This document shows positions 1 through 64,000 of a stretch of 64,000 bases of DNA, one piece after another (position 1 is the stretch's first letter; every line of letters begins with the position of its first letter). The position numbers and the translations under genes are program-made. Location of the stretch: contig SVPE01000004.1 in assembly GCA_015066015.1 (NCBI GenBank), forward strand, positions 1 to 64,000. Reading direction: 5' to 3'. The notes beneath the pieces are model-generated. The model was not told the origin of the DNA. It searched no databases and saw nothing but the letters and a program-made list of their open reading frames with translations. Source of the DNA: Oscillospiraceae bacterium. GTDB lineage: Bacteria; Bacillota; Clostridia; Oscillospirales; Acutalibacteraceae.

Positions 1-99
1 AAAAAAGGATATGAAGTGTCGGAAATGATATCCCCCATGCCGCAGATTCGCTTCTTCTTTGCCAAAGATCCTGCCGGAGTTACAATTCAGTTTATGTAA
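1..99 (+). CDS. VOC/glyoxalase-family protein, C-terminal fragment
   Basis: The window opens inside a reading frame of 32 codons that ends in TAA at 97-99. The last residues (FFFAKDPAGVTIQFM) resemble the final beta strand of vicinal-oxygen-chelate proteins, where a Phe-x-Asp-Pro-x-Gly segment precedes a metal-binding acidic residue; here that position appears to be Gln. The rest of the gene lies before the window, so substrate and activity cannot be judged. The family call rests on this short tail only. Confidence 0.5.
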   Translation, partial: KKGYEVSEMISPMPQIRFFFAKDPAGVTIQFM

Positions 100-165
100 C
101 TCTGTTTGGTAAATCCCAACATGTTGAACAGTTCGATAAATAAGAATTTGCTGGTGATGCTATAA

Positions 166-996
166 ATGAATACAACTTTGAAATGCAACGGCGAGCTTGT
201 GAATGTAGATGGACATAACATTCATATATATAGGACAGGAAATATTGGCACCCCTAAGATTGTGCTTATGTCAGGTTCAGGGACGGTTGCTCCTGTATAC
301 GATTTCAAAATCCTTTATGAAAAGTTGTCCAAAAACTTCAGAGTGATTGTAATAGAAAAGTTCGGATACGGATATTCGGACATCTTTGATTCTCCTGCCG
401 ATATAGATACGATTGTTTCAACGCAAAGGAAAGCTTTGGAAGCTATGGGTGAAAATGGACCATACATTTTATTGCCACATTCTATGTCTGGTATAGAAGC
501 ATTGAGATGGGCGCAGATGTATCCCGATAATGTAATGGCAATAATCGGAAATGATATGTCTACACCTTTGACTTATAGCGCATGGACTGATGAAATGGTT
601 GAAAAAAGGATAAGATTGATGAAGTTTGCCACAAAATATAAACTACAAGGATTGCTATGTCCGTTAAATAATCCTTGCTTAACTAAATTTGAAATTAAGC
701 AGCACAAGCTTCTGAGAAAGAGAAACGCTTTTAATATCTGCTGTATCAATGAATCCAAAGAAATTTTAAGCAATGTACGTATTGTAGAAAAAGCTGGATA
801 TGCAAAATGTCCAGTCTTACTGTTTGCGTCAAATGGGAAGCAAACAAAAGGACATTGGTCTGATGCACAGAAAGAATTTGCATCAATTCAAAATGCCAAG
901 TTGATTAGTTATGATTGCGGGCATTACATTCATCATTATAAAAGCAACGAAATGTGTGAGGAAATAATTAGATTTTACAATTCATTAGACAGATAA
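166..996 (+). CDS. alpha/beta hydrolase, 276 aa
   Basis: Cytoplasmic alpha/beta-hydrolase-fold protein with no signal peptide. The oxyanion region (MSGSG, residues 35-39) and nucleophile elbow PHSMSG (Ser106) match the GHSMGG pattern with small changes; a C-terminal CGHYIHHY segment supplies the likely catalytic His. Length fits the family. The substrate is unknown. Codon use looks more AT-rich than the housekeeping genes further along, and a MITE-like repeat follows, so recent acquisition is possible but unproven. A hairpin terminator at 1039-1076 closes the unit. Confidence 0.8.
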   Translation: MNTTLKCNGELVNVDGHNIHIYRTGNIGTPKIVLMSGSGTVAPVYDFKILYEKLSKNFRVIVIEKFGYGYSDIFDSPADIDTIVSTQRKALEAMGENGPYILLPHSMSGIEALRWAQMYPDNVMAIIGNDMSTPLTYSAWTDEMVEKRIRLMKFATKYKLQGLLCPLNNPCLTKFEIKQHKLLRKRNAFNICCINESKEILSNVRIVEKAGYAKCPVLLFASNGKQTKGHWSDAQKEFASIQNAKLISYDCGHYIHHYKSNEMCEEIIRFYNSLDR

Positions 997-1038
997 ATTC
1001 CAATTTATCGGTTTGTTGCTAAATTGGGCTGTAATCTC

Positions 1039-1076
1039 AAAAATCGACAATCCTCGACAGAAGGTTGTCGATTTTT
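1039..1076 (+). terminator. rho-independent terminator after the hydrolase
   Basis: A perfect 12-bp stem (AAAAATCGACAA with TTGTCGATTTTT) encloses a 14-nt loop, and the 3' arm ends in T residues. It lies 43 bp after the stop codon and abuts the heptamer array of the following repeat element. Confidence 0.75.
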
Positions 1077-1239
1077 ACTTATTACTTCTTCACTATTCAC
1101 TTTTCACTAACTTTTGGGTCGGTTTTTGGCGAGGTAATAAGAACCTCACGAAACAAGACGAAATCAAAGATTTCTTTGTTTCGGAGAACCTTGTTACTCG
1201 CAAGCTCGTAATAAGTAAGAAGTAATAGTGAATAAGTAT
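1075..1239. repeat. MITE-like palindromic element with inverted heptamer arrays
   Basis: Five tandem 7-mers (TTACTTA, TTACTTC, TTCACTA, TTCACTT, TTCACTA; 1075-1109) face four inverted 7-mers (TAAGTAA, GAAGTAA, TAGTGAA, TAAGTAT; 1212-1239). Between them a long imperfect hairpin (1129-1201) centres on GAAATC-AAA-GATTTC and includes CGAAACAA/TTGTTTCG. No transposase or convincing gene is present. This explains most of the 400-bp gap between the two hydrolase genes. Calling it mobile is inference. Confidence 0.6.
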
Positions 1240-1341
1240 GGGTGGGATACCCGCACCCAATTGTAATGAATATTTTTAGTATATAGCTTTAAATTGGGTG
1301 TTTTTTTGGATGCATTGTTCATCATTTTTATTTGTGCGGCA

Positions 1342-1370
1342 TTGACATATGAAATGTTATATGTTACCAT
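1342..1370 (+). promoter_or_regulatory. sigma-A promoter of the secreted hydrolase
   Basis: TTGACA (1342-1347), a 17-nt spacer, and TACCAT (1365-1370) with an upstream TG (extended -10). It lies 33 bp before the start codon. Confidence 0.65.
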
Positions 1371-1403
1371 ATTCTTATAATATATTAAAAGGTTGTGAAA
1401 TAA

Positions 1404-3038
1404 ATGAAAAAAGCAATATCTTTGTTTCTTTCTCTTTTACTCTTTTTTGCGGTGATGACACCCGTTGCTTCGGCAATTGATTCAGAAAACCTTCCTATAA
1501 TTTATATCCGCGGCAACGGAGAGACTATTTACGATGGCGACGGTAATCCGCTTGGTCTTGGAATTTCAGACCTTTTTTCTGATGTGTCCAACGGTAATTT
1601 CGATATGGATACAGTGGTTGAAACCTGCGCCAATATTATGCTTCCTATGCTTACTGAAGGTCTTCTTTTTGACGAATGGGACAGATACGGTAAAGCGGTT
1701 TATGAAGAGCTTAAGCCTTTATTTAAGGGCTCTGAGATTGACGAAAACGGAAACCCCATAAACGGAAGCGGTATTGCCCAGTCACGTATTGATGCCTCTG
1801 AGGCAGAAGCTGAACGTGATACTGTAAATTACGGTCTTTATGATTACAATTTTATGTATGACTGGAGACTTTCCCCCTATGATCACGTTGACAGACTTCA
1901 CGAGTATGTGCTCAAGGTGCTTGAAACAACCGGCAAAGACAAGGTTAATATCCATGTGGCTTGTCTGGGTGGCGGACTTCTTATGGCATATCTTGAAAAA
2001 TACGGTGACAACGGTCATATAAAGAATATTATGTTAAATGAGGTTCTTTCCAACGGTGCAACAATTATCAGCAAGACCTTCAGCGGTCAGATTGAATTTG
2101 ATGCAAAGCAGGTTGAAAGATATCTCGCTCAGATGAAGTATTGCTCTGATATCGGTATGCCCGGCGGCTTTGGTCTCAGCGATCTTATCAATGAAATTGT
2201 TTTCAAGACAATAGATCTCTTCAATCAGATAACGGTAACAGATAAAGCTTTAGACGAGGTTGAGAATCTGTACGGTAAGCTTTATGAAGCACTTATGCCT
2301 GCTGTTTGCCATGCAACGGGTATTGCAACTGTTGTCAATTACTGGACCTGCGTAAGCGAGGAGGATTTTGATGCAGCTCTTAATCTTATTTACGGTGAAG
2401 AGGATTCAGAGCTGAGAACACAGTATGCAGGTCTTATAGATAAGATTGTGTATTACAGAGAACATTGTACTTCAAAGCTTGATGAGCTTTACGAAAAATG
2501 CGAAAATGAGTATAACATTCATATCGGTTTTGTCGCAAGGTACGGATATATGAATCCTCCTTTAACCAAGGATGCAGATGAGCTTTCCGACTTCCTTGTA
2601 AGCCTTGACGAAGCAACCAAGGGTGCTACCTGCGCAAAAATCGGCAGCACTCTTTCCGACGAGTATATTTTACAGAGAGTCGAAGAAGGTAAGGGAGATT
2701 ACATCTCTCCTGACAGACAGGTTGACTTATCAACCGCTCTTTATCCTGACAGAACATGGGTCATTAAGAATGCTCACCACAGCTTTACTACTGTTAGCGA
2801 TAACATAACGCTGTCTTTCCTTCAGGGAACAAATTATTCAATCCACTCCGAAGGTGCATATCCTCAGTACAGTGTGTTTTATGAAACTGAGGGAAGGTTA
2901 GAGCCTATGACGGCAGAGAACAGTGCGGATTATGAATGGATTTCTCTTCCGGAAGAAGAACCTACAACTCAGACAAGAATTGCATCCCTTATACGCTTTT
3001 TAACAATGATTATCAAATTAATAACAAGTCTTTTTTAA
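1404..3038 (+). CDS. secreted alpha/beta-hydrolase-like protein with Cys at the nucleophile position, 544 aa
   Basis: An N-terminal signal peptide (KK, then a hydrophobic run to about residue 24, VASA) indicates export. The protein is a paralogue of the gene at 31135: both have an early I/V-x-x-GxG loop, a 'RLH-Y' helix and the block VNIxxxxLGG. The other copy has Ser in the elbow (ISLGG); here the same position is Cys187 (ACLGG, codon 1962-1964). A C-terminal amphipathic tail (SLIRFLTMIIKLITSLF) may contact the membrane. The fold is likely lipase/esterase-like; activity is uncertain because of the Ser-to-Cys change. It has its own promoter and a terminator at 3140, so it is monocistronic. 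Confidence 0.7.
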   Translation: MKKAISLFLSLLLFFAVMTPVASAIDSENLPIIYIRGNGETIYDGDGNPLGLGISDLFSDVSNGNFDMDTVVETCANIMLPMLTEGLLFDEWDRYGKAVYEELKPLFKGSEIDENGNPINGSGIAQSRIDASEAEAERDTVNYGLYDYNFMYDWRLSPYDHVDRLHEYVLKVLETTGKDKVNIHVACLGGGLLMAYLEKYGDNGHIKNIMLNEVLSNGATIISKTFSGQIEFDAKQVERYLAQMKYCSDIGMPGGFGLSDLINEIVFKTIDLFNQITVTDKALDEVENLYGKLYEALMPAVCHATGIATVVNYWTCVSEEDFDAALNLIYGEEDSELRTQYAGLIDKIVYYREHCTSKLDELYEKCENEYNIHIGFVARYGYMNPPLTKDADELSDFLVSLDEATKGATCAKIGSTLSDEYILQRVEEGKGDYISPDRQVDLSTALYPDRTWVIKNAHHSFTTVSDNITLSFLQGTNYSIHSEGAYPQYSVFYETEGRLEPMTAENSADYEWISLPEEEPTTQTRIASLIRFLTMIIKLITSLF

Positions 3039-3139
3039 GGGAATTCACAATCAAATCCATAGGTTTTTGGTAATTTGAAACTTTCATAGGCCTGATGTTA
3101 ATTAACGTCGGGTTATTTGGATGATTTAGCTTAAATAAA

Positions 3140-3167
3140 CCCGGCAGTCTGATAGGAGACTGCCGGG
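3140..3167. terminator. bidirectional terminator between convergent genes
   Basis: An 11-bp GC-rich stem (CCCGGCAGTCT/AGACTGCCGGG) with a 6-nt loop is followed by CTTTT on the plus strand and by an A/T-rich flank (TTTATTTAA) on the minus strand. It sits between the secreted hydrolase and the reverse-strand DUF1667 gene. Confidence 0.8.
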
Positions 3168-3202
3168 CTTTTATGTATTATTGTATTAAAATTTAAAAGT
3201 AA

Positions 3203-3559
3203 TCAATCCTCGTTGGTTGCAACAATATCAACACCCGTGTCGCAGATGTTACAAATAAGCACATCACCCATTTTTACGGGAGCGTCAACCACTTCATTGT
3301 TGATAACCTGCATACAGTCAAACATTTTTCCTTTTGGAATCGGCTTTGATGTTTTTACGGGAACAACGGAAAGCTTTCCTCCGCTGACCTTGATGGTTGT
3401 CGTGAGCATTCTTACGGGATTGGTGCATTCATCGTGGGCATACTGCTCACCGCGTTTGCAGGTGTTTCCTTTTACGGAAACGGGGATGTTGTTTTCGTTC
3501 AGCTCAACTGTGAGCATACAACCGATGGGACACGAAACACAAATCATTTCTTTAATCAT
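3203..3559 (-). CDS. DUF1667 domain protein, 118 aa
   Basis: A small protein with an N-terminal Cys cluster (CVSCPIGC, then CKRG) and a C-terminal CNICDTG, a pattern of the DUF1667 family that accompanies FAD-dependent glycerol-3-phosphate-type oxidoreductases. The Cys residues probably bind an iron-sulfur cluster or metal (family knowledge and inference). It is the last gene of a three-gene operon, 4 bp after the preceding gene, consistent with a third subunit of the complex. Confidence 0.85.
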   Translation of the reverse strand: MIKEMICVSCPIGCMLTVELNENNIPVSVKGNTCKRGEQYAHDECTNPVRMLTTTIKVSGGKLSVVPVKTSKPIPKGKMFDCMQVINNEVVDAPVKMGDVLICNICDTGVDIVATNED

Positions 3560-3563
3560 ATTC

Positions 3564-4826
3564 TCACACCTCCAGCCTTACAGTTATTTCGTTTCCTGAA
3601 AGCCTTGCAATGTCTTCAAGCTTAATTGTGACATTTTCCATTTCACCGGGTGCAAGCTTTCTCTTTTTCTTTTTGTAAAGCACTTCATCACCGCACTTGA
3701 CTGTTATCTGAGTGTCTTTGTAAACGTTGGCGACTCTGAAATAAATCTTCACGTCTTTATCGGTAGAGCGGTTGATGTTCTGGGGTACAACGTACCGTAC
3801 ACCATTTTCGGCTTTAACATGAATATCCTTTCCTGCTCTTCCTTTGTTTTTGCCTTTTGTAAGGATGTATTTTGCAGCACCTTCACCTGCAATCTGGCTT
3901 TCCTCGGTGACAAAGTCAACCAGATCATGCACCTGAAGAACATTACCGCAGGCAAAAACACCGGGACGGCTTGTCTGTCTGTATTCATCAACGATTGCAC
4001 CGTTTGTTACGGGGTCAATTATGATGCCTGCCATTCTTGTGAGCTCATTTTCGGGGATAAGTCCGACGGAAAGGAGGAGGGTGTCACATTCAATAAATTT
4101 CTCGGTGCCGGGAATAGGTCTTCTGTTTTCATCAACGTCTGCGATTGTTACACCTTCCAGGCGCTCTATACCGTGAGTTTTGATAACTGTGCAGCTGAGT
4201 CTGAGGGGGATTCCCATATCGTCAAGACACTGAACAATGTTTCTGTTGAGACCGCCTGAGTAGGGCATAAGCTCACAAACCATTTCAACCTTTGCGCCTT
4301 CAAGAGTCATTCTTCTTGCCATAATAAGACCGATATCACCCGAGCCGAGAATTACGATTTTTTTGCCGGGCATATAGCCGTCGATGTTTACATATTTTTG
4401 TGCAGTGCCTGCTGTCATTATTCCCGAAGCTCTTGAACCGGGCATGTCCAGAGCGCCTCTCGGACGTTCGCGACAACCCATTGCGAGAATAATTGCGGTT
4501 GCATGAATCTGCATTACACCGTCAGTTTTGTTTGTCGCAACAACAACATTACCGTGAAGAAGATCGGTAACCATTGTGTCTACCTTTACTTCGATATCTG
4601 TCTGTTTTATCTCTTTTATAAAACGGTAGGCGTATTCGGGACCAGAGAGCTCCTCGCCGAAATAGTGTAGACCAAAGCCGGTGTGAATACACTGCTCAAG
4701 AATGCCGCCGAGAGTAGCTGCTCTTTCCAGGATGATGATTTTCTGAACGCCGCACTCTCTGGCTTTAAGTGCTGCAGCCATGCCTGCCGGACCGCCGCCG
4801 ATTACTACAAGATCATATTTAAGCAT
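3564..4826 (-). CDS. NAD(P)/FAD-dependent oxidoreductase, GlpA-associated subunit, 420 aa
   Basis: An N-terminal Rossmann FAD motif (VVIGGGPAGMAAA, from about residue 7) and a second dinucleotide-binding motif (VILGSGDIGLIMARR) mark a two-dinucleotide flavoprotein; a C-terminal GVFACGNVLQVHDLVD segment is the usual FAD-contact region. The last ~85 residues form an extra beta-rich tail. It lies between a GlpA-like dehydrogenase and a DUF1667 gene, the arrangement of three-component dehydrogenases in Clostridia that pass electrons from a glycerol-3-phosphate-like substrate. The true substrate cannot be read from sequence. Confidence 0.85.
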   Translation of the reverse strand: MLKYDLVVIGGGPAGMAAALKARECGVQKIIILERAATLGGILEQCIHTGFGLHYFGEELSGPEYAYRFIKEIKQTDIEVKVDTMVTDLLHGNVVVATNKTDGVMQIHATAIILAMGCRERPRGALDMPGSRASGIMTAGTAQKYVNIDGYMPGKKIVILGSGDIGLIMARRMTLEGAKVEMVCELMPYSGGLNRNIVQCLDDMGIPLRLSCTVIKTHGIERLEGVTIADVDENRRPIPGTEKFIECDTLLLSVGLIPENELTRMAGIIIDPVTNGAIVDEYRQTSRPGVFACGNVLQVHDLVDFVTEESQIAGEGAAKYILTKGKNKGRAGKDIHVKAENGVRYVVPQNINRSTDKDVKIYFRVANVYKDTQITVKCGDEVLYKKKKRKLAPGEMENVTIKLEDIARLSGNEITVRLEV

Positions 4827-4837
4827 TTACTCTCACC

Positions 4838-6283
4838 TCACTTTGTTTTATTATAAAGAATTTTTGAACCGTTACCGTGTTTTGTTACCTTGTTCATAGG
4901 AATATCAAGCTCTCTTGAGAGGATTTCAACCACCTTTGAGCTGCAGAATCCGCCCTGGCATCTGCCCATACCGGATCTTGTTCTTCTCTTTACGGCATCG
5001 ACATCTCTTGCACCGCAGGGAGCCTTGATTGCATCGATTATTTCACCTTCTGTTATACCTTCGCAACGACAGATAATTCTGCCGTAACGGGGATCCTTTT
5101 TAACAATTTCCGCTCTTTCTTCAGGTGAAAGCTCAGCCATTCTTATGGGAGCAGAACGCTTTGCAATGAAGTTTTCTTTCTTCTCATATTCGGGAGCCAT
5201 TTCTCTGAACATTTTGCCTACGTATCGCGCAATTGCAGGGGCGGCAGTGAGACCGGGAGATTCTATACCTGCAACGTTGATGAATCGGTGGTTTTCCTTG
5301 CTGGGCCCGATGATAAAGTCGGAGTTGTCACCGGCGCGGTGAGCTCTTAGTCCGGCAAAGGAGGTAATTGCGTTTCTTGTTGTAAGCTGAGGGATTACTC
5401 TGTGGACAGAGGATTTAACCTTATCAAGACCTTCAATTGTTGTATCAACATCGAGCTTACTGTCAAAGTCAAGGTCAATAGCAGTAGGTCCCATAAGTAC
5501 ATTTCCGTGAGCCGTAGGAGTTATGAGAATGCCCTTTCCCATAGGAGAGGGGCATTGGAAAAGAACGTGATTTACCATCTTCTTTTCTGTTTTGTCAAGT
5601 AGGTAGTATTCACCTTTTCTCGGAATAAGCTTAAAAGATGTATCACCGATCATATTTGCAATTTTATCTGCAAATATACCTGCACAGTTGATTACGTACT
5701 TTGTTTTGATAACACCTGTCGCAGTCGAGAGATAGAACATATCGTTTTTATACTCAATATCGAAAACACCGCTGTTTCTTTTGACTCTGGCACCGTTCAT
5801 AATTGCGTTTTCGGCGGCTGCGATTGTAAGCTCATAGGGGCTTACAATACCGGCGGTGGGCGCCCAGAGAGCTCCGATTGCCTCTTCGCTGATATAGGGC
5901 TCCATTGTGCGAAGTCTTTCCTGACTGATTATCTCCATATTAGGAACGCCGTTTTCAAATCCTCTTTCAAATAATGTTTCAAGGGTCTGCATATCGTCCC
6001 ATGAATAAGCAACAACAAGAGAGCCGATGTTTTTATAAGGCACGGACAGCTTATTGCAGTAATACGCCATAAGTGAAGCACCCTGAACATTAAGTTTTGC
6101 TTTAAGTGAGCCGGCCTCAGCATCAAATCCTGCGTGGACGATTGCACTGTTTGCTTTTGTACTTCCCATTGCAACATCACCGCATTTTTCAAGCAGAACA
6201 AGACTCATATCCAGCTTGCTTAGCTCTCTTGTAATCATAGCACCGACAACGCCGGCACCGATTACGACAACATCATATTGCAT
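4838..6283 (-). CDS. GlpA/LhgO-like FAD-dependent dehydrogenase with C-terminal BFD [2Fe-2S] domain, 481 aa
   Basis: A DAO-fold dehydrogenase: FAD motif VVIGAGVVGAMITREL at the N terminus, the substrate-binding beta domain in the middle, and GLRAHRAGD plus NVAGIESPGLTAAPAI near the FAD site. The last ~90 residues form a BFD-type ferredoxin domain with CRC, CGARD and GRCQGGFC cysteines. This composition matches GlpA-type anaerobic glycerol-3-phosphate dehydrogenases and L-2-hydroxyglutarate oxidase relatives. First gene of the operon, with a promoter and palindromic operators just upstream. No glpF or glpK is nearby, so the physiological substrate is uncertain. Confidence 0.85.
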   Translation of the reverse strand: MQYDVVVIGAGVVGAMITRELSKLDMSLVLLEKCGDVAMGSTKANSAIVHAGFDAEAGSLKAKLNVQGASLMAYYCNKLSVPYKNIGSLVVAYSWDDMQTLETLFERGFENGVPNMEIISQERLRTMEPYISEEAIGALWAPTAGIVSPYELTIAAAENAIMNGARVKRNSGVFDIEYKNDMFYLSTATGVIKTKYVINCAGIFADKIANMIGDTSFKLIPRKGEYYLLDKTEKKMVNHVLFQCPSPMGKGILITPTAHGNVLMGPTAIDLDFDSKLDVDTTIEGLDKVKSSVHRVIPQLTTRNAITSFAGLRAHRAGDNSDFIIGPSKENHRFINVAGIESPGLTAAPAIARYVGKMFREMAPEYEKKENFIAKRSAPIRMAELSPEERAEIVKKDPRYGRIICRCEGITEGEIIDAIKAPCGARDVDAVKRRTRSGMGRCQGGFCSSKVVEILSRELDIPMNKVTKHGNGSKILYNKTK

Positions 6284-6303
6284 ATTTTCTCCTCCATATC
6301 ATT

Positions 6304-6323
6304 TCTGTACAAAATAGTACAGA
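6304..6323. promoter_or_regulatory. palindromic operator candidate (TCTGTAC-N6-GTACAGA)
   Basis: A perfect 7-bp inverted repeat with a 6-nt centre lies 12-31 bp downstream of the reverse-strand -10 box, between promoter and start codon. The position suits repression of the oxidoreductase operon. The cognate regulator is not in the window. Confidence 0.55.
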
Positions 6324-6336
6324 TTGTTTATACAAT
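6323..6336. promoter_or_regulatory. palindromic operator candidate ATTGT-TTAT-ACAAT
   Basis: A perfect 5-bp inverted repeat that overlaps the reverse-strand -10 box by two bases. A near-identical 14-mer (GTTGT-TTAC-ACAAC) lies at 47398-47411, just downstream of another reverse-strand promoter, so this may be a shared regulator site. Confidence 0.5.
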
Positions 6337-6363
6337 AATAACACTATTTATTAATATAGTCAA
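6335..6363 (-). promoter_or_regulatory. sigma-A promoter of the oxidoreductase operon
   Basis: Read on the minus strand: TTGACT (6358-6363), exactly 17 nt, TATTAT (6335-6340). The first start codon is at 6283. Two palindromes overlap or follow the -10 box. Confidence 0.8.
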
Positions 6364-6430
6364 TAAAATATGTTCTGTTTTACCTGTATTTGTTTTGGCG
6401 AAACGGCAGATTTCACAATAATATACGTAG

Positions 6431-6643
6431 TCGGATGCTTGTATTATCCTTTATTACGGAAGTTTTACCGAAAAGGAATTTTTAGAGGAATATTCAAGCA
6501 GGCTTTTCGGTCTCAATGAAGAAATCACCGTAAAAGAGGGGGATAAGGAGTACAAAGGCGTAATTATCGGAATTGACGATATGTGTCACCTTAAAATCAG
6601 ATTGCCCGACGGCAGCAAGAAAACATTGAACTCGGCTTTATAA
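6431..6643 (+). pseudogene. decayed C-terminal fragment of biotin--protein ligase (birA)
   Basis: An open frame of 70 codons without a plausible start or ribosome binding site, preceded in frame by TAG at 6428. The translation has EEITVKEGDKEYKGVIIGID and then DGSKKTLNSAL, which fits the SH3-like C-terminal domain of BirA (typically G-x-E-V/I, Y-x-G, GID, DGS, L-S/N-S-G). The catalytic ligase domain is absent, so it is a gene remnant. It occupies the otherwise empty 500-bp gap between the oxidoreductase operon and the surface protein. The family call is from remembered motifs. Confidence 0.6.
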
Positions 6644-6703
6644 ATACGGAAGGTTGATTTCAAGACTGTATAATATTTTTTAAGAAAAAAATGATGAAAT
6701 TAC

Positions 6704-6732
6704 TTGACAATTAAAAATTAAAAATGTAAAAT
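6704..6732 (+). promoter_or_regulatory. sigma-A promoter of the surface repeat protein
   Basis: TTGACA (6704-6709), 17 nt, TAAAAT (6727-6732), close to consensus. The expected transcript start is near 6739, just upstream of a perfect hairpin. Confidence 0.8.
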
Positions 6733-6746
6733 TTATATGAATATTT

Positions 6747-6766
6747 ATAGCTGTGTTCACAGCTAT
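6747..6766 (+). other. 5'-UTR hairpin abutting the ribosome binding site
   Basis: A perfect 9-bp stem (ATAGCTGTG/CACAGCTAT) with a 2-nt loop ends one base before the Shine-Dalgarno GAGGAGG (6768-6774). Lying near the predicted 5' end, it could stabilise the mRNA or affect ribosome loading. Confidence 0.6.
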
Positions 6767-6782
6767 TGAGGAGGTTTTTTAT

Positions 6783-9700
6783 TTGAAGAACAACTTATTC
6801 AAAAAATCGATGTCAGTATTCCTGTCGGTACTGATGCTCCTTACCTGCTGGGTATGGGTAGCTCCGACGGAGGCTGATGCGGCAACTACAGACACTACAC
6901 ACCGAGTCGATGCCGATAAATACGGTACACCCTACTGGTCACCGAATTCTAATAACATTAGATGGATGCAATGGGGTGAAGACAGCAGAGATGCGAGTAA
7001 GGCTCATGTTCATATGGAGGTTCCGAAGACTATCTACCTTGACATTAGTGAAACACTCCAGTCTGCCGGTTATAAAATCTTTGTTGAGTGGTCATATGGA
7101 GGCAACACCGACTATAGATGGGGTCTTGGTCCTGCTTCTTGGGGAAATGGTAATGGAATTAATGGCCAAAATGGACCTCAACAATTTACAATGAATAATA
7201 TGTTTAGCGGATATACTGCAGAGTCGAGTAACCATGGTTCTACTGAATATGGCGTTAACGGTCATACAAATGCCAGCAACGCAGATTTGAGACAGCTTGA
7301 CAACTATGATGGAAGTTCGGGCTTTTTCGTTTTTAAAAACACAGGTTCTACAAAGAATTGGAATAACAACATTTATCTTGTCGGTAAACCTGTAAGTGTA
7401 GGTACAGGCAGATATTCAACAGCTGGAATTAATCCGGATCCTTTTAATTTTGCTCAGATATATTCCTGGTTTTCTTGGAGAGAATCAACGTCTCCTCTTG
7501 ATGTATCAGATAAACCTGCTCGTGTAAGTGAACAACTTAACGGTTGGAATGAAGTTTGGTGGGATGTCGTTGTCTACGACAAATCATCCCTCAATTCCAC
7601 AATCACCTCTGCTGAAAGCACCTATACAGATTCAACAAAATACACTTCTGCTTCTTGGACAGCATATCAGACGGCTCTTACCAATGCAAAGAATGTTCTC
7701 AAGACCCGTGAAGTAACACAGAGTGATCTTGCAACAGCTGAAGAAAATCTTAAAGACAACTATCCCGTTGAGAAAACCTTCACAATCATATGGAAAAACG
7801 GTGATACTACACTTGAAACCGATACCGGCGTTGCAGCGGGAACAACTCCCACCTACAACGGTGCAACCCCCACAAAGGCTGCTGATGCACAGTATACATA
7901 CACCTTCTCAGGCTGGAGCCCCGCGATTTCAGCTGTAACAGGTGACGTAACTTATAATGCACAGTTCACTACAACAGTAAATAATTACACTGTAACCTTC
8001 AACTATGCAAACGGCACACAGGCTTCAAGCAAGTCATATGCCTACGGTACAGCCGCATCCGCTGTTGAGGTTCCCGCTAACACAGCGGCAAAATACGATT
8101 CGGGCAAGCATTACTCCTATTCGTGGCCTGCAATCAATGGTGTTACAGCTAATGCTGTTTATACAGAAAAAGAAACAGCTACAGCTCACAGCTTTACATC
8201 ATCAGTAACCAAGCCTTCAAGCTGTACTGCTGAGGGTGAAAGAACTTATTCTTGTGCTTGCGGTTATTCATACACCGAAGCAATCGGAAAAGCTGACCAC
8301 ACGACAGCAACCCGTAAGGAAAACGAGATTTCCGCAACCTGCGGTGCAGACGGCTCATACAGTGAGGTTACCTACTGTACAGCTTGTAACGCTGTTCTTA
8401 GCTCAAAGACAGTTACCACTCCCGCAACCGGCGCTCATACCGAAGTAACCGTGCCCGGTTATGCTGCAAACTGCACAGATCCCGGTCTTACCGACGGTAA
8501 GAAGTGCTCAGTCTGCGATGTAGTTATCGTTGAGCAGCAGGAAATTCCCGCCCTCGGACACGAATGGGATGACGGTGTAATTGCTCCCGCTCCCACTTGC
8601 ACAGATAAAGGCGTTAAGACTTACACCTGTGAAGTTTGCGGCGAAACAAAGACAGAAGCAATCTCAGCTAACGGCCATACAGCAGGCGAAGCAGTAACCG
8701 AAAACAATGTAGCTCCTGATTGTGTAAACGACGGCTCCTACGATACAGTTGTTTACTGTACAGTTTGCGATGCACAGCTCAGCAGAGTAACAACAAAGGT
8801 GGATGCACTCGGTCACAAAGCAGGCGAAACAGTAGTTGAAAACAACGTTGCTCCCGACTGTGTAAACGACGGCTCCTACGATACAGTAATTTACTGCTCA
8901 GTATGTAATGAAGAGCTTGACAGAGACACAACAGTCGTACCTGCACTCGGCCACAAAGAGGCAGAAGCAGTAATCGAAAATAACATAGCTCCCGACTGTG
9001 TAAAGGACGGCTCCTACGATACAGTGGTTTACTGCTCAGTATGTAATGAAGAGCTTGACAGAGACACAACAGTTGTACCTGCACTCGGCCACAAGGCAGC
9101 AGAAGCAGTAACCGAAAACAATGTAGATCCTGACTGTGTAAAGGACGGCTCCTACGATACAGTAATTTACTGTTCAGTATGTAATGAAGAGCTTGACAGA
9201 GACACAACAGTCGTTCCTGCACTCGGTCACAAGTATGTGGGCGTAACAACAGATCCCACTTGCACGGAAGACGGTTACACAACCTACACCTGTTCAGTTT
9301 GTGGTGATTCCTATGTAGCTGATGAGGTAGCCGCCCTCGGACACGAATGGGATGACGGTGTAATTGATCCCGCTCCCACTTGCACAGATAAAGGCGTTAA
9401 GACTTACACCTGTGAAGTTTGCGGCGAAACAAAGACAGAAGAAATCTCAGCTAACGGCCATACAGCAGGCGAAGCAGTAATCGAAAACAATGTAGCTCCT
9501 GACTGTGTAAACAACGGCTCCTACGATACAGTAGTTTACTGCTTAGTATGTAATGCAGAGCTTGACAGAGACACAACAGTCGTTACTGCACTCGGTCACA
9601 AGTATGTGGTCTTTACAACAGATCCCACCTGCACGGAAGACGGTTACACAACCTACACCTGCTCAGTTTGCGGTGATTCCTATGTAGCTGATGAGGTAGC

Positions 9701-11237
9701 CGCCCTCGGACACGAATGGGATGACGGTGTAATTGATCCCGCTCCCACTTGCACAGATGAAGGTGTTAAGACATACACCTGTGGCGTTTGCGGTGAAACA
9801 AAGACAGAAGCAATTTCTGCTGCTGGCCATAAGGCAAAACCGGCAGTAACTGAAAATAATGTTCTGCCTGACTGTGACACAGACGGCTCATACGATAGCG
9901 TACTTTATTGCTCAGTTTGTGGTGCTGAACTCAGCAGAGACACAGTTAGAGTTCCTAAGCTTGGACATAAAGCAGGCGAAACGGTAGTTGAAAACAACGT
10001 TGCTCCTGACTGCGTAAACGACGGCTCCTACGATAACGTAGTTTATTGTACGGTATGTAATGAAGAGCTCAGCAGAGAAACAATTACAGTTGGTGCACTC
10101 GGTCACAAAGAAGGCGAAACAGTAGTTGAAAACAACGTTGCTCCTGACTGCGTAAACGACGGCTCCTACGATAACGTAGTTTATTGTACGGTATGTAATG
10201 AAGAGCTCAGCAGAGAAACAATTACAGTTGGTGCACTCGGTCACACTGAAGGCGAAACAGTAGTTGAAAACAACGTTGCTCCTGACTGTGAAAACGATGG
10301 CTCCTACGATAACGTAGTTTATTGTACAGTATGTAATGAAGAGCTCAGCAGAGAAACAGTTACAGTTGATGCACTCGGTCACACTGAAGGTGCAGTAGTA
10401 GTTGAAAATGAAGTTGCAGCTGACTGCGAAAACGATGGCTCCTATGATAATGTAGTTTATTGTACAGTATGTAATGAAGAGCTCAGCAGAGATACAGTTA
10501 CAGTTGGTGCACTCGGCCATGAGGAAGCTGAAGCAGTTATCGAAAACGAAGCTGCAGCTGATTGTGTGAACGACGGTTCCTATGATACAGTTATTTACTG
10601 TTCGGTTTGTGATAAGGAGCTCAGCAGAGTAACAACAGTTATTGACAAGCTCGGACACGTTGAGGTTGTTGATGAAGCAGTTGCTCCCAAGTGTGAAGAA
10701 ACAGGTCTTACAGAAGGTAAGCATTGTAGCCGTTGCGGTGAAATTCTTATAGCTCAGAATGAAATTCCTGCAACAGGACACGACTTCCCTGAAGAACCCA
10801 CAAAGATTATTTCAGCATCCTGTATCCAGGGCAGAACATACATTTATGACTGTCAGAACAACTGTGGCGAACAGCTCATCGAGGTAGATGATGAAATCAG
10901 CACAGATGCTCCTCATACCGTAGTTGTAAGTGAACGTATCGCTCCCACTTGTGATAAGATGGGCTTCGAGGTTTACTCATGCTCAGTTTGCGGCGTAAAT
11001 GTTGAAATCGTACAGATCCCCGCAACAGGTCACGCTGACAAGGACGGTGACGGCGTCTGCGATGCAGATGATTGTAACGCATCAGTACAGAATCCTGATG
11101 ACGAAGGTAACACCGCCTGCGGTTGTGTATGCCATAAGGAAAGCTGGCTTATGAAGATTATCTATAAGATTCTCAGCTTCTTCTGGAGAATTTTCGGAAT
11201 CGGTAAGTCATGTAATTGCGGTGCAGTGCACTATTAA
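6783..11237 (+). CDS. giant secreted Cys-rich repeat protein, 1484 aa
   Basis: The start is taken as TTG 6783, 8 nt after GAGGAGG; an in-frame ATG at 6753 lies inside the 5' hairpin. Order: signal peptide (to about residue 33, EADAA), a unique Trp/Asn-rich domain (to ~270), a FIVAR-like helical segment (~275-335), two InlB B-type/Listeria-Bacteroides-like repeats (~340-465), then about 22 units each carrying CxxC or paired Cys and ending in LGH, TGH or similar. Near the end are a calcium-loop-like DKDGDGVCD and a tail CGCVCH...CNCGAVHY that brackets an amphipathic helix. No LPXTG is seen. Probably a surface adhesin or scaffold; the ligand is unknown. Promoter and terminator make it monocistronic. 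Confidence 0.85.
8679..10658 (+). repeat. tandem 38-46-codon repeats within the surface protein gene
   Basis: The dominant unit is 46 codons (138 bp) with core [15 protein letters not shown], YCxVCNEEL and ALGH; shorter 38-39-codon units start KYVxxTTDPTC or EWDDGVI. The 46-codon units at about 9967 and 10105 are nearly identical in DNA, and a block of two short units near 9229-9460 recurs near 9598-9830, showing recent duplication. Confidence 0.85.
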
Positions 11238-11275
11238 TTGTGAAGCTTACTTAAAAACAAATAAATGATTTACAA

Positions 11276-11310
11276 CCTCCCGTAAGGAAACTTGCGGGGG
11301 GTACTTTTTT
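11276..11310 (+). terminator. rho-independent terminator after the surface protein
   Basis: An 11-bp stem (CCTCCCGTAAG/CTTGCGGGGGG, two G-T pairs) with loop GAAA, then TAC and six T. Confidence 0.85.
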
Positions 11311-11357
11311 GAAGTTTTGCGCCTTTATTACTAAATTGTAACTAATTCAACTTTTTA

Positions 11358-11386
11358 TTGACTGTTTACTTTGGGTGATGTATAAT
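11358..11386 (+). promoter_or_regulatory. sigma-A promoter of the flippase-murT-gatD unit
   Basis: TTGACT (11358-11363), 17 nt, TATAAT (11381-11386); the GTG start of the first gene is 58 bp further on. Confidence 0.8.
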
Positions 11387-11444
11387 TTATATGACGAATT
11401 TTGGCTATTTTCGTGTATGACTTTATAATGAAAGGTGGAATTCT

Positions 11445-13109
11445 GTGGCTAAGAAAATACGGAGAAACGGTTTTGTTGAAGGCGCAGTAATTTCCTATGC
11501 TGCAATAGTAATAACAAAGCTTCTTGGAGCTTTTTATAATATCCCGTTTTACAGTATAATCGGTGAAAAGGGAAGCGTCATTTACTCCTTTGCCTACAGT
11601 ATTTATACGCTTTTTCTCGATATTTCAACATCCGGTATTCCTATTGCTATAAGTATTGTTATCAGTGAATATGCCGCAAAAGAGATGTACCGCACCAAGG
11701 AAAGGGCATATAAGCTCGGTCTGGGTGTTGTTACCGTGATTTCTTTTCTTGCCTTTGCGGTCCTTATGATATTTGCACCCCAGGTGGCAGGCTATTACAT
11801 CGGCGATATGACTGACGGTGTTACTGTGCAGGAGGTCGCCCCCGCGATACGTGCTATAGCATTCTGCCTTCTGATTGTTCCTTTCCTTAGTATGAGACGA
11901 GGATATCTTCAGGGACATAAGTGTGTTGCGGTTTCATCAACAAGTCAGGTAACAGAGCAGTTTGTCCGTATTCTTGTTGTTCTTGCAGGTGCATATCTGG
12001 CAATCCACGTTTTTGATTTCGGTGTAACCGCCGGTGTTTGTGTATCCCTTCTCGGAGCGGCGATAGGTGCACTTGTTGCATACATCCATCTCAAGCATAA
12101 AGAAAAGGGGAGCAGTGATATATTCCATCCCGATACGGTAGCTGATGAAAAGGTCGATTCTGATAAAGTAATTCTGAAAAAGCTTCTTACATATTGCTCG
12201 GTTATTACGATTATAGCAATTGCATCGGGACTTTATAATCTTATTGATATGAAGCTCCTTCTTGTCGGTCTTGAAAAGCTCAGTTATTCGGATGAATCCG
12301 CTCAGCTTATAGCAGGTCTTGCTTCCACGTGGATACCAAAAATATGTATGATAGTTACCGCTCTTGCAATGGGTATGACTAACAGTATTGCACCTCACGT
12401 TGCTGAAAATTACGCTTCGGGTAATCTTGAAAAGGTTAATTTCAACCTGAATCAGGCAATCAGTACGATTTTTGCAGTTGCAACACCTATAGCATCGGGT
12501 ATGATTATTTTTGCCCGCCCGGTATTTCACGTTTTTTACGGAGAAAGCCCTTACGGAAGTAAAATGCTTCAGTGGGCACTCGTTCTTAATGTGTTTGTCA
12601 GTGTTGTCTCGGTTATAAGTATGGCAATGCAGAGTATGAATATGGGTAAGGTAGTCTGTATAGCAACAGTTCTCGGAATAGTTATAAATACCTGCCTTGA
12701 TTTGCCTTTCATATATCTTTTTGACAAAATCGGTATTGATGCCTATCTCGGTGCTACGGCAGCAAGTATCACAGGTGAGATTGCAACCCTTACAATGCTC
12801 CTTGCGGTTTTGAAGAAAAAACACAAATTCCATTATTCACCGTCAATTAAGGTTCTTCTTAAGACTTTTGTTGCAGTAGGGGTTATGGTGGTTGCCGTTC
12901 TTGGCCTTTGCTTTGCCTGGCCCGTTAAAGAAAGCGGAATCGTAATGTATCTTCAGGTTGCTTTATTCGGCGGAACGGGTGCGCTTATATTCTTTTTAAT
13001 CAGTTATAAGTCAGGACTTGTTATTGATGTTCTCGGTCAGAATAATGTTGACAGAGTTTTCTCAATTTTAAACAGGGTGCTTGTAAAGCTGCATCTTAAG
13101 AAGTCATAA
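11445..13109 (+). CDS. MOP-superfamily flippase (SpoVB/YtgP-type lipid II or polysaccharide flippase), 554 aa
   Basis: A polytopic membrane protein with about 14 hydrophobic segments. The N-terminal block (GFVEGAVISYAAIVITKLLG, then a YNIPF motif) is typical of the polysaccharide-biosynthesis/MurJ-like subgroup of Firmicutes. It starts with GTG after AAAGGTGG. Co-transcription with a Mur-ligase/GatD-like pair 30 bp downstream supports a role in moving a cell-wall precursor across the membrane. SpoVB, YtgP (MurJ) and teichoic/capsule flippases cannot be told apart by sequence reading alone. Confidence 0.8.
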   Translation: MAKKIRRNGFVEGAVISYAAIVITKLLGAFYNIPFYSIIGEKGSVIYSFAYSIYTLFLDISTSGIPIAISIVISEYAAKEMYRTKERAYKLGLGVVTVISFLAFAVLMIFAPQVAGYYIGDMTDGVTVQEVAPAIRAIAFCLLIVPFLSMRRGYLQGHKCVAVSSTSQVTEQFVRILVVLAGAYLAIHVFDFGVTAGVCVSLLGAAIGALVAYIHLKHKEKGSSDIFHPDTVADEKVDSDKVILKKLLTYCSVITIIAIASGLYNLIDMKLLLVGLEKLSYSDESAQLIAGLASTWIPKICMIVTALAMGMTNSIAPHVAENYASGNLEKVNFNLNQAISTIFAVATPIASGMIIFARPVFHVFYGESPYGSKMLQWALVLNVFVSVVSVISMAMQSMNMGKVVCIATVLGIVINTCLDLPFIYLFDKIGIDAYLGATAASITGEIATLTMLLAVLKKKHKFHYSPSIKVLLKTFVAVGVMVVAVLGLCFAWPVKESGIVMYLQVALFGGTGALIFFLISYKSGLVIDVLGQNNVDRVFSILNRVLVKLHLKKS

Positions 13110-13139
13110 AGTAAAAAAATTAAATTCAGTGAGGTTAAA

Positions 13140-14528
13140 ATGAGAAAGATAAGATTTTTTATAGCCTTATGGGCAGGTAAATTGCTCTTGTTTATATGGA
13201 AAAGAATCGGACGTGAAAGAGACGATAAGCCCGGTATGGCATCAATGCGTCTTTGTGAGGATTTTCTTGAACAGGTTGCAAAGCCGAAGCTTACAATTGC
13301 AGTAACAGGTACAAACGGGAAAACATCTATTTCTTCTATGGTTGCCGATATGCTCAGACGTCAGGGAATGACAGTATCTTATAACGATTGGGGCGCAAAT
13401 CATCACGCCGGTCAGGCAAGATGTATTCTTGATACGGTCAGTATCTTCAACAGACCAATAAAGGATGCGGCGGTTATTGAGTCCGATGAACTTATTTCAC
13501 CTATCAATATTCCGCGTATCAAGCCGCAGTACATAATAATCAATAACGTGGCCCGTGACTCAATGCTGCGTAATGCAAACCCTGAATACATTGCCGACAG
13601 ACTCTCAAAGGCTTGTGAAGGCTCAACAGATACCGTTGTAATCATAAATGCCGACGATCCTCTTTGCCGTTTTATCGGTGAGAAAAACCGCAAGGTTTAC
13701 TTCGGTGCAGAGGATCTCAGGACTAATCCTTTTGAGAATGTTGCAAAGGATTTTTCAGTTTGTCCCGTCTGCGGTGCACACGCTGAATATGTTTACAGAA
13801 ACTACCGTCACATCGGTAAATTCAGATGCACTGATTGCGGACTTACAACTCCCTGGAGAGATTATTTTGCCGAAAATGTTTCTGATGACGGCAAAACTTT
13901 TACGGTAAACGAGAAGTCAGGATCGTTTACTTATCCTCTCGTTTCACCCGCAGTGCATAATGTCTATAATGTTTGTGCGATAATTGCTCTTATGCGAGAC
14001 CTCGGCAATTCACCTGAGGAGATTGCAAAGCTCTTAGAGGAAACCCGCATTACAGAATTCCGTGAAACCCATCATGATGTAAACGGCTTGGAGGTTATTT
14101 GCCGCGTTGCAAAGGGACAGAATGCTACTGCTGCATCAACAGTTTTTGAGCAGGTATCAAAGGATCCGAGTACAAAAGAAGTAGTAATCATGCTTGATGA
14201 AATGTATTCAAACCCTAAGAAGCAGGAAACTGTTGCATGGATATACGATACAGATTACGAATTTCTTAACCGCGATAATATTAAGAGAATTGTTATCGGT
14301 GGTCTTCGTGAAAAAGATCATCTTTTAAGACTTCTTCTTGCAGGAGTGCCCCGTGAAAAAATCTTTTGCACATCCGATGTTAACAGAATTGCTGATATTG
14401 TAAGCGGTGAAAACGTAGATAAAATATATATCTTGCATGATGTTAACGCCGTTTCAAAGGGTCACAGTGTACGTGATTCAATCAAAGAAAAACTTATGAA
14501 GAAAGGGGAGGCAGTCAATGCGCATTGA
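13140..14528 (+). CDS. murT: MurT-like Mur ligase, 462 aa
   Basis: A Mur-ligase ATP-binding motif VTGTNGKTS (around residue 57) is intact, and a zinc ribbon with CPVCG and CTDCG (about residues 206-235) is characteristic of MurT. The C-terminal DUF1727-like domain is present. MurT with GatD amidates the D-Glu of lipid II in Gram-positives. Several usual MurT signatures look altered: the RDQLDR-type segment reads RDSMLRN, the AKNP-type segment reads AKGQNA, and the loop before SWxWDxDFE lacks its usual Asp-Gly. It overlaps the GatD-like gene by 11 bp, implying translational coupling. Probably a divergent subfamily; the product could differ. Confidence 0.75.
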   Translation: MRKIRFFIALWAGKLLLFIWKRIGRERDDKPGMASMRLCEDFLEQVAKPKLTIAVTGTNGKTSISSMVADMLRRQGMTVSYNDWGANHHAGQARCILDTVSIFNRPIKDAAVIESDELISPINIPRIKPQYIIINNVARDSMLRNANPEYIADRLSKACEGSTDTVVIINADDPLCRFIGEKNRKVYFGAEDLRTNPFENVAKDFSVCPVCGAHAEYVYRNYRHIGKFRCTDCGLTTPWRDYFAENVSDDGKTFTVNEKSGSFTYPLVSPAVHNVYNVCAIIALMRDLGNSPEEIAKLLEETRITEFRETHHDVNGLEVICRVAKGQNATAASTVFEQVSKDPSTKEVVIMLDEMYSNPKKQETVAWIYDTDYEFLNRDNIKRIVIGGLREKDHLLRLLLAGVPREKIFCTSDVNRIADIVSGENVDKIYILHDVNAVSKGHSVRDSIKEKLMKKGEAVNAH

Positions 14529-15237
14529 GGTTCTTTTCCCTGAATTCGGTAACTACTTCGGAGATTCGGGTAATATCCGTTATCTGCAGGCTTGTGCTCC
14601 CGAAGCAGAATTTATAATCACCGATAACCGTTCGGTGCCCTGCTTTGCAAACGAAGACGTTGATATGATATATATCGGTTCAATGTCTGAAAGAAAGCAG
14701 GAAATTGCCGTAAAGCGTTTGCTGCCTTACAAAGAGCGACTTCAGCAGCTGATTGAAAAGGGTGTTATTATTCTTGCAACGGGCAATGCAATGGAGCTTT
14801 TCGGTGAATGTATTAATGACGGTGGCGAAACTATTTCGATGCTCGGAATGTTCCCTTTCCACACAGACAGATATATTCAGGAAATCCGTCATAATTCGAT
14901 GTTTATCGGTAATTACAACGACATTAAAATTGTCGGATATAAGTCACAGTTTTCTTACTGCAGAGGAAATTTTGAAAATCCCTTTATTCAGGTTATCGGT
15001 GGCTGCGGTAACAATCCCGATGACAAAACCGAGGGAATCAATTATAAAAATTTCTTTGCAACCTATCTTTTAGGTCCCTTGCTTGTGCTTAATCCTCTCT
15101 TTGCCAAGCATCTGCTAAAGCTTATGGGGCATAGTGGTGAGCTTGCTTTTGAGAAAGAAGCAATGGCTGCTTATAATGAGCGTGTAGAGTGTCTCGAGGA
15201 TGAAGGTACTGTTTTCTGGATGGACGAAAATAGCTGA
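14518..15237 (+). CDS. gatD: GatD-like class I amidotransferase lacking Cys and His, 239 aa
   Basis: Clear GatD homologue: the N terminus has YFGDSGNIRYLQ, the C-terminal part has EGINYKNFFATYLLGPLL. Canonical GatD has TICGGYQFLG and TYLHGP; here these read ATGNAMELFG and TYLLGP, so the nucleophilic Cys is Gly89 (codon 14782-14784) and the catalytic His is Leu185 (codon 15070-15072). The glutamine-contact segment also differs. Length matches the family and there is no frameshift, so the protein seems retained as a non-hydrolysing subunit of its coupled MurT-like partner. Confidence 0.8.
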   Translation: MRIEVLFPEFGNYFGDSGNIRYLQACAPEAEFIITDNRSVPCFANEDVDMIYIGSMSERKQEIAVKRLLPYKERLQQLIEKGVIILATGNAMELFGECINDGGETISMLGMFPFHTDRYIQEIRHNSMFIGNYNDIKIVGYKSQFSYCRGNFENPFIQVIGGCGNNPDDKTEGINYKNFFATYLLGPLLVLNPLFAKHLLKLMGHSGELAFEKEAMAAYNERVECLEDEGTVFWMDENS

Positions 15238-15244
15238 TAAAATT

Positions 15245-15273
15245 AACCCCGGTTTCGCAATGAAATCGGGGTT
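15245..15273. terminator. bidirectional terminator between gatD and the aldose epimerase gene
   Basis: A 12-bp stem (AACCCCGGTTTC/GAAATCGGGGTT) with a 5-nt loop between two convergent genes; the T-tract is short on both strands. Confidence 0.65.
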
Positions 15274-15291
15274 TGATGTTTGTATTCGGTT

Positions 15292-16149
15292 TTATTCTGA
15301 AAAATCTGCACTCCAGGTGAAACTGAATTTTTCTTCGGACGCAAGGGTAACAATGCCTTCCTTTTGTGAAAAATCAACTCTTACATTCTGTTCGTCGTTT
15401 ACGCCGTTCCAGGGCTCTATGCACACATAGGGAGCACCGGGCTTTGCCCATATGCCGAGATAGGGTGCTTTGCCAAGGTCAAAAACGACTTTTCTTCTAA
15501 GTCCGTCACTTACAAGGGTGATTTTTTCAGATTTAACGCCCTTTGTGATAAGTGCATCTTCGTTGAAGACGTCTTTTGTGATAATGATTTCCTTTTCATT
15601 GTTCAGAAGAGGAAAGGTTTCGGGAAGTCTCAGTGAATGCTCAAGGTCAATTTTGATTTTCTCAAGAGTTTCATTTCTGTCGAAAATGAGCCTGTCACCG
15701 ATTTTACAGTTAAAGGCAGGATGTGCACCGAGAGAAAAATACATGTTGCCGTCGGTTTTGTTTATTACCTCGTGACTTACCGTGAGCTTGCTTTTGTCAA
15801 GTGAAAAAGTGACGATCAGCTCGAATCTGAACGGGTAGATTCTCAGAGTATCTTCCGTTTCGGTAAGAACGAGGCTTATGTTGCTGTCATTTTTCTTAAG
15901 AAGTTTCCAGGGCATTCTTCTTGCAAAACCGTGCTTCGGCATTTCATACTCACAGTTGCCGAGAGTATATCTGTCGTCAATAAGTCTTCCGATAATCGGA
16001 AAGAGAATAGGGGACTGTCCCGACCATATGTCAGGATTTCCCTGCCAGAGAAACTCACTTCCGGTTTCTTTTGATATAATGCTTGTTAGCTCACAACCGA
16101 ATTCTTTTATGCCGACTCTGAGAAAATCATTTTCAATATAATGTATCAT
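15292..16149 (-). CDS. aldose 1-epimerase family protein, 285 aa
   Basis: Galactose mutarotase-like fold. The expected active-site pieces are present: KHGFAR and GAHPAF with His residues, and CIEPWNG with the catalytic Glu. The start IENDFLRVGIKEFGCELTSI is typical of the LacX/YihR branch. It likely interconverts anomers of a hexose or sugar phosphate in the cytoplasm; the substrate is not specified. It follows luxS by 15 bp and is the last gene of a six-gene operon. Confidence 0.85.
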   Translation of the reverse strand: MIHYIENDFLRVGIKEFGCELTSIISKETGSEFLWQGNPDIWSGQSPILFPIIGRLIDDRYTLGNCEYEMPKHGFARRMPWKLLKKNDSNISLVLTETEDTLRIYPFRFELIVTFSLDKSKLTVSHEVINKTDGNMYFSLGAHPAFNCKIGDRLIFDRNETLEKIKIDLEHSLRLPETFPLLNNEKEIIITKDVFNEDALITKGVKSEKITLVSDGLRRKVVFDLGKAPYLGIWAKPGAPYVCIEPWNGVNDEQNVRVDFSQKEGIVTLASEEKFSFTWSADFSE

Positions 16150-16164
16150 TTTAATCTCCCTTTC

Positions 16165-16629
16165 TTATTTTGTGGGGTAGGCGAGCTTTTCGGCTGTCCA
16201 GTCTGTGAGTACATCACACATTGCGGCAGCTTCTTTTTTTGCTCCTTCAAGGTTGTGGTCGCGGTAATTTCCGCACTCCTCAGCTGAAACACCGGGAATT
16301 TCACCGTCAAAGTCTGCACAGAAGGCAAGTGCGGCTTTGGTAAGCTCAACAGCTTCGCTTGCAGATATCTCATCGGTAGTAATAAAGTAGAAGCCTGTTC
16401 TGCAGCCCATAGGCCCGAAATAAACGACCTTATCCTTGTGAACAGAATTTCTCACATAGGTTGCAAAAAGATGCTCAAGGGTGTGAATTGAGCCGTTTTC
16501 CATAACCTCTTCCACGTTGGGGCGTCTTGTACGGATGTCGTATGTTACAGTGTTTGCATCTGTCCTTGAAAGGTACATTCCTTTGGGTAAAATTGTGTGG
16601 TCAATTGTAAATGATGCTATTTTTTCCAT
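16165..16629 (-). CDS. luxS: S-ribosylhomocysteine lyase LuxS, 154 aa
   Basis: Cleaves S-ribosylhomocysteine to homocysteine and DPD, the autoinducer-2 precursor, within the activated methyl cycle. The metal ligands HTLEH (His49, His53) and the Cys in ECGNYRDH are present, as is catalytic Cys76 in GPMGCRTGFY. Length is normal. It sits directly after recG with a 14-bp gap; no pfs/mtnN is in the window. Confidence 0.97.
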   Translation of the reverse strand: MEKIASFTIDHTILPKGMYLSRTDANTVTYDIRTRRPNVEEVMENGSIHTLEHLFATYVRNSVHKDKVVYFGPMGCRTGFYFITTDEISASEAVELTKAALAFCADFDGEIPGVSAEECGNYRDHNLEGAKKEAAAMCDVLTDWTAEKLAYPTK

Positions 16630-16643
16630 GTTAAAAATCCTTT

Positions 16644-18680
16644 CTAATTGAGAGTCGAGCCTTTTTCGTTACTGAAGAGATTTTTTATCGCAACTTTGAG
16701 TCTGCGATTTTCTTCGAGCTTAAGCATAGGGTCTTTTCTGAGTATTTCTTCACTTGCCTGCTTGCTTTCGTGGACAATATCCATATTTTCTGTCAGGTCA
16801 GCAATTTTCAGCTTCGGGATACCTGACTGTCTTGACCCGAAGAAGTCACCGGGACCGCGCAACTCAAGGTCCTTGTCTGCAATTTTAAAGCCGTCGCAAG
16901 TGCGGCACATAATTTCAAACCGGGCTTTTGCGTTTTCGCCCTGATTATCGCTTATGAGTATGCAGTAGGATTTTTCCGAGCCTCTGCCGACACGGCCTCT
17001 GAGCTGATGAAGCTGCGACAGACCGAAGCGTTCAGCGTTTTCTATTACCATAATTACGCTTTCGGGCACATCGACACCGACCTCGATTACTGTAGTTGAA
17101 ACCAACAGCTGAATTTTACCCGATGCAAAATCAGCCATAACCTTTTCCTTTTCTTTTGGCTTCATTTTTCCGTGAAGAAGACCTACACTGTAGTTGTGAA
17201 AGTTTTTTTCGGTTAGCTTTTGCGCATATTGCTTTGCGGCGGTAAGCTCTCCGTCGTTTTCTTCAACCAGGGGACATACTATGTAGGCACGGAGGTTTCT
17301 TTCAAGGTGCTTTTTTATAAAGGCGTAAATTCTTTCCCGGTAGCTGGTGTCTACGGCATAGGTAGATATTTTCTGTCTGCCTTTGGGAAGCTCGTCGATA
17401 ACCGTAAGATCAAGATCACCGTAAATTATAAGCGAAATAGTACGCGGAATAGGGGTTGCGCTCATTACAAGAGTGTGCGGGTTGATGCCTTTTCCGTTGA
17501 GTAAGCCTCTTTGTCTTACACCGAACCGGTGCTGCTCATCGGTGATAACAAGCCCTAACTTATCAAAGTCCACGTCGTCGCTTATCAGAGCGTGAGTCCC
17601 GACAATTACTTTTGTTTCGCCGTTTTTTAGCTTTTCCTTTATTTCCTTTTTCTTTTTTGCAGTAAGTGACCCGGTAAGCAGATCAACTGTAATATCTGTG
17701 CTTTCAAAAAGCTTTGTCAGTGTGCTGAAGTGCTGACGTGCAAGTATGTCTGTCGGTGCCATAAAGGCACTTTGTATACCGTTTTTCGCGGCATTATAAA
17801 TAACTGCTGCAGCGACAACTGTTTTACCGCTGCCGACATCACCCTGAACGAGGCGGTTCATTGGCGTGTTTTTCTTTGTATCCTTTATGCAGTCGGCGAT
17901 TGCATTTTTCTGAGCATTTGTAAGCGTAAAGGGAAGCGTGGAGATGAAATCTTCAGAACAGTCTTTGTCAAAAGTAAAGCTTGTATACCCGCGGTTTCGT
18001 CTTTTGAGAATTTTCATACCTGTCTGCAGGGTGAGAAGCTCTTCAAAAATAAATCTTTTCCTTGCAATTTCAAGGTCGTGCGGAGATGCCGGACTGTGAA
18101 TCGATTTTAATGCAAAGCTTTCGTGACACAGACTGTACTTGCGGCGCAGCTCATCGGGGATGACGTCTGACATTGAATCGTTGATGTAAATTCCGAGGGC
18201 ATTATCAATGATTTTTGATATTATCTTATTACTCAGTCCGGCAGTGAGGGGATAAATGGGCTGCATAGCTTTTACTGCATCAGGATTTTCAATAATGGGA
18301 TTTGTGATTTCAAATGAGCCTCTGTTTAAAGTTATCTTGCCGTAAAAGAGATATTCCTCACCCTCAACGAGACCTTCGGCAGCATAAGCACTGTTAAAAA
18401 TATTAAGGTTAACAGAATATTCACCGTCGATAAGCAGAGTTTTATATATTGTCAGTCCGCGGCGTATTTCGTTTTTTACGGGAGTGTATCCGACAGTTGC
18501 TTTGAAGCAGCAGACCTCCTCGGGAATAAAATCCTTTATTTCTGTCAGATTCGAGAAATCAAGATACGAGCGGGGAAAATAATGTACCAGGTCATCAAGG
18601 CTGAAGATGCCGAGCTTATTAAGAAGCTGAGCTCTTTTTTCGCCTACCCCTTTGATGTATTTCAGGGGAGTAACTGTCAT
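16644..18680 (-). CDS. recG: ATP-dependent DNA helicase RecG, 678 aa
   Basis: Remodels stalled replication forks and branched DNA. An N-terminal wedge/OB domain is followed by the two helicase domains: Walker A GDVGSGKT, Walker B-type DEQH, motif III SATPIPRT, and the C-terminal QLRGRVGRG with a TRG-like tail. Length is normal for Firmicutes. Located between an ABC solute-binding gene and luxS with short gaps, so co-transcribed with them. Confidence 0.96.
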   Translation of the reverse strand: MTVTPLKYIKGVGEKRAQLLNKLGIFSLDDLVHYFPRSYLDFSNLTEIKDFIPEEVCCFKATVGYTPVKNEIRRGLTIYKTLLIDGEYSVNLNIFNSAYAAEGLVEGEEYLFYGKITLNRGSFEITNPIIENPDAVKAMQPIYPLTAGLSNKIISKIIDNALGIYINDSMSDVIPDELRRKYSLCHESFALKSIHSPASPHDLEIARKRFIFEELLTLQTGMKILKRRNRGYTSFTFDKDCSEDFISTLPFTLTNAQKNAIADCIKDTKKNTPMNRLVQGDVGSGKTVVAAAVIYNAAKNGIQSAFMAPTDILARQHFSTLTKLFESTDITVDLLTGSLTAKKKKEIKEKLKNGETKVIVGTHALISDDVDFDKLGLVITDEQHRFGVRQRGLLNGKGINPHTLVMSATPIPRTISLIIYGDLDLTVIDELPKGRQKISTYAVDTSYRERIYAFIKKHLERNLRAYIVCPLVEENDGELTAAKQYAQKLTEKNFHNYSVGLLHGKMKPKEKEKVMADFASGKIQLLVSTTVIEVGVDVPESVIMVIENAERFGLSQLHQLRGRVGRGSEKSYCILISDNQGENAKARFEIMCRTCDGFKIADKDLELRGPGDFFGSRQSGIPKLKIADLTENMDIVHESKQASEEILRKDPMLKLEENRRLKVAIKNLFSNEKGSTLN

Positions 18681-18712
18681 TTTTTCACCGCCTTCGTAAA
18701 TTTGAGTTTAAA

Positions 18713-20239
18713 TTATGATTCTGATTTCCAGGAGTTTATATTGTAAAACGGCTCGTTGACGTTTGCTGAGCCTTCGTAGGTTATGTCGTTTGAGTAGTAA
18801 GCAACATAGGTTCTGTAGCAAATAGGGATAAAGGGCTTTTCTTCTTCGAAAACACTTATGAATGTGTTAACATCTATGTTTCCTGTTTTAAGGTCGTTAT
18901 AGGCACTTGCAACGGCTTTTGAGGAAATACCGTATGAAGCTGCGCCTGTGCTTTTGAAGAATGCAGATAAATCCATATTCGGTGAGATTTTCACCTCACC
19001 TATATAAAGGTCGTAGCTGCCGTCCTTGAGCGCCTGCTGATAATCTTCAAAGGCGAGCGCGGAGAGGGAAACCTTTATACCGAGATTCTGAAGGTTTTTA
19101 CCGATGAATTTAGCACAGTTTACTTTAGTTGTGCTTTCTTTGTTGACGAGAATTTTGATTTCAAAATATCCGTCGGTATCATATCTGAAGGTTTTGTCCT
19201 TAGGCGAAAAAATAATTCCGCATTCATCAAGAATATTGCCTGCGTTGATGAGATTGTATTCGTGTGTGGGCAGGGGAAGACCTTCGAGTGCAAACCAATC
19301 GGGATTGAAGGGGGTTTCAGTAAGTGTACAGAAATTGTCGAATACCGTATCGGCAAGAGTACTTTTGTCTATTGCGGTTGAGAGGGCTTTGATTACATTT
19401 TTGTTGTTGAATACTTCATTTTTACTGTTATAGCCAAGATAAATGAGGTTGTTTGTAGAAAGGGGCAGGGTTGTAGCGTTGAGCTTTGTAAAAACGCCGC
19501 TATCCATATCGTCACAGAAGTAACTGAGGTGACCTGCCTGAATGCGGTAAATTTCATCATTCTCGGCATCAATTGCAGTAAGACCGAGAATAGGCGTGGA
19601 AAGTGCTTCTTTGCGTGTGGATGTGGGATTTTCCGAAAGCACATACTCACCGTTTATGCTTCTGAGTACATAGCGACCGCTACCTATGGGTAAAGCGGCA
19701 TCACCGGTACCGTTTTGTATTATCGGGAAGGTGAGACACTGCTGAACATAAACGTCCGGACTGTTGAGGGCAAATGTGACTGTGTCCACACCGGCAACTG
19801 CAGTGGCAAGGTTGGAAAGTCTGCCCTTGAAATGCGGACTTTTTTTTGCAAGGTTAAAGGAATAAACAACATCATATGCTGTAAGGGAAGCTCCGTTCGA
19901 GAAAACCTCACCGTCAACGATTTTTACAGTTACCTGCTTGCCGTCGTTCTGTATCTCCTTTGCGAGAAGCATATCTGATGACCAGTCGTCATTGATAATA
20001 AAAAGAGGATCATAAAGGAGGGTGGAAATGTTCAGATTTGTGAAGCTGTCGGTTTTATAGGGATTAAAGGATTTTTTATCAAAATAACCGAGATAAACGC
20101 TTCGGACAGGAGTTTCATCAGTATTTGTGGAGGAAACCTCCGGTTCTGTTGTTACATTTTCACTGTTTATATTTATTGCAACAACAATGGCTGCAGTAAG
20201 AAGAGAAATGCATAAAATCGCAATAATAATTTTTTTCAT
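18713..20239 (-). CDS. ABC transporter substrate-binding protein, family 5 (peptide/nickel type), 508 aa
   Basis: An N-terminal hydrophobic segment (KKIIIAILCISLLTAAIVVA) gives export or membrane anchoring; no convincing lipobox follows it. The body has the SBP_bac_5 features: FTNLNISTLLYDPLF near the N terminus, the VVYSFNLAKKSP motif, and the paired-lobe length. It lacks adjacent permease or ATPase genes, so it is an orphan binding protein that must pair with a transporter encoded elsewhere or serve as a sensor. Ligand unknown. Confidence 0.85.
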   Translation of the reverse strand: MKKIIIAILCISLLTAAIVVAININSENVTTEPEVSSTNTDETPVRSVYLGYFDKKSFNPYKTDSFTNLNISTLLYDPLFIINDDWSSDMLLAKEIQNDGKQVTVKIVDGEVFSNGASLTAYDVVYSFNLAKKSPHFKGRLSNLATAVAGVDTVTFALNSPDVYVQQCLTFPIIQNGTGDAALPIGSGRYVLRSINGEYVLSENPTSTRKEALSTPILGLTAIDAENDEIYRIQAGHLSYFCDDMDSGVFTKLNATTLPLSTNNLIYLGYNSKNEVFNNKNVIKALSTAIDKSTLADTVFDNFCTLTETPFNPDWFALEGLPLPTHEYNLINAGNILDECGIIFSPKDKTFRYDTDGYFEIKILVNKESTTKVNCAKFIGKNLQNLGIKVSLSALAFEDYQQALKDGSYDLYIGEVKISPNMDLSAFFKSTGAASYGISSKAVASAYNDLKTGNIDVNTFISVFEEEKPFIPICYRTYVAYYSNDITYEGSANVNEPFYNINSWKSES

Positions 20240-20252
20240 AAAAATTCACCTG

Positions 20253-21026
20253 TTATTCGAAGGATACAAGTTCTGTACCGGTGCATTTGCCGGTTGCTTT
20301 GTCAATTGTAAAAATACAGCCGTTTATCATAGCTGAACCCTGAGCCTTGTCAAATCGCTGAGGCATATTAAAACGGAATTTTTCGATAATGATATCCTTG
20401 TCAACGCCAAGCACACTGTTTTTTACACCGCACATACCAATGTCTGTTATATATCCTGTACCTCCGGGTAAAACAGTATTATCAGCAGTGAGAACGTGAG
20501 TGTGAGTGCCGAATACGGCTGAAACTCTTCCGTCAAGGTAAAAGCCCATAGCCTTTTTTTCGCTTGTTGCTTCTGCATGTAAATCAACGAGAATAATGTT
20601 TGTGTTGCCTTTGAGCCTGTTTAATTCGTCGTCTACGGCGTCAAAGGGGTTTCTGAGGCTTTCCATAAACATTGTACCCATAACATTTATGATACCCACA
20701 CTGAAAAAACCGCAGTCGACAATTTTTGAGCCGACACCGGGGTTGCTGTCTGAATAGTTGCAGGGCCTTATAATGAATTCACTTTCATCAAGCAGCGAGA
20801 AGACCTCTTTTCTGCGGTAAACGTGATTACCGGTTGTAATAAAGTCAACACCTGAGGCAAAAAGCTGCTTAGCGGAATCGGGGGTTATTCCGTTACCGTC
20901 AGCAGAATTTTCACCGTTTGCTATGCAGAAGTCTATAGCCTTAAGCTTTTTGAATGCGGGAAGCTTCTTTTTCAGAAAGCTGCAGCCCTCGCTGTTTACT
21001 ACATCGCCTAAAACAAGAATGTTCAT
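20253..21026 (-). CDS. ymdB: YmdB-like metallophosphoesterase (TIGR00282 family), 257 aa
   Basis: Metal-dependent phosphodiesterase related to Bacillus YmdB, which hydrolyses cyclic nucleotides and affects biofilm and motility decisions (family knowledge). Motifs in order: LGDVVNSEG, IANGENSADGNGIT, TTGNHVYRRKEV, VDLHAEATSEKKA and GTHTHVLTADN. All metal-ligand positions appear intact, and length is typical. It overlaps none of its neighbours but sits 13-15 bp from both, inside the six-gene operon. Confidence 0.92.
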   Translation of the reverse strand: MNILVLGDVVNSEGCSFLKKKLPAFKKLKAIDFCIANGENSADGNGITPDSAKQLFASGVDFITTGNHVYRRKEVFSLLDESEFIIRPCNYSDSNPGVGSKIVDCGFFSVGIINVMGTMFMESLRNPFDAVDDELNRLKGNTNIILVDLHAEATSEKKAMGFYLDGRVSAVFGTHTHVLTADNTVLPGGTGYITDIGMCGVKNSVLGVDKDIIIEKFRFNMPQRFDKAQGSAMINGCIFTIDKATGKCTGTELVSFE

Positions 21027-21041
21027 ATATGTCTCCCGTTA

Positions 21042-21743
21042 TTATACATATTCACTGATATCAAAATCGTCATCGTCGGGGTAATAGTCCCAACCGTCAT
21101 AATAGTTGCCCTGTGTTTTTTCTTCAGGTGAAGAAGGAATCTGTCTGACTGCCTCAAGCTTATGTCCTGACATCCAGAGAAAGTGTGAAAGGTAAAGTGT
21201 ATATCCGCAGCCTGAGGGTGTAAGCCATTCGGAAACAGAGCCTTCAGGGATTGCAAAATTGGCCATAAGTGTTGATATAACACCGCCGTGTGTTATGATT
21301 GCCACATTATCGGAACCTGTTTTGAGTATGCCGTCCATAATCTTAACAAAGCAGGAGCATATTCTTGAAGCAAACTCCTCGTTGCTTTCTCCGAAGGGCG
21401 GCTTGATATTTTCCTCGCCCTTGAGCCAGCGGTCAAAAAGAGGCTGTTTTTCGTGGAGATATTCGGCAGTCTGACCCTCAAATTCACCGAAGTTATATTC
21501 GGTAAGGCCGTCAATTTCGATAGCTTTCACATCGGGATAAAGAAGCCTTGCCGTTTCCTTGCAGCGCGGAAGGGGAGAGGTGAAAACAAAATCCGCATGG
21601 GGATATTCATATTCTTCTTTCATCTGAATAAGCTGGTTTTTTCCCTCGTCGCAAAGCGGAGTATCATTTCTTCCCGAGTAAATACCGTCGAGGTTGTGCT
21701 GGGTAAGGCCGTGTCTGATAAGATGTATTCTATAATTTTTCAT
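21042..21743 (-). CDS. histidine phosphatase family protein, 233 aa
   Basis: Phosphoglycerate-mutase-like phosphatase: N-terminal LIRHGLTQHN with the phospho-accepting His and the second His in ITHGGVIS. The subfamily resembles small acid phosphatases such as alpha-ribazole phosphatase, but no cobalamin genes are nearby, so the substrate stays open. First gene of the operon that runs through ymdB, the solute-binding protein, recG, luxS and the epimerase. Confidence 0.85.
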   Translation of the reverse strand: MKNYRIHLIRHGLTQHNLDGIYSGRNDTPLCDEGKNQLIQMKEEYEYPHADFVFTSPLPRCKETARLLYPDVKAIEIDGLTEYNFGEFEGQTAEYLHEKQPLFDRWLKGEENIKPPFGESNEEFASRICSCFVKIMDGILKTGSDNVAIITHGGVISTLMANFAIPEGSVSEWLTPSGCGYTLYLSHFLWMSGHKLEAVRQIPSSPEEKTQGNYYDGWDYYPDDDDFDISEYV

Positions 21744-21774
21744 TGATAATCACCTTAGATAATATATTCATATT

Positions 21775-21803
21775 ATTATATAATAAAAAGGTATAAATTT
21801 CAA
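21775..21803 (-). promoter_or_regulatory. sigma-A promoter of the phosphatase-ymdB-recG-luxS operon
   Basis: On the minus strand: TTGAAA (21798-21803), 17 nt, TATAAT (21775-21780); the first start codon is at 21743. Divergent from the asnS promoter. Confidence 0.75.
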
Positions 21804-21836
21804 TAAGAACGCTGCAAAATAATCTGTTGCTTTGTA

Positions 21837-21865
21837 TTGATTTTTTTTTGAGATACTGATATAAT
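21837..21865 (+). promoter_or_regulatory. sigma-A promoter of asnS
   Basis: TTGATT (21837-21842), 17 nt, TATAAT (21860-21865) with an extended -10 TG. The start codon is 40 bp downstream. Confidence 0.8.
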
Positions 21866-21904
21866 TAACTGCAATATGTAAAATTCTGAAGAAGGGTAAA
21901 TCTA

Positions 21905-23299
21905 ATGAAACGTACTGAAATTGCAAAGCTATATGAAAATGCCGCTTCATTTAAGGATAGTAAGGTTACTGTATGCGGTTGGATACGTACAAACAGAGAT
22001 TCTAAAGTGCTTGGCTTTATGGAGCTTAATGACGGCAGCTGCTTTAAAGGCGTGCAGGTTGTTTTCGAAAAGGAAAAGCTTGATAACTTTGCAGAAGTCG
22101 CAAAGTATAACGTAGGAGCTGCAGTTATTGTAGAGGGTGACTTCATTCTTACTCCCGAAGCAAAGCAGCCCTTTGAAATAAATGCCACAAAGGTTACACT
22201 TGAGGGCGCATCAGCTCCTGAGTATCCTTTGCAGAAAAAGAGGCATTCTCTTGAATATTTAAGAACAATTGCTCATTTAAGACCCAGAACAAATATATAT
22301 TCCGCCGCATTCAGAGTGCGCTCTGTTGCAGCTCAGGCAATCCACCGCTTCTTTGAGAGCGAGGGCTTTATCTATGCACATACGCCCCTTATTTCCTGCA
22401 GTGACTGTGAGGGTGCAGGCGAGATGTTCAGGGTTACTACTCTTGATATGAAAAATCCCCCTCTTGATGAGGACGGTGAAATCGACTACAGTGAAGATTT
22501 CTTCGGCAAGAGTGCATTCCTTACGGTTTCAGGTCAGCTTCAGGGCGAGATAATGGCTCAGGCTTTCGGCAAGATTTATACCTTCGGGCCTACATTCCGT
22601 GCTGAGAAGAGCTACACTCAGCGTCATGCAGCTGAATTCTGGATGATTGAGCCTGAAATTGCATTTGCAGACCTTTGCGATGATATGGACCTTGCAGAAA
22701 GAATGATAAAATTTGTTATTAACTATGTAATGGATAACTGCAGGCAGGATATCGAATTTCTCAATCAGTTTGTTGATAAGGGGCTTATAGAGCGTCTTAC
22801 CGCAGTCGCAACATCTGATTTTGCAAGAGTTACTTACACTGATGCAGTCAGAATGCTTGAAGAGAACAACGATAAGTTTGAGTTCAAGGCTTATTGGGGC
22901 TGCGACCTTCAGACAGAGCACGAGCGTTATCTTACAGAGCAGATTTTCAAAAAGCCCGTTTTTGTAACCGATTATCCCAAGGAGATAAAGGCTTTTTATA
23001 TGAGACTTAACGATGACGGTAAGACAGTTGCTGCCTGTGACTGTCTCGTTATGGGTATCGGCGAAATTATCGGCGGAAGCCAGCGAGAAGAGCGCTATGA
23101 TGTTCTTCTTGAAAGAATCAGAGAGCTCGGTCTCAATGAAGAGGACTATTGGTGGTATCTCGACCTTCGTAAGTACGGAGGCACAAAGCATGCGGGCTTC
23201 GGTCTCGGATTTGAAAGACTTGTTATGTATCTTACAGGTATTTCCAACATAAGAGATGTTCTTCCTTTCCCGAGAACAACAGGCTCAGCAGATTTTTAA
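21905..23299 (+). CDS. asnS: asparaginyl-tRNA synthetase, 464 aa
   Basis: Charges tRNA-Asn. An N-terminal OB-fold anticodon-binding domain ([21 protein letters not shown]) precedes the class II catalytic core: motif 2 [21 protein letters not shown] and motif 3 [15 protein letters not shown]. The ending [11 protein letters not shown] is typical of AsnRS rather than AspRS. Length is normal. It probably shares a transcript with the aminotransferase 29 bp downstream. Confidence 0.96.
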
Positions 23300-23328
23300 A
23301 TTTAAATATATATACAGGAGGTTATATT

Positions 23329-24612
23329 ATGGCAGAATTACGATCATACACAAAAGAAGAACTCCTCAGTCTCAAGCAGCAGCTTGATAAGCAGTACGCA
23401 TCATACAAAGCACAGGGGCTCAAGCTTGACATGTCAAGAGGTAAGCCCGGCGCTGACCAGCTTGCAGTTTCCAACGGACTTCTTGATGCAATCACATCAA
23501 GAGACTGGGAGGATGACGAAAGCAATCACAGTCTTGAATACAGAAACTACGGTCTTCTTACCGGTATCATTGAATGTAAAAGAATTTTCGCAAAGGCTCT
23601 CGGTGTTGAAGTAGATAATGTTATTGTATGCGGTAACTCAAGCCTTAACCTTATGTTTGACTACATTACACAGTGTATGCTCACAGGTTCAGGCGGAAAA
23701 CCCTGGAAGGATCAGGGTCACATCAAATTCCTTTGTCCTTCACCCGGCTATGACAGACATTTTGCAATTGCTGAATACTACGGTATGGAGCTTATTCCCG
23801 TTGAAATGACACCTTGGGGTCCTGATATGGATGCTGTTGAAGAGCTTATCAAGGATCCTTCAGTCAAGGGTATGTTCTGCGTGCCTAAGTATTCCAATCC
23901 CACAGGTGTTACTTACAGTCATAAAACCGTAAAAAGAATTGCAGCTATGTGTCCCGCAGCAGATGACTTCAGAATCATCTGGGACAATGCTTATATTATT
24001 CACGATCTTACTGATAACGGTGATGAGCTTGACGATATTTTCGATGTTCTCAAGAAGTACGGTCACGAGGATATGGTTATTGAGTTTACTTCTACTTCAA
24101 AGATCAGTTTCCCCGGCGCAGGTGTTGCAGCTCTTGCCGCCTCTGACAGAAACATTGAAATGATAAAAAGCCGTATGTCTGTTCAGACTATCGGTTACGA
24201 TAAGCTTAATCAGTACAGACACGTTAAGTTCTACAGGAATGTCGACGGTATCAAAAAGCATATGAAGCTTCACAGAAAGATTCTTGCTCCCAAGTTCAAG
24301 TGTGTTGTCAATCAGTTTGAGGATAAGCTTTCAGATCTTGGCATCGCAAGCTGGACTGATCCCAAGGGAGGCTACTTCATCAGCCTTGATGTTATGCCCG
24401 GTACTGCAAAAAGGGTCTATCAGCTGTGTAAGGAGTGCGGTATAACTCTTACTGCAGCAGGTGCAACCTTCCCGTACGGAATCGATCCCGAGGATAAGAA
24501 TTTAAGAATAGCACCTTCATATCCTCCGGTTGACGAGCTTATGGTTGCGACAAGAATTCTCTGCATCTGTGTAAAGCTTGCAGCAATTGAAAAGCTTTTA
24601 GCTGAAAAATAA
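23329..24612 (+). CDS. class I aminotransferase (aspartate aminotransferase-like, type 1c), 427 aa
   Basis: PLP-dependent fold-type I aminotransferase. The N terminus (LDMSRGKPGADQL), the IWDNAYIIHDL segment with the PLP-contacting Asp and Tyr, and the Schiff-base Lys in STSKISFPGAG are visible. These features match the atypical aspartate aminotransferase group also found in Corynebacterium. It lies right after asnS behind AGGAGG, so aspartate/asparagine metabolism is a reasonable context, but substrate preference is inferred. Confidence 0.85.
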   Translation: MAELRSYTKEELLSLKQQLDKQYASYKAQGLKLDMSRGKPGADQLAVSNGLLDAITSRDWEDDESNHSLEYRNYGLLTGIIECKRIFAKALGVEVDNVIVCGNSSLNLMFDYITQCMLTGSGGKPWKDQGHIKFLCPSPGYDRHFAIAEYYGMELIPVEMTPWGPDMDAVEELIKDPSVKGMFCVPKYSNPTGVTYSHKTVKRIAAMCPAADDFRIIWDNAYIIHDLTDNGDELDDIFDVLKKYGHEDMVIEFTSTSKISFPGAGVAALAASDRNIEMIKSRMSVQTIGYDKLNQYRHVKFYRNVDGIKKHMKLHRKILAPKFKCVVNQFEDKLSDLGIASWTDPKGGYFISLDVMPGTAKRVYQLCKECGITLTAAGATFPYGIDPEDKNLRIAPSYPPVDELMVATRILCICVKLAAIEKLLAEK

Positions 24613-24619
24613 AATAATC

Positions 24620-24646
24620 AGCACCTTACTTTTGCCGTAGGGTGCT
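24620..24646 (+). terminator. rho-independent terminator after the aminotransferase
   Basis: A 10-bp stem (AGCACCTTAC/GTAGGGTGCT, one G-T pair) with a 7-nt loop, followed by TATTTTAT. Confidence 0.75.
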
Positions 24647-24665
24647 TATTTTATGTATCTTCCTC

Positions 24666-24694
24666 TTGACTTCTGGCACTCTTTATGTTAAAAT
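24666..24694 (+). promoter_or_regulatory. sigma-A promoter of the T-box/valS unit
   Basis: TTGACT (24666-24671), 17 nt, TAAAAT (24689-24694) with a TG one base upstream. Confidence 0.8.
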
Positions 24695-24709
24695 CAGTTT
24701 AATATTGCA

Positions 24710-24944
24710 AAGCGATGATCGGGAGGAGTAATTCCCCGACGCCTTTAAAGAGAAAAGACGGTTGGTGCAAGTCTTAAGGCAAGGGAGTGAAGGTCGCCTG
24801 TGAGCTTCGGGAAGAAATCGAGAGAAAGTAGACCCCGACGTAAATCTGCGTTAAGGATTTTGAGTGCAGAGATATTTTATCTCTGAATTCAGGTGGTACC
24901 ACGGAATTTTCTCCGTCCTGAAAAATCAGGGCGGAGTTTTATTT
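24710..24944 (+). promoter_or_regulatory. T-box riboswitch, valine specifier, controlling valS
   Basis: This leader fills the 360-bp gap before valS. Stem I carries the AGTA element, the GGTTGGTGCAA distal loop and GTGAAGGTC, in which GTC (24793-24795) is the likely valine specifier codon. The T-box AGGTGGTACCACGG lies at 24891-24904. An 11-bp terminator stem (CTCCGTCCTGA/TCAGGGCGGAG, 24911-24936) with a T-run follows. Uncharged tRNA-Val would pair with the specifier and T-box and favour readthrough into valS. Confidence 0.96.
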
Positions 24945-24973
24945 TTGTAATTATTTTGAACGGAGTGAAATAA

Positions 24974-27613
24974 ATGGCAAAAGAACTTGCAAAGCTCTAC
25001 GATCCGAAGGATGTAGAAGACAGAATTTACAAAACCTGGCTTGACGGAAAGTATTTCCACGCCGAGGTTGACCCGAAGAAGAATCCCTACACAATTGTGA
25101 TTCCTCCTCCAAACATCACAGGTCAGCTTCATATGGGTCACGCCCTTGACAATACCCTTCAGGATATCCTTATCCGCTTCAGAAGAATGCAGGGCTTTGA
25201 TACCTTGTGGCTTCCCGGCACAGACCACGCTTCAATCGCTACAGAAGCAAAGATTGTTGCCGCTATGAAGGAAGAAGGAATATCCAAGGAAGACCTCGGA
25301 CGTGAAGGCTTCCTTGAAAGAGCCTGGGAGTGGAAAGCACAGTACGGCGGAAGAATCATCGAACAGCTCAAGAAGCTCGGCTCTTCCTGTGACTGGGACA
25401 GAGAGAGATTCACCCTCGATGAAGGCTGCTCAAAGGCCGTTAAGGAGGTTTTCGTTAATCTTTATGAAAAAGGTCTTATCTACCGCGGTGAAAGAATCAT
25501 CAACTGGTGCCCCCATTGTCTTACAACTATTTCAGATGCAGAAGTTGAGCACGAGGAAATGGACGGCAACTTCTGGCACTTTGCTTACCCCTTGTCAGAC
25601 GGCAGCGGCAGTATCATAGTTGCAACCACAAGACCTGAAACAATTCCCGGCGACCTTGCAGTCGCTGTACACCCCGATGATGAAAGATATAAGCATCTCG
25701 TTGGTAAAACAGTAATTATGCCTGTTATCGGCAGAGAAATCCCCATCGTTGCAGATTCCTATGCAAAGATGGATAAGGGTACAGGTGCGGTTAAAATTAC
25801 ACCTGCGCATGACCCCAATGACTTTGAGGTAGGCATGCGCTGCGGTCTTGACATTCTTGACGTTATGACCGATGACGGTCATATGAACGCAAAAGCAGGA
25901 AAGTATGCAGGAATGACTCTTATGGAGTGCAGAAAGGCTATCGTTAAAGACCTGACAGAAGCAGGAGCGCTTGTTAAAATTGAACCCACAAAGCATGAGG
26001 TAGGTACCTGTTACCGTTGCCATGAAACTGTTGAGCCCAGAGTAAAGATGCAGTGGTTCGTTAAGATGGAGCCTCTTGCAAAGCCGGCTATCAAGGTTGT
26101 GCGTGACGGTGAGGTTAAGTTTGTACCCGAGCGTTTTGATAAGATTTATTTCAACTGGATGGAAAACATTAAGGATTGGTGTATTTCCCGTCAGCTTTGG
26201 TGGGGTCACAGAATTCCTGCATGGTACTGTAAGGATTGTTATGATAAGACGGGTGAAGATGAAATCACTGTTTCCAAGGAAGTTCCTACTTGCTGTGCAA
26301 AGTGCGGCAGCAAGAACCTTGTTCAGGATCCCGATACCCTTGATACCTGGTTCTCCTCAGCTCTCTGGCCCTTCTCAACCCTTGGTTGGCCCGAAAAGAC
26401 ACCCGAGCTTATGCATTACTATCCCACAAGCACACTTGTAACCGGTTATGACATCATCTTCTTCTGGGTAGCCAGAATGATTTTCTCCGCCTGTGAGCAG
26501 ATGGGAGAGGTTCCCTTTGATACCGTATTCATTCACGGTATTGTCCGTGACGAGCTCGGCAGAAAGATGAGCAAGTCCCTCGGCAACGGTATTGATCCTC
26601 TTCTTGTTATCGACAAGTACGGCGCTGATGCTCTCAGATTCACCCTTGCAACGGGTAACAGCCCCGGAAACGATATGAGATATTCCGACAAGAAGGTTGA
26701 AGCCTCAAGAAACTTCGCTAACAAGATATGGAATGCCGCACGTTTCATCCTTATGAACCTTGACGAAAACGAAGCGGCTCCCCATATTCCTGAAAACCTT
26801 GCACTTGAGGACAAGTGGGTGCTTTCGCTCTTCAACAACCTTGTTAAGGAGGTCACCGAAAACCTTGATAAATTTGAGCTTGGTATCGCTGTACAGAAGC
26901 TTTATGACTTTATCTGGGATATTTTCTGTGACTGGTTCATTGAACTTGCTAAGATAAGACTCCAGAAGGGCGGTGAGGAAGCCTCAACTGCAAGAGCAGT
27001 ACTCGTTTATGTAATGAGTGAAACCCTTAAGCTTCTTCATCCCTTTATGCCTTTCATTACAGAAGAAATCTGGCAGACTCTTCCTCACGACGGCGAAACA
27101 ATCATGAAGGCTCCCTGGCCTGTATTCAGCGATGCACTTTCCTTCTCAAAGGAAGTTGAGCAGATGAATATGATTATGGATGCAATCAGAGCAATCCGTA
27201 ACAGAAGAGCCGAAATGAATGTACCTCCTTCAAAGAAGGCACACGTTTATGTCGCTACGGAAAAGAAGGATATCTTCGAAAAGGCGGTAGTGTTTATGCA
27301 GAAGCTCGCATCTGCATCGGATGTAACCGTAGGTGATTCCTTCAACATCGAGGGCAGCGTGAGCATCGTTACCGCAGAGGCAAAGATTTATATTCCTATG
27401 GGCGATCTTGTTGACTTCGAGGCTGAAAGAAAGAGACTTCTCAAGGACAGAGAAGCAGCTGAAAAGAAGCTTGCACAGATTAACGGTAAGCTTAACAATC
27501 CCGGCTTCCTTGCCAAGGCACCGCAGAATGTTATCGACGGACAGAAGGCAGATGCAGAAAAGCTTACAGAAAAAATCAAGATGATTGACGAAAGCCTTGC
27601 AGCTTTAGGTTAA
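24974..27613 (+). CDS. valS: valyl-tRNA synthetase, 879 aa
   Basis: Class I synthetase charging tRNA-Val with an editing domain. The HIGH motif is in [20 protein letters not shown] in [11 protein letters not shown], and a zinc-finger-like [11 protein letters not shown] and [10 protein letters not shown]...CCAKCGS are present. The C-terminal coiled coil ([18 protein letters not shown]) is the usual ValRS arm. Expression is controlled by the upstream valine T-box. Confidence 0.97.
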
Positions 27614-27625
27614 GGAGTGTTAATT

Positions 27626-28345
27626 ATGTCAAAGATATTTGCACACAGAGGCTTCAGCGGTAAATACCCCGAAAATACAATGCTCGCCTTTGAAAAGGCA
27701 GTTGAAATCGGAGTTGACGGCATTGAAATGGACGTTCATCTTACAAAGGATAACGAGCTTGTTATAATCCACGATGAGGATATAAGACGTACTTGTAACG
27801 GTGAAGGTCTTGTAAAGGATATGACTCTTGAAGAACTTAAGAAGTTTGATGCTTCAGCAACATATACGGGAGTTTACGGAATTAATCCGATTCCTACCTT
27901 GAGGGAATATTTTGAGCTTGTAAAGGATACAGAAATTATCACAAATATCGAGCTTAAAACGGGTATTTTCGAATATCCTACAATTGAAAAAAGAGTTATT
28001 GATATGATATACGAATACGGTTTGCAGGATAAGATTATTCTTTCATCCTTCAACCACTTCACGGTTAAACGCTGTGAGGAGCTTGCTCCCGAAATCAAAA
28101 GAGGCTTTTTGAGCGAAAGCTGGCTTATTGATTACGGTAAGTATACCGCTGCGCAGAACGTTCAGTGCTGCCATCCAATTTTCCGCAATCTTTCAAAAGA
28201 GGTTGTTGACGAAATGCACGGTGCAGGCTGTGAAATCAACACATGGACTGTCAACGAATATGAGGATATAGAGCGCCTTTCAGCTATGGGTGTTGATGCT
28301 CTTATCGGCAATTTTCCTGACAGAATGATTGAAAAACTCAGATAA
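27626..28345 (+). CDS. glpQ: glycerophosphodiester phosphodiesterase, 239 aa
   Basis: Hydrolyses glycerophosphodiesters to glycerol 3-phosphate and an alcohol. The start is ATG 27626, 8 nt after AAGGAG; an in-frame GTG at 27617 is part of that site. Catalytic His7/Arg8 (AHRGFSG), Glu16 (PEN), the metal ligands Glu34 and Asp36 (IEMDV) and the second His49 (IIHDED) are all present. No signal peptide, so cytoplasmic. It makes a useful intact reference for the degenerate paralogue at 33736. It follows valS by 12 bp. Confidence 0.92.
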   Translation: MSKIFAHRGFSGKYPENTMLAFEKAVEIGVDGIEMDVHLTKDNELVIIHDEDIRRTCNGEGLVKDMTLEELKKFDASATYTGVYGINPIPTLREYFELVKDTEIITNIELKTGIFEYPTIEKRVIDMIYEYGLQDKIILSSFNHFTVKRCEELAPEIKRGFLSESWLIDYGKYTAAQNVQCCHPIFRNLSKEVVDEMHGAGCEINTWTVNEYEDIERLSAMGVDALIGNFPDRMIEKLR

Positions 28346-28358
28346 AATTTACGGTGGC

Positions 28359-28387
28359 GGTAGTCTGACCTCTATGGTCCGGCTACC
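28359..28387 (+). other. intergenic hairpin between glpQ and polA
   Basis: GGTAGTCTGACC and GGTCCGGCTACC form a 12-bp stem with one mismatch and one G-T pair around a 5-nt loop. No T-run follows, so it is not a standard terminator; it may be an mRNA processing or stability element. Confidence 0.45.
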
Positions 28388-28411
28388 TCGCCTTGCATTT
28401 GAGGTGAAATA

Positions 28412-31018
28412 ATGCGACTTCTTGTAATTGACGGAAACAGTATTGTAAACAGAGCTTTTTACGGAATAAAGCTTCTTACCACAAAGGACGGACAGTTTAC
28501 AAACGGTATTTACGGTTTTATGAATATACTTATCAAATTAAGGCAGGAATGTGACCCCGACAGAGTTGCCGTTGCCTTCGATGTCCATGCTCCGACCTTC
28601 CGCCATAATATGTATGATGCTTACAAGGCGGGCAGAAAGGGTATGCCTGATGAGCTTCGCAGTCAGATGCCTATTTTAAAGGAACTGCTGACACTTTTAG
28701 GATATACAATCGTTGAAAAGGAAGGCTACGAGGCTGACGATATCCTCGGTACACTTTCTGCACAGTGCAAAGGTGAGGATAAGTGTTTTGTTGCTACAGG
28801 CGACAGAGACTCTCTTCAGCTTGTAAGTGATAATACATCGGTGCTTCTTGCCGCAACCAAAATGGGCAAAGCAGTAACTGTTGTTTATGATAAGGAAAAA
28901 ATCAAAGAGGAATACGGCGTTGAGCCGAAGGGTATGATTGAAATAAAGGCTCTTATGGGCGACACCTCCGACAATATTCCCGGTGTTGCGGGTATAGGAC
29001 AAAAAACAGCAGGTGATCTTATTTCACGTTTCGGCTCAATTGATTACATCTATGAACATATTGATGAAATAGATATAAAAAAGGGTGTTCACGACAAGCT
29101 TGTTGCCGATAAGGAAAACGCATACCTGAGCCGCACACTCGGTACTATTAATCTTGAAGCACCTGTATCTCTTGATATGGATGATTACAGAATTACCGAC
29201 GGAAATCCGGGTAAGGCAATCAGACTTCTTTCTCAGCTTGAAATGTTCGGAGTTATTGAAAAGCTCGGTCTTTCTGCAGAAAAAGTCACCCTTTCTGAAA
29301 GTGAAAGCATTGCCGAGGATAAAAAGCTTGTTTTCCGTTATGAGCGCGACCTTATGGGTCTTCTCGGAAAATTCAGAAATGACAACAAGGCATATTTCAT
29401 AAGTGAGTTTGCAGAAGGCGACCTTACAAAGCTTTGGTTTCTTGTGGAAGATGAAGTGCTTTGTGTTGAAAACAACTGCCTTGATTTCTATGACTTTATT
29501 TCGACTTTTCTTGCCGGAGATTGGGATAAGTATACGACAGATACAAAGCTCCTGCATAAATATGCTCTCACTCACGGATATAGCGTGAAAAATATTAAAA
29601 TGGACCTCGCTCTTGCGGGTTATATTCTTAACCCCGCCGCAAATTCGTATGATATTTCGAGACTTGCGGCTGAATACGGCGTTTCCGTCGGAACACTTGA
29701 ATATGAGGGAGAGGAAACCGCTGACCTTGAAAAAGCGAAAGAATGCACCTGCATTGAAAGTCTTTGTGACCTTTTCCGTAAGGAAATAAGTGCCAACGGA
29801 CAGGATGCTCTGCTTGATGAAATTGAAATTCCTCTTGCCTTTGTGCTTGCAGGTATGGAAAACGAAGGCTTCCTTGTTGATAAAGAGGGTATTGAAGTTT
29901 TCGGCGAAGAAATGAGTGGCAGAATTGAAGCCCTTACCAAAGAGATTTACGAGCTGGCCGGCTGTGAATTCAATATCAACTCTCCGAAGCAGCTGGGCGC
30001 CGTGCTTTTTGAAACTCTCGGTCTTCCCTGCAAGAAAAAGACAAAAAGCGGATACAGTACCAATGCAGACGTGCTCGAGGAGCTTGCAAACGATTATCCT
30101 GTAGTTGCTCTTGTTCTTGAATACCGCACACTGGCAAAGCTTAAATCAACCTATTGTGAGGGACTTCTGAAGGTTATCGGCAAGGACGGACGTATCCGTT
30201 CAACCCTTAATCAGACAGAAACCAGAACGGGCAGAATATCCTCAACTGAGCCTAATCTGCAGAATATTCCGGTCAGAAGTGAGCTCGGCAGCAGAATGAG
30301 AAAATTCTTTGTTGCCGGTGAGGGAAATGTTCTTGTTGACGCCGACTATTCACAGATTGAGCTTCGTGTTCTTGCTCATCTTTCAGGCGACAGGACAATG
30401 ATTGACGGGTTTATCGGCGGTGAAGACATACATCGCATAACAGCATCCCAGGTTTTCAATATGCCGATGAGTATGGTTACACCTCTTATGCGAAGCCGTG
30501 CAAAGGCAGTAAATTTCGGTATTGTATACGGTATCGGTGCCTTTTCACTTGCAAAGGATATCGGCGTAAGCCGTAAGGAGGCAGACAGTTATATCAAGGG
30601 GTATCTCCATCATTATGAAGGTATCCGCCGCTATCTTGATAAGGTTATTTCCGATGCAAGAGAGTGTGGTTATGTTGAAACAATGTTCAGACGCAGGCGT
30701 TATCTTCCCGAGCTTACCGCAAGCAATAAAATGCTTCAGGCTTTCGGAGAAAGAGTTGCTAAAAATGCTCCCGTTCAGGGCTCTGCGGCAGACATAATTA
30801 AAATTGCAATGGTCAGGGTTGACGAACGTCTCCGCAAGGAAAACTGCAAGGGCAGACTGATTATGCAGGTTCACGACGAGCTTATTATCGAGTGCCCCGA
30901 AGAAGAAAAGGACAAGGCAGAAAAAATTCTCAAAGAGGAAATGGAGGGTGCCTGTACACTTCTTGCGCCTCTTACTGCTGATGTTAACTCGGGAAAAACC
31001 TGGTTCGACACACATTAA
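28412..31018 (+). CDS. polA: DNA polymerase I, 868 aa
   Basis: Repair and primer-removal polymerase. The N-terminal 5'-3' exonuclease domain (LLVIDGNSIVNRAFYGI, then GDRDSLQL and MGDTSDNIPGVAGIG) is complete. The central domain (about 300-480) lacks the DxE exonuclease signature, as is common in Firmicutes, so proofreading is probably absent. The polymerase core has DADYSQIELRVLAH, RSRAKAVNFGIVYG and QVHDELIIE. The start follows GAGGTG. Confidence 0.96.
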   Translation: MRLLVIDGNSIVNRAFYGIKLLTTKDGQFTNGIYGFMNILIKLRQECDPDRVAVAFDVHAPTFRHNMYDAYKAGRKGMPDELRSQMPILKELLTLLGYTIVEKEGYEADDILGTLSAQCKGEDKCFVATGDRDSLQLVSDNTSVLLAATKMGKAVTVVYDKEKIKEEYGVEPKGMIEIKALMGDTSDNIPGVAGIGQKTAGDLISRFGSIDYIYEHIDEIDIKKGVHDKLVADKENAYLSRTLGTINLEAPVSLDMDDYRITDGNPGKAIRLLSQLEMFGVIEKLGLSAEKVTLSESESIAEDKKLVFRYERDLMGLLGKFRNDNKAYFISEFAEGDLTKLWFLVEDEVLCVENNCLDFYDFISTFLAGDWDKYTTDTKLLHKYALTHGYSVKNIKMDLALAGYILNPAANSYDISRLAAEYGVSVGTLEYEGEETADLEKAKECTCIESLCDLFRKEISANGQDALLDEIEIPLAFVLAGMENEGFLVDKEGIEVFGEEMSGRIEALTKEIYELAGCEFNINSPKQLGAVLFETLGLPCKKKTKSGYSTNADVLEELANDYPVVALVLEYRTLAKLKSTYCEGLLKVIGKDGRIRSTLNQTETRTGRISSTEPNLQNIPVRSELGSRMRKFFVAGEGNVLVDADYSQIELRVLAHLSGDRTMIDGFIGGEDIHRITASQVFNMPMSMVTPLMRSRAKAVNFGIVYGIGAFSLAKDIGVSRKEADSYIKGYLHHYEGIRRYLDKVISDARECGYVETMFRRRRYLPELTASNKMLQAFGERVAKNAPVQGSAADIIKIAMVRVDERLRKENCKGRLIMQVHDELIIECPEEEKDKAEKILKEEMEGACTLLAPLTADVNSGKTWFDTH

Positions 31019-31052
31019 TTAATATAATTTTATTATAATTTTAACATTTATC

Positions 31053-31081
31053 TTGATTATTGGGATTTTTTGATGTAGAAT
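31053..31081 (+). promoter_or_regulatory. sigma-A promoter of the second secreted hydrolase
   Basis: TTGATT (31053-31058), 17 nt, TAGAAT (31076-31081). A small hairpin (AACGGA-TTTT-TCCGTT) lies in the leader before the start codon. Confidence 0.7.
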
Positions 31082-31134
31082 TTATCCGGAAACGGATTTT
31101 TCCGTTGCTTCTTATATGAAGGGAGAAATTTTAT

Positions 31135-32886
31135 ATGAAGAAAACAGTAAGCCTTATTCTCGCATTTGTTATGGCGTTTTCCTGCTTTGGCATTTTAGCC
31201 GCCGCTGAGGAGAACAGCTATCAGCCCGACTACGACACAGAAACTCCTGTTGTTGTTCTTCACGGTATCGGTCAGAATGATACCTATATTCTTGACGAGG
31301 ACGGCAACAGAATGCTTGACAGTGAAGGCGGCTATGTTACCGGTTGGCCTCTTGAAATCAATGTGGGCGGACTTATCGCAAACGTGCTTCCGAACCTGTT
31401 TTTCTCGATTCTTACCCGTAGAGATAACGGCCTCAGTGATGCAATGAAGGACGGCGCTTATGACTTTCTTTATGCAATTCACAAGGATAACGAGGGTAAT
31501 TATTTGAACGATGTAGAGGTTCCCTGCTATGAGTGTCCTATGTCGGATATGCCTGAGGAAGTCAGTGACAGAATCTATGATATGATTCCTCTTCGCAGAT
31601 GCGGTGAAATCATCGGTGAAAATAACCTTTATTATTTCGGCTATGATTCACTCGGTGATATCCAGGCAACAACAGACAGACTGCATAAGTACATCACAGA
31701 GGTTGTTCTTCCTCAGACCGGCGCAGAAAAAGTAAACATCTGTCCAATAAGCCTCGGCGGTACGGTTGCAGTGAATTATATCGATAAGTATCCTGAGGAT
31801 CACAGCCTTATCAAAAAGATTGTTTACGTTGTGCCTGCAGTTGACGGTTCTGATATCGTAGGCGATGTGCTCACCGGCAATCTCAGCATTTACGATGAAG
31901 AAACTCTTTATGAAAATCTTCTTGTAACACTCATGGGTGATACATTCACAACCTATATGCTTAATATTGTTCTTCGTATACTTCCTACCGATGTGCTTCA
32001 GCAGGCACTTCAGGGACTTTGCGAGGGAGCAGTTGAGGCTGCTATACGCAACACTACTCAGCTCTGGGCTCTTTGTCCGACAAAGTATTACGAGCAGGCA
32101 AGAGCAAAATGGCTTTCAGATGATGAGCATACAGTTATAAGAGAAAAGGTAGATGCTTTCATGCAGGCCAGAGCTGATCTTGAGGAGAATACAAACTCCA
32201 TCATTGAAAAGGGCGGAAAAATCTACGATATCGTCTGCTATGATCTTGAGCTTTTCCCACTTTCAGCTGATTACAGAGCGACAAACTCTGATGGAATCAT
32301 CCAGTCGGAATCAACCTCAATGGGTGCAACCTTTGCAGACCTCGGCACAACATTTGGCGAAGGCTATACTGCCGCCGGTACATATTGCAGCAATCCTGCC
32401 CATAACCATCTTTCACCTGACGGTATGGTAGACCCGACAACAGGACTTCTCCCCTGTACAACATGGTACTTCAAGGGACAGTCTCACGAAGGTCTTGCAC
32501 ATAATGATGTTGTTCTTAATCTTGCAACAGAGCTTATGACAGATGAAAATATGATTGATGTTTACAGCAATCCCGTAGCATATCCGCAGTTCAACGGAGC
32601 AAGAAGCATGAGAGCTCTCAATAATAATCTTGCTACCTGGAAGGCTGCTGATAAGTCCCTTTATACTGAAGAACAGATTGCGGAAATTGAAGGCGCATTC
32701 GCATATATGAATGAGCTTAAGAAGGAAACCGTTATTGATTCGGCTGAGTGGAAAAATGCAGAGCTTGCACTTGATAATGCTCTTGTTTCGGCAAGTGTAA
32801 AGGAAAGTGACGAGCCGGGTAGTTTTGAAGCTCTGATTACCAAGCTCTTCAAGTGCCTCAATAAAGGTGTAAACGATGTAATGTAA
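31135..32886 (+). CDS. secreted lipase/esterase-like alpha/beta hydrolase, 583 aa
   Basis: Signal peptide to about residue 22 (FGILAAAEE). VVVLHGIGQND gives the oxyanion strand and NICPISLGGT the nucleophile elbow with Ser206 (codon 31750-31752). A C-terminal QSHEGLAHND is the likely catalytic-His region. It is the intact-looking paralogue of the protein at 1404, which has Cys at the same place. A C-terminal amphipathic segment (SFEALITKLFKCLNK) resembles tails on other exported proteins here. Substrate may be a lipid or ester; not determinable. A strong terminator follows at once. Confidence 0.75.
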   Translation: MKKTVSLILAFVMAFSCFGILAAAEENSYQPDYDTETPVVVLHGIGQNDTYILDEDGNRMLDSEGGYVTGWPLEINVGGLIANVLPNLFFSILTRRDNGLSDAMKDGAYDFLYAIHKDNEGNYLNDVEVPCYECPMSDMPEEVSDRIYDMIPLRRCGEIIGENNLYYFGYDSLGDIQATTDRLHKYITEVVLPQTGAEKVNICPISLGGTVAVNYIDKYPEDHSLIKKIVYVVPAVDGSDIVGDVLTGNLSIYDEETLYENLLVTLMGDTFTTYMLNIVLRILPTDVLQQALQGLCEGAVEAAIRNTTQLWALCPTKYYEQARAKWLSDDEHTVIREKVDAFMQARADLEENTNSIIEKGGKIYDIVCYDLELFPLSADYRATNSDGIIQSESTSMGATFADLGTTFGEGYTAAGTYCSNPAHNHLSPDGMVDPTTGLLPCTTWYFKGQSHEGLAHNDVVLNLATELMTDENMIDVYSNPVAYPQFNGARSMRALNNNLATWKAADKSLYTEEQIAEIEGAFAYMNELKKETVIDSAEWKNAELALDNALVSASVKESDEPGSFEALITKLFKCLNKGVNDVM

Positions 32887-32890
32887 TATA

Positions 32891-32924
32891 AAAAGGCTTA
32901 CGGTTATCTGACCGTGAGCCTTTT
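32891..32924 (+). terminator. strong terminator overlapping the sfsA leader
   Basis: A 14-bp stem (AAAAGGCTTACGGT/ACCGTGAGCCTTTT) with loop TATCTG and terminal Ts. Its 3' edge is only 13 bp before the sfsA start codon, so sfsA depends on readthrough or an unseen promoter. Confidence 0.85.
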
Positions 32925-32937
32925 TGAAAGGGAAAAG

Positions 32938-33618
32938 ATGAAATATAACAACATAATAAAAGGACGATTCATCAAGCGACTGAACCGTTTTGTAGCTCTT
33001 TGTGAGATTGAGGGTGAAGAGGTTTACTGCCACGTAAAAAATACGGGAAGATGCGGTGAGATACTTGTTCCCGATGCAGAGTGCTACCTTGAAAAATCAG
33101 ACAATCCAAACAGAAAATATACATATTCGCTTGTTGTTGTGCGTAAAGGTGAAAGACTGATAAATATAGATTCCCAAGCACCCAATAAGGCGGCAGCTGA
33201 GTTTCTTTCAGGCGGCGGAATCGGTATGGAACTTTATAATCTGAAGGCAGAAAAAACCTTCGGCAAATCAAGATTCGATTTTTACTTTGAGCATAATGGT
33301 AAAGAAGCTTTTCTTGAGGTGAAGGGTGTAACCCTTGAGAATGACGGTGTTGTTTCATTTCCCGATGCCCCTACAGAAAGGGGAACGAAGCATCTTAATG
33401 AGCTTTCTGACTGTGTGAAAAAAGGTTATGAGGCATATGTGCTTTTTGTCGTACAGATGAAAGGAGTGTCTCATTTTTCTCCTAACAGTATTACTGACCC
33501 TGATTTTGCCGAAGCTTTGAAAAGAGCACAGGAATCAGGCGTGCATATTTTTGCATATGACTGCTTTGTAAGCGAAACTGAAATGATAATAAAAGACAGT
33601 GTTCCGGTCATACTTTGA
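32938..33618 (+). CDS. sfsA: SfsA family DNA/RNA-binding nuclease, 226 aa
   Basis: SfsA (sugar fermentation stimulation protein) family. GRFIKRLNRFVALCEIEG, HVKNTGRCGEIL and SRFDFYF...FLEVKGVTLE match the conserved order, the last being the nuclease-like core. The start is ATG 32938 behind AAAGGG; an in-frame ATG at 32914 would fall inside the terminator stem. The stop codon lies in the loop of the next terminator. Function in Gram-positives is poorly defined. Confidence 0.93.
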   Translation: MKYNNIIKGRFIKRLNRFVALCEIEGEEVYCHVKNTGRCGEILVPDAECYLEKSDNPNRKYTYSLVVVRKGERLINIDSQAPNKAAAEFLSGGGIGMELYNLKAEKTFGKSRFDFYFEHNGKEAFLEVKGVTLENDGVVSFPDAPTERGTKHLNELSDCVKKGYEAYVLFVVQMKGVSHFSPNSITDPDFAEALKRAQESGVHIFAYDCFVSETEMIIKDSVPVIL

Positions 33619-33635
33619 GTATGATCGGATTTTTT
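33604..33635 (+). terminator. terminator overlapping the sfsA stop codon
   Basis: A 10-bp stem (CCGGTCATAC/GTATGATCGG, one G-T pair) holds TTTGA, which contains the stop codon, in its loop; then A and seven T. Confidence 0.85.
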
Positions 33636-33667
33636 TGCTGTTGATTGTTAATTTGTAATAAAAATTG

Positions 33668-33696
33668 TTGCCAAACGGTGAATTTTATGATATTAT
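33668..33696 (+). promoter_or_regulatory. sigma-A promoter of the GDPD-like/serine hydrolase/YhhN operon
   Basis: TTGCCA (33668-33673), 17 nt, TATTAT (33691-33696); start codon 39 bp later. Confidence 0.7.
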
Positions 33697-33735
33697 ATAA
33701 TATATTTAAAATCAGATATCCGAAAGGTTTATATA

Positions 33736-34971
33736 ATGAATCCAATTAAAAAAATCATATCTTTTACTTTAAGTTTAATTTTGATTGTTTCTTTTATAAG
33801 CTTTAATGTCGGTGCATTATTTGACAAAGAGAATGCGACCGAAAAATTTTACAGCTACGAAACGAAGCTTCTTTGCATTTCGCACAGAGGAGACACCGCT
33901 TTATATCCTGAAAATTCTCTCGAGGGAATTAAATCCGCATTGAAAAAGGGTGCTGATTTTGTTTCTGTTAATATTGAAAAAACTGCTGACGGCGTTTTTT
34001 ATCTGTGTGAGGATGAATCTCTCGGAAACATATGCAACGCCCCTTATGACAGCCTTTCGCAGATGAATTCCGACGAGGTTGACAAATACCGTCTTTTTGA
34101 TATTTTCGGTAAAGAAACGAAATATAAATTGGTTTCACTTGAAAGCCTGCTTGACCGCACTGACAGCGAGGACGGTATAATTCTCGATGTAAAAACAGCC
34201 GACAAGGATGCGGTTTACGGGATTCTCAAAGAAAACAAATCTCTTGACCGTATTATCCTCAGAGTGGTTGAAAGCGGCTCAAAGCTTACTGAATGGGCGG
34301 AAAGTAAGCCTGAAAAGGTTTATGTTATCGGTAAATACACAGGCAACATTATTTTCAGCACTGTTTCGTATATCAATGCGTTGACTTCAGCCAAAATGCC
34401 TGCCGTACAGTTTGAAAGCAAGAATTATTTCAATGTTTCTTTCGGTGAGTTTTTTACAAAGAGATACCTCAAGAGCGAAAATGTACGTGCAATTGCAGCA
34501 ACCTATTCTCCGGACCTTTGTGGACAGAGAGAGGACAATGCTGACGGATGGAATGAGCTTATAAATAAAAATTATTCTGTTATTGAAACGAATAATATTG
34601 ATTCTTTTATTTCGTACAGAAACGAAACGGAAAGACTCAGTGATGATTTACGTGAGCTTTACGATGGCGCTTCTCTGATGGAGAGAGACAGATACTCTCA
34701 GGTTAGTCTTACCAACTTAGATAAGGCAACTGCTCTGTGTGAAGAGGTTATTTCTGATGATGTTGTTTCATTGGCCGAGCTTCAGAAGGCTTATTCTAAG
34801 CTTGATTTTGCACTTAAGGAAATGAAAATATCCACAGGTGAGGTTGACACAAGAGGCGCTCTCAACATAACCGCAGGTAAGGTTATAGCTGCGGTGCTTG
34901 TCGGTGCTGCGCTTCTTGCAGGACAGATATATGTATATAAAATGCGAAGGAGTAAAAAGGAGAATAAGTAA
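33736..34971 (+). CDS. membrane-anchored degenerate GDPD-like protein, 411 aa
   Basis: An N-terminal signal/anchor (residues ~5-28) and a C-terminal membrane segment (VIAAVLVGAALLAGQIYVY) followed by a basic tail suggest a surface-tethered protein. The GDPD start is kept (SHRGD with His50/Arg51, PEN with Glu59), but the metal pair Glu-x-Asp reads Ser77-Val-Asn79 and the second catalytic His reads Glu92 (compare IEMDV and IIHDED in the intact copy at 27626). Before the C-terminal helix is a FIVAR-like helical stretch. Probably a non-catalytic ligand-binding relative. It heads an operon with a serine hydrolase 32 bp downstream. Confidence 0.75.
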   Translation: MNPIKKIISFTLSLILIVSFISFNVGALFDKENATEKFYSYETKLLCISHRGDTALYPENSLEGIKSALKKGADFVSVNIEKTADGVFYLCEDESLGNICNAPYDSLSQMNSDEVDKYRLFDIFGKETKYKLVSLESLLDRTDSEDGIILDVKTADKDAVYGILKENKSLDRIILRVVESGSKLTEWAESKPEKVYVIGKYTGNIIFSTVSYINALTSAKMPAVQFESKNYFNVSFGEFFTKRYLKSENVRAIAATYSPDLCGQREDNADGWNELINKNYSVIETNNIDSFISYRNETERLSDDLRELYDGASLMERDRYSQVSLTNLDKATALCEEVISDDVVSLAELQKAYSKLDFALKEMKISTGEVDTRGALNITAGKVIAAVLVGAALLAGQIYVYKMRRSKKENK

Positions 34972-35003
34972 CGCATTAAAAATAAATAAAGGAGATTATA
35001 CTT

Positions 35004-36599
35004 ATGAAAACACATGAAAAAACAGCATGGCTTGAAAGAGCAAAAACACCCGAAGAGGTAGGCGTTTCCTCAAAAGAAGTAAAAGCATTTGTTGACCATT
35101 GTACGGAGCTTGGCAAAGAGCTTCATTCGTTCATTATTATCCGTCACGGTAAAATAGCCTGTGAGGCATATAAGGCTCCTTTAGGCCCTGAGCACAAGCA
35201 TATGATGTATTCGGTAAGTAAGTCCTTTACATCTACTGCAATCGGCTTTGCAGTGAATGAAGGATACTTCACCGTTGATACAAGAGTTGTTGATATTTTT
35301 CCTGAGCTTCGCAAGGAGAATAAGCCTGACGAATATCTTGAGGAATTAACAGTTGAAGATCTTCTTACAATGCGCGGCGGCAAGGAAGTAAGTGTTTTCC
35401 TTGACAGAACAAAGGATACCTGGCTTGAGGACATTATGAACTCACGCTGGATTTATGAGCCCGGCACAGAATTCCTTTACATAAGCGAAAATATGTATGT
35501 TCTTTGTGCAATCATTCATAAGCTTTGCGGAATGAGCGTTATGGAGTATCTCAAGCCCCGTCTCTTTGAGCCTCTCGGAATTGAGAATCCCTTCTGGGAA
35601 ACCTGCCCCAAGGGTATTGAAACCGGTGGTTGGGGTCTTATGATAAAGACAGAAGATCTCGCTAAGTATATATATTGCTATCAGCAGGGCGGTAAATTCG
35701 GCGGTAAACAGGTTATCCCTGAAGACTGGGTAAAGGAATCGGTGCGTTTCCACGCAGACACCACAGTCAACAACAATGACTCTGACTGTAAGGTCGGTTA
35801 CGGATATTGCTTCTGGAGAAACGCCGGATACGAAAACAGTTACCGTGCAGACGGAATGTTCTCTCAGTTCGGTATTGTATTTGAGGATCTTGACGCTTGC
35901 TTTATTTCTACAGGCGGTGAGATTAATGAACAGGGCATGCGTGATGTTATCTGGGAGCATTTCCCCAAGGCGTTCCTTGAAGAAAACACAGGTGAAACAG
36001 TTGAAATCAGCATCCCTTCCTATGAAGGTTTGCCCGAAAAGAGTCGCTCGGCTCTTGAGCAGAGGCTCGACGGTAAGAGTATGAAGCTTTCTAAGCCTAT
36101 TGCAGTTAATATTGCAGGTTATCCTACAAGTGTTGTTCCTCTTCCCGCACTCTTTATGGAGAGCGATAAGGCAGGTAACATCAGTGACCTCAGCTTCAGA
36201 TTCTATGACAAGCATTGTGTTATGACCTGGACAGAGGGCGACGAAATCAACAGTGTTGAAATCGGACTTGACGGTGAGTACCGTTGGGATGATATTGTGA
36301 TTGGTAAGATTCCCTATCACACCTGCTCTGTCGGATGCTGGAACACAGACAGTGAATTCGAAGTTCACATCCGTTGCATAGAGGTTGTTGCAGAGAGAAT
36401 TCTTACCTTCAAATTCAACGGCGACAACGTTGTAATGAGACCCTCATCAAATCCGCCTGTCGGTGTTATGGCAGAAACACTTAAAGAGACCGTCAAGAGT
36501 GTTATCAAGCAGCCTCTGGTTCAGACTGCAGTTACAAAAGCGCTTCCTAAGCTTGTGCCTCTTATTGATGCAGTTCAGCGTGGTAAGATCAAGGATTGA
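35004..36599 (+). CDS. beta-lactamase-fold serine hydrolase, 531 aa
   Basis: Class C beta-lactamase/penicillin-binding/esterase family. The SxxK motif is in YSVSKSF, and FLYISENMYVL supplies the second-motif Tyr. After the ~330-residue catalytic domain is an extra beta-rich domain (to ~490) and a helical end. No signal peptide is seen, so it is probably cytoplasmic or peripheral. The substrate could be an ester or D-amino-acid peptide. It lies between a GDPD-like gene and a YhhN-family gene. Confidence 0.85.
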   Translation: MKTHEKTAWLERAKTPEEVGVSSKEVKAFVDHCTELGKELHSFIIIRHGKIACEAYKAPLGPEHKHMMYSVSKSFTSTAIGFAVNEGYFTVDTRVVDIFPELRKENKPDEYLEELTVEDLLTMRGGKEVSVFLDRTKDTWLEDIMNSRWIYEPGTEFLYISENMYVLCAIIHKLCGMSVMEYLKPRLFEPLGIENPFWETCPKGIETGGWGLMIKTEDLAKYIYCYQQGGKFGGKQVIPEDWVKESVRFHADTTVNNNDSDCKVGYGYCFWRNAGYENSYRADGMFSQFGIVFEDLDACFISTGGEINEQGMRDVIWEHFPKAFLEENTGETVEISIPSYEGLPEKSRSALEQRLDGKSMKLSKPIAVNIAGYPTSVVPLPALFMESDKAGNISDLSFRFYDKHCVMTWTEGDEINSVEIGLDGEYRWDDIVIGKIPYHTCSVGCWNTDSEFEVHIRCIEVVAERILTFKFNGDNVVMRPSSNPPVGVMAETLKETVKSVIKQPLVQTAVTKALPKLVPLIDAVQRGKIKD

Positions 36600-36629
36600 T
36601 TGTAATTACTACATCGGAGGGTAATGTTT

Positions 36630-37376
36630 ATGTTTTTTAAAATCCTGTTTGGACTTTCAATTTTTGCGGAATTTTTTACAGTTCCGGTTTTCCTTAAGTA
36701 TTATTGGCCGAAAAAGTGTAAGCAGTCGCTACTTTTCAAGATGATTTCTGCAACCTTATTTGTTATTTGTGGTTACAGTGCCATGAAGGTTGCCGTCAAT
36801 AACACAACCTATGCATCTCTTATGTTGATCGGCTTCGTGTTCGGCTGGTTCGGTGATTTACTGCTTCACAGTCTCAAAGACAAGATGTTACATTTTGCAC
36901 TGGGAGTTGTTTCTTTCCTTGTGGGTCACATCTTCTTTATTGCTGCTTTCCATCATGCAATCAAAACGCTCAATCCGGAGGCATCACTTTTTGCTTGGTA
37001 TGAAATCGTAAGTGTAGTTGTCATAATCACAGCAGTTGTCATTTTCGGTATATTCAAAAAGTACTATCAGAAAAAAGGACCGCTTGTTTTTGCACTTCTT
37101 GCATACGGTGTCTTCCTTGTAACAATGTTCGTTAAGGCAATGGTTTACTGCGGCACTGAATGGATGTACGGTATCAATGATTATATGTACCCTGCAATCA
37201 TTACCTCGGGTCTCGGTGCACTTTTCTTCCTTCTTTCTGACGGATCACTCGGACTCATCCTTATGGGTGATGAAACGAAGAGGGGAATGCGAATTTTCAA
37301 TATCGTTACATATTTCATTGCACAGATTCTTCTTGCAGTAAGTATTCTCTTTATCAGATCACAGATTATGTTTTAA
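36630..37376 (+). CDS. YhhN/TMEM86 family (lysoplasmalogenase-like) membrane protein, 248 aa
   Basis: About eight membrane segments with the conserved GFVFGWFGDLLL and FLVGHIFFIAAF blocks of the YhhN family, whose characterised members hydrolyse the vinyl-ether bond of lysoplasmalogens. ATG 36630 is preferred because it is 8 nt from GGAGGG; the ATG at 36624 is only 2 nt away. Last gene before the terminator at 37386. Plasmalogens occur in anaerobic Clostridia, so the role is plausible but inferred. Confidence 0.8.
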   Translation: MFFKILFGLSIFAEFFTVPVFLKYYWPKKCKQSLLFKMISATLFVICGYSAMKVAVNNTTYASLMLIGFVFGWFGDLLLHSLKDKMLHFALGVVSFLVGHIFFIAAFHHAIKTLNPEASLFAWYEIVSVVVIITAVVIFGIFKKYYQKKGPLVFALLAYGVFLVTMFVKAMVYCGTEWMYGINDYMYPAIITSGLGALFFLLSDGSLGLILMGDETKRGMRIFNIVTYFIAQILLAVSILFIRSQIMF

Positions 37377-37385
37377 ATAACAGTA

Positions 37386-37417
37386 ACAGCCGTCGGTTTA
37401 TCCGACGGCTGTGATTT
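37386..37417 (+). terminator. terminator of the GDPD-like/YhhN operon
   Basis: A perfect 11-bp stem (ACAGCCGTCGG/CCGACGGCTGT) with loop TTTAT, then GA and five T. Confidence 0.9.
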
Positions 37418-37445
37418 TTCAGTAACGGATGTAAGTATCACTGAA

Positions 37446-37483
37446 AAAAAGCCACCTTTATCCGTAGATAAAAGTGACTTTTT
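37446..37483 (-). terminator. terminator of tRNA-Leu on the minus strand
   Basis: On the minus strand AAAAAGTCACTTTTATC pairs fully with GATAAAGGTGGCTTTTT (two G-U pairs); on the plus strand the same positions are C-A mismatches, so it is oriented to the tRNA transcript, whose 3' end is 2 bp away. Confidence 0.8.
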
Positions 37484-37485
37484 CT

Positions 37486-37572
37486 TGGTGCCGGTGGCGG
37501 GGGTCGAACCCGCACGGTATCGCTACCAACGGATTTTGAGTCCGCCTCGTCTGCCAATTCCAACACACCGGC
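37486..37572 (-). tRNA. tRNA-Leu(CAA)
   Basis: 87 nt including an encoded CCA. Acceptor GCCGGTG pairs with CACCGGC, discriminator A; the anticodon loop CTCAAAA gives anticodon CAA (codon UUG). A long variable arm and T-arm GCGGGTTCGACCCCCGC complete the class II form of tRNA-Leu. A terminator follows directly on the minus strand. Confidence 0.97.
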
Positions 37573-37670
37573 ACATCTGCTTTGAAAATTATATAATATA
37601 TCGTTTATCTTGTCAAGGAAAATAAATAAAAACAACAAATAAAAGTAAGCTATTTTCTCATAAAAATGCC

Positions 37671-37699
37671 TTGACAACACCACATCCTTGTGTTATACT
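37671..37699 (+). promoter_or_regulatory. sigma-A promoter of a short transcript upstream of argF
   Basis: TTGACA (37671-37676), 17 nt, TATACT (37694-37699). A terminator at 37818 would give a transcript of roughly 140 nt. Confidence 0.75.
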
Positions 37700-37735
37700 A
37701 TCGCAGATAAAAACAGCAAAGGAAGGTAAAGGAAA

Positions 37736-37825
37736 ATGTGCATTTCAGTTTTTAAGAGCGAAAAAGTTTCTTCTCCTTCTTGCTTTTGCTTTTGTGACCT
37801 TTCAGATTTTTATTTTTACGGGTAA
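37736..37825 (+). CDS. possible leader peptide, 29 aa, Cys/Phe-rich
   Basis: ATG 37736 follows an A/G-rich stretch (GGTAAAGGAAA) that could act as a ribosome site. The frame ends in TAA inside the 5' arm of the following terminator. The peptide carries SCFCFC and DFYFYG and no Arg, so it is not an obvious arginine attenuator. It may be a leader peptide, a small protein, or chance coding within a small RNA. Confidence 0.3.
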   Translation: MCISVFKSEKVSSPSCFCFCDLSDFYFYG

Positions 37826-37849
37826 CGCTTTTGTTGCCCGTTATTTTTT
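37818..37849 (+). terminator. terminator/attenuator upstream of argF
   Basis: A 9-bp stem (ACGGGTAAC/GTTGCCCGT, one G-T pair), 6-nt loop, then TA and seven T. It separates the 37671 promoter from the argF promoter at 37883. Confidence 0.8.
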
Positions 37850-37882
37850 TGCATTTTATCCTGAATATTTATACAAAAAATC

Positions 37883-37911
37883 TTTACAATCTGTAGACAA
37901 AAGTGTATAAT
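37883..37911 (+). promoter_or_regulatory. sigma-A promoter of argF
   Basis: TTTACA (37883-37888), 17 nt, TATAAT (37906-37911) with TG directly upstream. The argF ATG is about 49 bp further. Confidence 0.75.
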
Positions 37912-37959
37912 AATAGGATGAAAAATATGTCCTTAACGGACGGAAAGAAGGATCAAACA

Positions 37960-38865
37960 ATGAAACACTTACTTAAACTTCTCGACTGGTCAGCGGAAGA
38001 GATTAAAGATACACTTGACCTTGCCGATAAGCTCAAGGCGGAGAAAAAGGCGGGCATTCCGCACCGCATTCTTGAAGGTAAAACCCTCGGTATGATTTTC
38101 CTTAAATCTTCAACAAGAACACGCGTTTCTTTCGAGGTAGGTATGTATGACCTTGGCGGTACACCTCTTTTCCTTTCATCAAAGGATCTTCAGATAGGCA
38201 GAGGCGAGCCCGTTCAGGATACCGCAAGAGTTCTTTCACGCTTTATCGACGGTATTATGATCAGAACCTTTGATCAGCAGGAGGTTGAGGATCTTGCAAA
38301 GTACGGGTCAATCCCCATCATCAACGGTCTTACAGACTTCTGCCATCCCTGTCAGGTTCTTGCCGACCTTCAGACTATCCGTGAATATAAGGGCGAGCTC
38401 GAAGGCCTCAAGCTCTGCTACATAGGCGACGGCAACAATATGGCAAACAGCCTTATTGTTGGCTGCGTAAAGATGGGTATGAAGGTTGCTATTGCCTGCC
38501 CCAAGGGTTACGAGCCCGACGAAGGTGTAGTGGAATGGGCAAAGGAAAACGGCGATCTTCTTATCACCGAGGATATTATGGAAGCCTGCAAGGGTGCCGA
38601 TGTTCTTTATACTGACGTATGGGCATCAATGGGTCAGGAAAGTGAAGCCAAGAAGAGACAGAGAATCTTCAAGGATTATCAGATTAATCAGGCTGCAGTT
38701 GATGCATCAAACGAGGACGTAATGGTGCTCCACTGCTTACCTGCTCACAGAGGTGAGGAGATTACCGAGGAAGTTCTTGAAGCTCATGCAAATCAGATCT
38801 TCGACGAGGCTGAAAACAGACTTCACGCTCAGAAGGCAGTTCTTGTAAAGTGCTTCACTGAATAA
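37960..38865 (+). CDS. argF: ornithine carbamoyltransferase, 301 aa
   Basis: Makes citrulline from ornithine and carbamoyl phosphate. Carbamoyl-phosphate motif SSTRTR, then HPCQVLADL and the ornithine-side HCLPAHRG are intact. The start is ATG 37960 after AAGGAT; in-frame ATGs upstream fall in or near the promoter. Followed by carA and carB, which supply its carbamoyl phosphate, so the cluster is arginine-oriented. Confidence 0.95.
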   Translation: MKHLLKLLDWSAEEIKDTLDLADKLKAEKKAGIPHRILEGKTLGMIFLKSSTRTRVSFEVGMYDLGGTPLFLSSKDLQIGRGEPVQDTARVLSRFIDGIMIRTFDQQEVEDLAKYGSIPIINGLTDFCHPCQVLADLQTIREYKGELEGLKLCYIGDGNNMANSLIVGCVKMGMKVAIACPKGYEPDEGVVEWAKENGDLLITEDIMEACKGADVLYTDVWASMGQESEAKKRQRIFKDYQINQAAVDASNEDVMVLHCLPAHRGEEITEEVLEAHANQIFDEAENRLHAQKAVLVKCFTE

Positions 38866-38919
38866 GAGAAGCAGATATTTATGTTAAAAATCCCATTTAT
38901 AATACAAAGGAAAGGAAGC

Positions 38920-38938
38920 TTCACGGTTTTACCGTGAA
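38920..38938 (+). other. hairpin before the carA ribosome site
   Basis: A perfect 8-bp stem (TTCACGGT/ACCGTGAA) with loop TTT sits 13 bp before the carA start and next to AAGGTGA. It may tune carA translation; no T-run follows. Confidence 0.45.
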
Positions 38939-38951
38939 CAAGGTGAACTAA

Positions 38952-40004
38952 ATGAAAAAGCGTTATTTGGTTCTGCAGGACGGCACTGTTTTCGAAGGTT
39001 ATGCCTTCGGTGCTGATAAGGAAAGCATCGGTGAGCTGATTTTTACAACAGGTATGGTCGGTTACATCGAAACACTTACCGATCCCTGCTATTACGGACA
39101 GATTGTTATGCAGACATTCCCTATGGTAGGCAACTACGGCATTATTGAATCAGATTTTGTCGGCGAGCCTCATCTTAAGGGCTATGTTGTAAGAGAGTAT
39201 TGTAAGGCTCCTTCAAACTTCCGATGTGAATACGACCTTGATACCTTCCTTAAGAATAACGGAATTCCCGGCCTTTACGGAATCGACACCCGTGAGGTAA
39301 CAAACATTATCAGAGACAAGGGAATTATGAATGCAATAATCTGTGACGAAATTCCCGCCTCTCTTGAGGATGTTGTTTCTTTCAGAATAGTTGATGCTCT
39401 TAAAAACACCTGCGCAAAGGAAAAGAGTGAGTATATTCCCGAGGGAGAAGCAAGGAAGCATATCGCAATTCTTGATCTTGGCTCAAGCAAGTACCTTGAG
39501 CAGAGCCTTCTTGAAAAGGGCTATAAGGTTACACTTCTTCCGCATACCGCTTCAGCTGATGAAATTCTTTCACTCGGAGCTGATGGCCTTGTGCTTACAG
39601 AGGGTGCTGGCGACCCGAGAGAGAATGAAAGTGTTATTGCGACTGTTGCGGTGCTCTTCGGTAAGATTCCGATGCTCGGACTCGGACTCGGTCATCAGAT
39701 TATGGCTCTCGCCAAGGGCGGTAAGATCGAAAAACTTACTTACGGTCATCACGGCGCAAATCAGCCCTCGAAGATTGTCGGCTCAGCAAGAACACTTATC
39801 ACAAATCAGAATCACAACTATGTTGTGGTTGCGGATACGGTAAAGGATGCCGTTGTAACTCACATAAATATGAACGACGGTACAATTGAAGGTCTTGCTT
39901 ATGAAAAGGAATATGCCTTCTCGCTTCAGTTTGAGCCTTCCGACGATGTAATTACAGAAAAATTTGTAAAAGAAATGGAGGAGTTCGCAAATGCCGTTAA
40001 ATAA
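38952..40004 (+). CDS. carA: carbamoyl-phosphate synthase small subunit, glutaminase triad lost, 350 aa
   Basis: Normal-length CarA. The N-terminal domain (LVLQDGTVFEGYAFG, GMVGYIETLTDPCYYGQI) and scaffold motifs of the amidotransferase domain (LTEGAGDP, GHQIMALA, GHHGANQP, NQNHNYVV) are recognisable. The nucleophile elbow, normally FGICLGHQ, reads LGLGLGHQ: Gly245 (codon 39684-39686) replaces Cys. The usual HPEA reads EPSD: Glu328 and Ser330 replace catalytic His and Glu. The subunit should not hydrolyse glutamine; it may be a structural partner for an ammonia-dependent CarB. Its end overlaps carB by 14 bp. Confidence 0.93.
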   Translation: MKKRYLVLQDGTVFEGYAFGADKESIGELIFTTGMVGYIETLTDPCYYGQIVMQTFPMVGNYGIIESDFVGEPHLKGYVVREYCKAPSNFRCEYDLDTFLKNNGIPGLYGIDTREVTNIIRDKGIMNAIICDEIPASLEDVVSFRIVDALKNTCAKEKSEYIPEGEARKHIAILDLGSSKYLEQSLLEKGYKVTLLPHTASADEILSLGADGLVLTEGAGDPRENESVIATVAVLFGKIPMLGLGLGHQIMALAKGGKIEKLTYGHHGANQPSKIVGSARTLITNQNHNYVVVADTVKDAVVTHINMNDGTIEGLAYEKEYAFSLQFEPSDDVITEKFVKEMEEFANAVK

Positions 40005-43000
40005 GGATATCAAAAAGGTTCTCGTTATCGGTTCAGGTCCCATCGTTATCGGTCAGGCGGCTGAATTCGACTATGCAGGCGCTCAGGCTTGCCGTGTGCT
40101 CAAGCAGGCAGGCGTCAACGTCGTTCTTGTCAACTCCAACCCTGCAACAATTATGACAGATAAGGCTCTTGCTGATGAAATTTACCTTGAGCCTCTTACT
40201 GCAGAAACAGTTAAAAGAATTATTAAGCTTGAAAAGCCCGATTCACTTCTTGCGGGCTTAGGCGGACAGGTAGGTCTTACCCTTGCAATGCAGCTTGAAA
40301 AGGACGGATTTCTCAAGGAGCAGGGCGTAAAGCTTATCGGTACAGATGTTGAAGCTATCGACAAGGCAGAGGACAGACAGCTCTTCCGTGACACAATGGA
40401 ATCAATCGGTCAGCCCTGCATTCCTTCCGATATTGCAAACGACATCGAATATTCTGTTGAGATTGCAAACAGAATCGGTTATCCCGTAATTATCCGTCCC
40501 GCTTTCACTCTCGGCGGTGCAGGCGGCGGTGTTGCATATAACGAGGAAGAGCTCAGACTTTTTGCAAAGACGGGTCTTGATGCTTCTCCCATTACTCAGA
40601 TCCTTGTTGAACGTTATATCAAGGGCTGGAAGGAAATTGAGTTTGAAACGATGCGTGACAGCGCAGGCAATGCAATTGCTATCTGCTCAATGGAAAACTT
40701 TGACCCTGTTGGCGTTCATACCGGTGACAGCATTGTTGTGGCTCCCGCACTTACTCTCTCCACAAAGGAATATTCCATGCTTCGTCAGGCAGCACTTGAT
40801 ATTGTTTCCGCATTAAAGATTGTCGGTGGCTGTAACTGTCAGTTCGCTCTCAATCCCGAAAGCTTCGAGTACGCTGTTATCGAGGTTAATCCCCGAGTAT
40901 CCCGTTCATCGGCTCTTGCAAGTAAGGCATCAGGTTATCCTATTGCAAAGATGACAACAAAGCTTGCTCTCGGTTATACTCTCGACGAAATAAAGAATGA
41001 TATTACGGGTAAGACCTGTGCTTGCTTCGAGCCTGCACTTGACTATGTTGTTGTCAAATTCCCCAAGTGGCCCTTTGACAAGTTCGTCGGTTCATCAAGA
41101 AAGCTCGGCACCCAGATGAAGGCTACCGGTGAGGTTATGTCCATCGGTCAGAGCTTTGAGGAAGCAATTATGAAGGCGGTAAGAGGTGCTGAAATCAGTC
41201 TCGATTCTCTCAACGCAGACCCCGTCAACGATAAGGATATCCTTGAAAGACTTGATGACTGTGACGACAGAAGAATCTTCACCATTTTCGAAGCAATCAA
41301 GAAAGGCATTTCAACAGAAAAGATCCACGAAATCACAGCTATTGACGAGTGGTTTATCGAAAAGCTTCGCAATCTTGCCGATTTTGAAAACGAAATCAGC
41401 GGTAAGGAAATCACCGAGGAGCAGTATCTCAGGGCAAAGAAGCTCGGCTACACTGATAAGACCTTGCGTAAGTTCTGCTCATTCCCGGAAGAATTCCATA
41501 AGGAAGCATCATATAAGATGGTTGACACCTGCGCCGCAGAGTTCTCAGCTACTACACCTTACTTCTATTCATCCTATGATGAGGCTTGTGAGTCAAGACG
41601 CTACGAGCGTTCTGGCAAGGATGTTGTAATGGTTCTCGGCTCAGGTCCTATCAGAATCGGTCAGGGTATCGAATTTGACTACTCCTCGGTTCATTGCGTA
41701 TGGACTCTCAAGGAGCTCGGCTACGATGTTGTCATCGTAAACAACAATCCCGAAACCGTTTCCACCGACTACGACACTGCAGACAGACTCTATTTTGAGC
41801 CTCTTTGCGATGAAGATGTAATGAATATCATCAAGGTTGAAAAGCCCGTAGGTGTAGTTGTTGCCTTCGGCGGTCAGACAGCTATCAAGCTCACAAAATT
41901 CCTTGACGATAACGGCATTCAGATTCTCGGCACCTCTCAGCAGGGTATCGACACTGCAGAAGACAGAGAGAAGTTCGATGCACTTCTTGAAAAGTTCGGC
42001 TTCCTTCGTCCCAAGGGATGCGGTGTAATGACTCTCGATGAGGCTCTTGAGGCTGCAAACAGACTCACTTATCCCGTGCTTCTTCGTCCTTCATATGTTA
42101 TCGGCGGTCAGAATATGCAGATTGTCCATAACGATGTTGAAGTAGAGAGATATATGAAAAAGATCCTTTCAACCGGTATCGAAAATCCCGTGCTTGTTGA
42201 TAAGTATATGAGCGGTACTGAGATAGAGGTTGACGTAATCTCTGATGGTAAGGATGTTCTTATCCCCGGTATTATGCAGCATATCGAGCGTGCAGGTGTT
42301 CACTCAGGTGACTCCATAGCAGTTTATCCTCCCTATTCTCTTACAGATAAGATGACGGAAACAGTAGTAGACTGCTCGGAGAAGCTTGCACTTGCTCTCG
42401 GTACAAAGGGTCTTGTTAACATTCAGTATCTTATTTACGAAAATCAGCTTTACATCATTGAGGTTAATCCCAGAGCATCAAGAACGATTCCTTATATCAG
42501 TAAGGTTACAAACGTGCCTATGGTTGACCTTGCAACAAAGGTTATGACGGGTACACCGCTCAGAGATTTGGGCTACGGCACCGGCCTTTACGAGGCACCT
42601 CCTTACTTTGCCGCTAAGGCTCCCGTGTTCTCATTTGAAAAGCTCAACGATGTAAACAGCTATCTCGGACCGGAAATGAAGTCCACAGGTGAGGTTCTCG
42701 GTATCGGTAAGACTCTCAACGAGTCACTCTTCAAGGCTCTTACCGCTTCCGGTATAAAGATTGAGCCCGGCAATGAAAACGGAGAATTAGGCGTACTTCT
42801 CAGTGTCGATGAGCACGATCTTGACGAAATCGTCTCACTTGCAAAGAAGCTTCAGGATCTCGGCGTAAATATTTACGCAACAAAGGAAACTGCAAGAGCT
42901 ATCGTAAATCTCGGTATCAATGTTACTTATGTAAAGGGTATCAGAAAGAACGATTACTGCTTCAAGCTTCTTGAAAGCGGAAAGATCAATTTCATTGTTT

Positions 43001-44025
43001 ATACAGGTGCGCTTTTTGATGATACGATGGATAACTACATCGCCCTTCACAGAAAGGCACTTCAGCTCGGCATTGCCTGCTTCACATCTCTTGATACTGC
43101 AAATGCAATGCTCGACATTATGGCAAGTAATTACACTCAGCAGAATACTGAGCTTATTGACATCAACAATATGCGTTCAACAAAGAATGTATTCAAGTTC
43201 TCAAAGATGCACGGTACAGGTAATGACTATATCTTCATTGATAACAGAAACGGCGAGATTTCCTGCCCCGAATCACTTTGTATCAATTTCTGCGAGAGAC
43301 ATTACGGAATCGGCGGTTACGGCATTGTACTTATTGAGAATTCCGATGTTGCCGATGCTAAAATGAGAATCTTCAACCGTGACGGCAGCGAAGGTAAAAT
43401 GGCAGGTAACGCAATCCGTTGTGTTGCAAAGTTCCTTTACGATAAGGGCATCGTTGCAAAAGAGGAAATGACCATTGAAACCGGTGCAGGCATTAAGTCT
43501 GTGAAGGTTTACGTCTCAAATAAGCGAGTAACTGCCGTTGAGGTATATATGGGTAAGCCCGACTTCAGGGCTGCAAGTCTTCCCTGCACCCTTGAGGAAG
43601 AAGAGATAATTGACTATCCCATTACTATCGGTGCAGGCAGCTACAACATCACTTGCCTCAGCGTAGGCAACCCCCACTGTGTAGTATTCAAGAAGGATAT
43701 TGATTCACTCGACCTTAACAAAATCGGCCCCGGCTTTGAATATGCCGATATTTTCCCGGAGAGAATCAACACCGAATTTGTAAGAGTTGTAAACCGTCAC
43801 ACAATCAAGATGCGTGCCTACGAAAGAGGTAACGGTGAGACCTTTGCCTGCGGTACGGGCGCAGCTGCAGCTGTTGTTGCCGCTGTTGAAAACGGCTTCT
43901 GTGACAGGGGAGAGGAAATTACCGTTAAGCTTAAAGGCGGCGACCTTGCCGTAACCTATAACGATGACGGTATCTATCTTACGGGTAACGCAGTTCTTAT
44001 CTACGAAGGCGAAGCAGAATATTAA
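39991..44025 (+). CDS. carB-dapF: carbamoyl-phosphate synthase large subunit fused to diaminopimelate epimerase, 1344 aa
   Basis: Residues 1-1060 are a full CarB: two ATP-grasp halves (VLVIGSGPIVIGQAAEFDY at the N terminus and VLGSGPIRIGQGIEFDY near 560) and the MGS-like regulatory domain ending in TELIDINN. Without a stop, residues 1061-1344 are a complete DapF: HGTGNDYIFID, catalytic Cys1144 (GNAIRC) and Cys1287 (ACGTGA). The joint ATG (43171) has no ribosome site, which favours a true fusion. DapF makes meso-DAP for lysine and peptidoglycan; CarB makes carbamoyl phosphate. Both parts look active. Why they are joined is unknown. Confidence 0.93.
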   Translation: MPLNKDIKKVLVIGSGPIVIGQAAEFDYAGAQACRVLKQAGVNVVLVNSNPATIMTDKALADEIYLEPLTAETVKRIIKLEKPDSLLAGLGGQVGLTLAMQLEKDGFLKEQGVKLIGTDVEAIDKAEDRQLFRDTMESIGQPCIPSDIANDIEYSVEIANRIGYPVIIRPAFTLGGAGGGVAYNEEELRLFAKTGLDASPITQILVERYIKGWKEIEFETMRDSAGNAIAICSMENFDPVGVHTGDSIVVAPALTLSTKEYSMLRQAALDIVSALKIVGGCNCQFALNPESFEYAVIEVNPRVSRSSALASKASGYPIAKMTTKLALGYTLDEIKNDITGKTCACFEPALDYVVVKFPKWPFDKFVGSSRKLGTQMKATGEVMSIGQSFEEAIMKAVRGAEISLDSLNADPVNDKDILERLDDCDDRRIFTIFEAIKKGISTEKIHEITAIDEWFIEKLRNLADFENEISGKEITEEQYLRAKKLGYTDKTLRKFCSFPEEFHKEASYKMVDTCAAEFSATTPYFYSSYDEACESRRYERSGKDVVMVLGSGPIRIGQGIEFDYSSVHCVWTLKELGYDVVIVNNNPETVSTDYDTADRLYFEPLCDEDVMNIIKVEKPVGVVVAFGGQTAIKLTKFLDDNGIQILGTSQQGIDTAEDREKFDALLEKFGFLRPKGCGVMTLDEALEAANRLTYPVLLRPSYVIGGQNMQIVHNDVEVERYMKKILSTGIENPVLVDKYMSGTEIEVDVISDGKDVLIPGIMQHIERAGVHSGDSIAVYPPYSLTDKMTETVVDCSEKLALALGTKGLVNIQYLIYENQLYIIEVNPRASRTIPYISKVTNVPMVDLATKVMTGTPLRDLGYGTGLYEAPPYFAAKAPVFSFEKLNDVNSYLGPEMKSTGEVLGIGKTLNESLFKALTASGIKIEPGNENGELGVLLSVDEHDLDEIVSLAKKLQDLGVNIYATKETARAIVNLGINVTYVKGIRKNDYCFKLLESGKINFIVYTGALFDDTMDNYIALHRKALQLGIACFTSLDTANAMLDIMASNYTQQNTELIDINNMRSTKNVFKFSKMHGTGNDYIFIDNRNGEISCPESLCINFCERHYGIGGYGIVLIENSDVADAKMRIFNRDGSEGKMAGNAIRCVAKFLYDKGIVAKEEMTIETGAGIKSVKVYVSNKRVTAVEVYMGKPDFRAASLPCTLEEEEIIDYPITIGAGSYNITCLSVGNPHCVVFKKDIDSLDLNKIGPGFEYADIFPERINTEFVRVVNRHTIKMRAYERGNGETFACGTGAAAAVVAAVENGFCDRGEEITVKLKGGDLAVTYNDDGIYLTGNAVLIYEGEAEY

Positions 44026-44028
44026 AAT

Positions 44029-44051
44029 AAAAAGGGCTTTATGCCCTTTTT
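44029..44051 (+). terminator. terminator of the arg/car/dapF operon
   Basis: A 9-bp stem (AAAAAGGGC/GCCCTTTTT) with loop TTTAT, then G and TTTT. Confidence 0.85.
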
Positions 44052-44065
44052 GTTTTAATGAAAAT

Positions 44066-44086
44066 GCAGAGTGCAGAACGCAGAAT
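44066..44086. repeat. inverted heptamer array (GCAGAAT type)
   Basis: Three tandem 7-mers GCAGAGT, GCAGAAC, GCAGAAT. Reverse-complement heptamers (ATTCTGC) form an array at 45866-45900, so the two arrays flank the MFS and hypothetical genes in inverted orientation. Confidence 0.65.
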
Positions 44087-44162
44087 GATATGAAGTCTCA
44101 ACTACTGAAGCTTGCTTGTCTTCTGTAATTGGCGTTTTCTATTTTATATTCGAGGTGATAAT

Positions 44163-45350
44163 ATGATTACAGTTTTGATTGTGATTTATGTTGTTTTCAT
44201 ATCCTTGGGGCTTCCCGATTCACTTCTGGGTGTTGCCTGGCCCGTGCTTCATACGGAGCTTAATGTTCCCGAAAGCTTTGCATCGGTTTTCAGCATCATA
44301 GTAGGTGTGTGTACGGGTGGTGTAAGCTTTGTTTCAGGCATACTTATCAGAAAATTCGGTACTGCAAGAGTGACGCTTGCTTCAATATTTATCACTGCAT
44401 TGGGGCTTGTCGGAATCAGCTTTGCACCAAATATAGCTGTGATGATTCTTTTCAGTATTATTTTAGGCTACGGTGCAGGAGCTATTGACACAGGTGTGAA
44501 TAACTTTGTTTCACTTCATTATAACGCCTCACATATGAATTTCCTTCATTGCTTCTGGGGTGTAGGTGTTACCGTAAGCCCGATGATAATGTCTCTTTTC
44601 CTTGACGGAGAAAACGGCTCTTGGCGAAACGGCTACAGAATAGTTGCACTTTTGCAGGTTCTTATTGCTCTTTCTGTCATTTTCGTTATGAGAAAGTGGC
44701 TCAATATCGAAAAAAGCGGTATTGACGGGACCTCTGCTGAAGAAGAAGAAAAAGGCGAAGAAAAGGGGATTGTTGCTATTCTCAAAATGAAGGGTGTACT
44801 TTTCAGCATACTTTCCCTTGGCCTTTATTGCAGTATGGAGTTTATCTGCGGCACGTGGGGCGCATCTTATATCGTTAATGTTTTCGGCCTTGCACCGTCT
44901 CAGGCGGCAAAATGGGTTTCACTTTACTACGGCGGTATAATGCTCGGCAGACTCGTTTCGGGTTTTATTGCTACAAAGCTGGGCGACAACAAGCTCATAA
45001 AGCTTGGAATTGCTTTTTCATTCCTTGGTATCGCAGTTCTTCTTTTGCCGATAGGCAAGGCTTCTCTTGTCGGTCTCCTTATGATGGGATTTGGATTCGG
45101 TCCCGTTTTCCCGAGTGTGCTTCACAATGTTCCCGAGCGCTTCGGTGCCAAATATTCGGCTGATATCACGGGATACCATATGGGCGGAGCTTATTTTATC
45201 GGCTTTTCAAGTCAGCTGATTTACGGCTTTACGGCAACAGCGACAACCTTTAAGATTACAGGCTTTGTTCTGCTTGCTCTTTGCGTCGGACTTTTCCTGG
45301 CGAATATGACCGCACTCAGAAAAATTCACTCAAAAGACGAGGCAAGGTAA
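44163..45350 (+). CDS. MFS transporter, 395 aa
   Basis: Twelve hydrophobic segments with the MFS loop 2-3 signature (GILIRKFGTARV) and a Glu/Lys-rich central cytoplasmic loop. LGLPDSLLGVAWP near the N terminus and YGAGAIDTGVNNF resemble fucose/sugar-permease-like members, so a sugar or small organic substrate is possible. The start is ATG 44163 behind GAGGTG; an upstream ATG at 44112 has no ribosome site. It is followed 2 bp later by a small hypothetical gene. Confidence 0.85.
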   Translation: MITVLIVIYVVFISLGLPDSLLGVAWPVLHTELNVPESFASVFSIIVGVCTGGVSFVSGILIRKFGTARVTLASIFITALGLVGISFAPNIAVMILFSIILGYGAGAIDTGVNNFVSLHYNASHMNFLHCFWGVGVTVSPMIMSLFLDGENGSWRNGYRIVALLQVLIALSVIFVMRKWLNIEKSGIDGTSAEEEEKGEEKGIVAILKMKGVLFSILSLGLYCSMEFICGTWGASYIVNVFGLAPSQAAKWVSLYYGGIMLGRLVSGFIATKLGDNKLIKLGIAFSFLGIAVLLLPIGKASLVGLLMMGFGFGPVFPSVLHNVPERFGAKYSADITGYHMGGAYFIGFSSQLIYGFTATATTFKITGFVLLALCVGLFLANMTALRKIHSKDEAR

Positions 45351-45352
45351 AA

Positions 45353-45817
45353 ATGAAATATTTTAAATTTGATTTATTGGACAAAGAGTCGGAATGGGAA
45401 AAGAACGGTATTGAATATTCAAAGTTATTCGATAAGATTAAGCCTTCGCTTTCTGAGGAATTTCTTGAAATTTATTTTGCAGAGCAGGGCTTTCACGATA
45501 AAGCAATATGCAAAATGGTAGTGAATGATATAGATACGCTTGCAGTTGAACTTATAAATAGTGACGGTGCTTTTGTAAAAATTACTTATAGCGGAGTAAA
45601 AGATTTTAAATTTCATAATATCAACAAAGTTTGTAAATCGAGGCAAATAGGAGAGCTGCTTGAATGGGCTTATGATGAGTTTTCCGAAAGCGGTGAAACG
45701 CTCACACATTCTGTTCTCACATCCTGCGGCCTTGAATTTGAGGTTTCTTTTAAAAGTATCAGAGCAGTTTATACTGATCAAGAACTCAAAGCAGAAGGAA
45801 CAATTTTATACCTATAA
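45353..45817 (+). CDS. hypothetical protein, 154 aa
   Basis: Not recognised. A soluble, acidic protein with no signal peptide, membrane segment or Cys motif; secondary structure looks mixed, with beta-rich stretches around NDIDTLAVELINSDGAFVKI and the C terminus. It starts 2 bp after the MFS stop, so it is co-transcribed and translated in series with it. AT content is higher than in the housekeeping genes. Confidence 0.65.
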   Translation: MKYFKFDLLDKESEWEKNGIEYSKLFDKIKPSLSEEFLEIYFAEQGFHDKAICKMVVNDIDTLAVELINSDGAFVKITYSGVKDFKFHNINKVCKSRQIGELLEWAYDEFSESGETLTHSVLTSCGLEFEVSFKSIRAVYTDQELKAEGTILYL

Positions 45818-45823
45818 AACAAC

Positions 45824-45854
45824 AAAGCTCACGGATACATCATCCGTGAGCTTT
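45824..45854. terminator. strong bidirectional hairpin terminator
   Basis: A perfect 13-bp stem (AAAGCTCACGGAT/ATCCGTGAGCTTT) with a 5-nt loop, 6 bp after the hypothetical gene. It also lies downstream of the reverse-strand membrane-protein operon. Confidence 0.8.
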
Positions 45855-45865
45855 AATGTTAAATA

Positions 45866-45900
45866 ATTCTGCATTCAGCATTCTGCATTCTGCATTGTGC
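45866..45900. repeat. tandem heptamer array (ATTCTGC type), five units
   Basis: ATTCTGC, ATTCAGC, ATTCTGC, ATTCTGC, ATTGTGC in exact 7-bp register. Inverted partner array at 44066-44086. The array has the same five-unit size as the left array at 1075-1109. Confidence 0.7.
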
Positions 45901-45907
45901 GAAGCAC

Positions 45908-46558
45908 TTAAACCTTCTTCATCTTATACATAACGTGTGCGCCGAGCATTGAAAGAACAACGCCAACGGGAATAAGAACACCGATACCGGGGTCTACAAA
46001 GAGAAGAAGAAGTGTAATAGCTGCGATGGGGAAGATGGAAATCTTCCAGTGCTTTACAAAATAGGTTGCTGCAAGTGAACCGAAGATAGTGTAAGTAACC
46101 TGCTGGAATGCGGGAGCGAATGCAGGGCTTGCCATTGTTTCGGAGAACTTGGGATTGAATGCAAAAATGATAACAAATACTGCAATAACGAGTGTTGTCA
46201 CAATAATTGATGAGCAGATAGCGATTGTTGTGATAACCTCGCCCTCCTCAGTGTTAGCCTTGACCTTTGCGTTTTCAAGCGCATTGAGAGCACAGGGCAT
46301 CTTGAGGTTCATAATGTTACCGGTAACGAATGAAAGGTAAGTACCTGCCGCACCGAGCATAGGGGAGTAGGCGATAACCTCTATAATGCCGGTTGCAAAG
46401 AAGAATGCGATTGATGCAAGCCCCTTACCTACAACGTCCGGTCTCGGAGTTACACCTAAATGAAGACATATTGCAACGGGAATGCAAAGGAAGAAAACGA
46501 GTGCCGCAATAATCCATATACGACCCCAGGTATGTACTTTATCCATATAAGTTTTCAT
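45908..46558 (-). CDS. polytopic membrane protein, partner of the DUF5058-like protein, 216 aa
   Basis: About five to six membrane segments; GTYLSFVTGNIMNLKMPCAL is a distinctive conserved-looking stretch. Translated 18 bp after the DUF5058-like gene from the same transcript, so the two probably form one transporter. No substrate can be assigned from sequence. Confidence 0.65.
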   Translation of the reverse strand: MKTYMDKVHTWGRIWIIAALVFFLCIPVAICLHLGVTPRPDVVGKGLASIAFFFATGIIEVIAYSPMLGAAGTYLSFVTGNIMNLKMPCALNALENAKVKANTEEGEVITTIAICSSIIVTTLVIAVFVIIFAFNPKFSETMASPAFAPAFQQVTYTIFGSLAATYFVKHWKISIFPIAAITLLLLFVDPGIGVLIPVGVVLSMLGAHVMYKMKKV

Positions 46559-46576
46559 AACTGTTTCCTCCTTTCA

Positions 46577-47368
46577 TTAATAACGCCACTCAATGGCGGC
46601 AAGCTCGGGTGCAAACTGATTGAGAAGAACAACCACAACCATTGCAAGAACCATACTCAGGGGCATTGCAAGAGCCTCAATCCAATTTTTCTTGAGCTTT
46701 TTGTTGATGAGAGTGAACATAAGCATAAAGCCTATTGAAGCAACAAGAGCAACGAGTGAAAGGACACCTGCACCGTCACCGATGATATCTTTATCCTTTG
46801 CACCGAGACCTGCAAGACCTCTGCCGATGAATGCGGCGATAAGACCGATGAAGGCAGCCGCTGTCATAACATCCATCCATTTGGAATTCTTTGAAGCAAC
46901 GTCGGAAACGCCCTTCTGAATCTTTTTGAGAACGATGGGGATAAGAATGAGGGGAAGACAGCTGCCTATTGTCATAACGATGGAAATTTCCGCGAAAATC
47001 TGCGGGTCGGTAACGGGTGCTGAAATGCCGCCGGTCATACCTGCTGCCTCAAGTGCAGCGATTGCGGCTGTGGTCTCATACTGAATAGCACCGATAACAG
47101 TAAGTCTTATCCAGGGGAGAACGTAGCCCAATGCAACGGAAAGAGAAATGACTGTAACTGCGATGCCGATTGCGGGAGCAAAGGAGAACATTGCACTTGA
47201 TGTGACAGCGTTTTTAAGCTTGTCGGTACCTATGCCGAGCTCCTTACCTCTTACCCACGCCTTTCTCATAAAGAAGGCGGCCTGTGCACAGACGAAAATG
47301 ATAACTGCAAGAATTATCAGATACATAAATCCGTCTGACTTGAAATCAGAAAAAAGTTTGTCAAACAT
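46577..47368 (-). CDS. DUF5058-like membrane protein, 263 aa
   Basis: About seven membrane segments, with FSFAPAIGIAVTVISLSVALG and a Pro/Gly-rich FAEISIVMTIGSCLPLIL segment. The resemblance to DUF5058 is from memory and moderate. First gene of a two-gene operon with its own promoter and two palindromes in the leader. Probably an uptake or efflux component; function unknown. Confidence 0.6.
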   Translation of the reverse strand: MFDKLFSDFKSDGFMYLIILAVIIFVCAQAAFFMRKAWVRGKELGIGTDKLKNAVTSSAMFSFAPAIGIAVTVISLSVALGYVLPWIRLTVIGAIQYETTAAIAALEAAGMTGGISAPVTDPQIFAEISIVMTIGSCLPLILIPIVLKKIQKGVSDVASKNSKWMDVMTAAAFIGLIAAFIGRGLAGLGAKDKDIIGDGAGVLSLVALVASIGFMLMFTLINKKLKKNWIEALAMPLSMVLAMVVVVLLNQFAPELAAIEWRY

Positions 47369-47381
47369 TTTTCAACCTCCA

Positions 47382-47399
47382 CATTAAATATTTAATGTT
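47382..47399. promoter_or_regulatory. 18-bp perfect palindrome in the DUF5058 leader
   Basis: ACATTAAATATTTAATGT lies between promoter and start codon and touches the second palindrome. It includes or borders the ribosome-site region (GGAGG on the minus strand), so it could act as an operator or an mRNA hairpin. Confidence 0.5.
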
Positions 47400-47411
47400 G
47401 TTTACACAACT
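47398..47411. promoter_or_regulatory. palindromic operator candidate GTTGT-TTAC-ACAAC
   Basis: A perfect 5-bp inverted repeat 10 bp downstream of the reverse -10 box. It matches the site at 6323-6336 in 11 of 14 bases, keeping both half-sites as TTGT/ACAA. Confidence 0.5.
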
Positions 47412-47420
47412 ATTTATAAT

Positions 47421-47449
47421 ATGATAGCATCTGACTTGAAAATAGTCAA
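47421..47449 (-). promoter_or_regulatory. sigma-A promoter of the DUF5058-like operon
   Basis: Minus strand: TTGACT (47444-47449), 17 nt, TATCAT (47421-47426). Confidence 0.75.
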
Positions 47450-47480
47450 CAAAATAAGACAATAAAGTATCAAAAAATCT

Positions 47481-47509
47481 TTGACTTTATCGCCATAAAA
47501 GGTTATAAT
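47481..47509 (+). promoter_or_regulatory. sigma-A promoter of the spoIVFA-like unit
   Basis: TTGACT (47481-47486), 17 nt, TATAAT (47504-47509). The predicted transcript begins at a hairpin (AAAAGTGAA/TTCACTTTT, 47516-47535), which argues against a start codon at 47512. Confidence 0.75.
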
Positions 47510-47565
47510 TATTGAAAAGTGAATTTTCACTTTTTCTCTTTCATAATATTTATCGGGTGATTATT

Positions 47566-48387
47566 TTGAAAGAGATAATAAAAAAAGAGCAAGCAGATAA
47601 CAGGAAGGATTATTACAGCAGTGTACTTCTCAGCCAGATTTTTTGTTGCACGGTAGCTGTTATTGTTTTTTTCGCCGTAAAGGGCAGCAGTCAGTGGCAG
47701 GAACTTAAAACAGAGTATAGCCGACTTTTGTCTGAGGATTTTCTTTCCGCTGAGGTTGATACGGTTATGGCTGATGTTAGGGAATACCTTTTCGAAAAGG
47801 ATATGGGCTATGCTGTTTCGGGCTCTGTAGTTGAACCCTATGTAAGCACAACTGTGCCCTCTGAATCCGACGTGAAAGATACAACCTCTTATGAAAGTAA
47901 GGAGGTCTTTTCTCCGGCGGTTTTATCGGAAATATCGGTTCGTGACGAAAGTGCAGAGGCGCAAAATGTTGAACTCATCCGCGGCGATTCAATTAAATTT
48001 GTTGCTCCCGTAGAAAACGGACGGTATACCTCATACTTCGGGGAGAGAGTCGATCCGATAAGTGAAGGTGATGACTTTCACAAAGGCGTTGATATCGGAG
48101 CGGACGAGGGCGATAAAATACGCGCCTTTTATGACGGCAAGGTAACTTCGGTAGGTGAGGACAGCAGCTCGGGAAAATATCTGTTCATTTCCCACGGTAA
48201 AGGCTATTCTACTTTTTATTGCCACTGCAGTGAAATTCTTATTGATGAGGGAACGATTGTAAGAAAAGGCGAAACGGTTGCTCTTGTCGGTTCGACGGGT
48301 TATTCAACGGGACCGCACCTTCATTTTGAGATAAGGTCAAACGGTGAAAGCATAGATCCGTTACCGTTTTTAGAAAATGCAGATTAA
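47566..48387 (+). CDS. spoIVFA: SpoIVFA-like M23 (LytM) peptidase, single membrane segment, 273 aa
   Basis: The start is TTG 47566 behind GGGTGA. One membrane segment (IFCCTVAVIVFFAV), a variable linker, then a C-terminal LytM domain with FHKGVDIGAD and GPHLHFE. Unlike many SpoIVFA proteins, the zinc ligands HxxxD and HxH appear intact. It overlaps by 11 bp a gene with SpoIVFB features, as in the spoIVFA-spoIVFB pair that controls pro-sigma-K processing in sporulation. The alternative is a general cell-wall endopeptidase. Confidence 0.75.
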   Translation: MKEIIKKEQADNRKDYYSSVLLSQIFCCTVAVIVFFAVKGSSQWQELKTEYSRLLSEDFLSAEVDTVMADVREYLFEKDMGYAVSGSVVEPYVSTTVPSESDVKDTTSYESKEVFSPAVLSEISVRDESAEAQNVELIRGDSIKFVAPVENGRYTSYFGERVDPISEGDDFHKGVDIGADEGDKIRAFYDGKVTSVGEDSSSGKYLFISHGKGYSTFYCHCSEILIDEGTIVRKGETVALVGSTGYSTGPHLHFEIRSNGESIDPLPFLENAD

Positions 48388-48991
48388 ATTCGGAAGAGTA
48401 TGGGTGAATCTCAGCTTTTCTTTTGTGGCGGTAATTACACTTATGCTGCTTTTGTGCGAAGAAGAGATTGTGCTTGTTTCACTTTTTTCATCACTTTTTC
48501 ACGAAGCCGGGCATTTGTTTTTTATTCTTTTATTTTCTGATGTTCCGCAAAAAATTTCATTCGGTGCCTTTGGTATCCGTATTGAGCGAAATTTCACAGG
48601 CAGCATCAGTTATAAAAAAGAGGCAGTAATAGCTCTTGGCGGCATTGCGGGGAATTTTATTCTTGCTTTTTCGTCGCTTATATTTTATTCTATAAATAAA
48701 AGCAGTATTTCATTTAAAATTTTTGCGGTCAATATATTTGTTGCGGTATTTAATCTTTTACCCGTAAGACAGCTTGATGCGGGATGTTTTGTTAACTGTG
48801 TCCTGCAGGATGCTGCCGATATTATAAAAAGTGAAAGGATAATGCGGTGCATTACTCTTATTACAGTAGTGTTTATTTTGGTATGCTGCATTATATATAA
48901 TGCTTGTCTCGGCTTTAATATCAGTTTTATTGCGGTGACAGTTTATCTTATTTCAATAACAGTATCTAAGGAGTTAAACAATGATAAGTAA
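48377..48991 (+). CDS. spoIVFB: SpoIVFB-like M50 site-2 protease, 204 aa
   Basis: Intramembrane metalloprotease with HEAGH (His42, Glu43, His46) in an early membrane helix and NLLPVRQLDAG as the third-ligand motif. It is shorter than B. subtilis SpoIVFB because no C-terminal CBS domain is present. It overlaps the M23 gene before it and the radical SAM gene after it (11 bp). Likely substrate pro-sigma-K (inference from the family and pairing). Confidence 0.8.
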   Translation: MQIKFGRVWVNLSFSFVAVITLMLLLCEEEIVLVSLFSSLFHEAGHLFFILLFSDVPQKISFGAFGIRIERNFTGSISYKKEAVIALGGIAGNFILAFSSLIFYSINKSSISFKIFAVNIFVAVFNLLPVRQLDAGCFVNCVLQDAADIIKSERIMRCITLITVVFILVCCIIYNACLGFNISFIAVTVYLISITVSKELNNDK

Positions 48992-50840
48992 AGATGTTCA
49001 AAAGATTCTTCCTCTTGTGCAGAAGCCGGGACGCTACACCGGCGGTGAGCTGAACAGTGTCGTTAAGGACAAAAGCAAGGTAAAGCTGCGTTACGCTTTT
49101 TGCTTTCCTGACAGCTACGAAATAGGTATGTCTCATCTCGGCATAAAGATTCTCTACTCAGCTGCAAATGAAAGAGATGACGTCTGGTGTGAAAGAGTTT
49201 TTGCGCCTTGGCACGATATGGAAAAGGAAATGAGACAGAGGAAAATACCGCTTTATGCTCTTGAAAGCGGCGACCCTCTTACAGATTTTGACCTTATAGG
49301 CTTTACCTTACAGTATGAGCTTTGTTATACAAATGTGCTCAATCTTCTCGACCTTGCCGGTATGCCCGTAAGAAGTTCTGACAGAGACGAGCGATATCCT
49401 CTTGTAGTCGGTGGAGGACCTTGTGCCTGTAATCCTGAGCCTATGGCAGACTTCTTTGATATGTTTATGCTAGGTGAAGGCGAAGAGATGAGCAATGAGC
49501 TTTTTGATCTTATCATTGGCTGTAAGGAAAAAGGGGTTTCAAAAAAAGAGCTTTTAAAGCTTGCTTCACAGATTGAAGGCGTATATGTTCCTTCGCTTTA
49601 TGATGTTGTCTATAACGATGACTGTACAATAAAGTCTGTAACGCCTAACGAAGACTGTGTTCCCGAAAAGGTTACAAAAAGAATAATTTCCGACCTTGAT
49701 ACTGTGCATTATCCTGAAAAGTTTATAGTGCCATTTGTTGAGGTTGTTCACGACAGAGTTATACATGAAATTCTCCGTGGGTGTATCCGCGGCTGCCGCT
49801 TCTGTCAGGCAGGCTTCCTTTACAGACCCATCAGAGAAAAATCTCCCGGGGTTATTGATGAACAATGCTACAGGCTTTGCAAGAATACCGGTTATGATGA
49901 GATATCACTTTCTTCTCTTTCTACAAGTGACTACACTCAGCTTGAAGATCTTATGGGCAAGCTGCTTACGTGGACAGAAAAGGAAAAGGTAAATATTGCA
50001 CTTCCGTCTCTTCGTGTTGATAACTTTTCCGAAAAGCTGATGGAGCACCTTAAAAAGGTCAGAAGAAGCGGTCTTACCTTTGCTCCTGAGGCAGGTACTC
50101 AAAGGCTCCGTGATGCTATAAATAAAAACGTTACCGAGGAAGAGATGCTTTCAACGGCACGTCAGGCTTTTTCAGGTGGATGGACATCGGTCAAGCTTTA
50201 CTTTATGCTTGGTCTTCCCACGGAAACCTATGATGATGTTGCCGGAATAGCCGACCTTGCTCAGAAGGTTGTCAACGAATTCTACAGGAATCCGGACAAG
50301 CCCAAGGGAAAGGGCGTTCAGGTAAGCATCAGTGTTGCATCCTTTGTTCCTAAGCCCTTCACACCGTTCCAGTGGGAAGCTCAGGACACAGTTGATGAGC
50401 TCATCAGCAAGCAGAATCACCTTCTTTCAAGTGTTACTACTAAGAAGGTATCCGTAAGCTATCACAAGGTAAACATCAGTTTCCTTGAGGGCGTTTTTGC
50501 AAGAGGCGACAGAAGACTCTGTGACGTTGTTGAATATGCATGGAAGCACGGCTGCAAGTTTGATTCCTGGGATGACAGCTTTCTTTTTGATGTGTGGCTT
50601 GAAGCTTTCGAAAAGTGCGGCGTTGACCCGTTGTTCTATACAAGCAGAAAGCGTGCATATACCGAGATTCTTCCGTGGGATCATCTTGATTACGGCATCA
50701 GAAAGGAATTTCTTATCTGTGAGAATAAAAAGGCGTATGAAAATGAAACGACACCGCATTGCCGCATAAAGTGCGCAGGCTGCGGCTCGAATATGTTGAA
50801 CGGAGGTGAGTGCGATGCGATGCGTCAGAGTATGGTTTAA
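48981..50840 (+). CDS. B12-binding-domain radical SAM protein (TIGR03960 family), 619 aa
   Basis: Cobalamin-binding-type N-terminal domain with FPDSYEIGMSHLG, then the radical SAM core with the cluster motif CIRGCRFCQAG and RPIREKSP. A C-terminal Cys cluster (HCRIKCAGCG) may bind a second metal centre. Members of this family usually stand next to a DUF2344 gene, as here, with a 26-bp overlap. Its exact reaction is not established to my knowledge. Confidence 0.9.
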   Translation: MISKDVQKILPLVQKPGRYTGGELNSVVKDKSKVKLRYAFCFPDSYEIGMSHLGIKILYSAANERDDVWCERVFAPWHDMEKEMRQRKIPLYALESGDPLTDFDLIGFTLQYELCYTNVLNLLDLAGMPVRSSDRDERYPLVVGGGPCACNPEPMADFFDMFMLGEGEEMSNELFDLIIGCKEKGVSKKELLKLASQIEGVYVPSLYDVVYNDDCTIKSVTPNEDCVPEKVTKRIISDLDTVHYPEKFIVPFVEVVHDRVIHEILRGCIRGCRFCQAGFLYRPIREKSPGVIDEQCYRLCKNTGYDEISLSSLSTSDYTQLEDLMGKLLTWTEKEKVNIALPSLRVDNFSEKLMEHLKKVRRSGLTFAPEAGTQRLRDAINKNVTEEEMLSTARQAFSGGWTSVKLYFMLGLPTETYDDVAGIADLAQKVVNEFYRNPDKPKGKGVQVSISVASFVPKPFTPFQWEAQDTVDELISKQNHLLSSVTTKKVSVSYHKVNISFLEGVFARGDRRLCDVVEYAWKHGCKFDSWDDSFLFDVWLEAFEKCGVDPLFYTSRKRAYTEILPWDHLDYGIRKEFLICENKKAYENETTPHCRIKCAGCGSNMLNGGECDAMRQSMV

Positions 50841-51477
50841 AAAAATGGGTATGAGCAGATATGTCTCACACCTTGACCTTATGCGTGCAATGACAAGAAG
50901 CGTAAGACGTGCAGGTCTTCCTTTGTGGTACACAGAAGGCTTCAACCCGCATCCGTATCTTACCTTTGCACTTCCTCTTTCTCTCGGAATGGAAAGCCTC
51001 TATGAAAGTATGGATATTCGTATCGAAGGAGACAGCACCAACAATGAAATTTTCGATCTTTTGAAAGGTGCAATGCCTCCCGGTATTGAAATCGTAAGTG
51101 TAGATGACCCGGTCGACGATCCCAAAACAATTGCTTTTGGCGAATTTGATCTTCTTTTTGATTGTGATAATACGGAAAAACTCATTTCGTCTATTGAACA
51201 GATGCTTTCAGGCGAAGAGCTGATTGTACAGAAAATGGGCAAGCAGGGACGAAAAAAGGTACTCAAGGATATAAACCTTCTGGAGTTTCTTCATTCTTAT
51301 GAAATTTCTCATTCATCAAACCGCGTCAAGCTTACGGTTGTTTTTCCGGCAGGCAGCACTACAAACATCAATCCAACACTTCTCAGTGATGTAATTGCCG
51401 AAAGATCGCAAGAGGATATTGGCTGTTTTGTAGTAAGGAAAAGACTTATGAAGGCTGATATGGAAAATTTCAGATAA
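50815..51477 (+). CDS. DUF2344 (TIGR03936) family protein, 220 aa
   Basis: The start is ATG 50815, 8 nt after GGAGG; the in-frame GTG at 50806 overlaps that site. RVWFKKMGMSRYVSHLDLMRAM and GFNPHPYLTFALPLSLGMES are the family signature. Some radical SAM partners carry this domain as a fusion. It is translationally coupled to the upstream radical SAM gene. Confidence 0.9.
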   Translation: MRCVRVWFKKMGMSRYVSHLDLMRAMTRSVRRAGLPLWYTEGFNPHPYLTFALPLSLGMESLYESMDIRIEGDSTNNEIFDLLKGAMPPGIEIVSVDDPVDDPKTIAFGEFDLLFDCDNTEKLISSIEQMLSGEELIVQKMGKQGRKKVLKDINLLEFLHSYEISHSSNRVKLTVVFPAGSTTNINPTLLSDVIAERSQEDIGCFVVRKRLMKADMENFR

Positions 51478-51503
51478 AATTACAAAAAAATATAAAAAAA
51501 GAC

Positions 51504-51532
51504 TTGCTTTTATAAATGAGTTGTGATAGAAT
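51504..51532 (+). promoter_or_regulatory. sigma-A promoter of rplS
   Basis: TTGCTT (51504-51509), 17 nt, TAGAAT (51527-51532). The transcript would have a leader of about 100 nt. Confidence 0.75.
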
Positions 51533-51544
51533 ATTTGAGCATTT

Positions 51545-51640
51545 GTGTAACAGGTGCGACTGAATTCAGTCAGACATTAACGCAAGCGGTCCTCTTTCGG
51601 AGTTATTCCGTAACGAACGTGGCAGAATTTAGGAGGATTT
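51545..51640 (+). promoter_or_regulatory. structured rplS (L19) leader
   Basis: Contains GACTGAATTCAGTC, a perfect 14-bp palindrome, ACGCAAGCGGTCCTC and a paired GGAGTTATTCC segment before AGGAGG. Position and size suit an L19 autoregulatory leader of Firmicutes, but I cannot confirm the covariance model. Confidence 0.45.
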
Positions 51641-51643
51641 AAA

Positions 51644-51988
51644 ATGGACGCACTCAAACTCATCTCAGACGCAAGCCTTAAGGCAGAAGTACCCGAGCTT
51701 AACATCGGTAGCACCGTTCGTGTTCACGTTAAAATTCGTGAAGGCGAAAGAGAAAGAATCCAGGTTTTCGAAGGTACAATCATTGCTAAGAAGGGTAGCG
51801 GCATCTCATCAACCTTTACAGTTCGTCGTGTAGCTTACGGTTGTGGCGTTGAAAGGGTATTCCCTGTTCATTCACCCAATGTTGCAAAGGTTGAACTCGT
51901 CAGAAACGGTAAGGTTCGCAGAAGCAAGCTTTATTACCTTCGTGACAGAGTTGGTAAGTCAGCTAAAGTTAAGGAAAAGATTGGCTGA
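51644..51988 (+). CDS. rplS: 50S ribosomal protein L19, 114 aa
   Basis: [41 protein letters not shown] and [21 protein letters not shown] are characteristic of L19, which lies at the 30S-50S interface. Strong AGGAGG ribosome site, own promoter and terminator. Confidence 0.98.
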
Positions 51989-52003
51989 TAAACACGCAAA
52001 TGG

Positions 52004-52029
52004 AAGGAAGGGGAAACCCTTCCTTTTGT
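52004..52029 (+). terminator. terminator after rplS
   Basis: A 9-bp stem (AAGGAAGGG/CCCTTCCTT) with loop GAAA, followed by TTGTTTT. Confidence 0.75.
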
Positions 52030-52065
52030 TTTAACGCAATAAATTTCAGAAAGGATGCTCTATAT

Positions 52066-52671
52066 ATGATAAAGGATATTTCTAAAAAAACTAAATCGGA
52101 GCTTACTTTTAAAGATAAGATTATACTCAATGTTTACGATATTGCATCGGTGCTTGCCGTTGCAGTTGTGACCATCATGATTATTTTCACATTTATTTTC
52201 AGAGTTGTAGGCGTTGAGGGAACATCGATGGTGCCGACTCTTCATGATGAGGATTATCTTATTGTTTCGGCTTATGATAAAGATCCTTCTTACGGACAGG
52301 TTGTAATTATTACTCAGCCTAATGCTTTTGATGAGCCTATTGTAAAAAGAATAATCGCTACTGAAAATCAGGTTGTTGATATCAACTTTGCTACAGGTGA
52401 TGTTTTCGTTGACGGTATTTTGCTCAATGAGCCTTATATCAATAACCCCACAACAAATAATGAAGGAATTTCATTCCCTCTGACAGTTCCGGAGAATCAT
52501 GTTTTTGTAATGGGTGATAACCGACAGGGCTCGACTGACAGCCGTTCAGATAAGGTTGGCTTCATTCACGAGGATTACATTCTCGGCGTTGCAAAATACA
52601 AGGTTTTTTCTGTTGATGAAACAACAGGACAGATGAAATTCAATCCGGTATCCGAATGGAAAATTCATTGA
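52066..52671 (+). CDS. lepB: signal peptidase I, 201 aa
   Basis: Cleaves signal peptides at the outer face of the membrane. One N-terminal membrane segment, catalytic Ser54 in VEGTSMVPTL, the Lys in EPIVKRIIA, and MGDNRQGSTDSR box E. The start is ATG 52066; an upstream in-frame start at 52000 lies in the rplS terminator. The gene order rplS-lepB-rbgA is common in Firmicutes. Confidence 0.95.
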   Translation: MIKDISKKTKSELTFKDKIILNVYDIASVLAVAVVTIMIIFTFIFRVVGVEGTSMVPTLHDEDYLIVSAYDKDPSYGQVVIITQPNAFDEPIVKRIIATENQVVDINFATGDVFVDGILLNEPYINNPTTNNEGISFPLTVPENHVFVMGDNRQGSTDSRSDKVGFIHEDYILGVAKYKVFSVDETTGQMKFNPVSEWKIH

Positions 52672-52678
52672 TAAAAGT

Positions 52679-52701
52679 AAGGGACAGAGCAACTGTCCCT
52701 T
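52679..52701 (+). terminator. weak hairpin terminator after lepB
   Basis: A 9-bp stem (AAGGGACAG/CTGTCCCTT) with a 5-nt loop, then only T and AAG. Probably leaky, letting rbgA be transcribed with lepB. Confidence 0.45.
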
Positions 52702-52728
52702 TAAGTCTGTATTAAGGAGGAAAAGCTT

Positions 52729-53610
52729 ATGGCAGATACACAGAAACAAACAGTTCAGTGGTTTCCCGGTCATATGGCTAAAACAAGACGTCTTATAAAA
52801 GAGAGTCTTAGTCTTGTCGACGGTGTAACAGAGCTTCTGGACGCAAGAATTCCCGTGTCTTCCCGTAACCCGGAGCTTGATGAGCTTACGGGCAGAAAGC
52901 CGAGGATAGTGCTTCTTAACAAATGTGATATGGCTGATGATAACGTTACAAGAGAGTGGATAGAATATTTCAGAAGCAAGGGTCAGTACGCTCTTGCCGT
53001 TGACTGCCGTACAGGTAAGGGCCTTAATGCCTATCATAATGCGGTCCGGACAGTCCTTGCGGAAACCATAGCAAAAAATGAGTCCAAGGGGATGGTAGGT
53101 AAGGCTCTCAGGATGATGGTAGTCGGAATTCCCAACACGGGCAAATCTTCCTTCATTAACCGTATGGCGGGCAAAAATCGCGCTAAGGTTGCCGATAAGC
53201 CCGGTGTTACCCGTAGTAATCAATGGTTTGCAATAGGTAACGGAATAGAGCTCCTCGATACACCGGGTGTGCTCTGGCCTAAGTTTGACGACCCTGTAGT
53301 AGGTGACAGACTTGCTTTTATCGGCTCTGTCAAGGATGAGGTTATGGACAGTGAAACAATGGCTGTGCGGCTTATTGAAGCGCTTGTGAACGGTTATGAG
53401 GATAAGCTTCTGAGCCGCTTTAAGCTTGCGGGCATTGAGGATATCCACGAGGCTATGCCGTGGGAAATACTCGAGGAAATAGGCAGAGAAAGAGGTATGC
53501 TCATAAGAGGCGGTGAGATCAATACTGAACGCGCCTCAATTATGCTTCTTGACGAATACAGAGGCGGCAAATTGGGTAAGCTCTCTTTTGAAAGACCTGA
53601 AAAACAGTAA
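52729..53610 (+). CDS. rbgA: ribosome biogenesis GTPase RbgA (YlqF), 293 aa
   Basis: A circularly permuted GTPase needed for late 50S assembly: G4 LLNKCDM precedes G1 GIPNTGKSS and G3 DTPG. The N-terminal QWFPGHMAKTRRLI carries the His proposed for catalysis. C-terminal ANTAR-like RNA-binding end. AGGAGG ribosome site. Confidence 0.96.
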   Translation: MADTQKQTVQWFPGHMAKTRRLIKESLSLVDGVTELLDARIPVSSRNPELDELTGRKPRIVLLNKCDMADDNVTREWIEYFRSKGQYALAVDCRTGKGLNAYHNAVRTVLAETIAKNESKGMVGKALRMMVVGIPNTGKSSFINRMAGKNRAKVADKPGVTRSNQWFAIGNGIELLDTPGVLWPKFDDPVVGDRLAFIGSVKDEVMDSETMAVRLIEALVNGYEDKLLSRFKLAGIEDIHEAMPWEILEEIGRERGMLIRGGEINTERASIMLLDEYRGGKLGKLSFERPEKQ

Positions 53611-53614
53611 TAGT

Positions 53615-53661
53615 AAAAGCAGATATTCTTTGAGGTTAGTCTCATTGAATATCTGCTTTTT
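53615..53661. terminator. bidirectional terminator between rbgA and yfhO
   Basis: A perfect 14-bp stem (AAAAGCAGATATTC/GAATATCTGCTTTT) with an 18-nt loop, flanked by T on the plus strand and A on the other side, serving both convergent genes. Confidence 0.8.
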
Positions 53662-53669
53662 GTTATACC

Positions 53670-56564
53670 TTACGGCTCGATAATTTCCTTGTGAACCGTT
53701 TTTCCGGGCGGTTCAATTATCTCTCTTACAGGCTTCTGGGCAGGCGTAGAATTGTCGTACAGGTTGACGTTTATACTTTCGACAACCTCTACAGATTTTT
53801 CAGCAGGAGCAGGAAGAAGCACATCGTCCGACCAGGCGTTGCTTTCTGCACGGAAGGGAGCAATGCTTCTGAGGGTCTTTTTCTTTTTTCTGAGTATGCT
53901 TGCAAATAGCATATATACAAGAATAAGACCGATTGTTGAAAGTGTTATTATTAAACCGCCGAGAAGACCGGGCACCTCGTATCTGAATTCGATGTCATGA
54001 TTGCCTTCGCTTACCTTAACGGCAAGTAAAGCGTTACCCAGAGCAACAATGTTTTCATCGGCGACTTTTTCACCGTCAATGTAAACAAGCCATCCCTTAT
54101 CATAGGGGATTGAAGTATAAACAAGGCAATCCTTGGGAGCTGTAAAACGTCCCTTTATTCTTGTGTCCTCGAATTCTTCAATAAGAACCTTATACTTTGA
54201 AAGAAGATTATAGCCTCTTTCAAAGATGTTTTTATCAATCGAGTAAGCACAGAATTTAACAGTACCTGTATTGGCTTCCAACGGAACATTTACGGTTACG
54301 GTATCACCCTTTGTGAGATGACCGAGATCAAACAGACAGTTGTTGCTTGTACTCTGAGTTATTGTACCCTTTGGAGTGCTGATGGTTGCACTTTTTGATT
54401 CAAAGCCCGTAACATCAAAGAATACATATACGTTTCCGTCTTCCTGAGCAGTAATGCGGTAGGTAACTGAGCCGTCAATATTGTCGGTGCGCTTGTCATA
54501 GAACTGACTGAAGGAATCCTTGTCATAGAAGGGCTCAACATTAGAATAGGAGATTTCGTCAACGGGAATTTTAATAAAGGGTGTTCCCATTCCTCCTGTA
54601 GCAAGGTCGAAGTAATCGCCTTGAAGCTCAAAGGGGTTTTCACCGGAAAGTGTCCAATCGTTATAGTACTGTTCGGTTGCCCAATCGGTAAGAGTCAGGT
54701 TTGTACAGTAAGCAATAGGCAGATAATAGTTGTTCTTGTATGCGACGTACTTTTCGTGCCTTGATGCTTCTGTATAGTAGGGTGAATTGATGTGGATATC
54801 GGGGGCAGAGTTGTTTACAATGTATTTCATCGAGAACATCATATTGTAAACAGGTGTTTGCGGATTATAGGTGTAGCTGTTGATTTTGTTGCCCATCATA
54901 CCGAGATACAGCTGCATATTTGAAACTTTTTCATTTGCCATTGATGAGAAAACAGACGCACCGTTGTAATAATACCAGCTGGGATCCATTCTTGTTCTTA
55001 GTGATGAAAGCTCCATACGGTAGAAATTGCCTTTTTCGATGTTGTCGAGGTTTTCCTTCATTCCTTCAAAGCTCTCGAGGTCGGAAACATAGGGGGCTTT
55101 GTCAACCGAGATGTTCATTGCCTTTGTGTCACACATAACAGCCTCACTGCAGCAGCATATGAGAAGAAGCGCGGCAACGGAGACTTTGGTATACTTCTTG
55201 TCCTTGAAAAGCGAAAGTATAACAACGAAAAGGACAATCAGTATAAATGAAAGGATAACAGTTCCGTTTTCTACGTTTTTACTTGTAAGCTCGTCAACGA
55301 GAATGATGAAGGCAAAAAGTCCTGCACCGACACCGCCGATAAGCTTTGTTGAAAACTCTTCAAGGCGTATGAATACCTTATATGCAATTATAACAAGAAT
55401 AAATGAATATATGAATGACTGACGGTAGGGGAGATCGTTAGGAAAATGGAAGGCGTGCCAGATATAATTGAGTTTATTAAGACTGAAGCTGAAATAAAGA
55501 ACAACAAGAAGTCCGAGTGTTGTAAGTTTTTCTTTTTTAGGTACAGATTTTGAGAAAAAGAATAACGGTGCAAGAATAATTGTAAGAATACCGCAGTAAA
55601 CATTGGGAAGCACATCTTCACCGCTGCTTCTTATGGTTGTTGTCAGAGCGGCAAGGTGGTTTGCAAAAAAGTCGAAATATGAGAAATAAGAGGTAAGGTC
55701 ACTCGGGAACTGTCCTGAGGTTGCTGAGCTGGCAGTGAGAATTTTATAAACGGGAATCAGCACAAAAGCCATAATTCCTGCTGCAGTAAGTGAACCGATG
55801 CCGAAAATAAATGCAGAACGGATCAATCTGCTGTTTGAAATTGCAGCAATAAAGCCTTGCTTTTCTCTTTCGAATTTTCTGTTTACTACACTTTCGAAGG
55901 AATAGTTTGTAATGTAATAGTAGAAGTAGTAAATAACTGAGAAAATGCACAGCATGAAAGAAATATAGTAGTTAGAAAACATACTCAGTGCAAGCGCCGC
56001 AACATAGGTACGCATTTTTCCGTGATTTATTATTCGTTCAATACCGTAGAGTATTATGGGAAGAAGGAACATAGCATCGAGCCACATTACATTCCAGTAA
56101 TAAGCCAGCATATACCCGCAAAAGGCATAAAGTATACCGAAGGCACAGGTGGCAAAGCTCTGATTTTTCATCGATTTTTTTACATAGTAGGTAAATGAAG
56201 CGCTGCTGAGCGCTGCCTTCAGAAGGATCATGGTGGCAATGGCTTCAGTAACATTCTTGTGACCGAAGAATAAAACTATGGCACCGATAGGGCTGGAAAG
56301 GTAGTTGAAATAATTTCCGAGGAAACAGCTTCCAAGACCGCTTGTCCACGAATAAATGAGACTGTCGCCGTTCATTACTCTCTCATAAAGCTCGGCAAAA
56401 AGAGGTCCGTACTGATGGTACAGGTCCATTCTGAGTATAGTTTTATCACCTAAAGGCACCATAAGGTTGCACATATAGATAATAAACATTGTAGCTGCTG
56501 CAGTGAAAAAAGAAAGAATTATGTATTTGTTATCTTTGCAGAATGATCTGGTTTTGTTGAGCAT
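53670..56564 (-). CDS. yfhO: YfhO family membrane glycosyltransferase-like protein, 964 aa
   Basis: About twelve N-terminal membrane segments with RMDLYHQYGPLFAELYER and YAFCGYMLAYYWNVMWLDAM, typical of YfhO, then a long extracellular domain (~490-860), a final membrane helix and a cytoplasmic tail. YfhO in Bacillus and Listeria helps glycosylate (lipo)teichoic acid (family knowledge). PWWPGxx-like closing motif ISYDKGWLVYIDGEKV is recognisable as IPYDKGWLVYIDGEKV. Monocistronic with its own promoter. Confidence 0.88.
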   Translation of the reverse strand: MLNKTRSFCKDNKYIILSFFTAAATMFIIYMCNLMVPLGDKTILRMDLYHQYGPLFAELYERVMNGDSLIYSWTSGLGSCFLGNYFNYLSSPIGAIVLFFGHKNVTEAIATMILLKAALSSASFTYYVKKSMKNQSFATCAFGILYAFCGYMLAYYWNVMWLDAMFLLPIILYGIERIINHGKMRTYVAALALSMFSNYYISFMLCIFSVIYYFYYYITNYSFESVVNRKFEREKQGFIAAISNSRLIRSAFIFGIGSLTAAGIMAFVLIPVYKILTASSATSGQFPSDLTSYFSYFDFFANHLAALTTTIRSSGEDVLPNVYCGILTIILAPLFFFSKSVPKKEKLTTLGLLVVLYFSFSLNKLNYIWHAFHFPNDLPYRQSFIYSFILVIIAYKVFIRLEEFSTKLIGGVGAGLFAFIILVDELTSKNVENGTVILSFILIVLFVVILSLFKDKKYTKVSVAALLLICCCSEAVMCDTKAMNISVDKAPYVSDLESFEGMKENLDNIEKGNFYRMELSSLRTRMDPSWYYYNGASVFSSMANEKVSNMQLYLGMMGNKINSYTYNPQTPVYNMMFSMKYIVNNSAPDIHINSPYYTEASRHEKYVAYKNNYYLPIAYCTNLTLTDWATEQYYNDWTLSGENPFELQGDYFDLATGGMGTPFIKIPVDEISYSNVEPFYDKDSFSQFYDKRTDNIDGSVTYRITAQEDGNVYVFFDVTGFESKSATISTPKGTITQSTSNNCLFDLGHLTKGDTVTVNVPLEANTGTVKFCAYSIDKNIFERGYNLLSKYKVLIEEFEDTRIKGRFTAPKDCLVYTSIPYDKGWLVYIDGEKVADENIVALGNALLAVKVSEGNHDIEFRYEVPGLLGGLIITLSTIGLILVYMLFASILRKKKKTLRSIAPFRAESNAWSDDVLLPAPAEKSVEVVESINVNLYDNSTPAQKPVREIIEPPGKTVHKEIIEP

Positions 56565-56601
56565 TGTTAACCTTCTTTCAAATTAATCTCATATAAAAAA
56601 T

Positions 56602-56630
56602 ATAATACAATAATAATTGAAACTAAGCAA
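56602..56630 (-). promoter_or_regulatory. sigma-A promoter of yfhO
   Basis: Minus strand: TTGCTT (56625-56630), 17 nt, TATTAT (56602-56607); start codon at 56564. Confidence 0.65.
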
Positions 56631-56715
56631 GTGATTTTTGATAATTTATAAAATTAGTTCTAAGTATTGATAACGGGTCATACCTTTAAACAAGAAAGAA
56701 AAAAGAGGTGATCCG

Positions 56716-57723
56716 ATGAATGGCTTAATTGCGGACAAGGATTTTATAAGTGCCTTAAGTATTATAAGAGGTGAACTAAAAAATATTCTTCTTGATCTTC
56801 CCGAGAATATAAAGCAAAGCACATGTGAAATCCGTTTGAGGACAGGCAAGCCGGTTATTCTTTGCGGGATTTACGGAAACAGAATTCTTTACCGTGATTC
56901 CGATGAGAAAAATCCTTTTATATGCTATAACGAGGATGTTACCGGCGTTTTTTCAAGGCTTTGTTCATATTCGGTGCATTCACACATACACAGCATCATA
57001 AACGGATTTGTCACTGTTCAGGGCGGCCATCGTGTGGGAATATGCGGGACTGCGGTTACTGACAGTAACGGAAATATTACGTCTGTACGGGATATTTCGT
57101 CTCTTAACATACGTATTTCCAGAGAGAAAAAAGGATGCAGTGACGGACTTTACGGTAAGCTTTTTTCCGAAGGTCTTCAGAGTGTTATTATTGCGGGCGC
57201 ACCGATGAGCGGCAAAACAACAATTCTCAGAGACCTTGTAAGAAAAATTTCTGATAGCGAAAAAACATATAAGGTTTGTGTTGTTGACGAGCGTCAGGAA
57301 ATTGCCGCAATGAATGCGGGCTTTTGTCAGCGTGATGTTGGCGTGAATACCGATGTTTTTGATCTTTTTCCGAAAGCTAATGCCGTTGATAATGCAGTAA
57401 GAACAATGTCACCTGACATTATAGCGATGGATGAGCTTTGCAGAGATGAGGAAATTGATGCAATAAGTCTTGCTGTCAACAGCGGTGTCAAGTTTATTGT
57501 TACTGTACATACGTCTGATTATACCGAAATACTTACAAGACCTCAGATAAAAAGATTGCTCAGAGCTTATTCTTTTGAAAAGCTTGTTTTGCTCAGCAGC
57601 AGTAAGATTGGTACTGTTGAAGGAATTTATGATACAAAGGAGCTTCTCGATGAAATTGTGGGGCGGAATATTGGTCTGGGTGAGTATACTGATTACGGGG
57701 ATGAATTTATCCTTACGGCTTAA
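56716..57723 (+). CDS. spoIIIAA: stage III sporulation protein AA, ATPase, 335 aa
   Basis: Secretion-type ATPase of the SpoIIIA-SpoIIQ channel complex between mother cell and forespore. SCEIRLRTGKPV-like TCEIRLRTGKPV, Walker A GAPMSGKTT, VDERQEIAA and DIIAMDELCRDEE Walker B are present. First of eight genes in canonical order; an apparent mother-cell promoter upstream could not be confirmed. It overlaps spoIIIAB by 74 bp. Confidence 0.96.
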   Translation: MNGLIADKDFISALSIIRGELKNILLDLPENIKQSTCEIRLRTGKPVILCGIYGNRILYRDSDEKNPFICYNEDVTGVFSRLCSYSVHSHIHSIINGFVTVQGGHRVGICGTAVTDSNGNITSVRDISSLNIRISREKKGCSDGLYGKLFSEGLQSVIIAGAPMSGKTTILRDLVRKISDSEKTYKVCVVDERQEIAAMNAGFCQRDVGVNTDVFDLFPKANAVDNAVRTMSPDIIAMDELCRDEEIDAISLAVNSGVKFIVTVHTSDYTEILTRPQIKRLLRAYSFEKLVLLSSSKIGTVEGIYDTKELLDEIVGRNIGLGEYTDYGDEFILTA

Positions 57724-58153
57724 GATACGAAAGGATTTTCTCGGCGAAATCGTAGTTTTTCTGATGACTGCTATCGTTGAAATTGATTATATCAGTCTGC
57801 CTGTAACTGAAATTCTGAAAAAAGTTCGCAGTAACGGTGCTTGCAAAAAACTGGATTTTATAGGTATATGTATCGATGAGACTGAAAAAGGTGAGGATTT
57901 TGATTTTGCCTGGAGCAGGGCCGTTGATTTATCCGCTTTACCTTTCACCGCAGAAGAACAAAAAAAGCTTATCAGTCTCGGCAGCCTGATCGGCACCAGT
58001 GATGTTGCGGGTCAGCGATCAATTCTTACTCTTTATTCCGACACGTTCAGAGAATATCACAGAAAAGCTGAGGAGATTTATACAAAATACGGAAAAATCT
58101 GTATTGTTGTAAGCGGATTTCTGGGTATGGGGATATTTGTGCTGATGATTTAG
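57650..58153 (+). CDS. spoIIIAB: stage III sporulation protein AB, 167 aa
   Basis: A GspF/T2SS-like membrane component of the SpoIIIA complex. One N-terminal and one C-terminal hydrophobic segment with the central FDFAWSRAVD. The start ATG 57650 follows AAAGGAG and lies inside the end of spoIIIAA. Length is near the usual ~170 aa. Confidence 0.9.
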   Translation: MKLWGGILVWVSILITGMNLSLRLKIRKDFLGEIVVFLMTAIVEIDYISLPVTEILKKVRSNGACKKLDFIGICIDETEKGEDFDFAWSRAVDLSALPFTAEEQKKLISLGSLIGTSDVAGQRSILTLYSDTFREYHRKAEEIYTKYGKICIVVSGFLGMGIFVLMI

Positions 58154-58201
58154 GGTTATTTGAATTAAAATGTCTTGCAGGACACCTTGGAGGGAATTGC
58201 T

Positions 58202-58396
58202 TTGGAAGTTGATCTTATTTTTAAAATAGCCGGTATAGGTATTGTTGTCGCAGTGTTGAATCAGATACTGTCACGTACGGATAAGAGTGAATACGCTATG
58301 CTCACAACTCTTGCCGGTATCATTGCTGTTTTTCTGATGGTTATTCCTGAAATAAAAGACCTGTTTGAAGAAGTGAAGGATATATTGGATTTCTGA
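58202..58396 (+). CDS. spoIIIAC: stage III sporulation protein AC, 64 aa
   Basis: Start TTG 58202, 7 nt after GGAGGG. Two membrane helices with IFKIAGIGIVVAVLNQIL and a short conserved KSEYAMLTTLAGI loop. Length matches the usual ~65 aa. Confidence 0.93.
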   Translation: MEVDLIFKIAGIGIVVAVLNQILSRTDKSEYAMLTTLAGIIAVFLMVIPEIKDLFEEVKDILDF

Positions 58397-58397
58397 A

Positions 58398-58781
58398 ATG
58401 ATAGTTAAAGTAATAGCGTTGGGATTTATCGGAACCCTTGTCGGAATGCTTCTGAGAAAATACAATAAAGAGCTTATGCCTTTTTTTGAAATGATAATTA
58501 TTGTAACGGCATTACTTTTGATAAAGGATAGTATGTCGTTTCAGGAGGGTGGTTTTGCAACCCTTTTAAGGCTTTTTCCACAGGGAGAAAAACTCTTTGT
58601 CTGTCTTTTCAAGGGCGCAGCTATAACCGTTATAACAAAGCTCACGTCTGAGATTTGCCGTGAAAGCGGAAACACAGTTATGGGTGAGATCGTTGAATTG
58701 GGAGGAAGGGTTATGCTGGTTGTTCTATCTTTGCCATTTATAACAGAGGTTGCACAAACGGCTTTGTCTTTTATCGGATGA
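58398..58781 (+). CDS. spoIIIAD: stage III sporulation protein AD, 127 aa
   Basis: A four-helix membrane protein with KSCGNTVMGEIVELGGRVML-like segment ESGNTVMGEIVELGGRV. One base after spoIIIAC and overlapping spoIIIAE by 4 bp (ATGA). Confidence 0.93.
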   Translation: MIVKVIALGFIGTLVGMLLRKYNKELMPFFEMIIIVTALLLIKDSMSFQEGGFATLLRLFPQGEKLFVCLFKGAAITVITKLTSEICRESGNTVMGEIVELGGRVMLVVLSLPFITEVAQTALSFIG

Positions 58782-59890
58782 AAAGGTTTATATACATAGT
58801 ATTTGTTGTTTTTTTTATATCTTCTTTACAGCTTACAGTCTGTTCGGTCGATGGCGGATACGACATTTCTGCTGAAACAGAAAAGAAATTTTTTTCTTCA
58901 CTTGATCCGGAAATATATAAAAAGCTCGAGGAAAACGGCCTTACCACGCTTGATCACAATTCTGTTTTTACAAAAGGTATTGACGGAATAAAGAATTATT
59001 TTTCTGAGACTCTTTCGGAAAAAATTAAAGGTAGCGGAGCCTGGTTTTTAACGTTGCTGAGCTTGCTTATGATTCTGAGTGTTGTTTCGTCAGCTTTTGA
59101 TTTTTCGTCATATGCTGATGTGTTTTCACTGTTTTGTGCAATAATTCTGTCAGTTGCAACTATTGATAAAATAGTGCTTATAATAAACTGTGTTGTTTCG
59201 TCGATTGCACTTAACAGTAAACTTATGCTTTGTTTTGTACCTGTGTTTACGCTTCTTGTTTCCATGTCGGGTAACCCTGCCAGCGCACTTACTTATAACA
59301 GTCTTATGCTTTTTTTCTGTGAGCTGATGTCAGCGCTGATAGAGAAATATTTCCTTGGTGTTATTGGTGTTTATTTTGCTTTATCTATTGCCTTTTCCTT
59401 TAACGGGAGCATTAATCTTAACCGTTTTGTCAATTCGGTAAATCGCATTGTAACATTTGCGCTTGGTTTTTTAGCTTCAACATTTACGGGCTTTTTGTCT
59501 TTGAAGAATATTATCGATTATTCGACAGATTCCGTTTCGGTAAAGGGTGTAAAATTTCTTGTTAGCAATATGATTCCTGTTATCGGACCGTCTCTGAGTG
59601 ATGCATACTCTACAGTACTCGGAACTATACATCTTATGAAGGGATCTCTTGGTGCTGTCGGCATTTTTGCTGTTATTATTATAAATATTCCCGCACTTGT
59701 AGAAGGTGCAATATACTGCTTTTCGCTTTCGTTGCTTTCGGGTGTTGCTGAAATGCTGGGTCTCAGCAGGGGAGCCGAAACTCTAAGAAGCTTTTCGGGA
59801 TGTGTGAGAATATTGCTGCTTGTGTCGCTTTTTCAGGTGTTTATTCTTATAGTTTCAACAGGAATAATGCTGACATTGAAGGGCGGGTAA
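58778..59890 (+). CDS. spoIIIAE: stage III sporulation protein AE, 370 aa
   Basis: Large polytopic subunit: signal-like N terminus, an extracytoplasmic region (to ~85), then about eight membrane helices with FVPVFTLLVSMSGNPASAL and the NMIPVIGPSLSDAYSTVLG block. The ATG overlaps the spoIIIAD stop. Confidence 0.95.
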   Translation: MKRFIYIVFVVFFISSLQLTVCSVDGGYDISAETEKKFFSSLDPEIYKKLEENGLTTLDHNSVFTKGIDGIKNYFSETLSEKIKGSGAWFLTLLSLLMILSVVSSAFDFSSYADVFSLFCAIILSVATIDKIVLIINCVVSSIALNSKLMLCFVPVFTLLVSMSGNPASALTYNSLMLFFCELMSALIEKYFLGVIGVYFALSIAFSFNGSINLNRFVNSVNRIVTFALGFLASTFTGFLSLKNIIDYSTDSVSVKGVKFLVSNMIPVIGPSLSDAYSTVLGTIHLMKGSLGAVGIFAVIIINIPALVEGAIYCFSLSLLSGVAEMLGLSRGAETLRSFSGCVRILLLVSLFQVFILIVSTGIMLTLKGG

Positions 59891-59892
59891 AA

Positions 59893-60354
59893 ATGGAAAA
59901 AGTATCATTATATATGAAATTAGTGTGCGTGATCAGTATTTTATCAGGGGTGCTTATATCTCTGATACCGAAGGGCAGACTTAAGGGCAGCTTTATAAGT
60001 CTTTGCAGTGTCGTTACAATAAGCGCAATGGTTATTCCGCTGAGCTCGCTTACATCTGACGGAATATCAGCTCTTGATTTTGACAGCCCGGATAGCAGCC
60101 AAATATATTATGAGGAGACTGAAAATGAGATTTACGGTAACGTATTTGCTTCTGCGGCAGAAGAAAAGTTAAGAGAAGAAAATATAACTGCATCAGTATC
60201 AGTGAAAATAATTCAGGTACAGGATGAGGCTGTTATTGAATCCGTTACAGTAATCGGTAGTTTTGATGATACAACCAAAAAACGGATAATAAGTGTTCTC
60301 GGTGATGGATTTTCGAATGCCGAAATTATTTTTGAGGTGCAGACTGATGGGTGA
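59893..60354 (+). CDS. spoIIIAF: stage III sporulation protein AF, 153 aa
   Basis: Two N-terminal membrane helices then a ring-building-motif-like extracytoplasmic domain (VSVKIIQVQDEAVIESVTV). The start is ATG 59893, 2 bp after spoIIIAE; its end overlaps spoIIIAG by 8 bp. Confidence 0.9.
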   Translation: MEKVSLYMKLVCVISILSGVLISLIPKGRLKGSFISLCSVVTISAMVIPLSSLTSDGISALDFDSPDSSQIYYEETENEIYGNVFASAAEEKLREENITASVSVKIIQVQDEAVIESVTVIGSFDDTTKKRIISVLGDGFSNAEIIFEVQTDG

Positions 60355-60880
60355 AACAAAAAAAGCTTTGGCACAACTTTTCTGTAAACTTAAAAATGAT
60401 AAAAAGTCAGTTGTTACACTCGCGCTTGGCTTTTTAGGAATTGTTCTTATGCTTTTGTCTGAGCTTCCGTCGTTTTCATCTTCGGATAATACGGTTGAGG
60501 CAAAGCAGGAGATTTATGCGGTAAGTGATCTTTGTCGCGACGTGGAAAAACTGATATCACAGGTAGAAGGAGCGGGAGAAGTAAGCGTGATGTTAACCTA
60601 TGAGACAGCAGGTGAGAAAATATTCGCAAAAGACAGGGAAGCGGAAAACTCAGCCGATAACAAAAGGCGAACGAGCGATAAATATATAATCGTTGACGGG
60701 GATAAGGGCGAAAACGGATTGATTGTAAAAGAAATTTATCCGGAAATAAGAGGTATTGCCGTTGTATGTACAGGTGGCGATAATCCTCAGGTAAGAAGAG
60801 AAATCAGCGTACTGCTGTCAGCTCTTTTTGATATTGGTTCTAACAGAATAAGCATTGCCCGGAGGGCAGAAAAGGAGTAA
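60347..60880 (+). CDS. spoIIIAG: stage III sporulation protein AG, 177 aa
   Basis: One membrane helix (LALGFLGIVLMLLSELPSF) and an extracytoplasmic domain with EKLISQVEGAGEVSVMLTYE and IRGIAVVCTGGDNPQV, the ring-forming domain that builds a channel ring across the intermembrane space. The start is ATG 60347. Confidence 0.93.
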   Translation: MGETKKALAQLFCKLKNDKKSVVTLALGFLGIVLMLLSELPSFSSSDNTVEAKQEIYAVSDLCRDVEKLISQVEGAGEVSVMLTYETAGEKIFAKDREAENSADNKRRTSDKYIIVDGDKGENGLIVKEIYPEIRGIAVVCTGGDNPQVRREISVLLSALFDIGSNRISIARRAEKE

Positions 60881-60882
60881 TC

Positions 60883-61446
60883 ATGATTATGAAAAAGAAA
60901 CAACTTCTTTCAGCAACACTTGTAATAGCACTTGGTGCGGCGGTAGCCGTCAACTGGTACTACACCAAAAATCCTATTGATACTACCCAAGACACAACCG
61001 GTCAGGAAGTCAGCGGAAATCTGGGCGACTCATTGTCTGTGGGCAGTTCTGCCATTGAAAACGAAACTACTGAGGCTGCTCAGAGTGTGATGGCTAAAAA
61101 GGATTTTTTTGCAACAGAGAGGCTCAAGAGAGACGAGTCCTATGATGAAATGATAGATTCGGTGGAAGAAGTGCTTGAAAGTGACAAGCTTTCACAGGAA
61201 AAACAGGATGAGATATCTGACAAGCTTGATGTGTATATGCGGAATATAAAAGCGCAGAGTGATACCGAAAGTCTTATTTCAGCAAAAACGGGCGGAGACT
61301 GCATTGTTGTTATTAACGGTGAGATATGTCAGGTGATTTTGGAAAAAAATACATTAAATGAGGGAATTATACTGCAAATTTCCGATATTATTGAAAAAAA
61401 TACGAATATTTCTGCAAAAAATTTAACAATAATTGAAGCAAAGTAG
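60883..61446 (+). CDS. spoIIIAH: stage III sporulation protein AH-like, 187 aa
   Basis: One N-terminal membrane helix (LLSATLVIALGAAVAVNWYY), a linker, and a C-terminal domain with SLISAKTGGDCIVVINGEICQVIL typical of SpoIIIAH, which binds SpoIIQ. Last gene of the spoIIIA operon, 2 bp after spoIIIAG. Confidence 0.9.
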   Translation: MIMKKKQLLSATLVIALGAAVAVNWYYTKNPIDTTQDTTGQEVSGNLGDSLSVGSSAIENETTEAAQSVMAKKDFFATERLKRDESYDEMIDSVEEVLESDKLSQEKQDEISDKLDVYMRNIKAQSDTESLISAKTGGDCIVVINGEICQVILEKNTLNEGIILQISDIIEKNTNISAKNLTIIEAK

Positions 61447-61474
61447 TTGTAGGATTTAAAATTTGTGGTATAAT
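61447..61474 (+). promoter_or_regulatory. extended -10 promoter of nusB
   Basis: TATAAT (61469-61474) with TG one base upstream, and a weak -35 TTGTAG (61447-61452) at 16 nt. Confidence 0.65.
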
Positions 61475-61530
61475 GATTAGGAATATATAAAAGAATTGTC
61501 TGGTTTCCAGATGTAAGGAAGGTAAATCAT

Positions 61531-61932
61531 ATGACAAGACACGAAAGCAGAGAACTTGCATTCATCCTTATTTTTGAAAAAAGCTTTCAGAGTGAGATTT
61601 CTGTTACTGAGCTTATTGACAGTGCAGTTGAGCTTGAACTTTTTCCTCACAATGAATTTGCTGAGGGCCTTGCCAGAAAGGTCTATCTCAAGCTTGATGA
61701 AATTGATGCTGTAATTGAAGAAAATCTTGTTGGATGGAGCTCTAAGCGTATCTCGAAAGCTACCAAAGCAATTCTTCGTCTTGCAGTGTGCGAAATGTTC
61801 TACAGCGAGAATATGCCTGTTGGTGTTGCTATCAACGAGGCAGTTGAAATTGCAAAAAAATATGCTTCTGCTGAGGATGCATCTTACATTAACGGTGTTC
61901 TTGGGTCCATTGCAAAAAAGAAGCTTAATTAA
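61531..61932 (+). CDS. nusB: transcription antitermination factor NusB, 133 aa
   Basis: All-helical RNA-binding protein acting with NusE in rRNA antitermination. RHESRELAFILIFEKSFQ at the N terminus and GVAINEAVEIAKKYASAEDASYINGVLG at the C terminus are diagnostic. Head of nusB-xseA-xseB-ispA. Confidence 0.96.
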   Translation: MTRHESRELAFILIFEKSFQSEISVTELIDSAVELELFPHNEFAEGLARKVYLKLDEIDAVIEENLVGWSSKRISKATKAILRLAVCEMFYSENMPVGVAINEAVEIAKKYASAEDASYINGVLGSIAKKKLN

Positions 61933-61958
61933 AATATCTAATGAGGTAAAGTTATCGG

Positions 61959-63182
61959 ATGTCGTCGGTATTAACAGTCAGTCAGATAAATACATATCTG
62001 AAATCCCTTATAGACGGGGACAGTAACTTAAAAAATATATATGTTTCAGGTGAAATATCTAATTTCACCAATCATTACAGAACAGGTCATTTTTATTTCA
62101 CTGTTAAGGATGACAAAGCGGCTATAAAGGCAGTTATGTTCCGTTCTGCAGCAGAGAGACTTCGTTTTGTTCCGGAAAACGGAATGAAGGTGCTTGTAAG
62201 GTGTAATGTCTCACTTTATGAAAGAGACGGAGTCTACCAGCTTTACTGTGAGGATATGCAGCCTGACGGTGTTGGTGAACTGACTGTCGCTTTTGAACAG
62301 CTTAAGGAAAGGCTTTCAAAGGAAGGTCTTTTCGCATCTGAACATAAAAAGCCATTGCCTCATTATCCTCAGCGCATCGGGGTTGTCACTTCAACTTCAG
62401 GTGCAGCAATAGAGGATATAAAAAATGTTCTTTCACGAAGATACCCCTTTGCTGAAATTATTCTTGCCGGGGTTCTTGTTCAGGGTGATGATGCACCGAT
62501 ACAGATAGCTGATGCAATCAGACGCTTTGACCGTTTGGGATGTTGCGATGTGCTTATTGTAGGTCGTGGCGGGGGCTCTGTTGAAGATTTGTGGGCATTC
62601 AATGATGAGGGCGTTGCGCGTGCAATTTATGACTGCTCTGTTCCGGTTGTTTCAGCGGTAGGACATGAGGTTGACTTCACAATTTCTGATTTTGTTGCTG
62701 ATATGAGGGCACCCACACCTTCTGCGGCAGCTGAGATAGTTGCACCTGACTATAAAGAGGTGCTTTATGCAGCCGATAAAACTCTTGACAGCATGACCGA
62801 TAAGGTGCTGCATATTATCGACAGATATACACTTGCTATAAATGAACTTGAAAAAAGAATTTATGAAAAAAGCCCGGTAAGAGAATTTGAGTTATATTCT
62901 ATGTGCGTTAATGCACTTGAGGAAAAGTTGAACGTCCTGATGCACAGGCGTGTTGAATTGTATAAAAATGCTCTTACTAATTTTGCAGTGCGGATTGATG
63001 CGGTCAGTCCTCTGAAGGTTCTCGGCAGAGGCTATGCAATGGTTAAAAATGATGTACTTGAGCCTGTAAAAACTGCACACAAAATAAATGAAGGCGAAAA
63101 CATTACGGTTATTATGCGTGACGGTACACTTTCCTGTGTTTGTGAAAAAATCGTATATGAGGAAAACTGTCCCGTAAACTGA
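61959..63182 (+). CDS. xseA: exodeoxyribonuclease VII large subunit, 407 aa
   Basis: Single-strand exonuclease subunit: N-terminal OB fold (VSQINTYLKSLIDGD, NVSGEISNF-like YVSGEISNFTNHYRTGHFYF), then the catalytic domain with GVVTSTSGAAIEDI and VGRGGGSVEDLWAFNDE, and AVGHEVDFTISDFVADMRAPTPSAA. Length is typical. Confidence 0.96.
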   Translation: MSSVLTVSQINTYLKSLIDGDSNLKNIYVSGEISNFTNHYRTGHFYFTVKDDKAAIKAVMFRSAAERLRFVPENGMKVLVRCNVSLYERDGVYQLYCEDMQPDGVGELTVAFEQLKERLSKEGLFASEHKKPLPHYPQRIGVVTSTSGAAIEDIKNVLSRRYPFAEIILAGVLVQGDDAPIQIADAIRRFDRLGCCDVLIVGRGGGSVEDLWAFNDEGVARAIYDCSVPVVSAVGHEVDFTISDFVADMRAPTPSAAAEIVAPDYKEVLYAADKTLDSMTDKVLHIIDRYTLAINELEKRIYEKSPVREFELYSMCVNALEEKLNVLMHRRVELYKNALTNFAVRIDAVSPLKVLGRGYAMVKNDVLEPVKTAHKINEGENITVIMRDGTLSCVCEKIVYEENCPVN

Positions 63183-63198
63183 AAGGAAAAACAGTAAA

Positions 63199-63408
63199 AT
63201 GGAAATGTATACACTTGATACAGCAATGATACGCTTAAAGGAAATTGCCGAAGAGCTTGAGAACGGAGACCATGACCTTGAAATGGCAATGAAGCTTTAC
63301 GAGGAAGGTGTAAGAATTATATCTTTCTGTAACAAAGCTCTTTCGGGCGCAAAGCAGAAAATAACAGAAATTTCTCAGTATGAGGAAGAGGATTTAGAAA
63401 ATGAATAA
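63199..63408 (+). CDS. xseB: exodeoxyribonuclease VII small subunit, 69 aa
   Basis: A short helical protein with RLKEIAEELENGDHDLEMAM and LYEEGVRI, matching XseB. It follows xseA by 16 bp and overlaps the prenyltransferase gene by 8 bp. Confidence 0.95.
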   Translation: MEMYTLDTAMIRLKEIAEELENGDHDLEMAMKLYEEGVRIISFCNKALSGAKQKITEISQYEEEDLENE

Positions 63409-64000
63409 GTCATACACATTTAATGATTATATTTCAATGATTAATTCACAGCTTGATTCTTTTATACCCGAATGTACATACGGTGAGCCCGTAGTGTGCG
63501 ATGCGATGAAGTACAGTCTCGGCATCGGAGGTAAGAGAATCAGGCCTGTGTTGCTTCTTGAGTTTTGCAGAGTATGCGGCGGAGATGTAAAAAAAGCAAT
63601 TCCATTTGCCGTAGCACTTGAAATGATACACACATATTCTCTTATCCACGATGATCTGCCCTGTATGGACGATGATGATATGAGAAGAGGCAAGCCTTCA
63701 TGTCACATAAAGTATGGTGAGGAATATGCCCTTCTTGCCGGTGATGGTCTACTTACCAGGGCTTTCGGTGTAATTGCACAAAGCGATGCTGCAAAAGAAA
63801 ATCCTCTTTGCGGAATTAAAGCTATCGCAGTATTGTCTGATCTTGCCGGTGTTGAGGGAATGATAGGCGGTCAGACAGTTGACCTTAAGAATGAAGGTAG
63901 AAAAGCCTCACTTGAAACCCTTGAAATTATGGATAGCCTCAAAACAGGTGCGCTTATTGTCTGTGCAGCGGAGCTTGGCTGTATAGTCGCAGGCGCCGAT
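63401..64000 (+). CDS. ispA: polyprenyl (farnesyl-type) diphosphate synthase, N-terminal 200 aa
   Basis: Makes short-chain prenyl diphosphates for isoprenoids and the undecaprenyl carrier. Motifs: GGKRIRPVL, the first Asp-rich motif DDLPCMDDDDMRRG, and GQTVDL. The gene runs past the window end, so the second Asp-rich motif is not visible. The neighbourhood with xseB supports IspA rather than a long-chain synthase. Confidence 0.94.
   Translation, partial: MNKSYTFNDYISMINSQLDSFIPECTYGEPVVCDAMKYSLGIGGKRIRPVLLLEFCRVCGGDVKKAIPFAVALEMIHTYSLIHDDLPCMDDDDMRRGKPSCHIKYGEEYALLAGDGLLTRAFGVIAQSDAAKENPLCGIKAIAVLSDLAGVEGMIGGQTVDLKNEGRKASLETLEIMDSLKTGALIVCAAELGCIVAGAD

Follow-up and report, generated by a model that had tools for sequence, protein, structure and literature searches.

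We analysed a window of 64,000 nucleotides (the whole stretch of DNA under study) from a draft genome that is 91% complete; the other genomes compared were also drafts. The window carries an argF-like gene, carA and carB in a row, and a murT-like gene next to a gatD-like gene (Table 1). The carA and gatD-like reading frames were both open over the coordinates listed, and each gave a single match in the genome. The carB reading frame, which is separate from that of carA, overlaps the carA end. No description of a CarB-DapF fusion was found in the open-licence literature.

Table 1. Genes and altered catalytic positions in the window
Feature	Position	Strand	Basis
murT-like gene, Mur ligase pairing with the GatD-like protein	13140..14528	+	Pfam Mur_ligase_M and MurT_C; present at 19/20 homologous loci
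gatD-like gene (P0002), product without catalytic Cys and His	14518..15237	+	Pfam GATase_3, alignment
Gly89 codon, site of GatD Cys94	14782..14784	+	alignments
Leu185 codon, site of GatD His189	15070..15072	+	alignments
argF-like carbamoyltransferase, directly 5' of carA	37903..38865	+	Pfam OTCace and OTCace_N
carA, carbamoyl-phosphate synthase (CPS) small subunit with dead glutaminase site (P0001)	38952..40004	+	Pfam CPSase_sm_chain and GATase, motif reading
Gly245 codon, site of catalytic Cys (E. coli Cys269)	39684..39686	+	alignments; Gly in 13/13 of the window's clade
Glu328-Pro329-Ser330 codons, site of His353-Pro-Glu355	39933..39941	+	alignments; intact relatives have 7-8 residues more in the loop that follows
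carB-dapF fusion, CPS large subunit (about residues 1-1048) in frame with diaminopimelate epimerase domain	39991..44025	+	TIGR01369 1393.5 bits, TIGR00652 285.8 bits

We observed that the motifs GICLGHQ and QFHPE of intact relatives read GLGLGHQ and QFEPS in the window CarA. With E. coli CarA as the numbering reference, the triad Cys269, His353 and Glu355 corresponds to Gly245, Glu328 and Ser330, confirming the sequence-only reading that this subunit had exchanged its Cys for Gly and lost its His. The protein resembles bacterial CarA in its domains (CPSase_sm_chain, 163.9 bits; GATase, 99.0 bits), in its CarB partner and in scoring above the curated cut-offs of TIGR01368 and NF009475. It differs in the missing catalytic Cys-His(-Glu), and the glutamine hydrolysis named in TIGR01368 is not to be expected of it. 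We found no description of a bacterial CarA lacking the catalytic Cys (Cys-less) in the open-licence literature.

The synthetase partners, which had also been claimed to be intact, do look so by family score and domains, the level at which they were judged. CarB scored 1393.5 bits with TIGR01369 against a curated cut-off of 1027. The murT-like neighbour carries the MurT domains (MurT_C, 79.9 bits), yet with 144.6 bits it stays under the equivalog cut-off of 800 for MurT.

Distribution and selection of Cys-less CarA

The order sample comprised 147 genomes, 115 of them with a scored full-length CarA. A Cys-less CarA was carried by 38 of the 115, in 24 as the only kind and in 14 together with a Cys-bearing CarA. 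The catalytic His was retained in 98/98 Cys-bearing but only 4/45 Cys-less proteins of this sample. For residues and trees we used 213 CarA sequences from the sampled genomes (147 Cys-bearing and 66 Cys-less). The 66 Cys-less sequences clustered on the tree and His was present in 146 of the 147 Cys-bearing ones, and the pattern is therefore not due to chance. The glutamine pocket had changed as well: the position equivalent to Ser47 was Ser in 144/147 Cys-bearing versus 12/66 Cys-less sequences, and that equivalent to Asn240 was Asn in 145/147 versus 8/66.

The CarA tree showed 18 changes of Cys state, at least seven of them forced by the starred branches, although these counts give no direction (we presume loss) and are made uncertain by long branches; some Cys-less CarA are very divergent. 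The window's clade consists of 13 genus genomes with a Cys-less CarA (the window genome and 12 others), whose sequences form one group with an SH-aLRT of 100. carB lay downstream on the same strand at 60 of the 66 Cys-less loci, and was absent from the fetched flank at the other 6. The loss of the Cys in CarA is real, clade-wide and recurrent in the order, and it reaches further than the sequence-only reading had noticed.

One could propose that a Cys-less CarA is purely structural or regulatory, and that CarB receives its nitrogen from another glutaminase or a second CarA. The 14/115 genomes with both kinds fit this proposal; in these 14 of the 38 carriers the Cys-less copy may have another role. 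However, the 24/115 genomes with a Cys-less CarA only speak against it, as does the window genome, where the PF00117 matches were CarA and HisH only; we consider this reading rather improbable.

The carA genes of the window's clade are under purifying selection, with the glutaminase domain relaxed. The dN/dS was 0.04-0.19 in 15 pairs, several of them saturated (dS >1), while a 16th pair gave no dS estimate. The N-terminal domain had a mean identity of 0.76 in the clade versus 0.75 in intact relatives; the glutaminase domain was looser, at 0.62 versus 0.75. As the low dN/dS indicates that carA is no pseudogene, we rejected that explanation. A sequencing or binning artefact, or a gene in decay, is hardly credible: the genomes are indeed drafts, but the same state is shared by 13 genomes of the genus, in which the frames are open and dN/dS is low.

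We also considered a new nucleophile in the clade, such as Cys46 in place of the usual Ser of the glutamine pocket. A Cys was present there in 9 of the 13 members, compared with 1/147 Cys-bearing CarA. However, the position holds Thr in 3 members and Ser in 1, and the catalytic His is absent from 13/13 and the Glu from 12/13; such a replacement is very unlikely.

The GatD-like protein and the other amidotransferases

The GatD-like protein has TGNAME and TYLLGP in place of the motifs ICGGYQ and TY[LS]HGP of four intact homologues. Gly89 and Leu185 stand at the places of Cys94 and His189 of S. aureus GatD, the numbering reference here, and bear out the claimed exchange of Cys for Gly and loss of His. 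In S. aureus GatD, the C94A and H189A substitutions abolish glutaminase activity, as given in a passage of PMC5871853. The protein is like the MurT/GatD lipid II isoglutaminyl synthase in its adjacent murT-like gene, its GATase_3 domain and the retained equivalent of Arg128. It is unlike that enzyme in lacking Cys94 and His189 and in scoring far below the equivalog cut-offs (81.5 versus 450 and 77.6 versus 400 bits). Among the 20 homologues compared, 16 were Cys-less and 4 intact, one branch splitting the two kinds across genera, and the loss of the Cys looks old.

The sequence-only reading had taken the CarA and GatD losses as two signs of one process, in which the whole lineage relaxed its class I glutaminase function in the presence of ammonia. 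We observed that, of the 10 genomes combining a Cys-less GatD with a scored CarA, 7 still carry a CarA with the Cys. Among the 12 further genomes of the genus whose CarA is Cys-less, none gave a GatD match. The GatD loss is a single change on its tree. Since the two distributions differ and are unlinked, we rejected a common cause. Both motifs were retained by HisH at 8/8 loci read, which belong to the window genome or to sisters lacking PyrG, and by PurL in 30/30; this refutes the relaxation as a genome-wide statement. The window genome is not ammonia-only.

The expected decay of further amidotransferases was only partly seen, and the refuting outcome named in the sequence-only reading (intact triads in every other class I enzyme, or intact second copies of carA and gatD) was borne out only by half. 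Against the intact HisH and PurL, the window GuaA consists of the synthetase and C-terminal domains (TIGR00884, 443.5 bits), with the glutaminase domain absent: its NF000848 match starts only at position 189 of 512, with no PF00117 match there. PyrG and TrpG were not found in this 91% complete draft. PyrG was also missing in 4/4 family genomes with a Cys-less CarA only, versus 1/38 with a Cys-bearing CarA, as relaxation across the lineage would have it. However, among the 18 family genomes that have no full-length CarA, PyrG is likewise missing from 13, and its loss is therefore not specific to ammonia use. Moreover, genome G083 combines a Cys-less CarA with an intact second CarA and with fragments reading as PyrG and GuaA. 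On balance we regard a lineage-wide relaxation as unlikely. No description of a paired disabling of CarA and a GatD-like amidotransferase was found in the open-licence literature.

Gly occupied 11 of the 18 Cys-less CarA groups (13 including two mixed ones), whereas 1 in 7 would be expected under equally likely single-base changes. A passage of PMC5871853 describes the backbone conformation of S. aureus GatD Cys94 as disallowed and as resembling that of CPS. We infer that Gly is the usual replacement because it best tolerates the strained backbone turn that holds the nucleophile, once selection for catalysis has ceased. Such a strained nucleophile elbow would explain better than a shared history why CarA and GatD changed in the same way.

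Genus members with a Cys-less CarA tend to be without PyrG and without the GuaA glutaminase domain, and an ammonia-first nucleotide syndrome in the genus may be kept as a live idea. Loss of PyrG through loss of the whole pyrimidine route was dropped, since PyrF (PF00215), the step of that route covered by the search, scored over the cut-off in 11 of 13 clade genomes; the window genome gave only a weak match below it, and G078 no match above it. GMP synthetase subunits without a glutaminase domain of their own occur in the two-subunit enzymes of archaea. The window GuaA is alike in its complete synthetase part and unlike in that a separate glutaminase subunit was not seen among the PF00117 matches of its genome. 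A free-ammonia economy for nucleotides and arginine can be suggested very tentatively, and we doubt it. In such an economy CPS and GMP synthetase would have shed their glutaminases, and the classical glutamine-using CTP synthase would be gone though most clade members retain PyrF, a step toward UMP; CTP would come from an unrecognised ammonia-using enzyme or from uptake.

Ammonia as the putative nitrogen donor of CarAB

An ArgF tail lay directly upstream of carA at 19/66 Cys-less versus 12/145 Cys-bearing loci with enough sequence, and an ArgF match within longer loci (>3 kb) at 15/16 versus 31/61. These counts are dominated by the window's clade (13 of the 19 tails and 12 of the 16 long loci), in which the tail, HCLP[AG][HY], was present in 13/13. 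An arginine-only CPS like CPS1 was nevertheless dropped. At many of the remaining Cys-less loci the tail upstream of carA looks, by eye and by its motifs, like that of PyrF, PyrC or PyrB, and the CarA loss is therefore not confined to arginine operons.

We think it probable that CarA is a retained pseudo-glutaminase and CarAB an ammonia-dependent CPS, clade-wide and with several independent origins in the order, the MurT/GatD-like pair being separate and older. The Cys-less CarA would still partner CarB, by contact with it, and help to keep the synthetase in a working form. Being unable to split glutamine, it would leave CarAB to form carbamoyl phosphate from free ammonia, here beside argF. 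This switch would be common to the clade within the genus and would have arisen independently several times in the order. The Cys-less MurT/GatD-like pair would form a family of its own, whose members should not hydrolyse glutamine; its MurT may use ammonia as a substrate or have a different job.

A review passage states that the CPS of bacteria runs on glutamine, treats glutamine as the favoured nitrogen donor under physiological conditions for every bacterial CPS, and adds that E. coli CPS requires very high, likely irrelevant levels of ammonia (PMC6245113). Ammonia use must therefore have improved here, or ammonia must be plentiful. Rumen or colon ammonia is a plausible setting and may have been the cause; the one line of evidence here is a thin set of 15 habitat labels, in which hindgut accounted for 9/9 Cys-less versus 2/6 intact loci.

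Animal CPS1 is the carbamoyl-phosphate synthetase I of the urea cycle. Human CPS1 is ammonia-specific and has Ser in place of the Cys, and it likewise keeps a CarA-derived domain without the catalytic Cys together with an intact synthetase, as described in a passage of PMC4655335. The window's genes match this ammonia-dependent type, as far as their sequences go, in a glutaminase domain without its nucleophile and a synthetase that is present. Unlike here, where carA and carB are separate reading frames and the exchange is mostly Cys to Gly, CPS1 unites both subunits in a single long polypeptide, has N-acetylglutamate as its activator and shows a Cys to Ser change. The change here also recurs inside one bacterial order. 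A resemblance to animal CPS1, but bacterial and recurrent, appears to be the best reading.

Curated models, above their cut-offs, give the label 'glutamine-hydrolyzing' to CarA despite its missing Cys and to GuaA despite its missing glutaminase domain; annotation-built metabolic models would therefore assign the wrong nitrogen donor. The review gives glutamine use as a rule for all bacterial CPS enzymes (PMC6245113); 38 of the 115 order genomes carry a CarA without the residue that such use requires. If confirmed, they would offer a replicated natural experiment on how an amidotransferase comes to depend on ammonia, a counterpart to the rise of CPS1. Together, the retention of CarA under selection and the repeated losses among relatives suggest that these gut bacteria draw on free ammonia to make arginine and nucleotides.

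Active sites of CarA and the GatD-like protein

The CarA and GatD-like genes are both real, open reading frames, and each is the only match of its kind in the window's genome. CarA (350 amino acids) has the Pfam CPSase_sm_chain and GATase domains. Alignment with E. coli CarA and 24 relatives shows GLGLGHQ instead of GICLGHQ at the nucleophile elbow, and QFEPS instead of QFHPE, after which 7-8 residues are missing. In the GatD-like protein (239 amino acids, with a GATase_3 domain), TGNAME replaces the ICGGYQ, and TYLLGP the TYLHGP or TYSHGP, of S. aureus GatD and four intact homologues. The loss of Cys (to Gly) and His described in the sequence-only reading was seen in the alignments of both proteins. 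The C94A and H189A mutants of S. aureus GatD had no glutaminase activity (PMC5871853). The window CarA is like bacterial CarA in its domains and its CarB partner, but fails the catalytic definition, yet scores over the curated 'glutamine-hydrolyzing' cut-offs.

Features of the window and its contig
Feature	Position	Description
Secreted-looking protein	6753-11237	1494 residues, many near-identical Cys-bearing repeats
GatD-like protein	14518-15237	murT-like partner gene adjoins
CarA	38952-40004	carbamoyl-phosphate synthase (CPS) small subunit
CarB-DapF	39991-44025	CarB fused in frame to diaminopimelate epimerase (DapF)
Short guaA	~155.6-156.6 kb (155600-156600) of the window's own contig (G000:C11); locus L186 736-1782	GMP synthase model match

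It had been proposed that one lineage-wide relaxation of class I glutaminases, in an ammonia-rich life, caused both losses. The distribution of the GatD-like proteins argues against this. In a tree of 20 sequences (18 from the family search and two from the genus, with one very long row, L079), one supported branch separated 4 Cys-bearing from 16 Cys-less sequences, and a single change was sufficient in 100% of 200 bootstrap trees. A murT-like match was present in 19 of the 20 loci (the exception, L066, starts at a contig end), and the Arg equivalent to S. aureus Arg128 was retained in nearly all sequences. Of the 13 genomes in the family sample whose GatD is Cys-less, seven had a Cys-bearing CarA (one of them together with a Cys-less copy), three had only Cys-less CarA and three had none scored. 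GatD-like proteins were matched in only 3/34 genus genomes (the window's, G071 and G082), and the two genus additions had no scored CarA. As the two distributions differ, the pairing of the two losses in the window is most likely a coincidence.

Recurrence of Cys-less CarA

We scored CarA in the genus (34 genomes), a family sample (60) and an order sample (147, completeness ≥90%), which share a few genomes; scoring covered mainly full-length matches, and 3 of the 249 extracted sequences were too short for it. Near relatives carry NCBI names that include Oscillospiraceae, Ruminococcaceae and Clostridia bacterium. Full-length CarA was scored in 26/34 genus genomes (12 Cys-less only, 1 both, 13 Cys only) and in 42/60 of the family sample (4, 5 and 33, respectively). 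Among the matches listed for the order sample, at least 124/147 genomes had some CarA match and 115 a full-length, scored one (24 Cys-less only, 14 both, 77 Cys only); the nucleophile place in the 143 sequences listed was Cys in 98, Gly in 34, Asp in 6, Ser in 3, and Ala and Arg in 1 each. Pooling the samples and removing named duplicates gave 213 sequences, 147 with Cys and 66 without.

A CarA tree was built from 174 sequences (206 that met the length and carB criteria, with near copies thinned), excluding the motif columns. The Cys/Cys-less label changed 18 times, and starred branches force at least 7 of these changes; as the program warned of meeting long branches, how many there really were is uncertain. 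FastTree on all 213 rows gave 13 changes, and a tree restricted to 82 closer sequences, which include 7 named records, gave 6, 4 of them forced, with the 13 Cys-less genus CarA forming a single group (SH-aLRT 100). These counts carry no direction; since CarA generally has the Cys, the direction would be Cys loss. Gly occupied the nucleophile place in 11/18 Cys-less groups (13/18 counting two mixed groups), where 1 in 7 is expected if all single-base changes are equally likely (binomial 6e-6 and 4e-8, respectively, under a model that ignores mutation bias). The S. aureus GatD nucleophile has a disallowed backbone conformation that is said to resemble that of CPS (PMC5871853). Gly would relieve this strain, and we therefore infer that the frequent Cys-to-Gly change reflects structural convergence and not shared history.

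Among named relatives, 15 of the 32 scored loci could be assigned to a body site from record titles, the other 17 being omitted as they had no site word. Cys-less loci were from hindgut (9) and never rumen (0), and intact loci from hindgut (2) and rumen (4) (p 0.011). As the window's clade supplies 5 of the 9 and the loci were chosen by similarity to the window's CarA, the hindgut link is a lead and no test.

Other class I amidotransferases and the PyrG/GuaA association

Wider decay of class I amidotransferases had also been predicted; as a general rule this fails, though with a remainder of interest. A PF00117 search of the window genome (2.38 Mb, 91% complete) matched only CarA and HisH, with no TrpG-like match. 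HisH retains GICLGMQ and QFHPE, as do 7 sister-genome loci (8/8 read); PurL, also present, shows GICNGFQ and GHSER, and its Cys elbow and GHxE were intact in 30/30 genus loci fetched (31 matches). In contrast, PyrG (PF06418) was not found in this genome, and GuaA, a 348-residue ORF whose match to the GMP synthase model covers nothing before position 189 of 512, lacks the glutaminase domain. In G003, full and short GuaA genes adjoin.

Within the genus, all 13 genomes carrying a Cys-less CarA were without a PyrG match, and all 13 Cys-only genomes had one; full-length GuaA was unmatched in 13/13 and matched in 11/13, respectively. Eight of the 13 had a short GuaA, and the other five (G063, G065, G070, G073, G075) had no GuaA match at all. 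In one of the 13, G083, pieces lying at contig ends or close to them resemble PyrG and glutaminase parts of GuaA, and the PyrG-like piece shares its contig with a second, intact CarA. This genome is either exceptional or contaminated. G060 had one more PF00117 match (263 residues). Since the 13 genomes are one clade, the association counts as roughly a single event.

The family sample tests the association better: PyrG was missing in 4/4 Cys-less-only genomes (4 genera) versus 1/38 with a Cys CarA (Fisher 4e-5). In G006, one of these four, a 515-residue frame that matches CarA weakly could be a complete GuaA. PyrG was also missing in 13/18 genomes without full-length CarA, so its loss may be tied to nucleotide scavenging instead of ammonia. 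PyrF was matched in 11/13 Cys-less-CarA genus genomes, so at least the PyrF step to UMP is kept. Across the genus, CTP synthase (PF06418) was unmatched in 18/34 genomes (e.g. G060, G064, G067, G071, G072, G074), of which 6 are ≥95% complete and 16 have PyrF above cut-off.

Selection on Cys-less CarA and its proposed role

In the window's clade, dN/dS was 0.04-0.19 (15 pairs with >70% identity and a dS estimate, many dS values being near or >1) and 0.083 for the window's closest pair; intact genus members gave 0.09-0.26. The low clade values argue that the window's carA is no dying gene. The N-terminal domain is as conserved in this clade as in intact relatives, whereas the glutaminase domain is less so (mean identity 0.62 vs 0.75).

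A same-strand carB follows in 60/66 Cys-less and 145/147 Cys-bearing loci. Six divergent Cys-less CarA-like proteins (L396-L401; G156, G092, G218, G129, G179, G209) had no carB within the 211-259 bases fetched downstream and, by eye, a PyrF-like tail upstream. The CarB-DapF fusion was present in 24/24 complete carB frames (33 named relatives' loci), Treponema-like records included. At the place of the first catalytic Cys of DapF, the 24 frames with the motif (of 26 dapF frames) had Ala in 22 cases and Gly in the other 2, and the second Cys motif was present in 22/26.

The entire glutamine pocket is relaxed in Cys-less CarA: at the pocket positions Ser47 and Asn240 (E. coli numbers), the equivalent residue was kept in 144/147 and 145/147 Cys-bearing sequences versus 12/66 and 8/66 Cys-less ones. 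The shortened loop corresponds to the site of E. coli Gly359, which lines the tunnel, so it possibly opens the ammonia tunnel.

By analogy, the Cys-less CarA system would work like animal CPS1 (PMC4655335), but it differs in being bacterial, with two subunits and Gly where CPS1 has Ser. The most economical reading of these sequences is that CPS here would be ammonia-dependent, with CarA staying as a scaffold and perhaps also as an ammonia entrance.
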